Part shown: piece by piece, positions 1 to 64,000 of the stretch | Layout of the letters: every line of letters starts with the position of its first letter | How positions within the stretch are numbered: the first letter of the stretch is position 1 | Assembly (NCBI GenBank): GCA_004123355.1 | Contig: SCHM01000004.1 | Location: 1,178,001 to 1,242,000, forward strand | DNA: 64,000 nt | Source of the DNA: Amphirosellinia nigrospora | Lineage: Eukaryota; Ascomycota; Sordariomycetes; Xylariales; Xylariaceae | Direction: 5' to 3' | Translations under genes and position numbers: made by a program | The notes under the pieces: model-generated | What the model saw: only the letters and a program-made list of their open reading frames with translations | What the model was told of the DNA's origin: nothing | The model's database searches: none

Positions 1-1000
1 AAAAAAGTTTTTTTTTACGTTTATTTTATACGTTAATTAATATAATATATAAGCTAAATATAAATCTATATAAAATATTATAATATATTAATATTTTTAG
101 CTATAATACTGTTAATATTTTAAAAATAAAAACGCTTTTTTTATTCTTATATTATTATTTTTAATAATAGCAGCTTATTTTAGTTTATTTAATAATATTA
201 CGTTAATTTAGTATACTATTATGCTATAAATATCTATATTAATTATATATAATCTCTAGCTCCGGCAAGCCTAGCATAAGGACATTGTTGTTGTTGTTAT
301 TACTGCCGCTAAATATATAGAATTAGCTATTTTAACGGCCGGCAGTAAAAGAAGACAAGAGATAAGAAAGGCAGGCGTACAAGCGTACAAAGCGGGTAAA
401 AAAAAGGTATATATAAACTTTAAAAACCTTTTACTTAACGAACATAATATAGCTAATATAATATTTAAACTTATTAAATTTAAAAAAAAACTTTATTATT
501 AATACTACGACCTATTACTATTAATAATTATTTATATTTACTTTCTATTTATAAGCTTATTTTTAAAAACTTATAGCGTAAGTTTATTTAAAATTTAAAT
601 ATTATTAATAAAAGCTTATAAGTACCTTTAAAGCTATAGCTTACGTTTTATACGTTTAAACATTTTATACGCTTAAGCTATAATTTTATTATTTATTAAT
701 TTAAAACGTTCCGAAATTTAAAACATTTTAGTTAATCTATTATTCCGAGCTAACAAACAATAAATTTGCAGCTTTATAATATAAGCTACTTTTTTTTTAA
801 ACGTATAATTATTTAAAATATACTAACTAATTAAACAATAATAATATTATTTATTTTATTAAAGCGGTAATATTATAGCATATTTTTTTTAGCGTACTAA
901 GTTTTTTTACCGTTAAAAAATTAGCCGTAAATTTACGTCTTATTATATAAGCAGCTTATACGGTCAAGCGCTCCTAGTATAAACAGCTCCTCGCATTAAG
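1..1000. repeat. AT-saturated, RIP-like block
   Basis: This stretch is almost entirely A and T, with TpA-rich words, A/T homopolymers and no credible reading frame. Composition returns to normal over about 960-1140. In Pezizomycotina this pattern is typical of repeats mutated C-to-T by RIP. A short GTTGTTGTTGTT run lies near 287-300. No terminal repeats or protein remnants can be read, so the family of any original element cannot be named. RIP is an inference from composition only. Confidence 0.7.
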
Positions 1001-1367
1001 CGGTACATTTGCCCTTAACAAATACTAAGCAAAACGTTTACTACTCCCCAGACCCACTAACAAACAGTATGGTATTATTTAAACTACTTATCTACAACAC
1101 ATCTAACCTTAGCCTACATTATTCTAGAAATTTAATGCTAACAATGAACCGAAGAGTAAGATCACGCGTGAGCAGAGGCTGACAGCTGGTAAATCTTCCC
1201 ATGTCCAGGCCTAAAGCAGACCTGAATTTGACTCCCAAACGCCACATCCATGCAAACCTCTATAACAGCTCTATTTAATACGCCCAAAGTATCCTTTGCC
1301 TATTACACCACTATTCTTGAAGAAATTGCCCGCCTAGCAGACATACAGGGCGCTATTACAATTGATT

Positions 1368-3717
1368 TTACATTGATTTTAATTTTCTTGTGGCAAACAC
1401 AGCTGCGATAGCACTCAACGCACCAATGAAGAGGCAGACAGCCACCGTTTGGTCCGTCGGTCTTGTGGTGTTCGTCTGGGTGGGCGGCGTGGGCGAGTTC
1501 GGACTCTTGCCGGGCTCTAGTACACTAAACACATTGTTGATATAATCGTCCCTATGAACTGTGGAATCGTCGTGTATTATTAAGAATTCCGAAGTAAATG
1601 CCGGCGTCCCCTGTGGAACTCGACTTTGCTGTTGCATGCGTATCATCGGGGCCATGGTCGTGACCACCGTTCATGTCTGCCATCTCAACCGAGGTATTAG
1701 ATAAGCGTCGATAGGACCCATTATTTCCGCTACTGAGTTTGTTCACTTCAACACCAAGAAAAGCATGCGGTGCCCATGATGCGATATTCCAGGGACTTGA
1801 CGGTCCAGAGTTAGCTAAAACCAGAACGGCTCGAGAACTCAAGCTTAAACTTACAGTCCACAAATACAAACGAGGGTGGCGCAGATTTAAAACTCTTAGC
1901 GAACGGAGCGAACAGCATTGCTGTTGCAAATGTCGCATGAGCCCACATCCATGCAGTCAATACTGTAACACATGGGGTTAGTCATCGCCGATTTTTTAGC
2001 CTTGAATGATATTAAGGGTTCGAAAGCTTCTAAAGGTCCGTGCCGCAAAGAAAGCCTCACACGCCGAAAGCGGTAGCAACAATGAATAATAGAGTTACTC
2101 ACGGTCAGGTTTATATTTATTCAATTTCTCTACGACACCTTGTAGGCTTTGGGGAGGTCGTTGCGTATAGCTTTGGTCGTCTGGCGACTATGATGAGAGA
2201 AGAAACCAAGAACCAAAGAATGTGATCAGCGAGTACTAGTAACCTTGAGCGTTAGTCATTTCCAATTTGTTCGTGAACTGTAAGAGCCTTAGGGCCATAA
2301 GAAGCTGCTATGACGAATGAAAAGGAGCTTTTGTATTCTTGAAGTCACTAAAAATGACTGGGAATGGTTGGGATAATTACTCACGATAATGAATGCCTGG
2401 CTGCCAGCACGGCCAACCTCTCCCAGCGCATCTCCGGACTGTTTTGCGTGGTGTGGGGCATCATACCGGAAGTAAGTTTCGCCAATCCACGTGGTGCTAT
2501 AAAACATAAATGGGAACCATCCTATCCAGGCCCAAAACTGTGCCATGCAAATTGCACGGATTCGGGAGGAAGATGTAACATTGTGGACCAGATATGACTG
2601 GCAACTTGATGCAATCCACCATCCTTGCTGGATTTCGACGGAGTGGAAATGAGTATTCTTTCGGTTACGGCCCAACATGTAATGCTACACGTCCCGAGGC
2701 CGAATGCGGCAAGAACTGTAAGTTGCTTGAACTGGGTTTCGCCAAGAGACTTCCCAAGCAACGAGGGAGGTCAATTGCCCGGTTGCAAATGCAATTCCAT
2801 GACCGATTGCCGACATCCTGCTCCCTGCCAGTTATGTTAGTAACCAAGGTTGAAAGTTTTCTCGGAGGGGCATATACCCATGCAGAGCCGGTCTGTTGTT
2901 TCTCGATCGGAAGAGTGTCGACAACAAGACTCCTTGCTGCACTCATTACTGTATTACTGTTAGACTGATATTCCCAGGGGCCTAGTATCCACGAAAACAT
3001 GAAACGCACCAGCGTTGATAGAGAAATCAACAGCATACTGTAACAAGGAAGAGTCAGCAAGTTCCTTGTCGAATAAGGCATGTATGTTTATACAAGACTA
3101 AAAGCGCCTTGGACGGAGTCCTAGCCGGTTCGAAGCTTATACCCTGGAATATAGATGGAAGGGAAAACCCCGGGAACACATACTATAGCTAACACGGCCG
3201 TCGAAACGGTTAAATGCTGAGCTGACTTTTGTCTTTAACGAAAAAGGCTATGATGTCCTCTGTAAATCCCAAACTAGCAGAAGTAGTGCTGATATGATGG
3301 CCCCAGTCAAGATAAAAGGTCTGCGTCGGCCCCATCTCGAAGTCGATCTGTCTGCGACGGTACCGACGATAGGCTGTACGATAAGCCCCGACAACGGCCC
3401 GGCGATCCATACAAGGGATGTTTTGCTCTTTGTTAAGCCGAGGGAAAGGAGGTATGGTGTGCAGTATGTTTGTTCAACGCCCCAGACGAACCTATAAAAG
3501 CAATTAGCGACGTCGGATATGCGACACACATGATAGAGCAGACCTACGTGATACCGATGGTACTCAGTGTCAGCAGCGCCATCCGTGAGGCTTCTGAGCT
3601 GCCCTTGATCGAGGGCTGTCCCAGCCATCGCGACATGGCTTGGTTGAGGATGGAAATGTGCAGCGCGTGGTCTCGTTTTCGGGTCTTTTTCGAGTTTGGC
3701 GCGATCGGCGTTGGATC
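1368..3717 (-). CDS. GPH/MFS sucrose (alpha-glucoside) proton symporter, SUT1-like, frame-broken
   Basis: The fragments together match a fungal sucrose/maltose proton symporter of the glycoside-pentoside-hexuronide family in the plasma membrane. Visible blocks in order are an N-terminal SMxLLTLSTIGIT-like helix, VEQTYCTPYLLSLGLTKS (about 3480-3430), SGLIVQPIVG..DRSTSRWGRRRP (about 3390-3330), SLVVDTLPIEKQQTGSAW (about 2930), FKQLTVLAAFGLGTCSITCW (about 2720), FWAWIGWFPFMFYSTTWIGE (about 2500) and a C-terminal FSVLEPGKSP plus helix ending at 1368. An intron is clear near 3540-3487 (GTAGGT...TATAG). The frame changes several times, for example near 3267, where a T run looks one base short, and twice near 1535-1585. 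No clean ATG is visible; the first in-frame codons follow a stop near 3717. It is either a decayed gene or an intact one with consensus errors. Confidence 0.85.
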
Positions 3718-5037
3718 TTAACTTTAATTTTTGGAAACACGGCGAGTTTACCAGTTTAGAACCAAGCTATCATTCTTCCTCCAAAGCATAGGTAGATAAC
3801 TGAAACCCAGCCCATCACTGACTTGTAGGGTGTCTCGTCTCGTCTCGTCTCGTTGGTGGTCGCGTGGGTTTGAAGGTGAAATTGTGCGGTGCGAAAGACA
3901 GCTCGAAGTAGAGTAACTTCGTTGAATATGAATACGAACTTACTTACATGTCCAAAACAGGGGCGGCCCCTGTGCAATAGCCGCAATGATCCACTGTGAC
4001 TTCACCACACCATACGTATATTAAGTGCAGCGTAGAAGGCTTGGCTGGTAGCACAATGTACTACTCAGTTTGCACAATCCTAGGAAATTGCTGATAACCT
4101 TAAAACCCTGACCCTCCCCATTCTAAAGACGATGTGGTGTTGCGAATTGATTCGATCTATAGATCCCAATTCATTTGGGGCTCAGAAGTTGTTCTATGTG
4201 GAGGTACCTAGGTAGGCAGTGAAGCTAGGCAGTTAAGCTAGGCAGCTACTTACCGAGCAATGTCCGAGGTTTCCTAGTATCAGCTGGCCGTGCAAAGATT
4301 CCTGTAGAGCGGGACTTGACCAGATTCCTAATTTCAGAGCGAGACATATATCACGAGTGGATTTGCGACTTTTGGTCCGACAACCATAACGACAGCCTTG
4401 AATAATAATCGGCAGTCGAATTCCTAGCAAGTACTAACCCAGCTGCCATTAAAAGACCTCCATTGAACGATTTTTAATGTTAGTGGACAGCCTTATTAGT
4501 TTTAGCTCGCAATCTTTTATAGTTTATAATAAATCAATTAACAACACTGAGATTAGGTTTTTTTTCTTCTTGTAATTCATGCCTCCGTAGCTAGTATAAA
4601 ACAGCATCTACGTACCTGGTAGCTGCCCCAACAGCCAGGGAGTCAGACGCCATGAGGTCAACCAAGAAAAGCTCCGATCTAGGAACGTGGGGTTAATGAG
4701 TAAAAATACTCTTCTACATGCCTTCGCGCGCTAGGTGGCATATCATTTCACCAACAAAACAGTGAAACAACAGCTATACCTTACGTCTGCATGTATTTAA
4801 GGAGCCTCTCTATTGGCCGCCCAAATCACATTCTGCATATCCGAAATTGTCGCCAGACACTGCATCGATCTGTTACAGCAAGGGCCGAGGCCAGTCCACT
4901 TGTGTCACGTACCATTTCTCATCTCACATTCCTCGAACTCCTCTTCCACGGAGGACCATGGATTTAGTGAACCAGTTCGTACTCCCCATAGCTAGATTGC
5001 GCAAATGTGCCCTCAATTAGCCTCATAAGTTGGCAAA
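3718..5037. other. Intergenic, transporter to HIS1
   Basis: No convincing gene is seen. It holds a short (GTCTC)n run of about four copies at 3832-3853 and a cluster of CTAGG(T/C)AG words at 4200-4250. It is the shared upstream region of the divergent transporter and HIS1 genes. Confidence 0.6.
4640..4645 (-). promoter_or_regulatory. Possible CPC1/GCN4-type site upstream of HIS1
   Basis: GAGTCA on the + strand reads TGACTC on the other strand, the core of the binding site of the general amino-acid control activator (Gcn4, CPC1 in filamentous fungi). It lies about 390 bp before the HIS1 start. Histidine genes are classic targets, but a 6-mer is weak evidence and no full 7-base palindrome is present. 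Confidence 0.25.
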
Positions 5038-6163
5038 ATGGCTAACCACGACTCCGTTGGCACCAGCCTCGAAGGCCGGCTCCTGTTTGCCGTGCCCAAG
5101 AGTGAGTCTAGTATACTTGAAGCATGTCCAATGTTCTTTACTAATTCGTAGAGCAGAGGGCAGACTGAACCAAGCAGCTCTGAATCTCCTCGAAGGCGCC
5201 GATATCCAGTTCAGGAGAGAAACCGTCTGGACATTGCCCTTTTAACTTGCCATCGTCTCATCTTCTTCCTGCAGAGATATACCCACTTCGTTGGGGGGTC
5301 AGGTTGACTGGGCATCACCGGATGGGACCAAGTCCAAGAGCACGATGCCGGCATGCGTGCCCTATACCGGGCAAGACGGTTTTCCGGCGAGATATCCCCG
5401 GAAGAAGAAGTTGCCCATAATGGCAGAGGCTCCGGGTGCGAAACTGTGATGGATCTTGGGTTCGGTGGTTGTAAATTGCAGGTCCAAGTCCCACAGAACG
5501 GTCTCTATCATACACCGAAGGATCTTGTTGGGAAGAACATCGGTACTAGCTTCGTCCACCTAGCACAGAAATACTTCACAAACCTAGAATTGGAAGTGGA
5601 CTCTGCAGGGGCACAAACAAACAACGAGCCTGGAGGGTTCGCTGGCAAACTACGGACCAAGATTATTGAATTGAGTGGCAGCGTCGAGGCGGCTTGCGCC
5701 CTTGGCGTGGCTGATGGAATTGTTGATCTTGTCGGTACGTGTCGAAGGGGATGGGGTATGAAACATCCATCATTAGCTAATCCATCTAGAATCCGGCGAA
5801 ACCATGAAAGCTGCTGGCTTAAAACCTATCGACACTGTAGTCGAAAGCAGCGCTATTTTGATCAAGTCCCGAAATCCCAGCAACCTAGAGCTAGTCGAGC
5901 TCATTGCGCAACGCATTCGCGGTGTGATAACAGCCCAAAAATATGTATTGTGTCAGTATAATATCCACAGGAGTACCCTCGCCGAAGCTTCCAAGGCCGC
6001 GCCCGGGAAGAGAGCCCCAACGGTGACATCGCTAGAGGAGGAAGGCTGGGTCGCCGTCAGCGTGATGGTAGAGAAAAAGAGAATTGCACCCATCATGGAT
6101 GAATTGAGTAGGATTGGGGCGCATGATATTTTGGTATTAGATATCAAGAACAGCCGCGACTAA
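5038..6163 (+). CDS. HIS1: ATP phosphoribosyltransferase (histidine biosynthesis, first step)
   Basis: It condenses ATP and PRPP to phosphoribosyl-ATP (EC 2.4.2.17), the committed step of histidine synthesis, in the cytosol. The start at 5038 gives an N-terminus with RLLFAVPK. Intron 1 is 5102-5156 with CTAAT before its acceptor, giving KKGRLNQAALNLLEGADIQF across the junction. The PRPP/ATP-binding core carries DLGFGGCKLQVQVP (about 5452-5490), and VADGIVDLV leads into intron 2 (5735-5789). Exon 3 (5790-6163) holds the C-terminal ACT-like regulatory domain (EEGWVAVSVMVEKKRIAPI), so this is the long, feedback-inhibited form. Between about 5220 and 5310 the frame slips repeatedly, mostly where AA, CC, GG or TTT runs appear one base short against the family sequence. 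The rest is clean and well conserved, which favours consensus error over decay. Confidence 0.93.
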
Positions 6164-6725
6164 AATTTGTCAAATGGGCTTGGCATCAAAAATTCTATAC
6201 CTGTTGGAAATGGATTAGTAGTTGCCACAATACAAGAGCGATCGTTGTCGCGATGATAAAGCCGCCCCAATTAAACGGCTTCGAAATGGAGCGCGAACAT
6301 TTCATAGTTCCCAGCGGGAGTTGCCCGTAGAGGCCGGATCCTCGGGGCGATGATGTCAGCCCGTATTGTCCGATTGCCTAGAGACACGCTGTGGTGGTCC
6401 GTGGTCCCTGAAGATCCGACTGACAACCCCTCATGGTACTTAAGGTAGTATTCAGGCAATCTATCCAAGCCCCGAAACCCGAAACCCCTTGATGTCTGAG
6501 ATCTCAGTCTATTCAACACAGCCTTATCCTCGCTACCCTCAGCTTTCTTTCACGTTCGTTGCACAGTCTAGTCTACTATTCGTATCGTCACATCTTATCT
6601 TCTTAGCTAGCATGATTTTCTACTACATTCGCCAAGGCTTTGTATAGCGTCCCCCAATTGGTAGTACATTCTTTCTTCGTTATGCTTTTAAGACCCTGCA
6701 TCACTCACTGCCTAAGCATCAAACC

Positions 6726-7325
6726 ATGAGTACCGCTGCAGCCGCATTGGGAGCTAGAGTTGGTGAAGAAGTTAAGTGGCAGTCGAAGATCTACAAGGTA
6801 AATGCTTTTCCGATCTTATTCATTACTTGCATCTGGCGGCCTTCACAGGTGTTCATTCATCCTATTAATAGCATCATAAGCTTTCCACTCCTACTGATTC
6901 TATTTAGGCTATCGTGACCCCTTTATACTTCGTCTCGTTCCTTTGTCGCTATATCCTTATAGATAATCAATACCGAGCACGGCGCCAAAATGAGGCCGGC
7001 GAGAGGCCCTGGCTGCACAGATTGTTATATCGGCAGCGTCCTTCCTCCATACGTCAAGGTAGACACCCTTCAAGGGCCTTCGCCGCCGCAATCAGAAATA
7101 GCTGCCCACCGTCTCGGGTCTGGCACGAAGAGCGTGGACGGTGTCTCCGAGTCAACGAAAGAAGCTGGCGACTCGTGGTTTTACCACTCGAAACAAAAGG
7201 AACTCTTTAAGTTGGAGGCGGCAGACGCCTTCGCGTTACGAGACTCGGTGCTTTTCGCCTTGTGCTTCCTAACCGTCTCGGTTGGCTGGGTGCTTTGGCG
7301 CACGGTGGTGTGGCTCACGGCCTAG
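6726..7325 (+). CDS. Small protein with C-terminal membrane segment, unknown function
   Basis: The proposed structure is exon 1 6726-6797 and exon 2 6963-7325, joined by an intron GTAAAT...TTATAG in phase 0, giving about 144 residues. The N-terminus reads MSTAAAALGARVGEEVKW. The middle is polar with a CTDCYIGS segment. The last roughly 27 residues (DSVLFALCFLTVSVGWVLW...) form a single hydrophobic helix close to the C-terminus, suggesting a tail-anchored protein of an internal membrane. The long intron could instead be two introns around a small exon. I do not recognise the family. It lies 560 bp downstream of HIS1 on the same strand, with its own leader. Confidence 0.5.
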
Positions 7326-10102
7326 GGCCACAAATAGCTTTTTTTTGGAAGCTTGTCGAGTATTTAGTTTAATTGTCTAGAAGATTACTTATTGACATGT
7401 ATATTCAATATTCCCCTAGGTATTCGCGACGATACTGAATCATGTAGGCAGGTAGAGAGTGTATTGAGTACTACAGTTATGAAGTCAAAAGCCTCTTAAT
7501 CTACAGACTCAACGTGAAGCATATACGGCTGTCATAGGGGCTCGGATAGAGGTCTTGAAAGTAGTTCAAATTGGACAATAAACGACTATGGTGCTAAAGA
7601 TGTTATGAAGATCTAACTTTCCCTCCCATCTATCCTACAGTCTCGCGGACCTCTGTAGAGACCTGTGTAGCCAGAGTCTGTGTGTCTCGATGATCTATCT
7701 CAGGTTTCGGTGAATAGCTAAGACTCACGAGACTCGTACGACTCCGTCAGCCTCATAGAGTAGTATTCAGCGAGCTCCGTGTGACCACAGCATATGTCGC
7801 AACCTGATACTCGGAACAGCGGCGGTAGCCAGAAGCAGATCGCTAGCTAGCATTCCTTCATTATCCGCTCTCGAACACGGACAATCTTCTGATTTCAGCA
7901 ACATACGGGCCTTCATATACACAAGCTAGCTACCCAAGGCGCTCGCAGGTTCCGATATCTTTCTTTATCCATACGGTGATGCTTACCGTGTATTTAATTG
8001 AGGCATCGTCGAGGACTCCTGAGGACCGACACGCCTCGGAACAATCTCGGTTTCCTGTGCTCGCTAAAGATAAAAGACCCGTCGTAGGCCTAGAAGCTAG
8101 GAAGCCCCGCGAATAGTTTCTTCTCGACAACTGCCAATCTCATTTGGTAGTCGACGGGTGAAGATGTAGCATCTACAAGCATACTTTTTGCGCTTGGGGT
8201 TATTTGAACTACTCTGTCTTGACCTATACAGGCTTGAGCTTGCCGATACGCTAGTAAACCAGCCCTTTTCATTCGTAAATAGCCCCCCTAGAATAATACG
8301 AAGAATCTGAATCCGAGGGAGCCGGCTTTATACCTGCCCTTGGAATCATAGTTGATGTTTTCATCATTGCCTACAAAATACCGGTAAGGCTTCTATAATC
8401 GGTTGGCTGTGATCTTCGATAGCCACAATATGCCTGCCGAGATAGGAAGGCCGTAGACTCATAGATCATATCAAATCAACATATTTTATAAACAAAGGAA
8501 ATGCAAAGAAGCAAGGATATTATGAGGACGGAGGCCATGCGTAATATCTTCCCTTCATCCCATCTTGTTACTATGGCCTAGCTGCTCATGTGTTTGTTTT
8601 AGAAAGCAACATGAGTACCTAGTTTTGAAAACAGCATTATATCCTAGAACTTAGGCTTCTAGACAATTCCACGGCGTTACATTTGACAGTTCTCTAGAGT
8701 CTAAGAGGTGGGATATAGTAGCACCCTATGACAGGGGTTATCATAGTACTTGTCATAACTTGGCAATGCAACTGTAGCGCTAAAGGATCATTACATGTCA
8801 CCACAGACTGGGGCCTACGAGCCGCAAATAATATGCTAGGGTGCTTTTACTTAATACATAGTAAAGTAGTGAGCCAACAGGAACTGTTCTACAAACTGCC
8901 TTCTTGCGTTCAACGTTAATTTTATACCTCACAGTTGATATTGATACTTAACACCTCCATGGTACATCGCTTAAAGTAAGGATATTTCAACAGTTTCACT
9001 CTTTTTGCCGAAGGCGGCCGAGAAGGCTGGCGGCAATTTTGGCTTGGTTGCTATCCCAAATTTAGTACACCCCCATCTGCAATGCACACAATCCTACCCT
9101 TATTACGCCAGCCTAGCTATGTAGGTATCTTGGGGTAAGATAAAGTACAAGGTAGGAAGTTGGCTTTCGGCACCGAAGTTTGTGGTGGAAGCATCGCGAC
9201 ACGAAATACCTTCGACGTGGTGGACCATTGGTTAGCTAAGAATACCGAACTAGGTCAACTCTTAGGCATAAACTTGCGACGCCTTGTATACTACTGGTTG
9301 GTTATCAAGATGCCTAATAAAAGGAAGCGATGGTTAGCGAGGCACATCTGCACGCCGTAAGCACAGTCACCTGCACAAGGTAGGTATTCGCACGAGCTTT
9401 GGGTGAACCTAAAATATACTTCATAGGTCTAGAATCACGAGTATGGTCGACTAGGGGGCTTGGAGGAGGGCTGGGCAAAATACCCATTACATCCTCTGAT
9501 GATGGTCTTCATCATTGATCAGCTAGCATACATTGGCGCCGAATGAGGTCGGCGTTTCTATGTACAACATAGCCGTAATATAGACATGTCAATTGAAGTC
9601 ACATCGAAACCATGCGATTCGTTAAATCGTTAAAAGGATAGGTTACAAACATCACCACCGGCAATTCAAGCAAGCCTCTCCAAGCTCAACACTGGTAGCA
9701 GAAGAAAGAAAGAAGATATACATTTACCCTACTCAGGATCCAGGGGTCTGTCTTCTCGCATCTACCCAGTCTTGTTAACAGTAACGTGGGGGCCGACCCA
9801 GCACAGCCTGCTGCTAGGTTGCCGCTGTAGCATGGGGATTAGATGGTTCGTCTATTCGAAGCTGTCGCGCCAGGGCGGCAAGTATGCACAGTCTATTTCC
9901 AGTGTACCAGGTTCCTGTCTTATTATTCCCTTCGGTTTATGCTGACTGGGTATTTATATTCTGCCATTTCCATGGTGTCACCTGCGGAACAGCACCAAAC
10001 AGCCTCCCTACACGAAAATACAGAAATCCCAGCTAGCACACGGCTACCTCTTGAGTTTTCACATTTCCAATATCACAGAGTCCTTCTCAAGGAGTACACA
10101 CA
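7326..10102. other. Intergenic, gene-poor
   Basis: About 2.8 kb with only short, composition-driven frames and no splice-consistent protein. Scattered GTAGGTA-type words occur near 9119 and 9380. No tRNA with paired arms was found. Confidence 0.6.
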
Positions 10103-12659
10103 ATGCGACTTCTCAAATATGATCCGGATGGCAGGTTAGCATTGGAGACCTTTGACCTGAGCGAGAACGTCTCTCTTGAACCATATGCCGTGCTGTCGCA
10201 CACTTGGGGTAATGAACAAGATGAGGTCACATATCAAGACATATTGAACGGTACTGCATCTTCGAAGCCAGGCTTCTCGAAGGTTGAGTTTTGCGGCAGG
10301 GAGGCCGCTCGCGAGGGTTACAAATATTTCTGGGTTGACACCTGCTGCATCGACAAGTCAAACAGCACTGAGCTACAGGAGGCGATCAACTCAATGTTTC
10401 GTTGGTACCAAGGCTCAGCGCGATGTTATGTCTATCTTTCAGACGTCAAGGACGACCGCGAGAACGACGGGTACTGGGAAAGATCTTTCCGTGCCAGTAG
10501 ATGGTTTACTCGCGGCTGGACGCTGCAGGAGCTTATCGCCCCGTCAACAGTGGACTTTTTCTCTTCAGAGGGCCGGTGGCTGGGTGATAAACGCAAGTTG
10601 AGACAACAGATATCTGAAATAACTAACATCGACCCTGAAGCCTTCCTGGGAAAACCCCCTCATCTATTTAAATTAGAGGAGAGATGGTCGTGGTCCATTG
10701 GCCGACGTACGAAGCGAGAGGAGGACGGTGTTTACTGTTTGTTAGGTATATTTGGAGTGCATATGCCACTCATCTACGGCGAAGGATATAATAACGCCCG
10801 CAAACGTATAGAGCAAACGCTCGACAGACACCCGAACCTGACGACGATAAGTGAGTAATATTCTGGATTCGGAACGCTGTCAAATACCCACGGCTAACAA
10901 TGTATATATTTTAAGGACCTAAAGAGGAGATTCAGAGAAAAACCGTCTTCGTGGCCGTCATGGGACTAACCGGGGTTGGGAAGAGCACCTTCATATCCCA
11001 TTGCACGAACGGAGCTGCGAAGGCCAGTGGCAATTTGGACTCTTGTAATGACATGACCCTATTTCCTTGACTAGCTACCTTGTCCCAGGAGCTCGCGACA
11101 CCTCCCTAGTAGGAATGGGTACCTAATATAATTGCAGGCTAACGATAAGCAAATAGGCACGCAGAATGTGCGCGAGTATAGTTGCACCCACTTTGAAGAC
11201 GTCGATGTCCGTCTTATTGACACCCCTGGCTTCGATGACAGCGACCGCAGTGATGCATCTGTGCTAGGGGAGGTATCGCAGTGGCTGGGCGAAAAATACA
11301 AGCAACACATCTTATTACACGGTGTCATATACCTACAAAGGATTACTGATATCCGAATGCAGATGTCTTCCTGGAGGAGTCTCAGAGCACTGAAGAATGT
11401 CTGTGGAAATGACGCGTTAAAGAATGTCTACCTTGCTACGACCATGTGGGAAAAACTGACCACAGAAGCTGAAGGTGTCGAGCGTGAACGCTTGCTCTTG
11501 GAGCCAAAATATTGGGGTGATATGGCCAGAAAGGGTTGCAAGATACAACGCCTTCATAACAATGCGGAATCAGCTTTGGCTCTCGTGCGGCACGTAGTAG
11601 ACGGTAGTCGTCCCATCGGTGAGTAATTCTCGGAATCATTTCTTCTTCTTTTGGCAGCTTCCAAAGCGCAAGTTTGCCTTTTTAGGTGAAGACAGTATCT
11701 ATAAGCTTCTATAATCCTCGAAAACTACGCTCCAGATAGCAATAACTGACTCCGAGTGCTATAGTGCTACAGATTCAGCGAGAGTTAGTAGACGAGGCCA
11801 AAGATTTCGATGAGACGAACGCAGGAAGAGAGCTTAAAAGCGAGCTAATCCGAGAAAGAAGAAGTACCAGGCGGAGAAGGATGATAGTGAGTAATTCTTG
11901 GAGTTATTTTCCCTTGTTTTAGCCACTTCCAGAACAACAAGTTTTCGTTTTAGGGCCAGGACAGCATCGAGATGCTTCTGAAACCCTCAAAAAAACATAT
12001 TTGAAACGGCGGTAACTGACTCTGAATGTTCTTCTAGTGCTTCGAGAGTTAGAAGAGAAACGACTTTGGAGAGAAGAAACCGACAAAAAACTCGAAAGTC
12101 TAGAGGAACAGGTCCGCAAGAAGAATGCGGATATTGACAACCTCCAGTCCGCTGGGAAAGAGATTACTCGGAACGAATGCAAGAAAAGGAGACATACGAG
12201 CGGGAGATGCAGGCACTTGTGAAGGAAATAGAAATGAAGCGAGCGCTTGATTACGAGGCGAGGGATACGGAGGAGACAGAAGACGCGCTTGAAGAGCTGG
12301 AAGACGAATTAAAACGGAAGAATATGGAGATTGAATCGATGCGATTTAATCTAGGCCAAACTGCGGCAACGAATATGCGCCAAGATTACGACCTGGCGCA
12401 AACAAAAAGAGCGCTGACTGAAGAGCAAGAGAGATTTAAGGGCAAACTCCAGCGGCGAGAGGAAAAGATACAGAGCCTGAAGGCAGAGATAGAAGATAAA
12501 AGAGAGAAATTGCGCGCGGAAAGAGAACGAACCGCAAAAGAGCGGAAAAGAGGGGACGAGTACAGAGATAAGTACTACGATATGAAGGCCAGGGTCGAGC
12601 GGCGGGAGCAGACAATTGACACGCTACGCTCCAGCAGCAGCAGTAAACGTAGACACTGA
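10103..12659 (+). CDS. HET domain - P-loop GTPase - coiled-coil protein
   Basis: The HET domain fills exon 1 (10103-10850) with all hallmark blocks: AVLSHTWGNEQDEVTYQDI, YKYFWVDTCCIDKSNSTELQ, SRWFTRGWTLQELIAP and YCLLGIFGVHMPLIYGEG. Such domains drive cell death in fungal non-self recognition. Intron 1 (10851-10915) lies at the domain border. A G domain follows: G1 GLTGVGKST (about 10967), then after an intron ending at 11137, G3 DTPGFDDSDRSD (about 11220) and a TTMWEKL segment where G4 is expected. This resembles AIG1/HSR1-type GTPases more than NACHT or NB-ARC. The rest (11773-12659) is a long, charged coiled coil ending SSSSKRRH. Introns at 11619-11772 and 11887-12037 are related to each other. 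Frame slips lie near 11850 and 12160, where A runs seem one short, and at the joins around 11046/11138 and 11618/11773. A likely role is allorecognition or defence, by analogy. Confidence 0.9.
11619..11772 (+). repeat. Introner-like intron, copy 1
   Basis: This 154-nt intron opens GTGAGTAATTCTCGGAATC, has a pyrimidine tract and CAGCTTCC, then GCTTCTATAATCCTCG and AACTGACTCCGAG before the acceptor. The same ordered words occur in copies 2 and 3, one of them in an unrelated gene. Confidence 0.7.
11887..12037 (+). repeat. Introner-like intron, copy 2
   Basis: This 151-nt intron opens GTGAGTAATTCTTGGAG, then has CACTTCC, GCTTCTGAAACCCTC and GTAACTGACTCTGAATG before TTCTAG. It is collinear with copy 1 over nearly its full length. 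The exons after both copies begin alike (CGAGAGTTAG), so copies 1 and 2 may partly reflect a tandem duplication of intron plus exon start. Confidence 0.7.
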
Positions 12660-13356
12660 ATGTCTGAGAGATGGAATAAGAACAGAGAGCTTCCAGATAA
12701 TAGGGGAAAAGTTAGGAAAGGAACATTGTTATGTTATATCACTAGCGTAACCGGGGGATGTGGGAGACGATCTCAGAAATATGATGTTTAATACCATAGC
12801 ATATCCCTGAAAAGAAATATTTACTTGTCTGTATATATATCCAAGCAGTTACAGCTTATATTTATATGGTTGCGGCTATAGCTAGATTTGAATATAGTCT
12901 ATTGCGTATAAGTCTACAGTTACAGCTACTATTGTGCACTATTATAATTACGCTACAAGGCATCTGGCTACAGCCAATTCTCTATCACCCATCGCACCGA
13001 TGACAAACTTCAATACCGACAAGTCGCAGTCGCACCTGATTTGATTCGGTAGCGACATTGACGTCATTACGTCATTACTATCAGTACGGGCGGTTTTGAT
13101 ACCACCAAGGCTGCTAGCGTCCCTAGCTGAATCAATCATCAACGAGACTCATGTCTCATACCTACAGTTATCTACGCCACGACCCAACTACACACCCCTA
13201 GGTCTGCCTAGTTCTCGTTAGCTATGCCTTGACTTTCGCTACCGTTAACCTCGGCCTCATCCATCAATTGTGAAGACTGGTGATGGAAGACTGTCACATT
13301 ACATACAGGTCGCTCCAGGGGCGCACAACGGTCCGAAATCGGTTTAATATCTCATC
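12660..13356. other. Intergenic
   Basis: About 700 bp between two same-strand genes. It holds the 3' flank of the HET gene and the promoter of the acyltransferase gene. Nothing else is recognised. Confidence 0.6.
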
Positions 13357-15338
13357 ATGTTCCAACAAGAACAACAACAATCATCCTCGCCAGATCTGGC
13401 AACCGCGTATCGGGAGCTTTACCGAGCCAAATTCCGCGCCGACGTGGAGGCCGGCACCACGACACCGTTTGTGCTGCCATTGCATCTACTGACCATCTGG
13501 GCTATCCCAACGCTTTATCTAGCCATTCCGCACAAGAACAGGCCCTGGTTGTACCGTGCAAGGTGGCTTGTCCTTGCCTTTATCTGCGCTTTCAACTGGC
13601 ATATGACCAAACATGTAGCGAGCTTGAACTTCGCGCCAAGCTATGTCGTTGGCTTGGTGTCTGCATGGTCGACTATTTGGAACTTGACGCTACTAGTATG
13701 GACAAGACCTCAATGGGACGCGAAAAGAGTAGAAAGGCGAAGGATTACTACTCGACCTGGTGACAGGATTGTGCTTGAGTCGGCATCAAATGGCTCAGCC
13801 GAAGTTAAAGGGATGCTAGCCAACGGCGTGAGGAAAAGAGAGGCACATGCTAAACAATGCAGTGTGGCCCCAGAGAGCACAGAGCTGGGAATAGACGATA
13901 AGTTCCTCTTAAAGAGCATAGTCGCTCTAAGTGATCGTGATGGGAACTTACAGCTTGACCAAACTACGGCACTCGAGCTTAGTAGGCTCACACGGCAAAA
14001 TGAGTATGAGTATTATTGGCAGGAGTATCCCGCAGAAGCCCCGTTCAGGGTCCGTCTTGACTGGGCATTCGATATCGCGAGTTCATTTCGCTTGACTGGT
14101 AGGTGCCACGCAGCAGTCATTATGAAGTCGGACATAGATATTGTGCTAAGCTTTATCTAGGTTGGAATTGGGCGCCTTCTTGTCTACCACCATACCAGCC
14201 ACCTCCCAAAATTGGTCCATACCAGCTACCACTAGAATATGGTTCGCACAGGAGCAAGGGAGGTTATGAACGGACCCTTTCGCGACGGAAGATCATTCTT
14301 TCCCGCTTTTTCTTCAAATTTATACCCAGCTACATCATTCTGGATATCTGCGCCACACTCATGACGACTGACCCCTATTTTATCGTCGGCCCTGAGCACA
14401 ACTACCCCTTGCCAACACACCTCGCCTCACTACCTCCAGTGATTCTCTCCCTCCAACGTACGATGATAGCATTTATCGGGATAGTTTTCGCACTACTATA
14501 CCTCTGGAACACTGGTACCCTATGCCTAGCCATATACTGCCCCCCATTCTGGGCTTTCGCGTTCATCCCTGGCATCTACCATCTATGATGGGGTCATTCA
14601 CAGAGGTGATGGACCACGGGCTATCTGGGTTTTGGGGCACCTGGTGGCATCAAACGTTCCGCGTTGGGTTCTCGGCGCCGACCAAGTGGCTGTCACGCCA
14701 CGGTTACCTGCCATCGTCTCAGAAGAGAGGCCAAGGAGTCGGGAGAATGATAACCCCTCTTGTAGGTGCCATCATAGCTTTCGGGCAGTCTGGCTTAATA
14801 CATGCAGCGGGTAGTTATACCTCGGTCCCGGCCGCCCGTTATTGGAACCCACCTCTATTCTTTGCGCTCTCCGGCCTAGGAACAATTTTGCAGTCTATGT
14901 TGTCTCAGCTCCTAGCACGCAGAACCAAAAAACTTCCTCGCTGGGTGCGTCGCTTAGGGAATATAGCGTTCGTGTTCTTCTGGCTTTGGTCTACCAGCGG
15001 ACCGCTCGGTAAGTTTGTATTGGGCGCAATATATTTTTTGTTTCGGTTACTTTTGTCATATAATGGCCTTTTCCGGATCCAATTCGTTGTTTATCAAGTC
15101 TTCCACCCTCCTAGGAACTTACAGATTACTCTCATCATAGAGACAACTAACGTTGCGTGTTGTAGTGGACGATTTTGCACGCTGCGGACTTCTGCTCTCG
15201 GAGCCTGTTCCGGTATCCTTTGCGAGGGCCGCTGGGCTCGGCGTCGATAGACGTATATGGCGTTACGATAGGGATTTGCTTCCTAGATGGCAGTGGGGCG
15301 CTCATGGTAGATGGTGGGAAACGGGCATTTCGATTTAG
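13357..15338 (+). CDS. Wax-synthase-like (MBOAT-type) membrane acyltransferase
   Basis: The product is a polytopic membrane protein of about 587 residues resembling fungal wax-synthase-domain proteins, which transfer acyl groups to hydroxyls of lipids or secondary metabolites. Exons are 13357-14098, 14161-15008 and 15166-15338. The N-terminal half has several helices and the family-like WSTIWNLTLLVWTRPQWDAK. The central block MDHGLSGFWGTWWHQTFR (about 14608-14663) carries the histidine expected to be catalytic, followed by helices with FGQSGLIHAAGSY. The last exon has WQWGAHGRWWETG. The frame shifts once, at a run of six C (14540-14545) that would read through with seven; correcting for this, all splice phases agree. 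The substrate cannot be told from the sequence, and no other biosynthetic genes flank it. Confidence 0.85.
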
Positions 15339-15933
15339 GCGGCTGGAGTTTGGAAGAGATAGGATACAGATAATAGAGGACTATAAAGCGTTGGGATACA
15401 GGATGCGTGGCATATAAACAAAGATAGAATCGTGTGGCGCTGGGTTCCTTAGTAGTTCTTCTATACAGGATGAACATCGAGCAGTAGATGGATTATCAGT
15501 GTGAGTACTGCAGAGGATGGTGGCGTAATCGTCATTTTCAGCCCTGAGCAAATCTCATCAAGAGTGTACATGTTCGGTGTTTGCGTTAAAGAATAAAGAG
15601 GTTTCTCGTTGTCGCAACATCCAATCAAGGAGCAAGGTTTTCTGCCGTGATGGTATCACAGAGGATTTCAATCCCATTAAAGCGGGTTAATTCCTAGGGA
15701 AGGGAGACACTATGTCTTGATAAAAAAATATCTGAATCTTAGCAGAGGTTCTTGCGATGCAAGATAGAAGCAGGTTGGCCTGCTATTGCGTGGAGAGCCA
15801 GTTGTCACTTTATCACCAACTAGTTATAACTCTGAGCTAGGATGAAGGTTGCACACGCCGGATGTGATGATGTTTATATACTACTTAAGTATTACGTAGG
15901 GTACCTCAGGGACCTGGGCACCAAGGCTATTAA
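15339..15933. other. Intergenic, convergent 3' flanks
   Basis: About 600 bp between the stops of the acyltransferase (+) and telomerase (-) genes. No gene or RNA is seen. Confidence 0.6.
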
Positions 15934-18900
15934 TTACACGATGGTCTGTACACGACCATGCCGAATATCCTTCAGAAGGCTCAACTTGACACTCTCTACC
16001 TTCAGCCAGGTCAAGACCTCGCCGTACCTGGATTGCTTGCGGCCTAACACCTGGTAGAATGCGTTATACGCCAGCCTCGATAATTATTAACTTTGACAGT
16101 TCATACCCGGACCAATGAAAGGGAGGACTCACCAGGATACTTCACATTTCTTGACATCACATACATAACCAGGATATCGAAGCCCCCGCCTTCTGCTGAC
16201 GAGAAGCAGATATGCCGTGTCGGTTAGTTTCCCGATCGTTCCTGTAGGGAGTAGTAGAAATCATACTTAAAAGTCTCTGGGCGTGGGGTTGCCAGCATAC
16301 TGATAATAACCTTCGGGGTGGTTGCTTCGGCGTCGGTAAGCAACGTGCATAAGCCCACATCTTGGTAGCAGTTTCCATAAATGCCCTATGGATATTATTC
16401 AGCATAGTTGGTGCGGAGTTTAACCCCGTATCAAAAAACATGAGGTGACTTTGGATTTTGAATGCGTCTAGAAATATTAGAGATTAGTCTCGAACTTCGG
16501 TACTCAATGTCTTATAGACCTACTGAGGACCTTGCGCTGGAATGTTTGACCAGGGATTCGACTGAACTCGACGGTGAGTGAGTTGTGTACTGTTGGAAAT
16601 GTTAGCATAACATGAATTAATTATCGGAGCTATGGTATCTACTCTTGTCTTGATCTTGATTCGAGATGCGGGCAATATCGAGTGTTTGGGTGTCGATTAG
16701 AGTACCACAATACGGAAAGAGGTTACCGTCGCCTGGCCTCGAGACCTGCTGGCCATTAATTTTCAGGTCAAAATTAACCAGACTTTTCCCAGGATTCACG
16801 GTGACGCCATATTCCGGTACACCATTGTGAAGAGTCTCGACAAACTGGACGGCTTTATGTTTGTCGGTGGTAATTAGTAGAAAATCATCGATCAGCCGCA
16901 TTAGCAGGCAGTCATCAGAGCCGAGGAATGAGAGAACGTGGACTTCGAGATCCGCGTAGAAATAATTGCAGAGTGTAGAAGAGAGAATCGATCCTTGCGG
17001 AATGCCCTGTTTTTGTCGGTAGAACTTCTTGCTGACCTTGACGAGGTTCTGCTGGATATGAGATGCTACCAGCTGAAGCATCTCGCTCGTTTCGTACTGT
17101 TGCTGATATAGATCGACAAAGACTGTATTTCGTTTCGCTACATTTTGCATATTCTCAAGACGCTGGATGAAAGTAGAGGAATCGGTATTTTTGATAGCGA
17201 CCGAGGGCCATCTTTTGACGGGTTTCGATTTAGAAATCTGACTACCCCCTGGACTGTAATGCTATGGCCTACTTCAAGGTACTTTGAAATTCGATATCGA
17301 CGTTGCTGAGGTATAGAATCTAGCAAGCCGACGATAGCTGCCTGCGGAATTGTGTCAAAAGCCGATTGCACATCCACTTTGGCGAAATAGAATGGGGTAG
17401 AATCAATAGGCATCCTAGCTTTGAAAGGCCTTATTCGATTGTAGATATCGCCAACGGAAAACAACGTTGAACCCATCTTTTCCGGGTTAATGGCCTAGAG
17501 AATGTCAATAAAAAGAGCAAGAATAGTCTTTTCGCCTGGCAATCCGACCTTTTCAAGCTGAAGAATCGTATACGCTGGTGATAAGATCTTGTTGATACCT
17601 GGGCCCAGTTGCTTGGGGTTCCGACGGTCAGGTATCCTCTTGCGCAGGTTCGCAATTGGTCTCATTTGTGCCCCTTTGGGAAGTACCTGATATGATGAAT
17701 CCAAGGCGCCGTGAATCGAGTATCTTTTTCGCGTCTATAAGGCTGATCTCTTCCAAAATATTCCCCTTCAAAGCTGTCATGGCAGGCTCTACCAGGGACC
17801 GCCAAATGTCATGCCGGAAAAAGTAGATACGATACTTGTCGGTGTTCGACTCCGTCACGTAAAAATTACTTCGAATAAGGGGTATCAAAATAGAATCAAA
17901 AAGATAATAAAGAAATTCGTTCATGAGCTCTTGTCTTTTCTGGATATCAGTCAATGACGTTTTATTCGCCATAAGCTGAGGAGGTGCAAGCCATTTTATA
18001 TTGGTTATCTGGCAAATGTCAACCTAGTCCGGCGGTCGTATACACTATGCGAGACTCACTTGTAATTCTTGAGTTAGTTCACAAAGGGTCATACTCTCAA
18101 AACGCCTGAGAGAGATGAACCGATCGATTTTCTTTAAAAATTTCAGCTCGTTGTGGCCTGCGACTGAACCGCTGCCCCAAAATTCTTGTGGGATCACCTT
18201 CTTAAAAACAGCCTGACAGAAGGACGACACCTCAGCAGAAGAGGTTGCTAAATCCGTGATCGAGGCCTTCGTGCTTCTTTGTGGTAGCTGCATCGATCTT
18301 TGGAATTGCGTCGCATTTTACCGGTACTCTTTTTGGATTTTCGTACTTTTTTTTGAATCTTGTCAGACTCTGGTTGGATATTAGGCGCATTCGTAGACAG
18401 ACGGACCTATCAATATTAATAATGATTGAAAAAATCGATCTTTTCTGAGACATACCGGGCAATAATGTTGAAGAAGCTGTGAATAGGAACAGCGCTGGTG
18501 AAGAACCTGGAGCTTGCGAACCAAGTCACTCGCACGTCCTCGGAGTCGCTTGGGAGTCTTAAGGTGCACATGATTATCTCCGAGCCGGCCAAATTTCTCA
18601 AAAACCTCTTCCTCCCTTAGAGTATAATCCTTCAGACGCTGCGATGTCTCTTTAAGGTCGATTTTGCTGGTGAAGACGTTGTGAAGGCCGAATTGTCTAG
18701 GGAACATGTACATAAGCACTTTGAGCGTATGAACCTCGTTTTGCCGATCCAGCCGAGTTCGCATTTCGACACCCTCTCCCTCCTCAAGCTGCTGATATGG
18801 ACAGCGATTAAGTACATCTATGTAACGATTAATGCAAGTTAATGAAATTGGAGTTGCAATATTTACGGATGTGCCTTAGGCCAAATTGAACTTGCCCCCG

Positions 18901-19881
18901 AGTATTGAGAGTAGGCTTGGCGTAAAACATTCGACTTCGGATAAAAACAAGCTCAGAAGAGGTCTTGGCTATCGACGTTCCTTTGGAAGATATAGAAGAG
19001 CACAAAGGGATACTAGATAAAATCCTTCCTGTGCATAATGTAAGCACTCATCAGAAACCCCAACGTACAGTAGTAACCTACCGCTGATTTGACAGATGTT
19101 GTTCGTGCCTATGTCAAGGGCCACAAATATGGCGCAATCAAGAAGCAAGTCTATCATGATGCGATCGCCGGATTCGCCTAGGAGGGCTAATAGTTGTGGC
19201 CAAGGCATTTGTTGTAGTGCTTCCACATAAGGGTTTGATCGGACTGCTTGCAGCCCTAGGCTGCCATGTCGACGAAAGCCATCGCAGAGCATGTGATCTG
19301 GCCACTTCGCAGTTTTCTCTCTGTTAAATAAAGTTTTTACAACATATTCTATAATCTAGCGATCATTTGTCAGTCAATCATGAAGCCAAGTTGAGTTTCC
19401 CATACTCGTCCGTCTACTGAAAAGGGTAGTGAGATAGCTACTCGCTTACCAGGGCCTGTGATTCAGCAAAGCCGGCTACACCGTTGGAAAGAGTGACATA
19501 TGATTCGTCGCCTCTCTGTGAGAATTTGTTCCACCCATCCACTCGGCCGTCTTCTTTAGTTGAAGAGCTTGAGAAGCCAACAAGTGTAGTGTCAAGTAAA
19601 GCGCCAAGAGATCGCTCTATGTCAGATAAGGGCGTTCCAGGGGGTGTGTGGACAGTACCAATGGCGGAAACCTTCCTTCGCCTAATTCTAGATGAGGATG
19701 GTAGTTGGGTGACGATATAATCGCGGAGGGTTTGAACTTGCGGGTAGTATTGGCTTAGAACAGGATGTTGAGCCCGCAATTTTGGCGATACTTTACTGCC
19801 ATTTGTCCTCTTAAACGGCACATCCGTTGGAGCTTCGTCATGAACAGAAACAGGGCGTTTACGCTTCCTTGGGCGAGCCAT
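15934..19881 (-). CDS. TERT: Telomerase reverse transcriptase
   Basis: Catalytic subunit of telomerase, copying the RNA template onto chromosome ends. The start is 19881 (MARPRKRKRP, basic N-terminus as in fungal TERTs). Exons read 19881-19450, 19355-19082, 19028-18867, 18817-18456, 18406-18060, 18008-17549, 17494-16643, 16589-16524, 16467-16133 and 16075-15934, that is nine introns. The N-terminal region has WPDHMLCDGFRRH and LLGESGDRIMIDLLLDCAIF. The RNA-binding region has SSFCQAVFKKVIPQEFWGSG. The RT region has FFRHDIWRSLVEPA, LPKGAQMRPIANLRKR, motif A FYFAKVDVQSAFDTIP, QKQGIPQGSILSS and motif C LIDDFLLITT, with the metal-binding aspartates present. The C-terminal extension has MFFDTGLNSAPTMLNN and ends near YQVLGRKQSRYGEVLTWL. 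Single-base slips occur, such as a five-base C run at 17245-17249, near 17690, in exon 5 and in exon 9. Confidence 0.94.
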
Positions 19882-22800
19882 GATTAGGATGCCGTCCAAT
19901 AGCGCAGTAAAGCATTCGAAACAACCGGAGGGCTGAGATGAAAGTTAAGCAACTGTCAACAGGCGCGTTGTAGACGCGTTATTCCCATTGCCGGGGGAGT
20001 CGGGTGAACCCTCCAGTAAAAGCGTTTGGGCAAACAGATGAATTTCAGTGTATCGACTCCTTTTGCCACTACTACTAATAGATACTTGATCTGCCTTGGT
20101 GTGTAGGATCTGGATCTTGTCAAGCACCTACTTCAATTTGAAGTCGAAGACGGTAGGTACTTACTAACTTACTGGCTATATCCATGGATGTGGCCCAGTG
20201 CACTGGATTCGGAAGCCACAAACCCAAGGCTAGTCTGAGCTGGGCAATAGTACCTACCTACCTAGTAACCTACTAATTAATACCTTCTTACAGGTCCCCA
20301 GGATGATAATTGTGTAGCGCCGTGCTAAAACTAGAAGAGCAAAAGTACTGCTACTCACAAGGCTGTTATATCAATTCAAGTAAAAACATGGCTGTTGATC
20401 AGTCTCGAGGCCTTTTGCCACTCAACAGCCCCTGATCGATAAGTAGACATAGCAAAATTCCTACCAAAAATTCCCTGCTAGTACAAGCCCTAGCGCCGCG
20501 CTACATAATTATTATCCTGGAGACCTTCTGTTACCGCGTTCCCGCATCACAAGTGCCGCTCTACCATCAATTGTTCTTCTCGCTTGGAAGCATCTGGTAA
20601 AACCCAAGCATGGGGATGATACTCTACATATATACCTAATTATGTTCATGATTGGGCCATGAAAGACAACGAGGGTTGTTTATTTTGAAGAGGTGTCCCA
20701 AGTTGGACCAAAAGTACCTAGTATGGCATGACTTTAGCACAACGCTATAGCCGCTTCCACTGTGCTGGGAATATTTCAACACATATGTAAACTTTGCAGA
20801 GCAGTTGCAGCACGATTCTAACTGTGTAACATGATGTCGTTGCTAGGTAATTACCTAACACGGTTGTGTAACCTCGTACGACCGCTTCTAGTTGTGTTAT
20901 ACCTATAGCGATTTACAGTTCGAGTCCCGCAGTGCGTAGTGTTTTATTGGCTTGTGCACTAAAAAGAATAATAATTCTTTCCTCATACCTAGTGTATACA
21001 ACAAAGGTAGTCTACTATGTATTCTGCTATGGGTATTTTTCTTTACAGGCGGGCGTTGCAATCTCTCGTCTTTCTCGTATACAATAATTACGCATTGATA
21101 CCTACCTCCTTACCTAGGCTAGAGCACCTATCTAGCTGTGGCGTAGCTGAAGATTAGGGTGTTAGAGGCTTGACCCCACGCCACTAACGAGTGGCTGTTG
21201 ATTGCGAGCAATTCCCCTCCCCCACCCTTTGATTCTCCAGTCAGAATCAAAACTGCAGCTGATGGAACAAGAGGACCCCTTTTTACTATGGTGACCCAAA
21301 TCTTGACGTCGGGCATCTTCGATCTATACTACAAGTGTTCGTCGGGCACAACACCATCGTGGCAATTGACCAACAGTTATCAAGTCGGCGGCCTTGCCCC
21401 AGGGTTTGCATCTTTGATAGGGAAATACGGAAGTTTTGGCGCAAGCATATCATTTACATCCCTACCCCTTTTATTAACGGCAGCAGCTATATCGCGTGCG
21501 AAACGCGGAGGCGGCGCCTGCAAGGTCACTCCAATGTTAATTCCTGGCCGGCAACCATCCGGAAACGTCTCAAGTATGCACGAACAACAAGAGGGTTCCT
21601 ACATAGATTGAGGTTGCATTGATATGGATATTGGGCATAACTAACCTCTATTCGCTCCTGGTAAGACCTAGACATTTCATTCCTAGATGGAAGTACACAC
21701 ATAAATACTGGTAAACGTATGGATTCTACAAACTTGTTGACTTGGCTTTGAGCCCGATCGCGCAAGCTTGACTCACTCAATGCTATCGCTGCCGCTGCAA
21801 GGTCAATTTTTGGCAGCTGGGAAACTGGTAACCTTTCTACAAACTTGCTTGTTTGCTTTCACACTCCTATATATTCCGAGGTATGGAGTACACTGATCCG
21901 TGCATGTCATGATACTCAGGTGACATTCTCCCACAGCTCCTACATATGATGGTTGGCCGCGGGAGATTGGAGGGCAATCTTATCTCATGAATCTTTTCCT
22001 AGTGGTGAGAAAGCTGCAAAATACTGACTGCAGTCTTCTGACCTACTGGACGCCGTTATTCGCCAGCCCACATGCCCACGGCACGGGCAGGCTGCCAACT
22101 CGGTCGAACCCCTGTCCTATGCTCGCTCTGTTTGTCTTACCTGTACCCTGGATGCGTTGTCATGAATGAAAACTTCGACAGGAGGCCGTCACCGCAGCCC
22201 GATAGGTGATGACCGTGGTCTTAAACATGCATGATCCCATTGCCAGTTGTTCAATGTGTCAGGTCTCCATGTAACAGTTTGGGACCTTCGTCACTTCACG
22301 ATCAAGGCGTCTTAATTGTTGACCTATCTCTCGCGACCCGGGCTTAGACTAGGGGTTGCATACATGTGTTTGCGAGTTGGATGAACTCCCCACCAGAAAC
22401 ACTCGGCAAAGTCCTCCGGCTTCGTTGTCCCACACACAAGGTGTTATAAGGGGACACCAAGATGTCTTCGTGTATCGGTGAGTAACTGCAAGGCTATTCA
22501 GGGCCAGGCCACACAAGTGGGAGGTTTGGATCAGCTGGGCTAGTCACTTGCACTGTATAATATAGTGACGAAAGGGAAAATGCGGGCAGAAGATCCTTGG
22601 TAGTGAGAATCTGGCGATGGCTTTTTCTGTTTTTCAAACTGCCTTATAGCAATGGCCGATATAAGTTTTATCGCGACGATGCTATTTTTCAATCAATTAA
22701 ATCCCATATAGTAAGCCTCAGAAATTAAATGGCGTAGGGATTATGCCGTCAGGGCTGGCAGCTCGGCTTCACGGGCTTGCGTGCCACCGCCTCCACCTCA

Positions 22801-24070
22801 TTATCATTAGTCCGATTCCCTACCTACCTAGCAAATCTCCAAAAGACTGTAGGTAGATGCCGGAGAGGTCGTCCGTTGAAGACGATTCAAACGAAGAATA
22901 AAAGAAAGTCGAACCTAAAAGCGAGCTTATTCAAAACTATGTTTTTTTAAAGAAGATTCACGAGATTCTCTAGTAAAACCTATACCTAACTATAAGTAAC
23001 AACTTCAAATTTGCAACTAGAGTGGCTTAACAATTCATCATGCATACTACTGTACACCATATGTATGTATGCACTGGCCAGCACACCATATCCACACGAA
23101 AACCGACAAAATGTAGTACGTACTAAACCAACTGCTCTCAAGGCCATTCGCTTGGAGTCTTCCTGGTGCCACATAGCAAAACGCCACCGTGCCGGGGTGC
23201 CGGGGTACCGGGGAGGGACAGATCCCGATCTTGATGAGTCTTTTTTCGCCGTAACAACAGTCCCTGAAGACTTCAATTGGAAGCTACCTCCCTACATAAT
23301 GTACAACTTAGAGTACTTAAGGTATTTAGGTATACATACATGTATAAGGCAAAATGCCTGTCATCATGTACTTGACAACATATCTTGAGCAGGTAGGATG
23401 GATGCACGCAGAGCTACACGCTATCTATCGACAGTGCCTACCTAAGCTGTATGTAGGAAGTACGGTACTTACGTAGTGTGGAGTGTCTGCTGGGGCACGA
23501 TGTACAACAAGACCAAGGTACTACTGCCTGTTAGCGAGTGGAACTCCTCTTCGATGCTTCTGGCCTGCTTCCGCGGCGTTCCAAACCGTTTCGAGATACA
23601 CTACCACCTCGAGGAATTCTTGAAAATCTTTCTGCTGCTAGGTATCTAGGTACTGTACATATACTGCTGTAGTGTATTGCACTTACATTAGAACTGCCTG
23701 CCTGTGGCATGGTCCTGCCCCACATCGAACCACGGTATACTAAGCAGTGCTCTACACTAACATCCACCTCTACATCCACATCCACATGTGCGAGTAGTGG
23801 CCGACGCATCTTGATTTGCTCTGTTGGTTCTCCATCCGTCGACCCGTTGATTGGTACAGGCACGGGCTCAGGCATTGGTATTGGCACAACCAACCCAACC
23901 TTGGAAAGCTTGAGGCCCATGATCCCCCCAGCTGCCAATGCTTATTCGACGACGTGTGTGGCATCGAACGCGACCCGTGGTCCTGCCGTCCACTCGTTTT
24001 TGCCTGACCTGCGACGTGCTGTACAGGGCCCATTAATGGTCGCCGTGACATTGTCCTGGCCGCCGCCAGA
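19882..24070. other. Gene-poor region between TERT and the Rho GEF
   Basis: About 4.2 kb. Many TACCTA/TAGGTA words (20150, 20262, 21100, 22823, 23440, 23640). A possible but unrecognised coding patch lies on the minus strand at about 21130-21840. Repeated CCACATC/CTACATC words at 23758-23785 are in the leader of the next gene. No RNA gene is supported. Confidence 0.5.
21130..21840 (-). other. Possible unrecognised coding remnant
   Basis: Minus-strand reading gives protein-like patches in different frames: KIDLAAAAIALSESSLRDRA with RLPVFMCVLPSRNEM (about 21800-21650), then VTLQAPPPRFARDIAAAVNK (about 21525-21465), then KIWVTIVKRGPLVPSAAVL (about 21310-21250). A GTTAGT donor near 21643 could join the first two. 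No family is recognised and no start or stop is certain, so it may be a spurious open stretch. Confidence 0.25.
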
Positions 24071-27000
24071 ATGGACACCGGCAATCGTGAAGAGGAGGAC
24101 CACTGCCTTGGTACGACACAGCCCACCCGCAATTTGGGAGCCCCGTCTACCCCAAGACGGCCGCTACGATACCACAATCCGCGCCCCCATCAACACTACT
24201 ACCCGTTCGGGCAGAAGCACGAGAACGGGCACGGCCACACCTACGATCAAGCCCACACCCACGACCGCGATTCCTTGCCACCCCAAACTTTTTTCCACGA
24301 TCCTCATTATCGGCCGCCCGCTATCGCCGTTGCCGATAGTCCATCTGCCGTCTCTTTAGCAGCGACCGGGACAGGGACGGCAACATCGACATCGACAACC
24401 CTTGATGACTCCTTGTTCGAGTCCTATGCCGCAGGTAATCGAAACGCCGTCCATGCAAACGCGATAACAGGCATCGAGCCAAACGGCTTCCTAAACCCGG
24501 ACGACTTCTACCGTATACACTTTGACAACTCGATGGCTTCGACCCTGCCCGCCCCGAGGCTCAACCGAGATGCTTCGTTGCGATCCAACGGGAACAGTCC
24601 GGCTCCTAGGCATCCGGCCATGTCGTCAGTCCGATCTGGTGCGAGACCCTCTATTCGCTCTGTGTCAGCTCCCGTCGAAGATAAACCTTCCGCTGGCACT
24701 ACGAAACCAAAACCTACACCCACAAATGCTTGGAACGCCCGAAGTGGCCACCAACCTAGTGTGAAGGACTTGACGAAGAAGTTTGATCGCAGTACGGCAC
24801 AGACGGGCACTAACATGGCTCATAAAGTATCTACACGCACGTCGGCCCGGGAGGCACAGTTGTTGGAAGCTAATGGTCGACCACCTTCAACAACTGGGCG
24901 GTCATCTGCCAGTGGGTCTTCCGCTGGTAGACCAAGTACAGCATCCCCTGCGAGGCGGCCGACGCAGCGGCATCGGACCGTGTCTGAGAACAAACCATCC
25001 GGTAGTTCCCAATCGTTTGCAAGTCGTATAGCTAAACCCCGAAGCTCACTCGACAACCACTCCCGACCATCGAAATCTATGGCCAATCTGACTCCTGCTT
25101 CCTCGACAGCTTCTATTCCGCGTTGCCCGAATCTCGCGGCTTGCTCTTTGGCGAGGTAGGGCCTACTGAGCTGAGTGCAGGACTGGCCGGCCACGGAATC
25201 GATGGCATACCTGGTGGGAAATCTCATGAACCAAATACTCAGGGTACTCTCGGTCGCCGTCAACGAAGTTTCTCCTATACTGACGCAGAGCCTTCTTCGC
25301 CGAGCGATTGGTATCGTAGCTTGGAAGGGGGGCCAGGCGATACAAGTGATGGTGGCGCGAAGCTATCATACTCGACCTCGAATCACAGTCGATCACGAAG
25401 CGAATTGGGGTTTACAAAACCAGTACGACAAGCATCCTCAACTCCTCGATCATCGCGACCGAAACCACCGACTTTAGATACCTCGGCACTTGCCTCCGCT
25501 TCGAAAATACCGATCTGTGTTCGGAAATACAGTACTCCTTCGAGCTCCTCGAGCCCGAACTCCACGCGATCCAATTCACCCTCCACAGTCAGAAGACCCT
25601 TCGCGCAAGGAAAAAGGTTCAATACGAATCAAAGCCCGGTGCCCAAAATGCCCTCTCCTCTAGTTTCTCCTGCAATGAAGCGCAAGAATAGACCGGGCGC
25701 AATCGCTCCCAGTGGAAATACGAGGCTCAATGCCTATATTTCAGCACCGCCGCCGAAGCTATCGCCTCCACTCAGAAGCTCACGACCAAGGCAGCCAGTA
25801 TCAGCGGCGAGTACTATAAGTTCGAGGGTTAAGGCAATTGAAAGAGATAAATCTCCGGGTAAGAGGGACAACAAAGGCAATACAAGAGGGAATGAACCAA
25901 CTGCCCGCCGGAGAAAAATTTCGATGGGCCAATCGACTATGAGTCACGGAGGGAGCAAATCAAACTTTCGTATACTAAATCGCTTCGAGAAAATGAAGCT
26001 CGGGCAGCTACCAGACGAGCCGCCCAGGAGAAGAAAAGGAAGGAGGAGCAAGCCAAGGCATTGGCAGCTCAGGCTGCCGCTCTTGAAGTTATCAAATCCC
26101 AAAAGAAGATATAGAAACAGAAGTGCTAGCTACTGACGCTCAATACTCCGTTGACGCAAGCACCTCTATAATGGAACCTTCGACAGTGCCGACAACTATA
26201 CCCGAATCCTTGGTCGAAGAACCTATAAGCGTGGAGGGGCCTAGTACATCGGACTTTCTGCCGCTGCAGACGATAGCCTCGGATCTCCGACATACCGAAA
26301 TTCCTATTGCATCTAGTAATACAGTGCAAGCACAGACAGATTCACCAACACTTTTCATACCTGGGAGTTTTCCCAGTGTCGAAAGCCCGGGATATGAGGA
26401 CGAAGCACCGCCTTCGGCGGTATCAAATACAACGGAATTTGACGCTGAACCACAGACGGATCCACCAGTACAGGAATCCCCTGTGGTACACGATAGCAAT
26501 GAAAGTCATAGTAGCATTGACGAAAATGCCGAATCAAATTACCGAAAATCAGAATATAGATCTCCCTTCGAGGACGAGTCTGTGGCTGATGATAGCCTTT
26601 CTATTCAGATAGCATTAGATACCTCGACCGACTTGGCAATTATCCCTGGAGAGCTTGCTATACCCAAAGATGATATGAGCGCAGAGCAGGAAACACCTGT
26701 CACGTATCAAGAAGACGATTACGACTTCATGCCACCGCCTTCGCCGTCATATGAAACGAAAGTGACAATACTCGGGCGTGAGGCTGATTTTACACCTTCG
26801 ATAGTTGAAAGTCCGGACCCTATCTCTTCAACCACTGTCAAAGAACAGCAAGATGCTGAAAACAACGTCGAGTCGGATCACCTGTACACTACGTCGCTTG
26901 ATTTTCCGGACAAGGATCCTCATCAGTCGGACGTTGAACAAACTGAACCAGGTTCAGGTCTCAGTGAGATCGCCGAATTTTTCGTTGGGCCGTTACTCAA

Positions 27001-30000
27001 GCAGCATCAAGGACACTTACAACCCCCACCGCTACCCAGAGGGATGCTAGCCCTGAGGATGACGTTGAAGTGAGCAGTGTTCAACAAGACCCAGAAGATC
27101 TACGTTATTCTGTAGATTCTAAAAGAACGCTTGGGACACGCCCTAGTTTGACTGTGCCCCGGACATCAGAATCGGTGAACAGAGCTAGTCAAACTACTAT
27201 ATGGACTGATTATTCGGTGAATAGTCAGGATTCAAGCTCAGGCTATGGACCTACGGACCAAGATTCTCGGAAAGCGGCATTCACGTGGCGGGAGGCGCTT
27301 GCTGACTCGGAATCGGACTCAAGATCAGAGTCATACGACTACAGCCGAAACTCTATGGCTGTTTCCAATAGTCGCGACGTGTCTCCTTCTGAAAATACCG
27401 AGAACCGGAGCTGTATGAACCACAACATCAGCTTCCAGAGATTGACATAGGGGAAGAGTTTGCTGCGGGCATTCTGAGTCGCAAGAATAGCATGAGCTCA
27501 TCTGCGATTCCAGTGCTTCCCAGTCACTCCCCTCCCCACCGCCTGATGATGCTGCTTTCCGTGATGTGCTGAGCTCGGCGCCACCAAGCGAATATTATGA
27601 TGAGACAAGACCTAACAGCTTCTTGCAGAACGAACAGGACGATCAAAGCCTGATTTTAGTGGATTCTCTAAAGGGCGATAGCGACTACTTTGCCCCCTTA
27701 GAATCAGCTTCACGGTCAATCGACCAAGGGTCATTCACGGCCTCTGAAGATCCTCATTCTGGTTCCTCCCGCTTGACAAGCCAGCAGACTCTAGTGGAAA
27801 GCATCAATGTCGAGCAAGCATCCGGTCTTCCCGCTAAAGAAAAGAAACGATTATTTACTCGTCTCGAAACCCTTAAAGAGCTTATAGATACCGAAACCTT
27901 TTTCATCAGAGATATGAACATTGTTGAAGAGATCTACAAAGGAACTGCCGAGGCTTGTCCGAGACTTGATGACAAGACTATTAAACTTATTTTCCGCAAT
28001 ACCGATAGATCATTCAATTTCATTCCACGTTTCTAGTCGAGTTGAAGGAGGGCGTCTCGAGTATATATACCCCTAGGATACATCGCCATGTGCAAAAAGA
28101 CACATCCAGCCCTAGTGATAGGATACCACCTTTATCAAGCGCGGCTGCGGCTGCCTCCGGCCAACTGAGCGATGATAAAGACCGGGAAACTTCATTGGGT
28201 CCGATTTTCCTCCGAAACATGGAGGATATGAAACAGATTCACGAGACATTTCTCAAGAACAGTGATCATGCAGCTAAGCGATTGATTCAGATCCAGGAAG
28301 ACCCGACAGTTCAAGTTTGGTTAAATGAGTGTAATGAAGTAGCTAGAGAGCTAACAAGAGCTTGGAACTTGGACTCGCTACTCATCAAGCCGATGCAAAG
28401 AATCACAAAATACCCTAACTTGCTCATTCAGCTACTTCACGCGACGCCTTTAGATCACCCCGATCGCCCATCTCTCGAAGCCGCGAAAACAGCCCTAGAA
28501 AGTGCAATTGAAGAGATTAATAAGACAAAAAAGAACTTTGAATTAGTTGGGCAAATCGTTGGTCGAAGACGCAAGGAATCTGACGTCAAAGCTGGCCTCG
28601 CAAGGGCATTTGGCAAGAGAGTTGACAAGTTGCAAACCGCCACCAATAAACCCCCGGAGGATACTGAGTACCTGAAACTACATGAAAAGTTCGGCGATGA
28701 CTACCTTCGACTACAGGTCGTTCTGAGAGATGTTGAATTCTATGCGAGACAGGTAACCGATCATGTCCATGAGTTTTTACAATATCTCTCTTCTATGGAA
28801 CTTGTCATGCGCCTTCAACCATCACCTCATCCCGAGATTGAAAGTAAATGGGTTCGCTTCAACGTCTCTATGAGAGACATTGAGAAGGTTGCTTTGGAGC
28901 AGCATGTAAGTGATAGTTCAGCGCCTACGCGAGTTGTTTCCGCACTACTGACACGGCTCAATAGCTCTCACAAGTCCGGAAGCAAGTCATCGAACCATTC
29001 GAGCTTGTGATTAAATCCTACAGCAACCCATCCCTCGCGATGAAGAAGAGATCTAAGCGCCGAGTTGATTACGAGAAATATCTTCAACTGCAAAAGAGCG
29101 GCAAAAAAATCGACAAGCAACTTTCAGAACTCGTTGAGCAATACGAAGCCTTAAACGAAGCCCTGAAGAAAGAACTACCTAGACTTTCAGCCTTGACCGA
29201 AAAAGTAGGCAACATTTGTCTTGGCAATTTTGTCAACATTCAAGCTCAGTGGTTTTCGATATGGAAAGGAAAGTCAAAGTAGTTCTTGAAGAGACAGATG
29301 TTCCCGAAGTCTCGGCCATCGTGTCGACATTTTTTCAGGACTACAAATTTCAAGATGAACAAATCAACACAATCGGCATCATCAATCCAACCTCCAAAGG
29401 CCGCCCATCACACTCTATAAGCGTCGACGAAGCTTCATCAAGATACCGACTCCGGCCCGCAGAGCCGTCTCCTCGTCACCGTGGGCTGTCCTTGAACAGC
29501 GATATAGCTCCAAGTTTGCCAACGCCTGACTTTATGAAGCGCCATAGCGGCCAGTTCACAGCCTCTCCAGCCATACCTTCGGTGTCAAGCCCGAATCAAT
29601 CTTATCGAGATTATTATAATGGGGCCAATGGACATGCGCGCCCTCCGACTCCCCAAAAGCTCCAGATTTCTCTTCAGTCTCAAGATCGCTAGCCACACCC
29701 CCCGTGCGGCCGGGCACTGGTCATAGTCACGACTCGGGCGGCCTAGTTAGACAGAGTGTGGAGTCAAGTTCACAATCTCGGCATTATGCCAACTCGGCGC
29801 AATCATCACCTTATCAGACTCCTGATAATCATCGATTTTCTGGCATTTTCCAGTCAGCACTCCCTCTGTCAGATGCACAGGAGAGTCATCTAAGGCGATC
29901 CCGAGTCTCCTCTCGAGCTTCTTCACGCGAGCGTAAACCTATCAATGGATATAACGTTCTCTGGCTTGCTGCTTCGCTTTTTGAATTTAACATACAGACC

Positions 30001-30223
30001 ACGAAACATGAGGCTGGCTATCCCTATCTCACTTATCAAGCGGGCGAGGTATGTGGCTTTTAGATATAGACCCCCCACGATATGCGCAGGACTAATATTA
30101 AAGCAGATATTTGACGTCATCGCCGAGAAGGGTGAACTTTGGCTCGCAAAAAACCAAGATGATCCCAACAACTTAGTAGGCTGGCTATGGTCAAAGCATT
30201 TTGCCAAGCTAGCGGATGACTAG
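24071..30223 (+). CDS. Rho-family GEF with DH, BAR and SH3 domains (Tuba/Gef1-like)
   Basis: A large exchange factor, about 2000 residues, likely activating Cdc42 or a Rho GTPase at sites of polarised growth. The long N-terminus (24071 to about 27800) is disordered and Ser/Pro-rich, with FGEVGPTELSAGLAGHG near 25150 and a charged helix (EKKRKEEQAKALAAQAA) near 26030. The DH domain spans about 27840-28640: RLETLKELIDTETFFIRDM, then LLIKPMQRITKYPNLLIQLL. The BAR domain is about 28650-29390, with EKFGDDYLRLQVVLRDVEFY and SLAMKKRSKRRVDYEKYLQL, interrupted by an intron at 28906-28964. The SH3 domain is near 29960-30220 (LFEFNIQTTKHEAGYPYLTY ... LVGWLWSKHF), split by an intron at 30049-30106. DH followed by BAR and SH3 is the order of dynamin-binding-protein (Tuba) relatives. 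About eight single-base frame slips occur, for example near 25120, 26112, 27540, 27995 and 29272, several in A runs. The start at 24071 is the first ATG that fits. Confidence 0.9.
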
Positions 30224-33200
30224 GTCGCTGGCATAGTGCATATATATTCTTCCACAACCCGAAGTTTGAGTTCGAATTTTTACAAGATCTCATCAAAAGG
30301 TGGTCCAACCTGAGGTCTGCAACTCAGTCGCGTCATACATGATTGCGTGAAAGCTACCAGGTGTGTGGGAAATATTTGGCGTTCATTGTTTTCCGGAAGT
30401 ACGATGAAATGGGACACGATATTTACTGGGTGTGTGGGCGGGAGGAATGGGATCTCAGCAATGAAAAGAGGTCGTCAGCTTTTACCATTTGATCTTCATC
30501 TCTTCGGAAGGAGAGCAACAGTACAGTTCACTTACAGATGGACTCTTCTAATTTTTCATCGGACTCTTCACAGCAGGCATACTCTTTACACATCATTTAC
30601 GCGGCGTTTAGTATCCCGTCGTGGGCGGAGAGGTAAACGGTGTAGTCGGAGCACCGTATTGTGTTGCTCTTCACGTTGTACGTGCGAGCCTATCAAACCC
30701 ATGTCTCATTTGTTTTGTTCTTCTTGCTTTTGGCCCTGAAGTAGGGTTTGGGGATTGGAGGCCGACGAAATGAGAAGAACCAGCTTCGGGCAATAGAGCA
30801 CGGCAACAAGGATGGAGGGATCTGCGATCCGATCCAACAAAACTGGACAGTATCTCTATTGGAGGATGTTATCTGTGTTATAATAAGACCATCATGGGTA
30901 AAAAATACTTGTGTCTACGGCAACGATCCCATGTGTATCACTTAGTAGTAATGCAGTTGTTACCTAAATACTAAAGCTGACGGGCAACAAGGGTTTCCAA
31001 TGCTGTGCGTCTCATATGTGAATGGTGTGGCGAGATCGAAAATTTCGATTCCTAGGTGTTTGATATGAGACGCTAGTCTAAGTCGCCTTCTCTTGAACGC
31101 CTCTCTAGTTCATGAACGCAAACTACCTAAAATATGTGCGAGCGAAATCATTTCAAGCCAACTCGATCATGTAGCCTTCTTAAGAAAACATAGCCAAAAA
31201 GGGAGCAAACAGGGAAACAGAAATTTTTCAAGTTTGGGGGGAGGAGCTACAACAAACTATTCGTGATTTTTTGGGGGATGGAGTCAGTGCGGCTTTTGAT
31301 GACTGTTAAAAGTTTGCATATGGTGTTTATTTTACAGCGTATCTAATAAGGCAGACAAACATATTGGTTGTCAGAGAGCTGGCCTAGGACAATCGAACTG
31401 TCATTATGAGGTAGACAAGCGGATACCAAACCCTTCAACCTGAACTGCATCATCGTAGCAGAACCGAATGAGGAAACACAATATCTAATCACAGCCAAAC
31501 ACACTAACCCAGCAAGGTATTGATGTGCGACTTCTTACCAGGTATGTACAGTAGAACTAGGTAGGTACTGTATGAAGCGGAGATTTATACGGGAGCTAAA
31601 GCAGAGAGATAGATGGTCGTTGTGGATCTGAGAAGACGTTGGCGCTAGCGTACCTACACTTGTACATACATTAGATTCGGCTTGGCTGCTGTAGGCGCCG
31701 TGCTTCCGCCTTGCCGCCTCTAAGCTACGCCTTTTGTGAATGTGCATCTAGCCCATGGAGGTAAGTGTAGACCGACTCCCGTCCCAATGTCTACACACAT
31801 ACGTACATATACTGTACTGTACTGTACATATATACATAGTTAATGTAGCCTATACCGAATGCTCAAGAAGCCCGCTACCTAAGTGTATGTTGTGCCCTAA
31901 AACTATATCCCTTTTGAGAACAAGAGGCGTGAGCTAAATGTACTCGGCCCTATGCGGTGAAAGGTTGGACGAGTTACCAGGCATTAGATTCATACTTAAC
32001 CATTCTTGAAGTTGAGATCATTATGGTGGTCAAAATAGTGTGTCCAGCAATACATACCCGGCGGAGGCTAGCTGGGGGAGACGCATCTATTCCTGGGGTT
32101 CGACGTCTTAGACAAGGATGGCGAGCCGCGATGGAACCTCACCCATCATGAATACCCCTACCCAGGTTACATCTTGGTCGGTCTCATCACACTACTGTAC
32201 GCTATGTAATTTCGTACTAAGGGCCAGCCTAAGGGCAAGGTAGCTAGCCCTCGCTATTCCTCGCCGTCGTGCTGTTGTTTCGATCCCTCCGATATCGAGA
32301 TGGAGACTGTAGGGCATCGGCTACCGAATAGCCATACCCACTCTACTACGTCAATGGTCAATGCCGACCCTCGGTCCTGCTCGGTGAGGGCATGCTCTCG
32401 CCTATCGGTAAAGATATGTCCGATTGTGCAACACGCAACGGCGCCCGTCCTCGACATCCCTGTGAGCCTTGCATCATTAAGTCTTTGTTCACATATCGTT
32501 AAGTGCCGAGACAACTGGATCGGGGGCGAGTTTCCATCATAGTCCTGATCCGCTGAAGAATGAAGCACCCCCCTACACGCCATCGACATGTAAGTAGGCA
32601 CTTGAATAACGTCAGTGCAAGCCCCGCCAGTTTGCCGCACAAGAAATCAGAGCATCATCAGCTACCTAAAGTGGTACAGCCAATCGGCAACAATCAGTTT
32701 TCATGACAGGGGGACTATTATCCCCCTTTACTATGAATTGGAGCTATGAGCTGATCTTAATCAAACAATGCAACCTCTTATTATTACTCATAGTCAAGTT
32801 TGCAAACTTTGGAAAACAAGTGGCAGAAGACAAACTTGACTGAGTTTGTCGACCAAATCACGGCACACGTGAACCCCCCCAGGCGCGCGTAAAGACGCCG
32901 TCTCCTTCCGTTGCCATCTTTTGCATGCGAATCGCGGGCTTAGCTGAGGAACAGAACTAGTACGATTTGAGACGGGAAAAGAACCCAGCCTGCGACCACT
33001 GGCAGGGTATTATTGATCACGATGTAACCTTACACCAACAAGGGGCAATTGTCAACAGACAGACATGGACTGCAATTGTGCCTGTTGCCGCCAGACATCA
33101 TCAATCCGTACCTCATAGAGCCTACTGCCGTATATACACTTCTAATACCAATACCTACCTACCTATCTACCTTGGTGAGAGCTTGCTTGTTTCTAGGTAG

Positions 33201-34601
33201 TCTATCTCCTCCTGAGAAGCTCCGAGTGGCATTGGGAGAGTTGGATAGCCAGTTATAGTCGTAGTATAGGAATTATTATTGTAGTTATTGACATTCTTGA
33301 TATTGTCTAGGCCTGTCCAGGTACCTACTAATCTGGTAGGTAGACCAGCTTATCAACCCTTATTCGGATGGATCATGGATGTGCCGCATCAACCCACCCC
33401 TGGTCTGATTGTGCCGACTACAGTCCTTGTCAACGATCGAGCGTACCTAGTGTAGTGTAGTTGCAAGGTTGTTCTGGACTACATTATGTATCACCTTCTC
33501 CATGTTCCCCTTACCCCCACCATTTGTGACACCGAATGCCCCCTTGCTCCCAGGTGCTACTCAAAGTTTGTGCAGAGGCTTTTGCGTGTTAGCAATCAGG
33601 CCAAGCTGGGCTGAAATGAGCAGGGCAGCCACTATTCTGCTAGGTCGTGGGTACAAGTACACGAGGTATATGCTGTGGGGCCTACGAACGAGACGAATGC
33701 TACCTCCTACCTGGGTGTAAAGGAATATTGCTAAACCACTTCAACCATACCTATGCATTTACCTTTTACAACACTACCTACCTAGGTAATAGGGCCCTTG
33801 ATTAAGCTACACAATATTGTCATCTTTCATAGATATACATGTAGGTTAGGTACTGAACATTTAAGCTATGGAATCCGGTACCTACTAGGTTCTACCGCTG
33901 TGGGAAAGAGGTACTACGTAGATGGATGCGGGTGTGAGTGGACTCCAAGCTTGGAACTTTTAGGTTGCTGTGTTGCTGCGAGCGCCAATCGGCTGTGGAG
34001 GGCGCTTTCCCTGTTAAGGTTCAAGACAAGCTTCCAAGGCCTCTCTCCCCTCTCGCGTCCTGAGGGGTACCCCTGTACCCCCGGCGGGCCTGGCGGAGCT
34101 ACAAACATAGTAGTAGTCTCTTCATAACCTTGCTTGCCATTTGCATTCTGTCACCTGCAAACATCCCTTTGCGCCTACCAAACACTCAAACCACAAACCA
34201 CCCACCCTCTGGAAATAGTATATATTGCAACTGACTTCCATCTTTTTCTTTCTCTCCCTTTAGTCTACCACCAAATAGTGCACGGAACTCGACCATATCC
34301 CTCATTCTATCCACCATCTCTTAATCCTATTATACAACCACATTAGGTTTATAGAGGTGCTCAAACCAGCTCTGCCCGACATCCAGTTCTTGAGTGATCC
34401 AGCTAGTGCCGTCGCAAAGCTTATCTAGCCTGGTACCCCGCGGTACGCCGTTACATCGCGCCTCGTTTTCCTGAGGTAGACGCACATACGATAGACAAGT
34501 CCTGTGCAGACATTGACCTCTCCTAGGCCCGGGCAGGTGTTAGCTGCTGGTGTTGAATTGTACCGAGAAGAAGTACGTGGAGGACGTTGGGTAAAGGTAC
34601 C
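30224..34601. other. Gene-poor region upstream of VelB
   Basis: About 4.4 kb with no credible gene. It contains TACTG repeats (about 31806-31826) and dense TACCTA/TAGGTA words (31560, 33156-33185, 33320-33350, 33776-33795, 33846-33890). A long, complex promoter for the developmental regulator VelB is plausible. Confidence 0.55.
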
Positions 34602-36252
34602 ATGGCTTCGGATACCCAGCTCCGCCGATTTATCATCACCAGCCTGACATGGCCGGCCCACCACCTCAACATTCCGGCTACGCTCCTCTTCCCCCACCGA
34701 TGCCACAAGCTATTATCCAGATTCAATAGCCAACCCCCATCGCCCGAACATGCCCCTCCCCGCGCCAACATGATGCCTCCATCTATACCCGGTCCTAGCC
34801 CTGGTCCCGGCCCTGGTTCCGGTCCAGAGACCGAGCATCTGACTTGGGCGCATCCGAGAACGCATGGGACCCAAGCTTCGACCCAGAGTGCGACTCAACC
34901 AGATACGGAAGAGTCAAGTACGGCCAACCTGGAACCAAGGGAAGGTAGTGACGGTGCAAGGAAATATAGGTGAGTCATTGATTGATTCGTCTTGGACCGT
35001 TATTAGAAAGCGCCTCTAGGTTGAGCCCAACCCCAAGAATGTTGCTTACCATAAAATCTATTCTAGATTAGAAGTGGTCCAGCAACCGCTGAGAGCACGT
35101 ATGTGTGGCTTTGGAGATAAGGTAGGATCTTTCATTGAAGTACCTGGAAGCCATGCAGAGATTAATCTTGTTTAGGACCGACGACCGATAACTCCACCAC
35201 CTTGTATAAGGCTTGTGGTAATGGATAAAGTGAGTGGTAAGGAGGGGACTGCAAGTAAGTCGAGGTTCACCAAGATTCAGGTTAGGCGACTAATTTCTCA
35301 ATAGCGAGGTTGAGCATCAGCACTATTTTCCACGTTGACCTATGTCTGAGGACGGTGCTAAAGAGGTGAATCTTGTGAAACATTCGCAACAATCACCGTC
35401 TATCTCATCAACTCACCCTTCCTCATTTCGGGAAGTTGTTGAAGGAGGACAAAGCGGTGTATATGGGTTTCAGGCCATTGTGCCATCCAGCCGCGATTTT
35501 TCGCAACCTCCGAGTTACTCACATCAAATGGCTCCCTATCAGTCAGATCCATATTCTCAGGGTGTTTGCCGCCGTGTCCTCCTTCTATGAGAGTAGTTTT
35601 TAACGTCTGCTTAGGGCAATATCCGTATCCACAACAGGTGCAGCCTTATGGTTATCCTCAGGGAGGCTATAGAGATATGGGAGCCGTAGCTCCTTTAGCG
35701 TCACAAGCGATGTATGGCCCTCGCTACTCCCACGACATGTCCGCCAGTGCCATGGCTCAGAGCCGCCTGATGGGCAGCAACAACCGAACGGTGGAATGTA
35801 CACGCGAAATCTTATTGGGAGCCTTGCAGCTAGTGCCTCGCGTCTACAAGATCCATCGGACAAGATTGGTATTTGGTTCATTCTCCAAGACCTTAGCGTC
35901 CGAACGGAGGGTTGGTTCAGGTTGGTCATCCCAGGCTGCAATAAGAATTTTGGAAGTGTTGTGCTCACATATTAACAGACTACGTTTTTCGTTCATTAAC
36001 CTCAGACGCCTTGGCGCAGCATCAAATGGTGGTAGTGACGCTGAACTTCTGAACAGAGGCAGAGCACCGGTCCTCGCTTATGCGTTCAGTGAGAAATTTC
36101 AAGTGTATTCGGCAAAGAAGTTCCCAGGTGTGTGCGAGAGCACCCAGCTTAGCAAGACTTTTGCTCTTCAGGGTGTCAAGATTCCTATCCGGAAGGACCA
36201 GGAGGGCAAGGTGGGAAAAGGTGGTCGCGGCTCTGATGATGAGGAGGAATAG
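34602..36252 (+). CDS. velB: Velvet-domain regulator VelB
   Basis: VelB dimerises with VeA (and VosA) and, with LaeA, links light and development to sporulation and secondary metabolism in the nucleus. Exons read 34602-34969, 35067-35121, 35176-35254, 35305-35561, 35615-35920 and 35979-36252. The Pro-rich N-terminus leads to the first velvet half: [18 protein letters not shown] then [18 protein letters not shown] and [17 protein letters not shown] Pro/Tyr/Gln-rich insert ([18 protein letters not shown]) separates it from the second half: [55 protein letters not shown] and [11 protein letters not shown]. The split velvet domain with this insert is specific to VelB. Frame slips lie near 34605, 34720, 35340 and 35770, where single G or C bases seem missing. 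The start at 34602 is likely but not certain; MAGPPPQ at 34649 is an alternative. Confidence 0.95.
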
Positions 36253-37943
36253 CGGCTCCCACTGGCACAACCAAAAATGGAAACACCAGAATAAATACCG
36301 GGACAAATTTTGGGTTCGATTTGTGGCGTGCACCAGATGTATTCGCTTGGAATTTATGCGACGGGATCAAGTTTGGACCTGGTGGATGCAACCACAGTCG
36401 GGATTAGAGTAAACGGCAAAGTAGCACGAACCCAGGCCTATTATTGGCGTGGCTATTCAGCCGTGGACGGGTACACTCTAAGTACGAGGTTATATAAAGC
36501 GACCGGGCTTGTATTTTGGCTCCCTTCACCCACACGACGGCAATTTCTATGCTGTGAATGATTGTTCAATTCCTTCACCTTTTCCTACCCCATGCGGGCG
36601 TCCAGCCTCTCAACTCGTCCGGCCTGGCATCTGCAGGGTGTAATACTGTTTTTCCTGCATGAGACCCAGTGACACGGGACACCCAAAAGCCGGAACCGAA
36701 CTGGCACTGGCTTCATCCGATGCTAAGGTATGTAGAAGCGGCACAGGATTCCGGACGGGTGGGTCAAAAGTTACAATTCATTTCGGTCTGATGCACAATC
36801 GCAGTCGCAGATGCTCACAATGCGCGAACAAGGATGAGACACATTTATGTGATTGCTTGTGAGACGATCTCATTGTATTGTATTGCATTGTCTTGTCTTG
36901 TAACTTCTACCCAACCTGTCTATACTAGCTTGGCATCTTTCAGCTTGTGGCTTACCTGCGCCTATCTTGACAGTGATATTATTATTATTGTTGTATTTAC
37001 TATTCAAGTTCGGGTGAGGCTGATTGCGCCCATTTGGCCATTGGCAGCCTTACTTGGCCGTGCCCTGACCTTGCATTCTCTCGAGTCCCGGCTGTGTTGA
37101 TCTTACCCAGATCAGCAAGTACCGAAATACAGCAACAACGCCGCACGAGAGCATGTGACTTGCGCAACTTTGTCTTCCTCCGGGAGAAGGTGCCGGAATG
37201 AATTCAGGAGCGAAGCTCTGCCCGATAGCGCCCCGTTATAGTGATGTGATGATGTGATGTGATGCGATGCGGGACACATCTGATCTGGCGACATTCGGTG
37301 AGCGGCGGGTGACTTTTCATTACGTCTTCGTTACCTCATATTTTCAAGTCTAAAAAATGCCCGGACAGCCACCCTGTCTCTGCCCTGTGGAACTGCCATA
37401 GTGCTTGAGCCGACCCTAACTACTTAATAAATAACTTAGTTGTGTACTGTAGACTACATACCTTGGGGTAGGTACGCTACAGTAGTGTATACGATGTAAT
37501 ACCCAAAGTCAGCACGTTTCCCACCAAGACTCACGTACCTGTGATACCGTGGCACGTAGTAGTACTACTTTAGGTAATCTGGAACCCAGGCGGCTGGGCG
37601 CACAAGCCTACTGTAGGTCCTGTTGAACTTAGGTAACAGTGGCCCTTTGTTTGTTCCATTCCATTCCTTATCTTAGTATATAGTCTGGATCCGGGTACGT
37701 GCCTCCCATGTCCTGTGGCCTGCCGCCTGCCCGCTCTTTTGGCTCTTCCTCTGTGTCGGGTGACGATTGAGGGCTCAGCGGCGCATCATAACAGAGGAGC
37801 ATTCCCCGGTTTCGCAAGAAACAACATCGATTGCCCTATCTGCCTACTCAGAGCAGACCCCACCATCACGCTGGGAAGCTGTGAAGCCGAGAAGCTGAGA
37901 AGCTGCATCGAACGGCACTTGCACCTCTCCACGGCCTTCCGAC
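36253..37943. other. Intergenic
   Basis: About 1.7 kb with no credible gene. It has TTGTA/TTGTC pentamer runs near 36873-36902 and GATGTGAT repeats near 37241-37270. Confidence 0.55.
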
Positions 37944-38495
37944 ATGTCTATGACTTCCACTGGCCGCGTGGCGCCGGCAACATTGCCGATGCTACCAAGT
38001 CTCCCCGTCTCCAGCCCTCCGACCTTGAAACACCTACACTCAAGACGTCTGTCGTGACAACTGGTCGCGGTGGTTCGGGCAACATGGCACCCAATTTAGA
38101 TCCCGTTGAACGCGCGCACGACAAGATGTTGGCCCGTAAGTATGAATCCACCAGGTCGAGGAATGCATGTCAAGGAGAGCCAGATATTGTATGCGATTCC
38201 CTGGTGGCAGTCGCAATAACAAGGGTGGCTAAAACAATAGTGGACTCGAGATGTGTAGGCAGAAGAGAAAGTATAATCAACGCTAACCTACTCTGAACCG
38301 CAGTATTCAGCGACGAACCAGCACGGGCGCACCATGTCGGCCGAGGCGGCGCTGCCAACATCGTCAAGGCTCAAGTACCGAGGCAAAGTCAAACGGGTCA
38401 GATGAGACTACGGTTACGGAACTGCTACCACCACCACCACTAGCACTACCACCGAACCGACAAGAAACCTCAACCAGCAGGACAAGTAGCGGTTA
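37944..38495 (+). CDS. Par32-like protein with GRGGAGN repeats (DUF3602 family)
   Basis: The family is small, disordered and defined by repeated G-R-G-G-[AS]-[GA]-N motifs; the yeast member Par32 is a phosphoprotein acting on ammonium transporters under TORC1 control. Three motifs are seen here: the first (about 37961-37985, TGRG then GAGNI) with one G apparently missing, TTGRGGSGNMAPNLDP (about 38058-38105), and HVGRGGAANIVKA after the intron. The segment DLETPTLKTSVVTTGRGG is family-like. Exon 1 is 37944-38135, the intron 38136-38303 (GTAAGT...CGCAG). The 3' end is uncertain: the frame slips after about 38365, and two frames of Thr-rich sequence end near 38489 and 38495. An earlier ATG in frame is not evident. 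Function is inferred from family only. Confidence 0.65.
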
Positions 38496-39469
38496 GCTGC
38501 TAGGGCTAAGGATTTCTTTAAGCTGACATAGGAGTTGGCGAGGAAGGCACTGTCCGATTTGCGCCTGCAAAAGGTCGTATCTAGCTTCTCTGTCTGAATG
38601 AGAGCAAAGAATGCCGGGGGAGCGAAGCTGCGAGTAAAGGCATATTCCGGGAAATCTGATAGGGGCTGCGCGCCGAGTAGATTATTGCGCTGGGCTAACA
38701 AGACGCCTCTGTTGTTGCTTTTCCCGTGACCTCATACTACTTCTCTCATCTAACGGAGAGTAGAGACGGTGCAATACTCTCGTAGACTTCACATTTGTTT
38801 TGATGCCATTATTCGCGAGATCATTACAAGGGACGCTGGTTACGAGAATATTGGCTTCCATTTTCAGGCGTTTTTACGGGGTTGGGCAGAAAGGTAGAAG
38901 GACAGAAAAAATGATTTTACTACTAAACTGCGTCGAGCCATGTGAACAGCTACCAATGAATATGCACCAAGATTCTCCAAGAGAAGAAATAATATCTACG
39001 ATCACAGATGATCATCGGCAAATTGATTCCGACCAGACCTCATAATGTTTCAATGTTCCTTTTCCTGATAGTACCTTACTTACTATCATGGTACGAACTT
39101 CCGGCGCCGGCGAGATAATGTGACTCACGCCGACCGATTGCTACATAGACGGAAGGAGCAGATCACATTGTGGATAGTAAGTTGACGTGGTTTCTCTTAT
39201 GTTGAAAACAAAATTGTAGCAAATGTGAACACGCCACAACACACCGGTCTTCGCACCTCTATTGAAGCGAATCTTATATTCCTAGATCATAAGGAGGGAA
39301 ACCAACCCCTAACATCTCGAACCGCCAGACGCACAATTCACTTCGATTACTCGTATATACCTGAAAAACAGTACAGGGTTATATCTGTGCGCTCCCAAGA
39401 TCCACGTCGACATTTCCTCGTCAGTAGGGGATTTTCCCGTGTGTGAGGAAAAGAGTTTCAGGCGTTGTC
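38496..39469. other. Intergenic
   Basis: About 970 bp without a convincing gene. The first 200 bp may include the true 3' end of the DUF3602 gene. Confidence 0.5.
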
Positions 39470-40877
39470 ATGGCACCCGAAGTGAGCGTCTACACCGCGC
39501 CGCCCAAGGCACTCCTCGAGGTCCTGGCGAGACCTCCCCACCTCCTGCGCGCGCTCCCCCTGGCGCGGAGGATGCGGTTCGCCGGGTTCCCTGGCGGCAT
39601 CACGGAACACGCGAGGGTATTGTGGGCCTCGGGCGTCTTGCTGGCCGATCATCTCGCTGCCGGCAGGGGAGTAGAAGAAGAGCGCCCCCTTTTCGCGGCC
39701 GCATACCTCGACTTCTCCCGCGGTCCCGAGACGGAGCTCTGGATCTACTCGTCGCTGGAGACGCGGTCGGGATCGGGATCGGGCGACGAGCTGGAGCGGG
39801 AGGAAATAACCTGCGCCGTCGCGCTCCTCCGCGAGGTCAAGAGGCTGCAGGACCTGTATTTCACGCCCGGGTCCGCGGCGGCGCGGGACCGCGAGTTCCC
39901 CATCCTGGTCGGCAACTTGGACGAGACGTTGCGGGGACGGCTGGTCGAGGCTGGCATGGCCATCTTCTCCACGGGGCTCTATGATAAGTTCATCTTCAAG
40001 GTCGACGAGCTGCCGGATGTCGGGTTGCCCGAGGTCTTGGACGACAGCGGAAGACGCTTGGTTTGGGATAGGCTTCGTCCTGAGGATATCCCGCTCGCCA
40101 TCTCGCGAAGTAATATTCCACGGAAGGAGTATGTTTTGTTTTCTACATGCCTCTGGCTTCCCCCTCCCCTCCCCTCCCCCTCCTTCCCCCCAAAAACGCC
40201 TACCCTTTTCCTCTCTTATGGATGGGTGGTAATGGAAAGGAGGCGCGTTTAAAGTCTATCGACTAATTAGAGAAATATCTGACTAATCAATTCGATGCAG
40301 GCGTACTGGTGCGTTTAGTTCTCGGAACTCATTTTTTTTCTTCTCGAAGCTTCCGAAACCCTCGTAAATTCACGATCTAAAAGGGGAACGACTGACTCGG
40401 CCGAGTAATATAGTGAAGCTTTTGCCGAGCACGGCGTTGTACCTCGACGATGGGACGCCGATTGCGTGGGCTTTTCTTGGTGAGTGGCTTCTCGCATGAA
40501 CCCTCTTACCACTTGATAAGATGGGGTGCGAGACGACAACTAATCAAACCTACTGTCGACCAGGACCGGATTCCTCGCTGAGTGGCCTACATTGCGAAGA
40601 ACCTTATCGCGGGAGAGGCATCGCGAAGGCTGTTGCCGTCAGGGTTTTACAGGATCACTTGAAGGACTATAGCGACGACGGTCATGGTTGGGCTGATGTG
40701 GCCCCTGATAATAAGCAGAGTCAGAGTGTGTGTCGGAGTTTAAATGGTCAAGTAAAATGGCAGATATCCTGGTGAGTTGACTTCAGTGCATTTCTATTTT
40801 ACAAGAGAGGCATCATTTTCTAACAGTAATCATACAGGAGTCGTCTGAATCTGGACCAGAGCTTCCCAGATGAATGA
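39470..40877 (+). CDS. GNAT-family N-acetyltransferase (FR47-like)
   Basis: Five exons, 39470-40128, 40301-40308, 40414-40479, 40564-40771 and 40838-40877, give an unbroken frame of 326 residues. The C-terminal part is the acetyl-CoA-binding GNAT core: TALYLDDGTPIAWAFLG (strands before the cofactor site), GLHCEEPYRGRGIAKAVA with the R-G-x-G-K/A-type pyrophosphate loop EPYRGRGIAKA, and WADVAPDNKQSQSVCRSLN, where Asn-x-x-S closes the fold. The N-terminal 220 residues are GC-rich and less conserved. Exon 2 is an 8-nt microexon (GCGTACTG) without which the frame is lost. The following intron belongs to the introner-like family. Substrate unknown; relatives are annotated as acting on amines or glycine. 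It converges on the heme gene, the stops being 48 bp apart. Confidence 0.85.
40309..40413 (+). repeat. Introner-like intron, copy 3 (short form)
   Basis: This 105-nt intron opens GTGCGTTTAGTTCTCGGAAC, has a T-rich tract, GAAGCTTCC, GAAACCCTCG and GAACGACTGACTCGG before AATATAG. It matches copies 1 and 2 at both ends but lacks about 45 nt of their middle, as if deleted between two CTTCY words. Confidence 0.65.
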
Positions 40878-40925
40878 AAGCGTGGATTTTCTATTTCCGT
40901 CCGTATAGGCCGGCCGTTTCCGGTC

Positions 40926-42344
40926 TTATTTGCTAGTGAGGCGTTTTATCTCCTCTAGGTAGAATTTTAGATCGTCTGGCTTCACAAAAGGGGTGATGCC
41001 GTGGCCAAGGTTGGCGATCCAGCCTCCTTTACCGCCTCCAAAGCCTCAACCATCTGCTTTACTGTTTCTGATATGGATTCCCTTGACCCGTACAGAATGC
41101 CTGGGTCGGCATTTCCTTGGAATACAACTTTGCGGTCTCCCCGGATTTTTACCGCGTCGATGGGGTCCATAAGCCAGTCTAATCCGACAACATTATATCC
41201 AAGGTTGCAGACAGAGTTGAGTGACTGGTTTGCCCCTTGGCAAACACAATCATGGGAACAACATCTAGGCCCATCTCCCTGAGTTTACCTGGCAGCTTCT
41301 CAGCTATGTAGGCAAGGTAGGGCTCGCTGAATTTCTTGAATGTAGACGGCGATAGCTCGCCTGCCCACGAGTCAAAGACCTGTATCATCTAACGCCGCAC
41401 GTTAGTATAAGTTGCTCGTTGACCCCCACATCATTCATACCTGGGCTCCGGCTTGGACCTGCAGTGCGAGATACTCGACACAGATTTCGGATATTTTCTG
41501 TAGCAAAGCGCACGTCTCATTCGGGTACTTGTAGATCCACGTTTTGGTCTCGATAAACAGCTTCGAACCGCCGCCCTCTACCATGTAACAGAACAGTGTC
41601 CACGGGGCACCGCAAAATCCAATGAGGGGCACGCGGCCGTCCAACTTCTTCCTGGTCAGAGTTATCGCCCTGTATACGTAATCGAGCTCGGCGGCGACGT
41701 CGACGTCTTTGCCGAGGACCTTGGCGTACTGGCCGTCGGCGGGGGACTTCAGAGGTTCGGGGAAGTGCGGGCCCTTTTTGTCGACCATTTCGACGGTCAT
41801 CCCCATGGCCTGCGGGATGACGAGGATATCGGAGAAGATGATGGAGGCATCGAGGAGGCCGGCAAAGCGTTCGATGGGCTGTAGCGTCAGGGTCGAGGCG
41901 ACTTCGGGATCGCGGCAGCATTCGAAGAAGTCGCGCTGGCCTTTGGCTTCGTGGTATTCGGGGAGATAGCGGCCGGCTTCGTGACTGTTAGCCAAGAGGT
42001 ATCCCGGTAGGCACCCCGACAGGAGTCATCCAGCGACGACGCGACCCAATGGGCAATGGGCAATGGGCAATGGGCAATGGGCAATGGGCAATGGGCAATG
42101 GGCAATGGGCAATGGGCAATGGGCAATGGGCAATGGGCAATGGGCAATGGGCAATGGGCAATGGGCAATAGTGATTGGGGGCTGAGGCTGTACCTTGTCG
42201 CATGATCCAGACGGGCGCTCGTTCTACATTTTGGCCTGCGGTCACACTCAGCGACAGCTCAGGCCACTCATACGATTCAGGGTGACGCACCCCAGGCTGT
42301 CCTCAGGACCAGGTCGTTCTTCAAAGGGGGAAATCATGAGCCAT
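40926..42344 (-). CDS. HEM12: Uroporphyrinogen decarboxylase
   Basis: It removes four carboxyl groups from uroporphyrinogen III to give coproporphyrinogen III (EC 4.1.1.37), a cytosolic step of heme synthesis. Exons are 42344-42291, 42235-42194, 41976-41441 and 41388-40926, giving about 365 residues, the usual length. Signature blocks are [12 protein letters not shown] and [12 protein letters not shown] across intron 2 (which holds a tandem array), [69 protein letters not shown] and a GHGITPF-type C-terminus. Three frame slips all fall in homopolymers one base short: G run at 42326-42330 (+ strand), C run at 41233-41236 and A run at 41040-41042. With those in mind all intron phases agree, so the gene is probably intact. 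Confidence 0.95.
42051..42169. repeat. 17 perfect copies of a 7-bp unit (GGGCAAT)
   Basis: 119 bp are an exact head-to-tail array of GGGCAAT, 17 units, with a variant unit just before it. It lies wholly inside intron 2 (42193-41977) of the uroporphyrinogen decarboxylase gene, so on the coding strand the transcript carries (ATTGCCC)n. The unit is not telomeric. Confidence 0.98.
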
Positions 42345-42701
42345 GGTGTGAAAATGGTGTTTCAAACGATTGTAGTTGGAGAGGCAGCAGTATTATCGCC
42401 GCCCGGCCCGCGGATGCGATGTCTGTCGATAGTGGGATGGAACCCTGGCTAACAGTTTGGTGGGGTGGCGTTGGGGGTAGCGTTGAGCCACAGCCCCATA
42501 AGCCACAGACTACTGACCCTAACTTATTATCTAGGTAGGTTGATCTCTAATCTTCATTTCGAGCCGGCTCAACTCCGAGATATCTGAGTTGCAATTGGTC
42601 CATGACCAGTTCTCGTCAATGGCCCCTTAAAGCCGCCGATATTGGAATAACTTGAAAGGGGGATTTCCCTCTCCGTAACGCGCGCGCCCACACCGATATC
42701 C

Positions 42702-44738
42702 ATGCCCATGCCCATGCCCATGGCCGTGTCGTCCTCCTCGCAATGTTACCAAGCCGTGCGCCGCCACTTACGACCTCATTGTGACAGCATATGGGTGCCG
42801 GAAAGCCTGCTTGCGTCGGCTTTCGAACGATATGTCGCCACATTCAGGATTGGCGCGCGCTATGGATCCTCTGTCCCGGGCCCGATAGAACACAGGAAGC
42901 GCTTGGCCAAGAGACACATGGGGGAGCTACAGCTGGGACAATCACACTCTTCCGCGCCGATATGGAACTTGGCAAATCTGGTCGACCTCACCCAGTGGCA
43001 ATGGAAGCCCCGACCTCACCCGATAGAATAAACCGACCTGAAAAATGCACGACCACCAATGAGATGCACCCCCTCTCAGACTCCTTCTTTCCTCCTCGTG
43101 GCGATCCCGCATATGAGCTCCGCAAACGAGACGAAGTACTGTTACCGCAAGATGTTACGTTACGTGGAGTGGCCGAGCCACTACCCTCGACCGCATCGGA
43201 TATGGCAAGTGCCCCGTCGATGTAATTCATGCGGCTTTGGAGTCTCTATCTCGAGACATGGAGAATAATACCGGAACTCCGTCTCTCTTCTCTAGATTTT
43301 GTGATGGCTGGCAGCAAGCCTTGGCGGGCGGACTATTCCAGGCGGAGGCGATCGATCGAGTTCTGGCGGGCATTGGCGATGGCTTGAACGTGCAACCTAT
43401 CCATACCCATGACCCTAGGATAGCCGACCGCCTCAAACTACTTCTTATAGAGGCGACGATAGAAGGAATCTCTAAGGAAAGATCTGACCACGCTACGTTT
43501 TTTGATCACGTTGCGTGGGACAGCGTTCTCCATGGAGTGAGCACAATTCGACTGAACACTATCCGCATCTTCGCAAAAGCTATCGCTTGCATTCCGGAGC
43601 AGTCTCTAAAGGAAGTTTCATTAGGTATCCTACGGAACCTGGATGCATTTTTCAATGCTATGGGGCGAGTCACGGAGCATAAACTTTAGTTCGACAGGCC
43701 GCGAAGATGGCCGTGCCACTGAGGAGTCTTGGGCGACCTGAGCTTCGCTTCATCCTAGACGATGCCACGCAGAAGGTTTTGGGGTATGCCGATGTGAAGG
43801 GCATGAGTTATAAAAATGTCCGTCTTAGTTGGCTGCTGCTCGTCGCACGCATACCGGGGGTGGACGAAGAGTACCTTGTGCGAGTCTGTAACACTCTGGA
43901 CGGTGGTATAGTTGGTCGGCCTTTGACAGAGTCCGAGGTCTGTCAGCTATTTTTGGTGTGGGCTAATAGTCGGGCGCCTTTCGAGCGATATGCAAGAATA
44001 CGCAACGTTTTGAACTATCGCGGAACTATGTGTTATCGTTTGCTGAGTGCTCGACTGTGGAAAACTAGCCAATATTATCGTATAAAGCAGTTCGCTAAGC
44101 TCTTGCATGCCATTGGCCGGGAGAATGACCTTCTCTTCCTAGTCAAAGGGGTTTCCCATCGCTGCCGACGAGGACCCTGTTCACTAGCCAATTTAGCTCT
44201 GAAAATGCGAAGGCCACGAGCAGCCATCGATATGCTGTGTCTCTATGAAGAGAGCCAGAGACGTAAATCATCGTTCTGGGAATCTCCTTTTGGCTTTAAA
44301 TCAGTCGAGATTCTCACCTGGGTACCCAAATTCGACCACAACAAGCTGTGGAGGACACTTAGAATCCTCCCAACTCGACAACTCAATGTTCGATATCGAC
44401 GAGGGAAGTTAAAATGGCTCGACCCCAACGAAACGACAAAGATTGCGGCAGCGGGTATCGTCCTGGGGTTATCACCATACCTATCGAAGCGAAAATCATT
44501 CGCCTTGATGACAACTTGCTATCTTAACCTGCAAAGGCACAATGCTAAACTCCCTCTATCCTTTTTACGGGCACTGATTCACAACGTCACGAGACCGCTC
44601 GCAGCCGGCCAGCCAGGTATCACCTACCGGCTGCGGTATGCTCTGTATATCATCCAACAGCAAGTGGGCCGAGCGCAAGCCCGACAGGCGGCGGCGGCGA
44701 TGGAAAGGCAGAGAAAGCACAACTTTGCGCCCAAGTAA
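42702..44738 (+). CDS. Conserved fungal protein of unknown function
   Basis: Fragments in changing frames make one protein of about 680 residues. The start at 42702 gives MPMPMPMA from a CCCATG repeat. Segments in order are WVPESLLASAFERYVATFR (about 42790), GSSVPGPIEHRKRLAKRH (about 42870), then from about 43225 an alpha-helical region (FSRFCDGWQQALAGGLFQAE), and from about 43707 a long helical C-terminal part: VRLSWLLLVARIPGVDEEYL, LTESEVCQLFLVWANSRAPF, RRPRAAIDMLCLYEESQRRK, KSFALMTTCYLNLQRH, ending MERQRKHNFAPK. The helical, repeat-like make-up would suit a PPR/TPR-like solenoid, but I cannot name a domain. Frame slips occur near 43030-43230 and 43690. It shares a 357-bp divergent promoter region with the heme gene. 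Confidence 0.75.
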
Positions 44739-46474
44739 GAATTAACGTATGGGAAAGAGGTGATCGACGTTCCTTTTCTCCCGCGCTAGATATCGGCACA
44801 CACATAGTTCTCTTGTACATAGCAATTGAAGGCGATCAACTGCCAAGGCAAAGGGCTCTCTGGCCTCAATAACTACTCAGCCAAGTTTCCAAGACATGAC
44901 ATGGGGCCAAGTTGGCCAACAAGAGCAATGACTGGCACAACAGCTGACTGCTTGCTCAGAAGAGACGACCTTAATTTTGTGCTTGGTTACACAACAGTCG
45001 GGTCCTCAGGACAATCGAAACCCCTTGGCCCACCGCCCAGGCTCCTGAGCGGCTTGACTGGCTGAGGTCGAGGTAGCGTAGGGGACTTTATCTCGATTTG
45101 GCACAATATAGGACGAGCCGTGGGACGCAATCGGTTTCGGGGACGTGGCTTGTGGCTAGACCCTCGACGTGACTCCTGTTATTCAGCAGGGCTACCATAC
45201 CCACCATTCATCGTATGGTGGACGTGGACGGACTCACCGAACCGCCCCACGGGCCTGGACGTCTAACAGATGTCTAATAGCCTTTCCCCGGCATCAGTCG
45301 GACAAGCCCAAGTCAGCCGTCCGTGAGGCTTTGGGGCTTTGAGACTACGAGACACGGAGCGTAGTTCTGTGTAGCAAGTGGCTGCGAACGGGCAGCCACA
45401 CACACAATAATAGAGATAATTAGGTAGGTAGAGGGATGGGAGACAGACAATACCTATTGACTGTACTGGTAGTCTTTTGGCGCCCCGTCCCCCTCCCCCC
45501 TCTTCTCCCAACCACACCACAGCTAGAGCAAACTCGTCCTGTGCTACCACAGACCCCCAGGGAGGCCACTGACAGCAGCAATGCACGAGCGCAGTATTGC
45601 GGTATTGCGGTATTGCAGTATTGCAGTACCGCAGTGCCAGTAGAATTACTGGGTTACAAGGGGCTTCTCCCACCCTCTAGCTGTTACCCGTCCACCCAGT
45701 CACTACCTACCTACCTTGGGTAGGTAGTCTCGTAGATTGACAGAGCCAGAGCTCGTGCTCGACACGTCATAGCACCGCGTAATGTTACCAACAACGGCCA
45801 AACAGCGCCTCTTGTCTCAGGTGGGCTGGCGTGCTATTCTCCTTCGGCCTGGACGAAGATAATGGTCGTGTTGGCAGCCCAAAGGACGCTATAGACTGCT
45901 CTGATTTCGTATCCCTCGCTAGCATCGTCTCTGAGATTCCAAATTAAGTTGCCAATCCCACCCCGATGTTGACGGCGTTAGTATCTCTGCAAACCCAAGC
46001 AAGTGGAACGCTGGTATTACCTTAACGACAGCCCCTTAGTCCACTCCGGTCTCATTTTACCATGACAGCCTACCTTGTTTTGCTGGACGCCTGGCCTTGT
46101 CTTTATATATCCAAAAATCCACAACAACCTGTGTATGCTCTTTACCACATCAAATCTGCAGCCTTCACATCCAACCTTGATCTGGAAGCAATAAGCGCCG
46201 TGCTATTAACTTTTCTGGTTCTGGTGTTGCTTGCCACTTGAAGAAGTGGTTACATTGGTACCGCCGCACTGGATTGCGGGAACCAGGCCTCCGATATTTG
46301 ACTTGGCATGACATCGAAGAGGCGTGTGTAAGGGAGCAAGCCAGCCGCCGAGATATCAGGGGCAGCATCGTCCAAGTTAGCAGCAGCCACCGGGAAAGTC
46401 ACTGGAGCTAGAGCACACGGGCGCATCACTCCCGTCCCGCTCAACAACGACAGACGGTGGGAGGGGTAACCAAC
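44739..46474. other. Intergenic
   Basis: About 1.7 kb without a convincing gene. A short tandem of GCGGTATT/GCAGTATT units lies at about 45597-45635, and TACCTACCTACC with its complement GGTAGGTAG at 45704-45728. Confidence 0.55.
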
Positions 46475-49434
46475 ATGGATTCGACGGACCACATGGCGAG
46501 CGATAGAGAGTTCGGATCAGCTCCGAGGCCAGTCAACCAACCCAAACCCATACGCCGGCGTAATCGCATGATAAACTCCTGTTTAGAGGTGAGCAGCAAT
46601 GTACTACCCATATCTTCCCAGCGCCTGGCTGGTATCACATCCATATTAGTAGATGGTTTCTCATGAACCCCGCCCCCCCGTTTGTACTTCCCAAGTCTCG
46701 ATACTCGGGGAGACCAGCCTCCATCGTTAACCACCATCTTCCAGTGTAGGAAACGCAAGCTCAAATGCAGCAAGACATCGCCGACGTGCACCAACTGCGT
46801 CAAGGCCTCGCGGGACTGCCTCTACATCGGGCCCCGCCTCGACGAGGCTAGCCAGATGCGTCTTGCTGAGATCAAGGAAAGCAAGGTACTCTCGAGCGTC
46901 AATTAGAGCGTGATGTGGCTAAGTCTACGACGCCCAAGACCGTATTACAGCAGCGCATCCTCGCCGACGAAGTCGAAGATGAGTGCGACGATGAGCGCAA
47001 TCTGGAAGCGACGCCGCTCGTCGCGCTCGATCTGACGTACGAGGATGATGCAGACGGCGACGCCGACGATATGATCGATCTTGGGGTACAAATTGGGAAG
47101 ATGCGCATCACGGAGAGGATAGGCGGCCTCTCTCGACCTAGGATATCCGAAGAGGTAAGTTGACCAGTCCTCGAAGCCTAGAAATTCAATCATCTAATAG
47201 GAAACAACAGATATTAGCTGGTATGGCACATCGTAACGGCGGCCAGCTACCCCAGGCACAGAGGAACCAGATGCCCGCTTTTGATAATTCCCCGGATGGC
47301 ATGTCGGACGGGTCACTGCCCGACTTCTTAAAGCCTACGAACCAACATATTGTTCCACGAGCGGCTTCTTCTTCGGCCAAGTCGGGGATGCACCCAACAT
47401 CTTACAGTTTCTGCCAAATCGAGCAGTTGCAGACCGGCTCATGGCACAGTATTTCCGCGCGGTCCACCCCATCGCACAGTGCTCCCACCAGTCCTGATGG
47501 AGGCGGCATACACGACGTTCTGGGAGGAAATCGGAGCGGGCTTTGAGCCGCGACCTTCGACGCAGGCCATCATCTTCGCCACTATGTTCAGTGGCATCAT
47601 CAGTATGAGCGAGGACGCCGTATTCCACGAGATAGGTGCATATCCCAAGGCAAATTGGGTTGCAAGTCTTAAGATGGGCACCGAAACAGCGCTGAGTAAG
47701 GCGAATTTCCTACGGACTACGAGAGTAGAAACGATGCAGGCGTTTGTTATATATATGGTGAGCTGACCCTCTGTATGCCTTTCTAACTAGCTCCCAACTA
47801 ACGTGATGGAACACAGATACCCATATGTAGAGCAGAGGTGTCACGAGCTCACTCGGTCCTCGTGGGCGCCGCCGTTCGCATGGCCGAGTGTATGGGTCTG
47901 CACCGCGACGGCGAAACCTATGGGTTGACACCCTCGAAACACACGTGCGGCGGCTCGTGTGGCATCAGCTCTGTTTCCTCGATATCCGGACCTGCGAAGC
48001 ACAGGGTCCGAAGCCGGTGATCCGTCGAGAAGACTACGACACAAAGCTGCCCGTGAACTGTAACGCGGAAGCACTGGTGGCGACGGTTGGCGCATTACCG
48101 CCTGAGCCGTCAGACGCGTGGACTACGAATACGTTATCACTGATCCGTTTTGAGATCAACGAGATGATGCGCATTATCTGGGTGGACCGACGCCGGCTAG
48201 AGATGAGGCGCACGACGCTGACGGCGGTTTTGACCAAGATTGAGAACTTCCGACGACGCATGTCGGAGAAATACGACCATCTGCTCGATGTGTCGATACC
48301 GATGCAGCGCTATGCCAAGTGCGTTATGTACTTGCTCACATATAGGTTGCATATCATGGTGTTGCACCCATATTATGCCAACGCAGCGACCCCGATGCCG
48401 CCGCGGCTGAGCCACCTGCTGATCACGTCAGGAATAATGGTGATCGAGCTCGCCATTCAGTTGGAGACCAACCCCCTATTTCGGGACTGGGCGTGGTACA
48501 TGGGGCCTACTTCCAATACCAGATCGCCATCCTGCTGGCCACCGAAGTATACTTCCACCCCCAGAGCCGCGAGGCAGACCGCATCTGGTCCTGTCTCGAC
48601 TATGTCTTTGGCCTAGACCCTAAATTGCCCGCGGCGACGAAGAGCACGCAACTGCTGGCTGAGATATCGAATCGCACCGCAGTGTACATGCACAAACGCA
48701 AGATGCGTGGCCCGAGCACCATCGCTCGCGCCCCAGTTGCGGCCAACGCCGTGGCCGGCACCACCCCGTCACCCCCAAGTCACCCCCCAAACCAAACTAG
48801 ACAACAGCAGCCGACACAACCACCTCATCAGCCGATACATCAGAAACCTTATACCGGTGTGGGCCAGGTGCCACCTAGTGTCGGTGGGAACGGGGTAGCC
48901 AAACCGGAGCAGGGTTATGCACCACCGCCGCGGATCGCCACCGGGGCGTCATCTATGCCTCCGCAGCCACAGATGGTCTTCGCGGGCGTGTCGGACGGGC
49001 AGGTCCTCTGGAGCCTGCCGTCGAACGCGGAGAGCCCACAAGGAAGCGACACCTCGAGCCTTGCGACGACGGCGCCTACAGTGATCGCAGTATCGGCAAC
49101 AACAACAACAACAACTGCGGCGGCGGTACCTAATGGGAATACTTGTGCGGCGCCGGATTCAAATATGGCGCAGCCGCAGCCGCAGCCGCAGCCGCAGCCG
49201 CAGCCGCAGCCCAGCATGGGAATATCATGGATACTATAGACTGGGGTAAGTTCGGCTTTCACAGATCCTTTTAAAAAAGGGGCAATGAATGACATAGTTG
49301 ACTAAACTCTCTCTCTCTCTCTTTCTCGACAGGAAACCATGTACGCGCTATTCCCCAACGACACGCAGACGGGCGAGCTCTCCATCCATGGATACCATGA
49401 TCCGAACTTTGGCGTCGTGAATTGGGGTCGCTGA
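46475..49434 (+). CDS. Zn2Cys6 fungal-specific transcription factor
   Basis: The N-terminal binuclear zinc cluster is split by an intron (46589-46742): RRRNRMINSCLE joins CRKRKLKCSKTSPTCTNC, followed by VKASRDCLY, giving the six cysteines. A charged linker leads to the fungal_trans middle homology region (about 47380-48620): TTFWEEIGAGFEPRPST, RAHSVLVGAAVRMAECMGLH, RLVWHQLCFLDIRTCEAQGP and IRREDYDTKLPVN. The C-terminus is Pro/Gln-rich with a PQ repeat (49170-49210), and the last exon reads YALFPNDTQTGELSIHGYHD to the stop at 49432. An intron near 49246-49331 joins it. Frame slips occur near 46890, 47360, 47510, 47930, 48500 and 49215. Targets cannot be predicted. Start 46475 gives MDSTDHMASDREFGS. 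Confidence 0.92.
49167..49211 (+). repeat. CCGCAG hexanucleotide repeat coding Pro-Gln
   Basis: About seven near-perfect CCGCAG units encode a (PQ)n tract in the C-terminal activation-type region of the Zn2Cys6 factor. Such tracts are length-variable between strains. Confidence 0.9.
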
Positions 49435-50550
49435 CGGCCTTCCCCTACCAAAAAAAAACAACACAACGTTCTTTTTTATATTGCTTTTTGGTTCAATCAA
49501 GATAATCTTCTACCCATATCCGACTAGATTCGCCCCAAGCCGAAATCTATAACGTTGTAGGTAGTAGGTAGTGTTGTGTACTATCTATCCTATCCTAGGA
49601 TGTTTTGGTCCTTTACTTACCTTTACCTATTCTTGGCCCCCCCTCGAAAACATTCTTTCTTGGTCCTCTTATGCAGGTAAAAAAAGGACGTTTATGTCTT
49701 TTTTATTTTTAGAATAGGTCTTTTTTTTTTGTAAATAAATATAACATGATTAGATGGTCCCTCCAAAGGAAGGAAACTAAGAATTGAAAAATCAATGAAA
49801 AAGATTTGGTTGAGGGTGAAATATTAAGAGCTGAGATGATCGTGAACTGTCTGTCTCGTCTTGTTCGCCGAGAAACTTGGACGGGAAGGGAAGTAGGTTG
49901 GGCGTGGGTAGGTTAGGTCAATTGGCATTATTCAACCTTCTTGTCGTTATCGTCTACTAGACTCTTCCATACTGGTGGATTTTATGTGCTCTGTCTGATG
50001 AAGACCCTCTATATTTACTACCGTGGTCACGAATAATCATATAAAATTGAGCTTCTGAAATACAGACTAATAATCCATTTGTCTATTAAGTATCAATATG
50101 ACCGTAAGGGTCGGGGGTCGTATCTCATCATAACCGCTAATGCTCCGAAAACCTAAAAAGATAAATTTCGTAACATGCAAAAGCTAGAGTGAATAAGTGA
50201 GGAGGGAAAGATCCTTGAACTCCGCCCATATATCATCAAAACGCCTATCCATACGCCGGCGCCATGTTCAGTACGAAACCAACAAAAAACCAGACTCAAA
50301 CTAAACTTTTCAATGTGGATGCAACTTTTCCTTCCTCGAAAGAATCCCCTATACCATTTTTTTAATGTGCTCTTAGCTACGTCGTAGCAACTCCTAGACA
50401 TAGCCGGGAGGCGTCAAAGGGGCATCCTGCATGGTTACGGACACAGTAGATTGCCGAGGGCAGAAGAGGGAGTCGCTCCACGCGACGAAGGAACGCGTCC
50501 GTTATCGGAGGAGGTTACCATACGGATGGTAGAACGTCGCACTTTGGCGA
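49435..50550. other. Intergenic, convergent 3' flanks
   Basis: About 1.1 kb between the converging transcription factor and giant-protein genes. AT-richer with T and A runs (49440-49480, 49675-49745) and GTAGGTAGTAGGTAG at 49557-49571. No gene seen. Confidence 0.6.
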
Positions 50551-53500
50551 CTAATACTTGTGCAGGGAGATGACGATCTCATCATCCCGACGCCGTTGTC
50601 ATCACCCCTTGACGACGAGGGGAATAGTACGCAGCGGACAACGGCGCCCTTTGCCTGGTAGTCTTCGTTGCTAGTCGACGAATCACCAGATCGTTCGTTC
50701 ATGAGCGCTGCATTGAAGGTGACGGTCTGTGTGAGTTCGCCATTGGCATCATACTCTGGCTGTAATGGTGGGAGCATCATGTACTCTGCCCGCTGAGTGC
50801 GCATCTCAACCGATAGGTCAACAGCTTCGCGCATGACGCGACGTAGCTGGGACTGTATCTGACCTTCTAAGTTGGTAGGAGGTGGGAGGATCATGGTTAA
50901 TGTTTGAAGTATGGCTTGGACAACTGCCTCGGTATCCTGGTTACGCTGATCGCCAAAGGCGGGGCGCCTAGATAGGAGGGTGAGGGTTATGGCACGCCAC
51001 TGGCGGACGGCGTGGGTTGGCCCAACGTCAGTCAGAAGCTTCTCGAGAGACTTCAGCTTCTGCCGCTGTTCCCGGTCCATGCCGAAAAGATATCGGGTAA
51101 AGACAAATTCCCAAATCATGTTCATGGTCATGGACATGAAGATGTCACGACGGGCGACACGGTCGCTCAGATAGTCGTCAACATCAGACCCATCGAGTAT
51201 GGTATATCAAGTCGGTCGATGATCTTCTCGTCGTTGATCTCGTTGGTGAGGCGGCAAGCCCGCATGTCGGAGAATTTGGAGAAACGGAGAACCCACTGTT
51301 GCACATGCGAGGACAGCTGCTGGCATCGGTGGTCGAAGTGGTCCTCCCTGAGGCGGAGGAAGTCGGCGTCAGGTGGCTTGGTACAAGGATCTGTCTTCAT
51401 CTCCCGAATATGGTCCTTGGCGGCTTCTAGTTGGTTGCGGAGCTCCTCGATCTCAGCGTCTTTCGCCTTCAGGGTCTGGGTATACTGGTCCCGTGCGCCG
51501 CGATGCTCGTCTAGCTCGCGCGCGGTCGTGGTATGTTGGGATTCGAGCCTAGTGTATTTTTCGTTGTGCTGCATAGCGAGGAGGCTGTTGGCGCTCTGCA
51601 GGCCCTCGTTCACCTCGGTCAGGCGGGTGACTTCGTTTTGCAGCCATTTTAGCATGCTTTGAGGCTCTCGATCTCAGCGTCACGGTCGGTGATGGCCGAG
51701 GTGTTGCGCTGCGTCATGTGCTGTTCGGCACGGGCTCGGGCGTCGGCAAGAGCGCGGTTTTCGGCGATGAGCTGGTCGACTCTGGCTTCGAGCTCGAGAA
51801 CTTGCATGCTCTGTCGGCGACGCATGCTGGGAGGTCGTGTCGGAGACCGCGGGGACCCGATGCGGCCCTCGCCATAGCCATCCTAGATGTGTGTCAGAAC
51901 ATTTGCATATATTTTGATTGCTTAGAGGATGGGCGGGATCGCGACATTTACCCAACAAATGGGGTTGGGGGGTTGGCGGCATGAAAGGAAGGAAATGCAC
52001 AGATGCGCAGGTGCACAATTGAAAATCAATATGAAAATCCAAATTCAATTGGCAACAATAATCAAAGCAACATTTCAGCAAAAAGATGGCATCATCAACT
52101 TACATAGACGTCGGTCATGTCCTTGGAGCGGACACGGCTCTCGTTCGCAATGGGAGTGATGTTGTGGTGTAAATCATGAGTCTGGCCCTGGCGGTCAGAG
52201 GTATCACGCTGTCTCTGCTTTGGACTTGGCCGCCCATCTTCCTGTCCTGTCCCGTCCCTGTCCCTGTCGGTAGTGGATACCGGAAGGCTGGGAGAGGGGC
52301 TGGTGTGGCTGGTGTGGCTGAGACCCCGCAGGTCGCTGCTCATTCGCCGGGGGACCCTGCGCAGGGGTGGAGTGTTGGCGCCTGACGACCGGAGGCTGCG
52401 GATGCTGTGCATGCTCCGGATGCTGTGGCCGCTAGGGCTGTCGGGTCGGTACATGTGTGGCTCAGGTGTTCGCAGCCGTGAGATGCTCGTGTTGGACGCC
52501 GATCGCAGACCACGTTCTTCCGGACTGTGGTGTGGTCCCTCGCTTGATGCCGCTGCTGACATTGTCTGATACGCTTCTCGGTGTAGGTGTAATCTGCTGT
52601 TGAGGTGTACGTGGATTCAGAGCGGCGGCGGGGCCTAACGATTTGAGGGGCGTCATGGCCCGCTTCACCGGCTCTTCCTCTGCTGGCTTTTCTGGCGTAG
52701 CGCCTCGATCCCACCCCCTGGCTAGGGCTGGCGTGGGTGTGCTCAGCTTGGGTGTTTCGCTGTCGAACAGGGACCGCCTTGAATGTCTGTCATGCCGTTG
52801 TGGTGTTTGAGAACTATTACCGCCATCGTCTAACGGCACCGACGAGACTCGTTTGGTACTGTCTTCTTGCGAGGTTGCTGTTTCATCGTCAGGTCTGGGT
52901 GCCATATGCACACCGCTATCGCGTTGGCTAGCATCGTCTGCGGGGCCAAGGCCACGTCGTTGTGGATTTGGAGACTCCGTGACAAATCCGCTGTCCCTGT
53001 TCGCTTCTAATCCCCTTTGAGTTTTGCCTTCAAGATTGGAACCCAACTCTTTCTCGAGATCTTCGTGAGTTTCTTCTTCCACTGGCGGTAAGCTGCGACT
53101 GTAGTCGAGGGCGCTCGGCGTCCGCGGCGGGGGAAGTGATGGTACAAATAACTCTTCGGGCGCGTCCTTGGAGCCGGTTTGTAGAGATTTATCGTGGTCT
53201 TCGAGTGGTTCTGATGTATCTAGATTATCCCAACTGTCTTGTCTTCCGGTTATGCCTATATCTTTTATCTGCGAGTCCGTTTCTCCAGCATCAGAGGGCC
53301 GGGGCATTGGAAGTTCAGGTACTACCCCCCTGCCCCTTACTGGGCTCTCGACGTTGGCGTCGTCTGCGCCAAGATCATCATGTGGAGTGGGCTCAAGTAC
53401 TTCTTGGCTTGCCACTTCATCTAGCTGCCCCTTAGCTTCGATAGTAGACTCAGTACATAAGCCCCCAGAATCAACTTCCAATCTGGATTCTTCTTCTAAT

Positions 53501-56500
53501 GGTTTGTGCCCCGAGCGCTCCCAAAGTGCAGGGTCATCGACTATGTCATCATCTTTAGATGTGCTCTTGTCAACACTTTTCGAGTTTTCGTGCCTTTCGC
53601 TGCCTTGGGTCCGTTGCATCCGGATATTTTCTATTATCTTGGTAGCTCCTCCAACTCTGAGGTCGACGGCCGCTTCTGTCTCGACGAGTTGATCCTTGGT
53701 AGCCTCACTTTGCTCGTTCTTTCTGTGCGACTCGTTTGCAAGAGATTCTTTTGAAACTAATTTGTCGTCTCCTGTTGAAAGGTCTAGACCTTGTGGTCCC
53801 TTCTCATTTGAGGGGGCTTGAAGATCATCCACATTCATGGGATCGGATTCGACTTGAGCGACGATCAAATCCTGAGGTGTGTGATCGAGAACCTCGGCCT
53901 TTTCTCTTCTCTGAGTGTATTCTTCGGATATGGAGGGAATTCTTATCACTTTGTCTGCCACTTGGAAATCTGTGTCTGGGAGTCGAGCCGCAGCAGGTTC
54001 AGTTGTCACAGTAGAAAGCGGTTCCGGTACCAATGAATCGTCTTGGACAAAGTGGGTTCGCAATTTCTTGTCAGGCTGAGTAGTTTGGTCGAACGGAATG
54101 TCGTGTTCGACATGGCTAGTCAGTTGCGCCGGGGACATGTCTACGATGGCGGGCGCTTGGCGGGTAGGCGAAGGAGCTCGGGGCTGGATGTCAGAAATTG
54201 GCAACTGACCCTGTTCTGCCGTGATGTCTGGGATGTTGGCCGGCTTTTCGGGCAATATATTCTGGACAAGACCAGCTGGCACTTGCGATTGGCCAGATTG
54301 ATCGGCCGTTGGAGGACTTCGAGCTCCTGCGTTCTGCTTCTCTTGTAGGATCTTGTCCGAGGTCAGCCGTGCAAGGGCTACCAGCTCTTGGGGTACGTCA
54401 GCTAAGTTTGGTGAACTTTCAGCTGACTGCTCCGAAGAAAGTATTTTAGCACGCTTTCTGTCCCTTTTTGACCTTATTCTGGAGGTAGGTTCCTCATCAT
54501 TCTGGGATTCTATAACTACCGCCTCTCGGATCGTTGCGTCAGGAGACGCCACATTTTGAGGATCATCAAGGCTTTCGATATTTTTCGTTTGCGGGCTTTC
54601 TAAAGAAGCACTAGGTCGAAGGTCGGATTCGGGTTCGAGGTGAGTTTGGAGTGTATGTTCGCCTAATACTGGCTTTTTACTGTCAACGTCGTCATTTCTT
54701 GGTTCTTCTTTGTGTTCCGGTTGACTCGTCGTTTGAGTAGCGTCACTTGGTTCAAATATTGCTGGTAGTTCGGCCTGAGAAGGGTCTTGTGGAACAGCTA
54801 TTGTCTTGAGAACTGGGATCTCGGGTTGAGTCATGTTGTCCATGTTAGACCAATCCCAAGATTGTAGGTTAGTGCTTGACTCGATGTTGGAATCCGTATT
54901 AGAAACATCACGCGCTTGTGCTTCTTTGGCCTTGTCTTCCTCCTCGAATGTTTTGGCCGAGAACTCAGGAGACTCGTGGGGCGGATCCTGGATTGTATCC
55001 ATTGTGATGCCAGCTGGTATCCCAGCTTGCTCCGTCAGAGACACTTCATCCGAGGCTTCCTCTAGCTTGCCGCGCAAAACTGTAGAATCTCCGCCATCAG
55101 GTAGATTGGAGCGCGATGGCACGGTATCCAATGCTGTGTCTGATACATCTATACCATGTACTGCAGACTGGCTCAATTCTTCATCGCCCTGAGTTTGATT
55201 TAATGGCGATTTGATGTCTTCAGCTGGAGGTGAGAGGATGGTTCCCGGCTACATCATTCTCTTGTGGGATATTTGGTTTCGTGAGAATATCTGGGTCATT
55301 TTCGGCAGGCATTAGATTCTCAATAGTTGAAGGCTCTGGCTGGCTTGCGATACCATGGCCGATAGTTGGGCTGCTTTCAGCGAGCTGTGCAGTACTGATC
55401 TCGGGACTAGGAGTTTCCGTGGCAGGCTGCTTCGTCTCCTTGCGTCCATCTTTATTCAATTGCTTTGTGGGAACGGTCTCGGACGAAATATCATCTACAT
55501 TGGCTTCTTTTCCCGGTGTCATTTCAGTGGGTTCAATCGGTAACCCGTCAACCGGCTCAGGAGGTTGATCTGTTGATTTTTGCTCAACAAGTAACAGGTC
55601 TGTTGCGGATTCCGGAGCTACAGTGTTTGCAGGTTCGGCATCCCAGTTGAGTTGGCTAGCTTTCTTCTTCTTCTTCGACTTTTGCTGGATGTGGTTTCAA
55701 GGAATGTGTCGTCAAGGTCTGTAGAGTCTTTCAAGCTCGTTTCTGTGTCCTCCGCAAGAGATTGATGATGAAGTAGCATGTCGTATCGTTGTTCCTGTTT
55801 CGTAGGGGTTTTGGCTTTGGTTCTTCGACTGCTTTTGCACTGTCAGGCTCCGGTTTCCCTTCTATTTGGCTTTGACGCTGTTCTATGTGTTCAAACTTCT
55901 TGCCTGACTCAAACTCTGAAAATGGGTCAACAGCTACTTCATCACTGTTACCCATCTCCATAGGTTCGCTAGTCATTGGTTTGTCAAAAGCCTTCTCTGA
56001 CTGCTGCGTTTCCGGGAGATCTTCAATCTCAGCTTCTGGTCCTGATTCCCAGCTTACCTGGCTGCTCGCTTCTTCTTCTTCTTATCCTTCTTTGACTTCT
56101 TACCCACTATTGTGTTTGTTCCATCATCCACCTTGGGGCAGCCTCCTCTGCCTGTGCAGCTTCGGGCTGTGCAGTCTCAGGTTGCACAGTGTCCGGTGAT
56201 ATAGTCTCTAGTTGTGTAGCCTCTGCCCGTGCAGTTTCCGATCCTGCTTCTAACACTGCCTCGTGAAGTGGTTCTTCTTCGGTAGATCGGGTTATGGCTT
56301 GCTGATCGTTAAAAGAAAGCTCTGATGCCACACCTTCAGGTACGGCGTTCATCAGGGATTCGCCAGCTTTCGACTCGATAGTCGATTCCAGCGCATCATC
56401 GGCCTGTGTTGAGGGAGCCGTCTCATTTATGAATGTTGGTTCCACAAGTAGTTTTGCTTCATCTTGACTAAGAGCCTTGGGCTCTTGGTCACCTGTCACA

Positions 56501-59500
56501 AATGTCGGTGGCTGCTCTGCTGGAAGACTAGAACTATTGGTATCTGTCGGGGCCGCTACTTCAACGACTCCGACTGCTGATTCTAGATTGGCTTCTGTCT
56601 CGACTTCGGGCTGAGACTCAACTTCACTAGCACGCTTCTTTTTCTTCTTTTGCTCTTTTTACTGGATGCGAGTTCGGGGCTTCTTCACTTTGCGAAGGTT
56701 CGGCCACCACGTCTCTGCTACATCGGGTATGATGATCTCGGCTTCAGCTTGTTCAGTTGAGTCAGGAGCACTAGGAGGAACAGGGTCCACAGGAGCTTCA
56801 TCGGGTTCCTGAGCTAAATCTGCTTCTGAAATCGCCTGCTTTCCTTTTTTCTTGTCTTTGCTATTCGTCGGCGGAGCAGGATCGTCAAGATCTTCTGGCC
56901 TCGCATCGGTAGGCGCGACTGCTGCTTCAGATGCTTCGGCTTCTAGCACTCGTCCAGCTTCAGAAGCAGGGCCTACTACCGAGAGGGGTTGGCTTTCTTC
57001 AAGTTGTTTTGACTCCTCCGTGGCTTGGTGTCAACCTCCGAGATGCTGGCTTGCTTCTTTTTCTTCTTATCTTTTTGCTTCTCTTGGGAGAAGGAGAGCT
57101 GGGGAGATCCTCATTTGTAGAAACAGCAATCTTAGGCGCATCTTCATTAAATGTGTTTTCTGAATCAATGACAGTAGTTGGTTCCGAAGTAGCCTCAGCC
57201 TCTGCTTGCGGGACCGCAACTTGTCCTGGCTCCTTTGAACTAGCCGTGTCTGAGACAACCTCAGATACCTTTTCTGGAGCCAGTTCCTCTTGGGGCAGTT
57301 CTCCAAGAAGAAGCGCTTCTGTGGGTTGCACTTCGACGGATAATTCCCCTTGACTGTATTTTCTTGTACAAGCTGTTCTTGTGGTGAATCTACTTTCGGT
57401 ACATCCCTCTCTGGCAAAGCTTCCTGTGACACGTCGTCTTCCAATGAGTCCATCTGCTTCTTCACCTTCTTCTCTTTCTTACTCTTCTTTTTAGAGATGG
57501 GCTGGACGATACCGTTATCATTGGAAGGCCCGAAAGGCTCGGATGTGGGGGGCTCAAATGCAGGGGGTTCGGATGCAAGAGGCTCAGATGCAGCAGGCTC
57601 AGATATTATGGGCTCATTGATGACACGTGAAGTTATCTCACCAGCTGCGGTTACAGCCGAGTCCTTAGTGGGTTGTTCTTGAACCACCTCGTCCGCTTGA
57701 GAACTGCTCTTCTTTTTCTTGTCTTTCTTCCCTTTCCTTGTTGGAGTAACAGAGCCGGCGAGGTCATCATCATTCACGAGTTCAGGCGTTGGTGCCCGTG
57801 TCTGATCCTCGTACTTTGACCTAAGTCGGTGGATGCTGTCGGGACAGTATCCCCGATTGTTTTCTCTGCGGAGAGCTCGTCGGTTGAAAGGCTTGACTGC
57901 TTTTTCTTATTCTTCTGTCTTTCTTGCTTTTCTTGGGAGAGGCAATTTCAGTGGTGCTCTCATTGCTCGTAGGCTCTTGAACCGATAATTCTTTGTCAAT
58001 GGGTTTTGCCAAACCAACAGTAGCCTCAGCGGATTCTTCACCAAATTCCTGGAGCAATTCATCTTCCCACATGTCGGCTGACTTCTCTTCCTTGGTTTGG
58101 TCGCTCTTAGTGGGCGTTGAGTCATTCAAGGCAGACTATTAGACGCAGGTTCGCTTTGAACAGGAGCCTCTTTACTACCGCCTTCTGCATAGTTGGCGCT
58201 GTCATCATTGCGAGCAGTGTCGGCGTGGGAAATAGCTTCGTTTCGAGCAATATCTACATGACTAGATTGGCTTTCGTCTCTAGCAGTGGTATCATCAGGA
58301 GCGATATCCTGGGCCTCGAGGGTGTTGTCATCTTGTGGGCCAGTCTTATCGTGCATCGTAGCCGTATCCTTGTCTTCTCCCGCTGTGATAGAGCCCGTGG
58401 CAACAGCTCAGATTGCTGTGTTTCGCCGAGCTCAGGGTCTGCGAGACTTTTACTATCCTCAAACGGTGCCTCCTCTTCCCGACTAGCAGCTTTCTTTTTC
58501 GTTTTCTTGTCCTTTTTGCTCTTCTTAGTCGGGGTAGAAGGGGTGCCTTCCGTATCCTCAGCTTTCGGTAGTTCCTCAATGCCTGGCAGTTCTTCGGCAG
58601 CCTTAGATAGTTCTTCCGGGGCATGTTTAACTACTGTTGGGATGTCCTGTTGGTCTAGATCATTGAAACCGGCTTGAATGGGCATTAGCGGTGGTTCCGA
58701 TGGGACTGGCGTTTCTTTTGTCTTGTTCATGTCGCTCCTTTTCCGGTGTGGAACCGAACGTATCGTCAAGAGTGGCTACCTCCTCGGCTTGAAGGGTATC
58801 TTGGGCCTTGGGTGGTGCGTCAGCTTCGGGGGTTGGCGGACTGGCGTTGTTTTGGTCTGCACTGTCCAAATTGTGTTGCGAAGATTGTAGCACCGCTTCC
58901 ATCATAGGTTCTTCTATGAGTTCTACCGGTAGTGCTGGAGAGGCCTCCTCATCTTGCACACCGGCTGACGTCTTTTTCTTCTTGTCCTTCTTAACGGAAG
59001 GCGAGCTAATACTGTCATCATCTTTGGATTCCTGGGGTAGAACTAATCCGCTTATGTCAGGAACTTCGCCGACGTCGATAGGAGCTGAATTGCCTGTACT
59101 TTGTTCTGGCTCTGGTAAGGGCGGCCCATTATCCTGTGAACCTTCTTGTTTTTTTCTTCTTCTTCTTGTCTTTCTTGGTCTTCTTGGTTGGGGTCAACTC
59201 GGTATCATCCAGGGTGGTTTTATCATTTAAAGGTAGCGTAGCAGAGGGCGATTCAGTAAACAGTGGATCAATAGACCGTTCAACTTCAACGGGAGTTGCT
59301 GGGACAACGGAGACCGGCTCAACTTCCTGACGAGTGTCAATCTCGTGAATGTGGTCCCCAATATCTTGAGCAGATGCAGTTTGATCCGCGGCAATGTTTG
59401 GCAAAGCCTCGGTTGTCATCTGCTCAACTGGAACAATAGGGCTTGCTTACTAGAAGCAGATTCAGTGTGTGCAATTTCCGTCGTATCAGGTAGATCGGTG

Positions 59501-62500
59501 AGAACTTGGCTGTCTCGCTTCTTTTTCTTTTTGTCTTTCTTCGACTTGCGGCTGGCCACGGGTTCTGAAGGCTGCTCTTCAGAAGTTTGTGTTTCAAGCG
59601 ACTGCTTTGTTTCTGGAGCTTGCTCACTACTGGCTGCATCGTTTATCGCGGGTTCCGTGGCAGAAGCTGTCACATTATCTGGCGTCAGGGCCGCGGATTC
59701 ACTAGCTTCAATGTATTGGCTTGGTTGGTTCTGGCCATCCAGAATAGAAGGCAGAGTAATCGAGGATTCTTGTGTTAGAGGCTCCTGGGCATCAGGTAGA
59801 GACATCAACATGTCGGATTCTCCAAAAGTTCCTCGCGTTTTTTCCTCTGAAGCAGACTGGGGCGTGTCGGCTTTATTTTCTTGATTATGAGCCTCGACAT
59901 CCACAGCCGAGCTTAGTAGTGCATCAGAAGAGACTGTTGGTTCGCCTTCTTGAAATTTGCTGTCCTTCCTGCCCCTTTTCTTCTCCTTGCTCTTGTTCGT
60001 TGCAGCTTCGGGGAGTGCATCATCTTGAGCTACATTTTCAAGAGCTGGCTGCTCAGTAGTCTGTTCAGGCCGCTGTTCTTCGGGTCCTGAAGATTCATTT
60101 TGCCCGGGATCAGTTTCCTTTAGTAAAGCGGCTGAGGGAGTCTCCTGGTTCTCAGCCGTAGGAGCATCATCGGGGGAGGATTCTAAGGCGATGGGATCAG
60201 ATGCAGGTTCTTGATTTTCTTGAGACTTTTCTTTGCGCTTCTTTTTCTCCTTTTTACTCTTCTTTCGTGCTGAAGGAGATTCGACTTCGCTGGGGGCTAG
60301 AATTGGGTCCTCAGCAGCTGAATTAGCCTCAGTTGGTAGTGCTTTTTCCTCCGCCGAAATTGGAGCATCTAGTTTGACTGGAGCATCAGGCGTGACGTCC
60401 GACCCTGTCACCTCAGTTTGACCTTTTATCTGCCTCTGAGCATCTATATCGTCTTGAGGTTGCGTCTCTACAGAGTTATCAACATTGTCTTGTGGTGAGG
60501 GGACGAGATTTTGGCGAGTGTTTCCTGCTTCTCCGTCTTCTTCCGGCACTGAAATATGATCATTATCTGATTGAGCACGAGACTCTTCATCAATTGGCAA
60601 GGGAACAGAAGCAGGATCAGAACCAATAGACCGCGGATCCATCGGATCTTGTAACGCATTTCCGCCAGAGCCCTGGTCCAGATTGCGCAAAATATCGGAT
60701 GGTAAACTTGCCGGTTCTGCTAACGTTGTCGAAGCGTTAGGTGATGCCTCTTCTAGGTCAGTTGTCAAGTTAGGTGTGATAAGTCCACCAGGACTCTCTG
60801 CGGGGATCTCGGTGAATTCCTCGATAGGCTCCGCAAATTGAACACTTGGGCGTTTCTTTTTCTTGTTCTTTTTGGATTTCTTAGGGCTCACTGTGATAGA
60901 ACTGGTGTCTGCATCATCCTCTCTGACTTGCTCAGGTAGAGACGGCACTGCATTGAAGTCGGACGCGGTTTCTGAATCAGGGCCAGGAAGGTCAGATGCT
61001 CCCTCATTTTCGGCTGCAGTTAGGCTTTGCTGCTCCGTGTCCTCTACGCTACTCACTGCCTGAGGAGTGGTAGGGCTAGTGGTGTCTGTTGTTAGCTCGA
61101 CAAACTCCGTTGCCTCGAGTTTTGCGTGATCGCTGCCTGGGTCGAGCTGCGTTTCAGTTTCAGTTATCTTTCTTTCGGCGGGTATTTCTGTCTCCGTAGC
61201 GGAAAGTAGATTAGATTCCAACTCCTGGTGTGTTGTATCAGCAGTATCCTCAGTGACGCTTCGCTCTACTTCTGCCTGAGGTTGCTGGATGTCTGTAAGC
61301 GTAACTAAATCCGCACCCTGCATATCTTCCGTCTCCTTTTTGTCTGATATAGTCGGCTCCATCTGGAATTCATGGGCACTTGGCTCCGGCTCAGGCATAG
61401 TCACCAAGTTTTGGGAATCAGCGAAATTTTGATCATCCAACACAACATCTCCTAGTTTGGGGGACACCACAGTCTCTTCTACAGCGCTGGCACCTGGTTC
61501 TGTCTCAGTCTTCTTGGCTTTCTTTCCCTTCTTAGACTTCTTGCCTGGGCTGGCAGTGTCAGGCGAAGCATCGTCGGTGGGCAGCTCTGCCTGTTCTAGC
61601 TCTGCATTTTTGTCGGCTCCAGTTGGGGATACGTCAGCCACGTGGTCGGTCTGCATGATTTGCTCTGATGACGGGACGTCCTCTATCGTCGACTCTGGAG
61701 CATCTTCGGTTTGGCGCACTGGGGCGGCCATGTCCTGGAGGTCAGATAAATCCGATGTACTCTGTTGCTTCTTTTTCTTCTTTTTGCCCTTCTTTTTCCC
61801 TTGAGGTTCTTCGGGCAAGTCAATGGCTTTGTTGGGCTCGTCGTCTTGTATTTGATCTGGTGGCGGGGCTGGGGCGTCCGTAGTGATACCAAGCAAAGCA
61901 CTTAAAGACTTGGGAGCCTCAGGTGGCTGGGTTGAAGTAGCTTGCGAGTCTTCAGCGGCAGCCGAGGGCGTCAACCGTGCCACTCCACGACGATAAATGT
62001 CCAGCCAAGACGTGCGAATCGCCGGCTTTTTAGCTGCTTCCGTTGCTGGAGGCTCTTGCCGAGTTTCTGATTCATTCATGTCATCTGGTGCAGACGATTG
62101 AGACGTATTCGCAGTGTATGCTTCTGAGAGCACTGATCGCTCGGTAGCCTGGGTTGGCACGTCGGTCTGACTCTCGTAGACATCAGCCTTCTTCTCTTCT
62201 AGCGCAAGCTTCTCTTCATCTATTGCAGATTCGACAATACTATTTGGCAGTTGTGCGGTTTCAGATGTTAGTTGTGACTTCTCGTCAAGGTCGTGGGATG
62301 ATGCGGCTACACTAGGTTCAACGACTTCCACGTGAGCTTTCGGCAGAGTTTCAGTGCCAGCCTCTGGGATGTGTTCCGTAGAATCAGTTTTAACCACAGG
62401 ACTGGTTTCATCTGGCGCTGTCGAGGAGCGTGGCTCAACTTCGCTCTGCTGCACTTCCACGATTTCAGTATCAGTCTTGGTACCAGCCGCGCCCGACGTT

Positions 62501-64000
62501 TCTGGCTCTGCTGCTTGAATGGTTTTCCCTTTCTTCTTTTTCTTGGATTTCTTCGAAGGGGTACTGGGCGATTCTTTGTCGATAGGCAAGATCTGAGGGG
62601 CATCTTCAGATATGTCCTCTTTCGCCTCGAGCAGCAGATGTTCAGCATCAATGGGTATAGTTGGAGTCTGGTCAGAGTAAGGCTCTAGTCTCTCCATTTC
62701 AGAATGGTCTATTTTCTCTTGGTCTGGCTTCGGCGGTATAGCCTCTGCTGGTATAGCCTCTGCTGGTATAGCCTCTGCTGGTATAGCTGTTTCCGTAGTA
62801 GGGACAACAATAGACACCTCCTCAGCCGGAAGTGACTTCTTAACTTTCTTCTTTTTGCCTTTCTTAGAAACATTCGAGGGGTTTTCGACAGTTAATGAGG
62901 ACGTCAACGCCTCTGGCTCCAACGTGATATTCTCGTCGATCGCAATAGGATTTTCAATAGCAGCCGCCCTTTCGTTACCTACGGTCTCTTCTGGATTCTG
63001 GGTGTCAGCCATCGTTGATGAGGGTTGCTCTTCCACTTCTAGCTCCCTGGGTTGAGATTTACGGTTTTTCTTTTCCCTTTCTTAATTATAGCTACTGACT
63101 CCTCCGAATCGGCGCCTTCAACGGAGCCGGCCCCCATAGGAGCTTCGGTGACAACGTCAGTCACGGCTTCAGCAGTTGACTCAACAGAGTCATTGAGAAT
63201 AGTTCTTGGGACAGTGTCAAGGGGAACTTCGGTGGTAGCTGTGGCGGGAGTTTCAACAGAGCCCTCGACGGGGTTTTGGGTAATAATGTCGACAGGGATC
63301 TGGGTCACAGTCTCGATGGGAACCTCCGTGGGTGTCTCAACCGGTGCCTCAACCACAGGGCTAATAGGTACCTCAACGGCAGCTCCAAGTAGTGCCTCGA
63401 TAGGAGCTTCAACTAGTGGCTCGACCGGAGCGTCAAGGGGTGCGTGAATAACAGAACCAACTGGTGCCTCAAAAGATACCTCGGCTGGAGTCTCAACCGG
63501 TGCCTCAGCTGGAGGCTCAATAGATACCTCAACTGCAGTTTCAACTGGTGCCTCGACAGGGGCTTCGACCAAAGCCTCCTCGATAGGCTTTTCAATAGGT
63601 CCGTCGATAGGAGCTTCGACTAAAGCCTCATCGATAGGCCTCTCAATAGGTGCCTCAATGATAGCTTCAACTGGTGTCTTGATAGATGCCTCAACCGGAG
63701 CGTCGATAGGTTCTTCAACAATAGGTTCCACCGGTGACTTGACAGGGGCTTCAATCAGGGCCTCTTCGATAGGCTTTTCAAGAGATGCCTCAACCGAAGC
63801 ATCAATAGAAGCTTCAATAGGTGCCTCAACCGGAGTGTCAATAGGTTCCTCAACGATCGCTTCAGCTGGCGCCTCGACAGATGCCTTAACCGGATCATCA
63901 ATAGGTTCTTCGATAATAGCTTCAACTGGTGCCTCAACAGATGCTTCGACCGGTGCCTCAACTAGATCGTCAATAGGTTCTTCGATAACAGCTTCAACTG
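50551..64000 (-). CDS. Giant lysine-cassette repeat protein, involucrin-repeat / Leashin-like, N-terminus outside window
   Basis: A coding stretch of 13.4 kb runs off the right edge. From the N-terminal side: degenerate (P-V-E-A) repeats (63250-64000); then about 19 acidic, Ser/Thr/Pro/Glu-rich spacers each ending in a basic cassette of the type TPTKKSKKDKKKKKK (62880 to about 55670); a 900-residue acidic region (55176-52462); a Ser/Arg-rich part (SISRLRTPEPHMYRPDS); one intron (52103-51883); then a conserved coiled-coil end: PPSMRRRQSMQVLELEARVD, WLQNEVTRLTEVNEGLQSAN, DHFDHRCQQLSSHVQQWVLR, FTRYLFGMDREQRQKLKSLE and EMRTQRAEYMMLPPLQPEYD. The stop most consistent with the conserved end is at 50551-50553. 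Such proteins are annotated as involucrin-repeat proteins; the Woronin-body tether Leashin is of this giant type, and that link is my inference. Many one-base slips occur, several beside the lysine runs. Confidence 0.75.
51883..52103 (-). other. Intron of the giant repeat-protein gene
   Basis: A 221-nt intron, GTAAGT at 52103 and ATCTAG ending at 51883 on the minus strand, in phase 0 between SKDMTDVY and DGYGEGRIGSPRSPT. It is the only intron found in the 13.4 kb. Confidence 0.85.
63250..64000 (-). repeat. Degenerate 12-bp-based coding repeats (P-V/I-E-A)
   Basis: The coding strand repeats units such as GAGGCACCGGTTGAG, encoding APVEAPVETPxEV-like strings, dozens of times to the window edge, with I/V and A/T/P exchanges. 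The unit is about four codons. The repeats form the N-terminal-most visible part of the giant protein. Confidence 0.85.

Follow-up and report, generated by a model that had tools for sequence, protein, structure and literature searches.

Can introns in unrelated genes be copies of one another, and if so, how were they copied? This question is raised by a 64,000-nt stretch of Amphirosellinia nigrospora DNA (the window), in which a sequence-only reading had noticed ordered words common to two introns of a HET/GTPase gene and one intron of a GNAT gene and had proposed an introner-like family. The origin of new introns is open, and among known processes introners give the clearest case of many arising at once. 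The copying of introns into new genes is itself a known mode of intron gain whose mechanism is unexplained. The analysis described here supports the proposed family, with relatives in four genes of distinct domain content and a likeness that runs from donor to acceptor. Five introns of the window, probably six, very likely share common descent from one ancestral intron, as judged from their sequences.

Introns and host genes

The HET domain of the first gene was recovered at E 1.1e-14 in a domain search. Its intron I1 (plus strand, 11619-11764, 146 nt, phase 1) was delimited by shuffle tests, profile and frame. The ab initio finder found the I1 donor but took the acceptor at 11772, which was also the end first read for this intron. 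Joining at 11772 causes a frameshift (read by hand), whereas joining at 11764 (TATAG) gives one open frame in phase 1, SRPI-VLQIQRELVDE. The first pairwise comparisons and the early profile, fold and self-complementarity runs were carried out with I1 to 11772, and later tests with 11764. A branch-site-like CTGAC is located at 11746-11750 on the plus strand (intron position 128), with its A 15 nt before the last intron base. Intron I2 of the same gene (plus strand, 11887-12037, 151 nt, phase 1) was identified by shuffles, profile, frame and ab initio models. HET and Velvet domains are both present in the window and point to Pezizomycotina.

Intron I3 (plus strand, 40309-40413, 105 nt, phase 1; shuffles, profile and frame) lies in a gene whose GNAT/FR47 match, at E 4e-4, is under the Pfam cut-off. 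The ab initio finder predicted I3 exactly in one run and with a later acceptor in another; the coordinates first read for I2 and I3 were kept. The shortness of I3 is due to a gap of 48 model positions in its middle, as the profile alignment shows. It is preceded by a micro-exon of 8 nt (plus strand, 40301-40308), which separates it from an unrelated 172-nt intron (40129-40300) and which was recognized by frame reading and also appears in ab initio models.

On the minus strand, profile, core test and frame identified I4 (2236-2384, 149 nt, phase 0) and I5 (1963-2102, 140 nt, phase 1), the latter first spotted by eye. The exon upstream of both carries an MFS_2 domain (E 4.4e-11); this exon and the two introns were assigned to one MFS-type transporter gene by eye. 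The probable sixth member, I6 (plus strand, 15009-15165, 157 nt, phase 1), is the most diverged and lies in a gene with an MBOAT_2 domain (E 2.6e-15). It is proposed from profile matches below threshold, core test and frame. The hosts of the six introns are four genes with different domains (HET/GTPase, GNAT, MFS-type transporter and MBOAT), as expected of non-paralogous genes. Read from the sequence, the frame stays open across all six joins after excision. With five supported introns and one probable in 64 kb, the group exceeds the four introns taken as the smallest family size, and copies beyond the original three were found in the window, namely the minus-strand pair at 1963-2384 and probably 15009-15165.

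Similarity between the introns

Local scores were compared with dinucleotide shuffles after trimming the splice ends, with I1 run to 11772. The scores were 94 for I1-I2 (shuffle mean 24.5), 49 for I1-I3 (22.3) and 43 for I2-I3 (21.1), and none of 1000 shuffles reached any of them. With I1 ended at 11764, pairs among I1-I3 were reached by 0/300 shuffles. The sequence common to these three introns is thus ordered and runs end to end, and in the comparison with shuffled introns, set beforehand as the refutation test, the alignments scored above the shuffles. The ordered words are indeed shared, while their wording had been approximate: the start of I3 reads GTGCGTTTAGTTCTCGGA, longer by 2 bases, I1 holds GCTTCTATAATCCTC, with 3 mismatches to the form first given, and I3 carries GACTGACTC. 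Among I1-I5 (I6 left out), 8 of the 10 pairs were reached by at most 3/300 shuffles, as opposed to 1 of 68 other pairs. The pairs I4-I1 (71/300) and I5-I1 (129/300) show no likeness on their own. Pairwise identity among the copies is 45-70%.

CTGAC is a fungal branch-site consensus and for this reason no proof of kinship by itself. In the family, branch sites are of the CTRAC type, with the branch A 15-18 nt before the intron end. A consensus RYURAY is quoted in part of PMC12403724. The core test strips the CTGAC word: each intron was cut back by its donor hexamer and by all sequence from the last branch-like site onward, and members of the same gene were excluded. By the global statistic, I1-I5 were each reached by 0/1000 shuffles and I6 by 1/1000; among 18 controls, most of them shorter, the best was reached by 25/1000. 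By the local-sum statistic I6 was reached by 22/1000, equal to control C7. Controls C1-C10 came from a crude home-made gene finder, and Ma-Me, G1, G3 and G4 were framed by hand. They are weak controls, with cores of at least 90 nt in just 3 of the 18 (Mb, G1 and C10), and C3-C7 and C10 are possibly not genuine introns. The gene finder put a spurious intron into the exon that separates I1 from I2, and it gave no model for the transporter (I4, I5) and MBOAT (I6) genes.

Profile searches linked the members across genes. A profile of I3, I4 and I5 recovered I1 at E 5.1e-6 and I2 at E 0.0013, and one of I1, I2 and I3 matched I5 end to end (E 0.0017). When left out, I3 gave a partial match at E 9.6e-6 (model 78-136), and I5, left out alone, a partial match at E 0.14. 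I4 gave a near end-to-end match that begins exactly at its donor (E 0.12); it was matched at E 0.89 by the profile built without it, and at 0.2 if I5 was omitted as well. I6 was matched at E 1.6 in one search; in a series of nine runs it scored 0.035 to 28 in six and had no match in three. A reversed-sequence control gave a chance match at E 0.04. End-to-end profile alignments and the core test together place the similarity up to both splice boundaries.

With the six-member profile, both strands of the window contained nothing outside the six introns better than E 0.1. In separate profile runs the antisense strand of I2 was matched at E 0.0017 and 0.00024; this match reflects partial self-complementarity, which 46/500 shuffles reached. 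Within the window the copies are co-linear with transcription, as in the introner-like elements (ILEs) of Dothideomycetes. Several candidates were dropped. A minus-strand intron, Mb (3038-3183, 146 nt), was rejected as a seventh member (core 25/1000 global and 289/1000 local; pairwise at least 18/300), and C2 (10851-10915), whose 5' start resembles the family, was unsupported in the core test (92/1000). The match at 28655-28710 (E 0.059 at best, in one run) is short, partial and inside a RhoGEF ORF, and that at 51032-51048 was never better than E 1.8 in the profile runs inspected.

When the 64-kb window was searched by BLAST, I1-I2 gave an E of about 1e-11 and I1-I3 one of about 1e-4, the former being the sole pair that passes the 1e-5 threshold of a published survey (PMC9860276). 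The family was linked by profile and shuffles and not, as in that survey, by BLAST, which suggests that a profile search can find members below the survey's threshold. A viral contig collection gave 0 matches to a two-word family pattern; 38 viral contigs contained the donor word, with a best profile E of 0.15 among them. Prokaryote contigs gave 0 matches, and an MBOAT fragment search returned 0 relatives; these searches yielded no related fungal sequence.

Insertion sites, repeats and folding

At the five junctions of I1-I5, the longest direct repeat has 5 bases (TAGTG at I2) and is made of splice-site letters; at I4 and I5 a 4-base AGTA is out of register. No clear target-site duplication (TSD) was seen at I1-I5, and self-complementarity and folding revealed no terminal inverted repeats (TIRs) or hairpin in them. 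I1-I5 hence lack the marks of a DNA-transposon introner, which old copies could have lost. Self-complementarity was reached by 414 (I1), 46 (I2), 399 (I3), 135 (I4) and 498 (I5) of 500 shuffles each. Fold z values of -0.46 to +1.47 gave no stable structure of the Dothideomycete ILE kind, the alignment of the five introns yielded no consensus pairs, and an Rfam scan of the window found no family at gathering score. The shared hairpin suggested at the outset was not found in the five introns folded. The exon 3' of the intron begins with TA or TG in 6/6 family introns vs 3/18 controls (Fisher p 0.0006, post hoc). This suggests a possible insertion preference for T and then a purine just after the insertion point.

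Origin of the family and comparison with known systems

The introns are most readily explained as an introner-like family of the ascomycete type that is old and in decay, a reading of the sequence that we hold with good confidence. The ancestor would have been one U2 intron, about 145-155 nt long, with its own donor, branch site and acceptor, copied in sense orientation to new places in different genes. Each copy would have arisen when an entire intron inserted seamlessly, and point mutations and indels would then have made the copies resemble ordinary introns. Copies of active introner families are near-identical, and near identity had been named at the outset as a sign in support; at 45-70% identity, the copies in the window are not near-identical. 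The most likely route would be reverse splicing, in which the RNA of an excised intron enters a transcript and is then carried back into DNA. It is favoured because no clear TSDs or terminal repeats were seen and all copies would be spliced in sense.

A short non-autonomous transposon that carried splice sites into exons would change this route and leave the family intact. In favour of DNA transposition of this kind, 59.2% of 130 judgeable introner families carry TSDs, TIRs or both (78.5% excluding ascomycetes), according to part of PMC9860276, and divergence could have wiped out short TSDs here. However, the 5-base repeat at I2 is the longest at the I1-I5 junctions, their self-complementarity is matched by 46-498/500 shuffles, and the window holds no convincing copy outside introns. 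We consider this explanation unlikely, and within the family the RNA route appears more likely than DNA insertion. The introns might also never have moved, with I1/I2 and I4/I5 as within-gene duplications and the cross-gene likeness as convergence on a T-rich tract and on branch and splice sites. Same-gene pairs do occur, and the 122 nt downstream of I1 and I2 are weakly alike (30/1000 shuffles; 40/1000 for the first 40 nt), mainly through a 14-base stretch; but the 100 nt upstream are unlike (310/1000). Local duplication, raised at the outset for this pair, may still have produced it. Across genes, the likeness survives removal of the donor hexamer and the branch-to-acceptor part, and we know of no splice signal that matches CTTCYGAAACCCTC and similar family words, so that an origin without any mobility seems very improbable.

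Sequence common to introns of different genes is a usual sign of an embedded repeat or non-coding RNA gene, such as a snoRNA, here lodged in older introns. The likeness nevertheless reaches both splice sites, and neither an Rfam match at gathering score in the window nor a consensus structure among the five introns was obtained; we find this reading hardly credible. Equally little credence is given to cropped or intact [D1,2] stwintrons as in Hypoxylaceae/Xylariaceae. Introns of about 150 nt do occur beside a shortened form of 105 nt, and the I3 deletion lies between two CTTC-type words, akin to the cropping between repeated palindromes described in part of PMC8469720. Yet, apart from an additional weak TTAAT in I5, each intron has a single branch-like site, which gives no sign of a second intron. 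At I2, I4 and I5 the G that [D1,2] requires upstream is absent, the 10-nt palindrome WTTCTAGAAA occurs in 0/6 introns, and self-complementarity exceeds that of shuffles in none of I1, I3, I4 and I5 and is marginal in I2. The [D1,2] stwintron was rejected, as no donor is seen to be split by an internal intron that has both a branch site and an acceptor.

More tentatively, and with considerable doubt, the introns of the introner-like family may represent an undescribed, seamlessly inserting ascomycete family that lacks a stable fold, prefers T-purine and supplied a large share of the host's long introns. The density is 6 copies per 64 kb (Poisson 95% interval 2.2-13.1) in a window chosen because copies were noticed; if it held, a genome of an assumed 40 Mb would contain some thousands. 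Introners are a kind already known, and the words of this family were not found in the open literature searched: five of them gave no fungal intron paper by title in open-licence literature. There is no settled account of how ascomycete introners move in the absence of transposon marks, and an unfolded family with staged decay and a possible insertion preference would bear on the need for RNA structure in reverse splicing.

The ascomycete introners of the 3,325-genome survey (e.g. Alternaria alternata) likewise have no TSD or TIR; in the sections of PMC9860276 concerned they appear to replicate through direct insertion and are interpreted as reverse-splicing elements. The present family is more diverged, with only I1-I2 passing the survey's threshold. 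Sister stwintrons and cropped introns of Hypoxylaceae have likewise proliferated, with internally deleted forms and no flanking duplications in the portions of PMC8469720 and PMC12403724 that treat them; unlike these, the introns here showed no twin structure, palindrome or terminal inverted repeats. Dothideomycete ILEs, compared by description only, are up to 98-99% identical and are said to fold stably, in contrast to the 45-70% identity among the copies here and to I1-I5, which are without a stable fold. In Fulvia fulva, Dothistroma septosporum and Zymoseptoria tritici they are likewise related, sense-only spliceosomal introns spread across genes (PMC4457414, in part), with two copies in one gene and rapid decay to ordinary introns as further likenesses (PMC4457414 and PMC3443670, in part).

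Kinship of the HET/GTPase and GNAT introns

From words shared in the same order, the sequence-only reading had proposed introner-like kinship between two plus-strand introns of the HET/GTPase gene, I1 (11619–11764) and I2 (11887–12037), and intron I3 (40309–40413, plus) of the GNAT gene. Comparison with dinucleotide-shuffled introns bore this out. With the splice ends trimmed, the pairs scored 94 (I1–I2), 49 (I1–I3) and 43 (I2–I3) against shuffle means of 21–25, none of 1000 shuffles scored as high for any pair, and more members turned up. Membership of I1–I3 in one family is regarded as certain. A profile of the three matched only these introns at E <0.1 on both strands of the 64-kb window.

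The proposed I1 end at 11772 had to be corrected. Joining there shifts the frame, as read by hand; the acceptor is 11764, and joining at this position gives SRPIVLQIQRELVDE in a single frame. An ab initio gene finder, written for this analysis and blind to family information, used the donors of all three introns in both runs. It gave exact ends for I2 and the acceptor 11772 for I1 in both, and was exact for I3 in one run, with the acceptor moved later, to 40563, in the other.

Further members and their controls

I4 (2236–2384, minus) was first found as a sub-threshold match to the I1+I2+I3 profile (E 0.12), starting exactly at the minus-strand donor 2384. Read by eye, it is an intron, with the ends of the profile match, of an MFS-type transporter gene whose first exon carries MFS_2 (E 4.4e-11). 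I5 (1963–2102, minus) is the neighbouring intron and by eye has the family's word order. I6 was first seen as a profile match at about 15034–15165 (E 1.6; of nine later runs, six gave it at E 0.035–28 and three did not), which lies within an in-frame intron of an MBOAT gene (15009–15165, plus). The transporter and MBOAT genes were missed by the ab initio finder.

In the leave-gene-out comparison, the I3+I4+I5 profile recovered I1 (E 5.1e-6) and I2 (E 0.0013), and the I1+I2+I3 profile recovered I5 (E 0.0017), with I4 reaching no better than E 0.2. Single leave-one-out profiles gave 2.9e-16 for I1, 1.5e-15 for I2, 9.6e-6 for I3 (partial), 0.89 for I4 and 0.14 for I5 (partial). Since the five-member profile reached E 0.04 by chance in the reversed window, the I4 values fall short of significance here. 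For the core test, introns were stripped of the donor hexamer and of their 3' part starting with the last branch-like site, same-gene members were barred as references, and every tested intron was shuffled 1000 times. The global statistic gave 0/1000 for each of I1–I5 and 1/1000 for I6, against at least 25/1000 in all 18 control introns, only three of which (Mb, 3038–3183 minus; G1; C10) had cores of at least 90 nt. Local values per 1000 were 5, 0, 0, 2, 5 and 22 for I1 to I6; the lowest controls were C7 (22, the same as I6) and C5 (64). When all pairs among 13 introns were compared (300 shuffles), at most 3/300 shuffles scored as high in eight of ten pairs among I1–I5 versus 1/68 other pairs; I4–I1 and I5–I1 were not significant. 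Membership of I4 and I5 is well supported, and I6 is a probable member.

Beyond the six introns, the six-member profile found nothing better than E 0.1 in the 64-kb window; better scores in other profile runs fell on the antisense of I2 itself and on a RhoGEF ORF stretch (E 0.059). The density is 6 per 64 kb (interval 2.2–13.1), and its extrapolation to the genome is biased by window choice. A 65-nt HET/GTPase intron (10851–10915) starting with GTGAGTAATATTCTGGA, like the family 5' end, was not supported as a member, its core being not significant (92/1000).

Anatomy and host genes

Full-length members measure 140–157 nt and I3 105 nt; hand-framed controls measured 53–84 nt in six of eight cases, the other two 146 and 172 nt. 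A CTTC- or CTTT-type word occurs twice in full-length copies, at position 33–42 and again at 77–92. I3 lacks 48 model positions of the middle and shows just one such word, GCTTCCGAAACCCTC, close to position 42; these word positions fit a shortening by deletion between short direct repeats. Every member has CTGAC or CTAAC with its A 15–18 nt from the end (I5 has an additional TTAAT), and five of six end in TAG. All six joins are in frame, with phases 1, 1, 1, 0, 1 and 1 for I1–I6, worked out by hand. In post hoc comparisons, TA or TG directly followed the intron in 6/6 members versus 3/18 controls (Fisher p 0.0006), and T came first in 6/6 versus 3/8 hand-framed controls (p 0.03). The I1/I2 agreement here may stem from local duplication.

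Several genes in the window carry frame breaks, which may be assembly errors or signs of decaying genes. The exon between I4 and I5 (2103–2235, minus) has an in-frame TAG, and frame breaks were read by eye upstream in the transporter gene (3200–3300, minus); this gene may be decaying or mis-assembled. Two intronless frame changes were likewise read in the HET/GTPase coiled-coil part (11765–11886 and 12038–12200, plus), the first of which also showed up when the frames across the joins were checked. In the GNAT gene an 8-nt micro-exon (40301–40308) separates a 172-nt pyrimidine-rich intron from I3, placing a family intron 8 nt from another. Elsewhere (52462–63898, minus), a giant gene made up of repeats rich in lysine, of the KKSKKDKKKK type, could be traced by the crude finder only by allowing 13 one-base frame breaks, attributable either to assembly errors in A-rich runs or to decay. 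A reverse transcriptase fragment (16620–17261, minus; RVT_1, E 3.7e-11) is probably a retroelement remnant. Positions 1–1000 are strongly AT-rich, which we take to resemble what repeat-induced point mutation leaves in fungi.

Proposed route of spread and relation to known introners

A clear target-site duplication was absent at I1–I5, where the longest direct repeat was five bases of splice-site letters, at I2. Self-complementarity of these introns was not above shuffles (I2 marginal, 46/500). The ascomycete introners of a large survey (PMC9860276) likewise lack target-site duplications and terminal inverted repeats and have been interpreted as spreading through reverse splicing of RNA copies. 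The family copies would have spread by the same route, which we prefer to DNA insertion as the likelier of the two.

A common hairpin, which the sequence-only reading had suggested looking for, did not emerge: I1–I5 had neither a stable fold (z −0.46 to +1.47) nor a consensus structure, and Rfam gave no match at gathering score within the window. In contrast, a stable fold is ascribed to Dothideomycete introner-like elements (PMC3443670). The family is therefore not classed with them, a separation made by fold. Stwintrons were excluded by the structure of the introns. With introners the family shares the defining traits of end-to-end likeness, occurrence in different genes and at least four members. 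Its copies are 45–70% identical instead of near-identical, in agreement with the decay of introner-like elements into ordinary introns described in the literature (PMC4457414).
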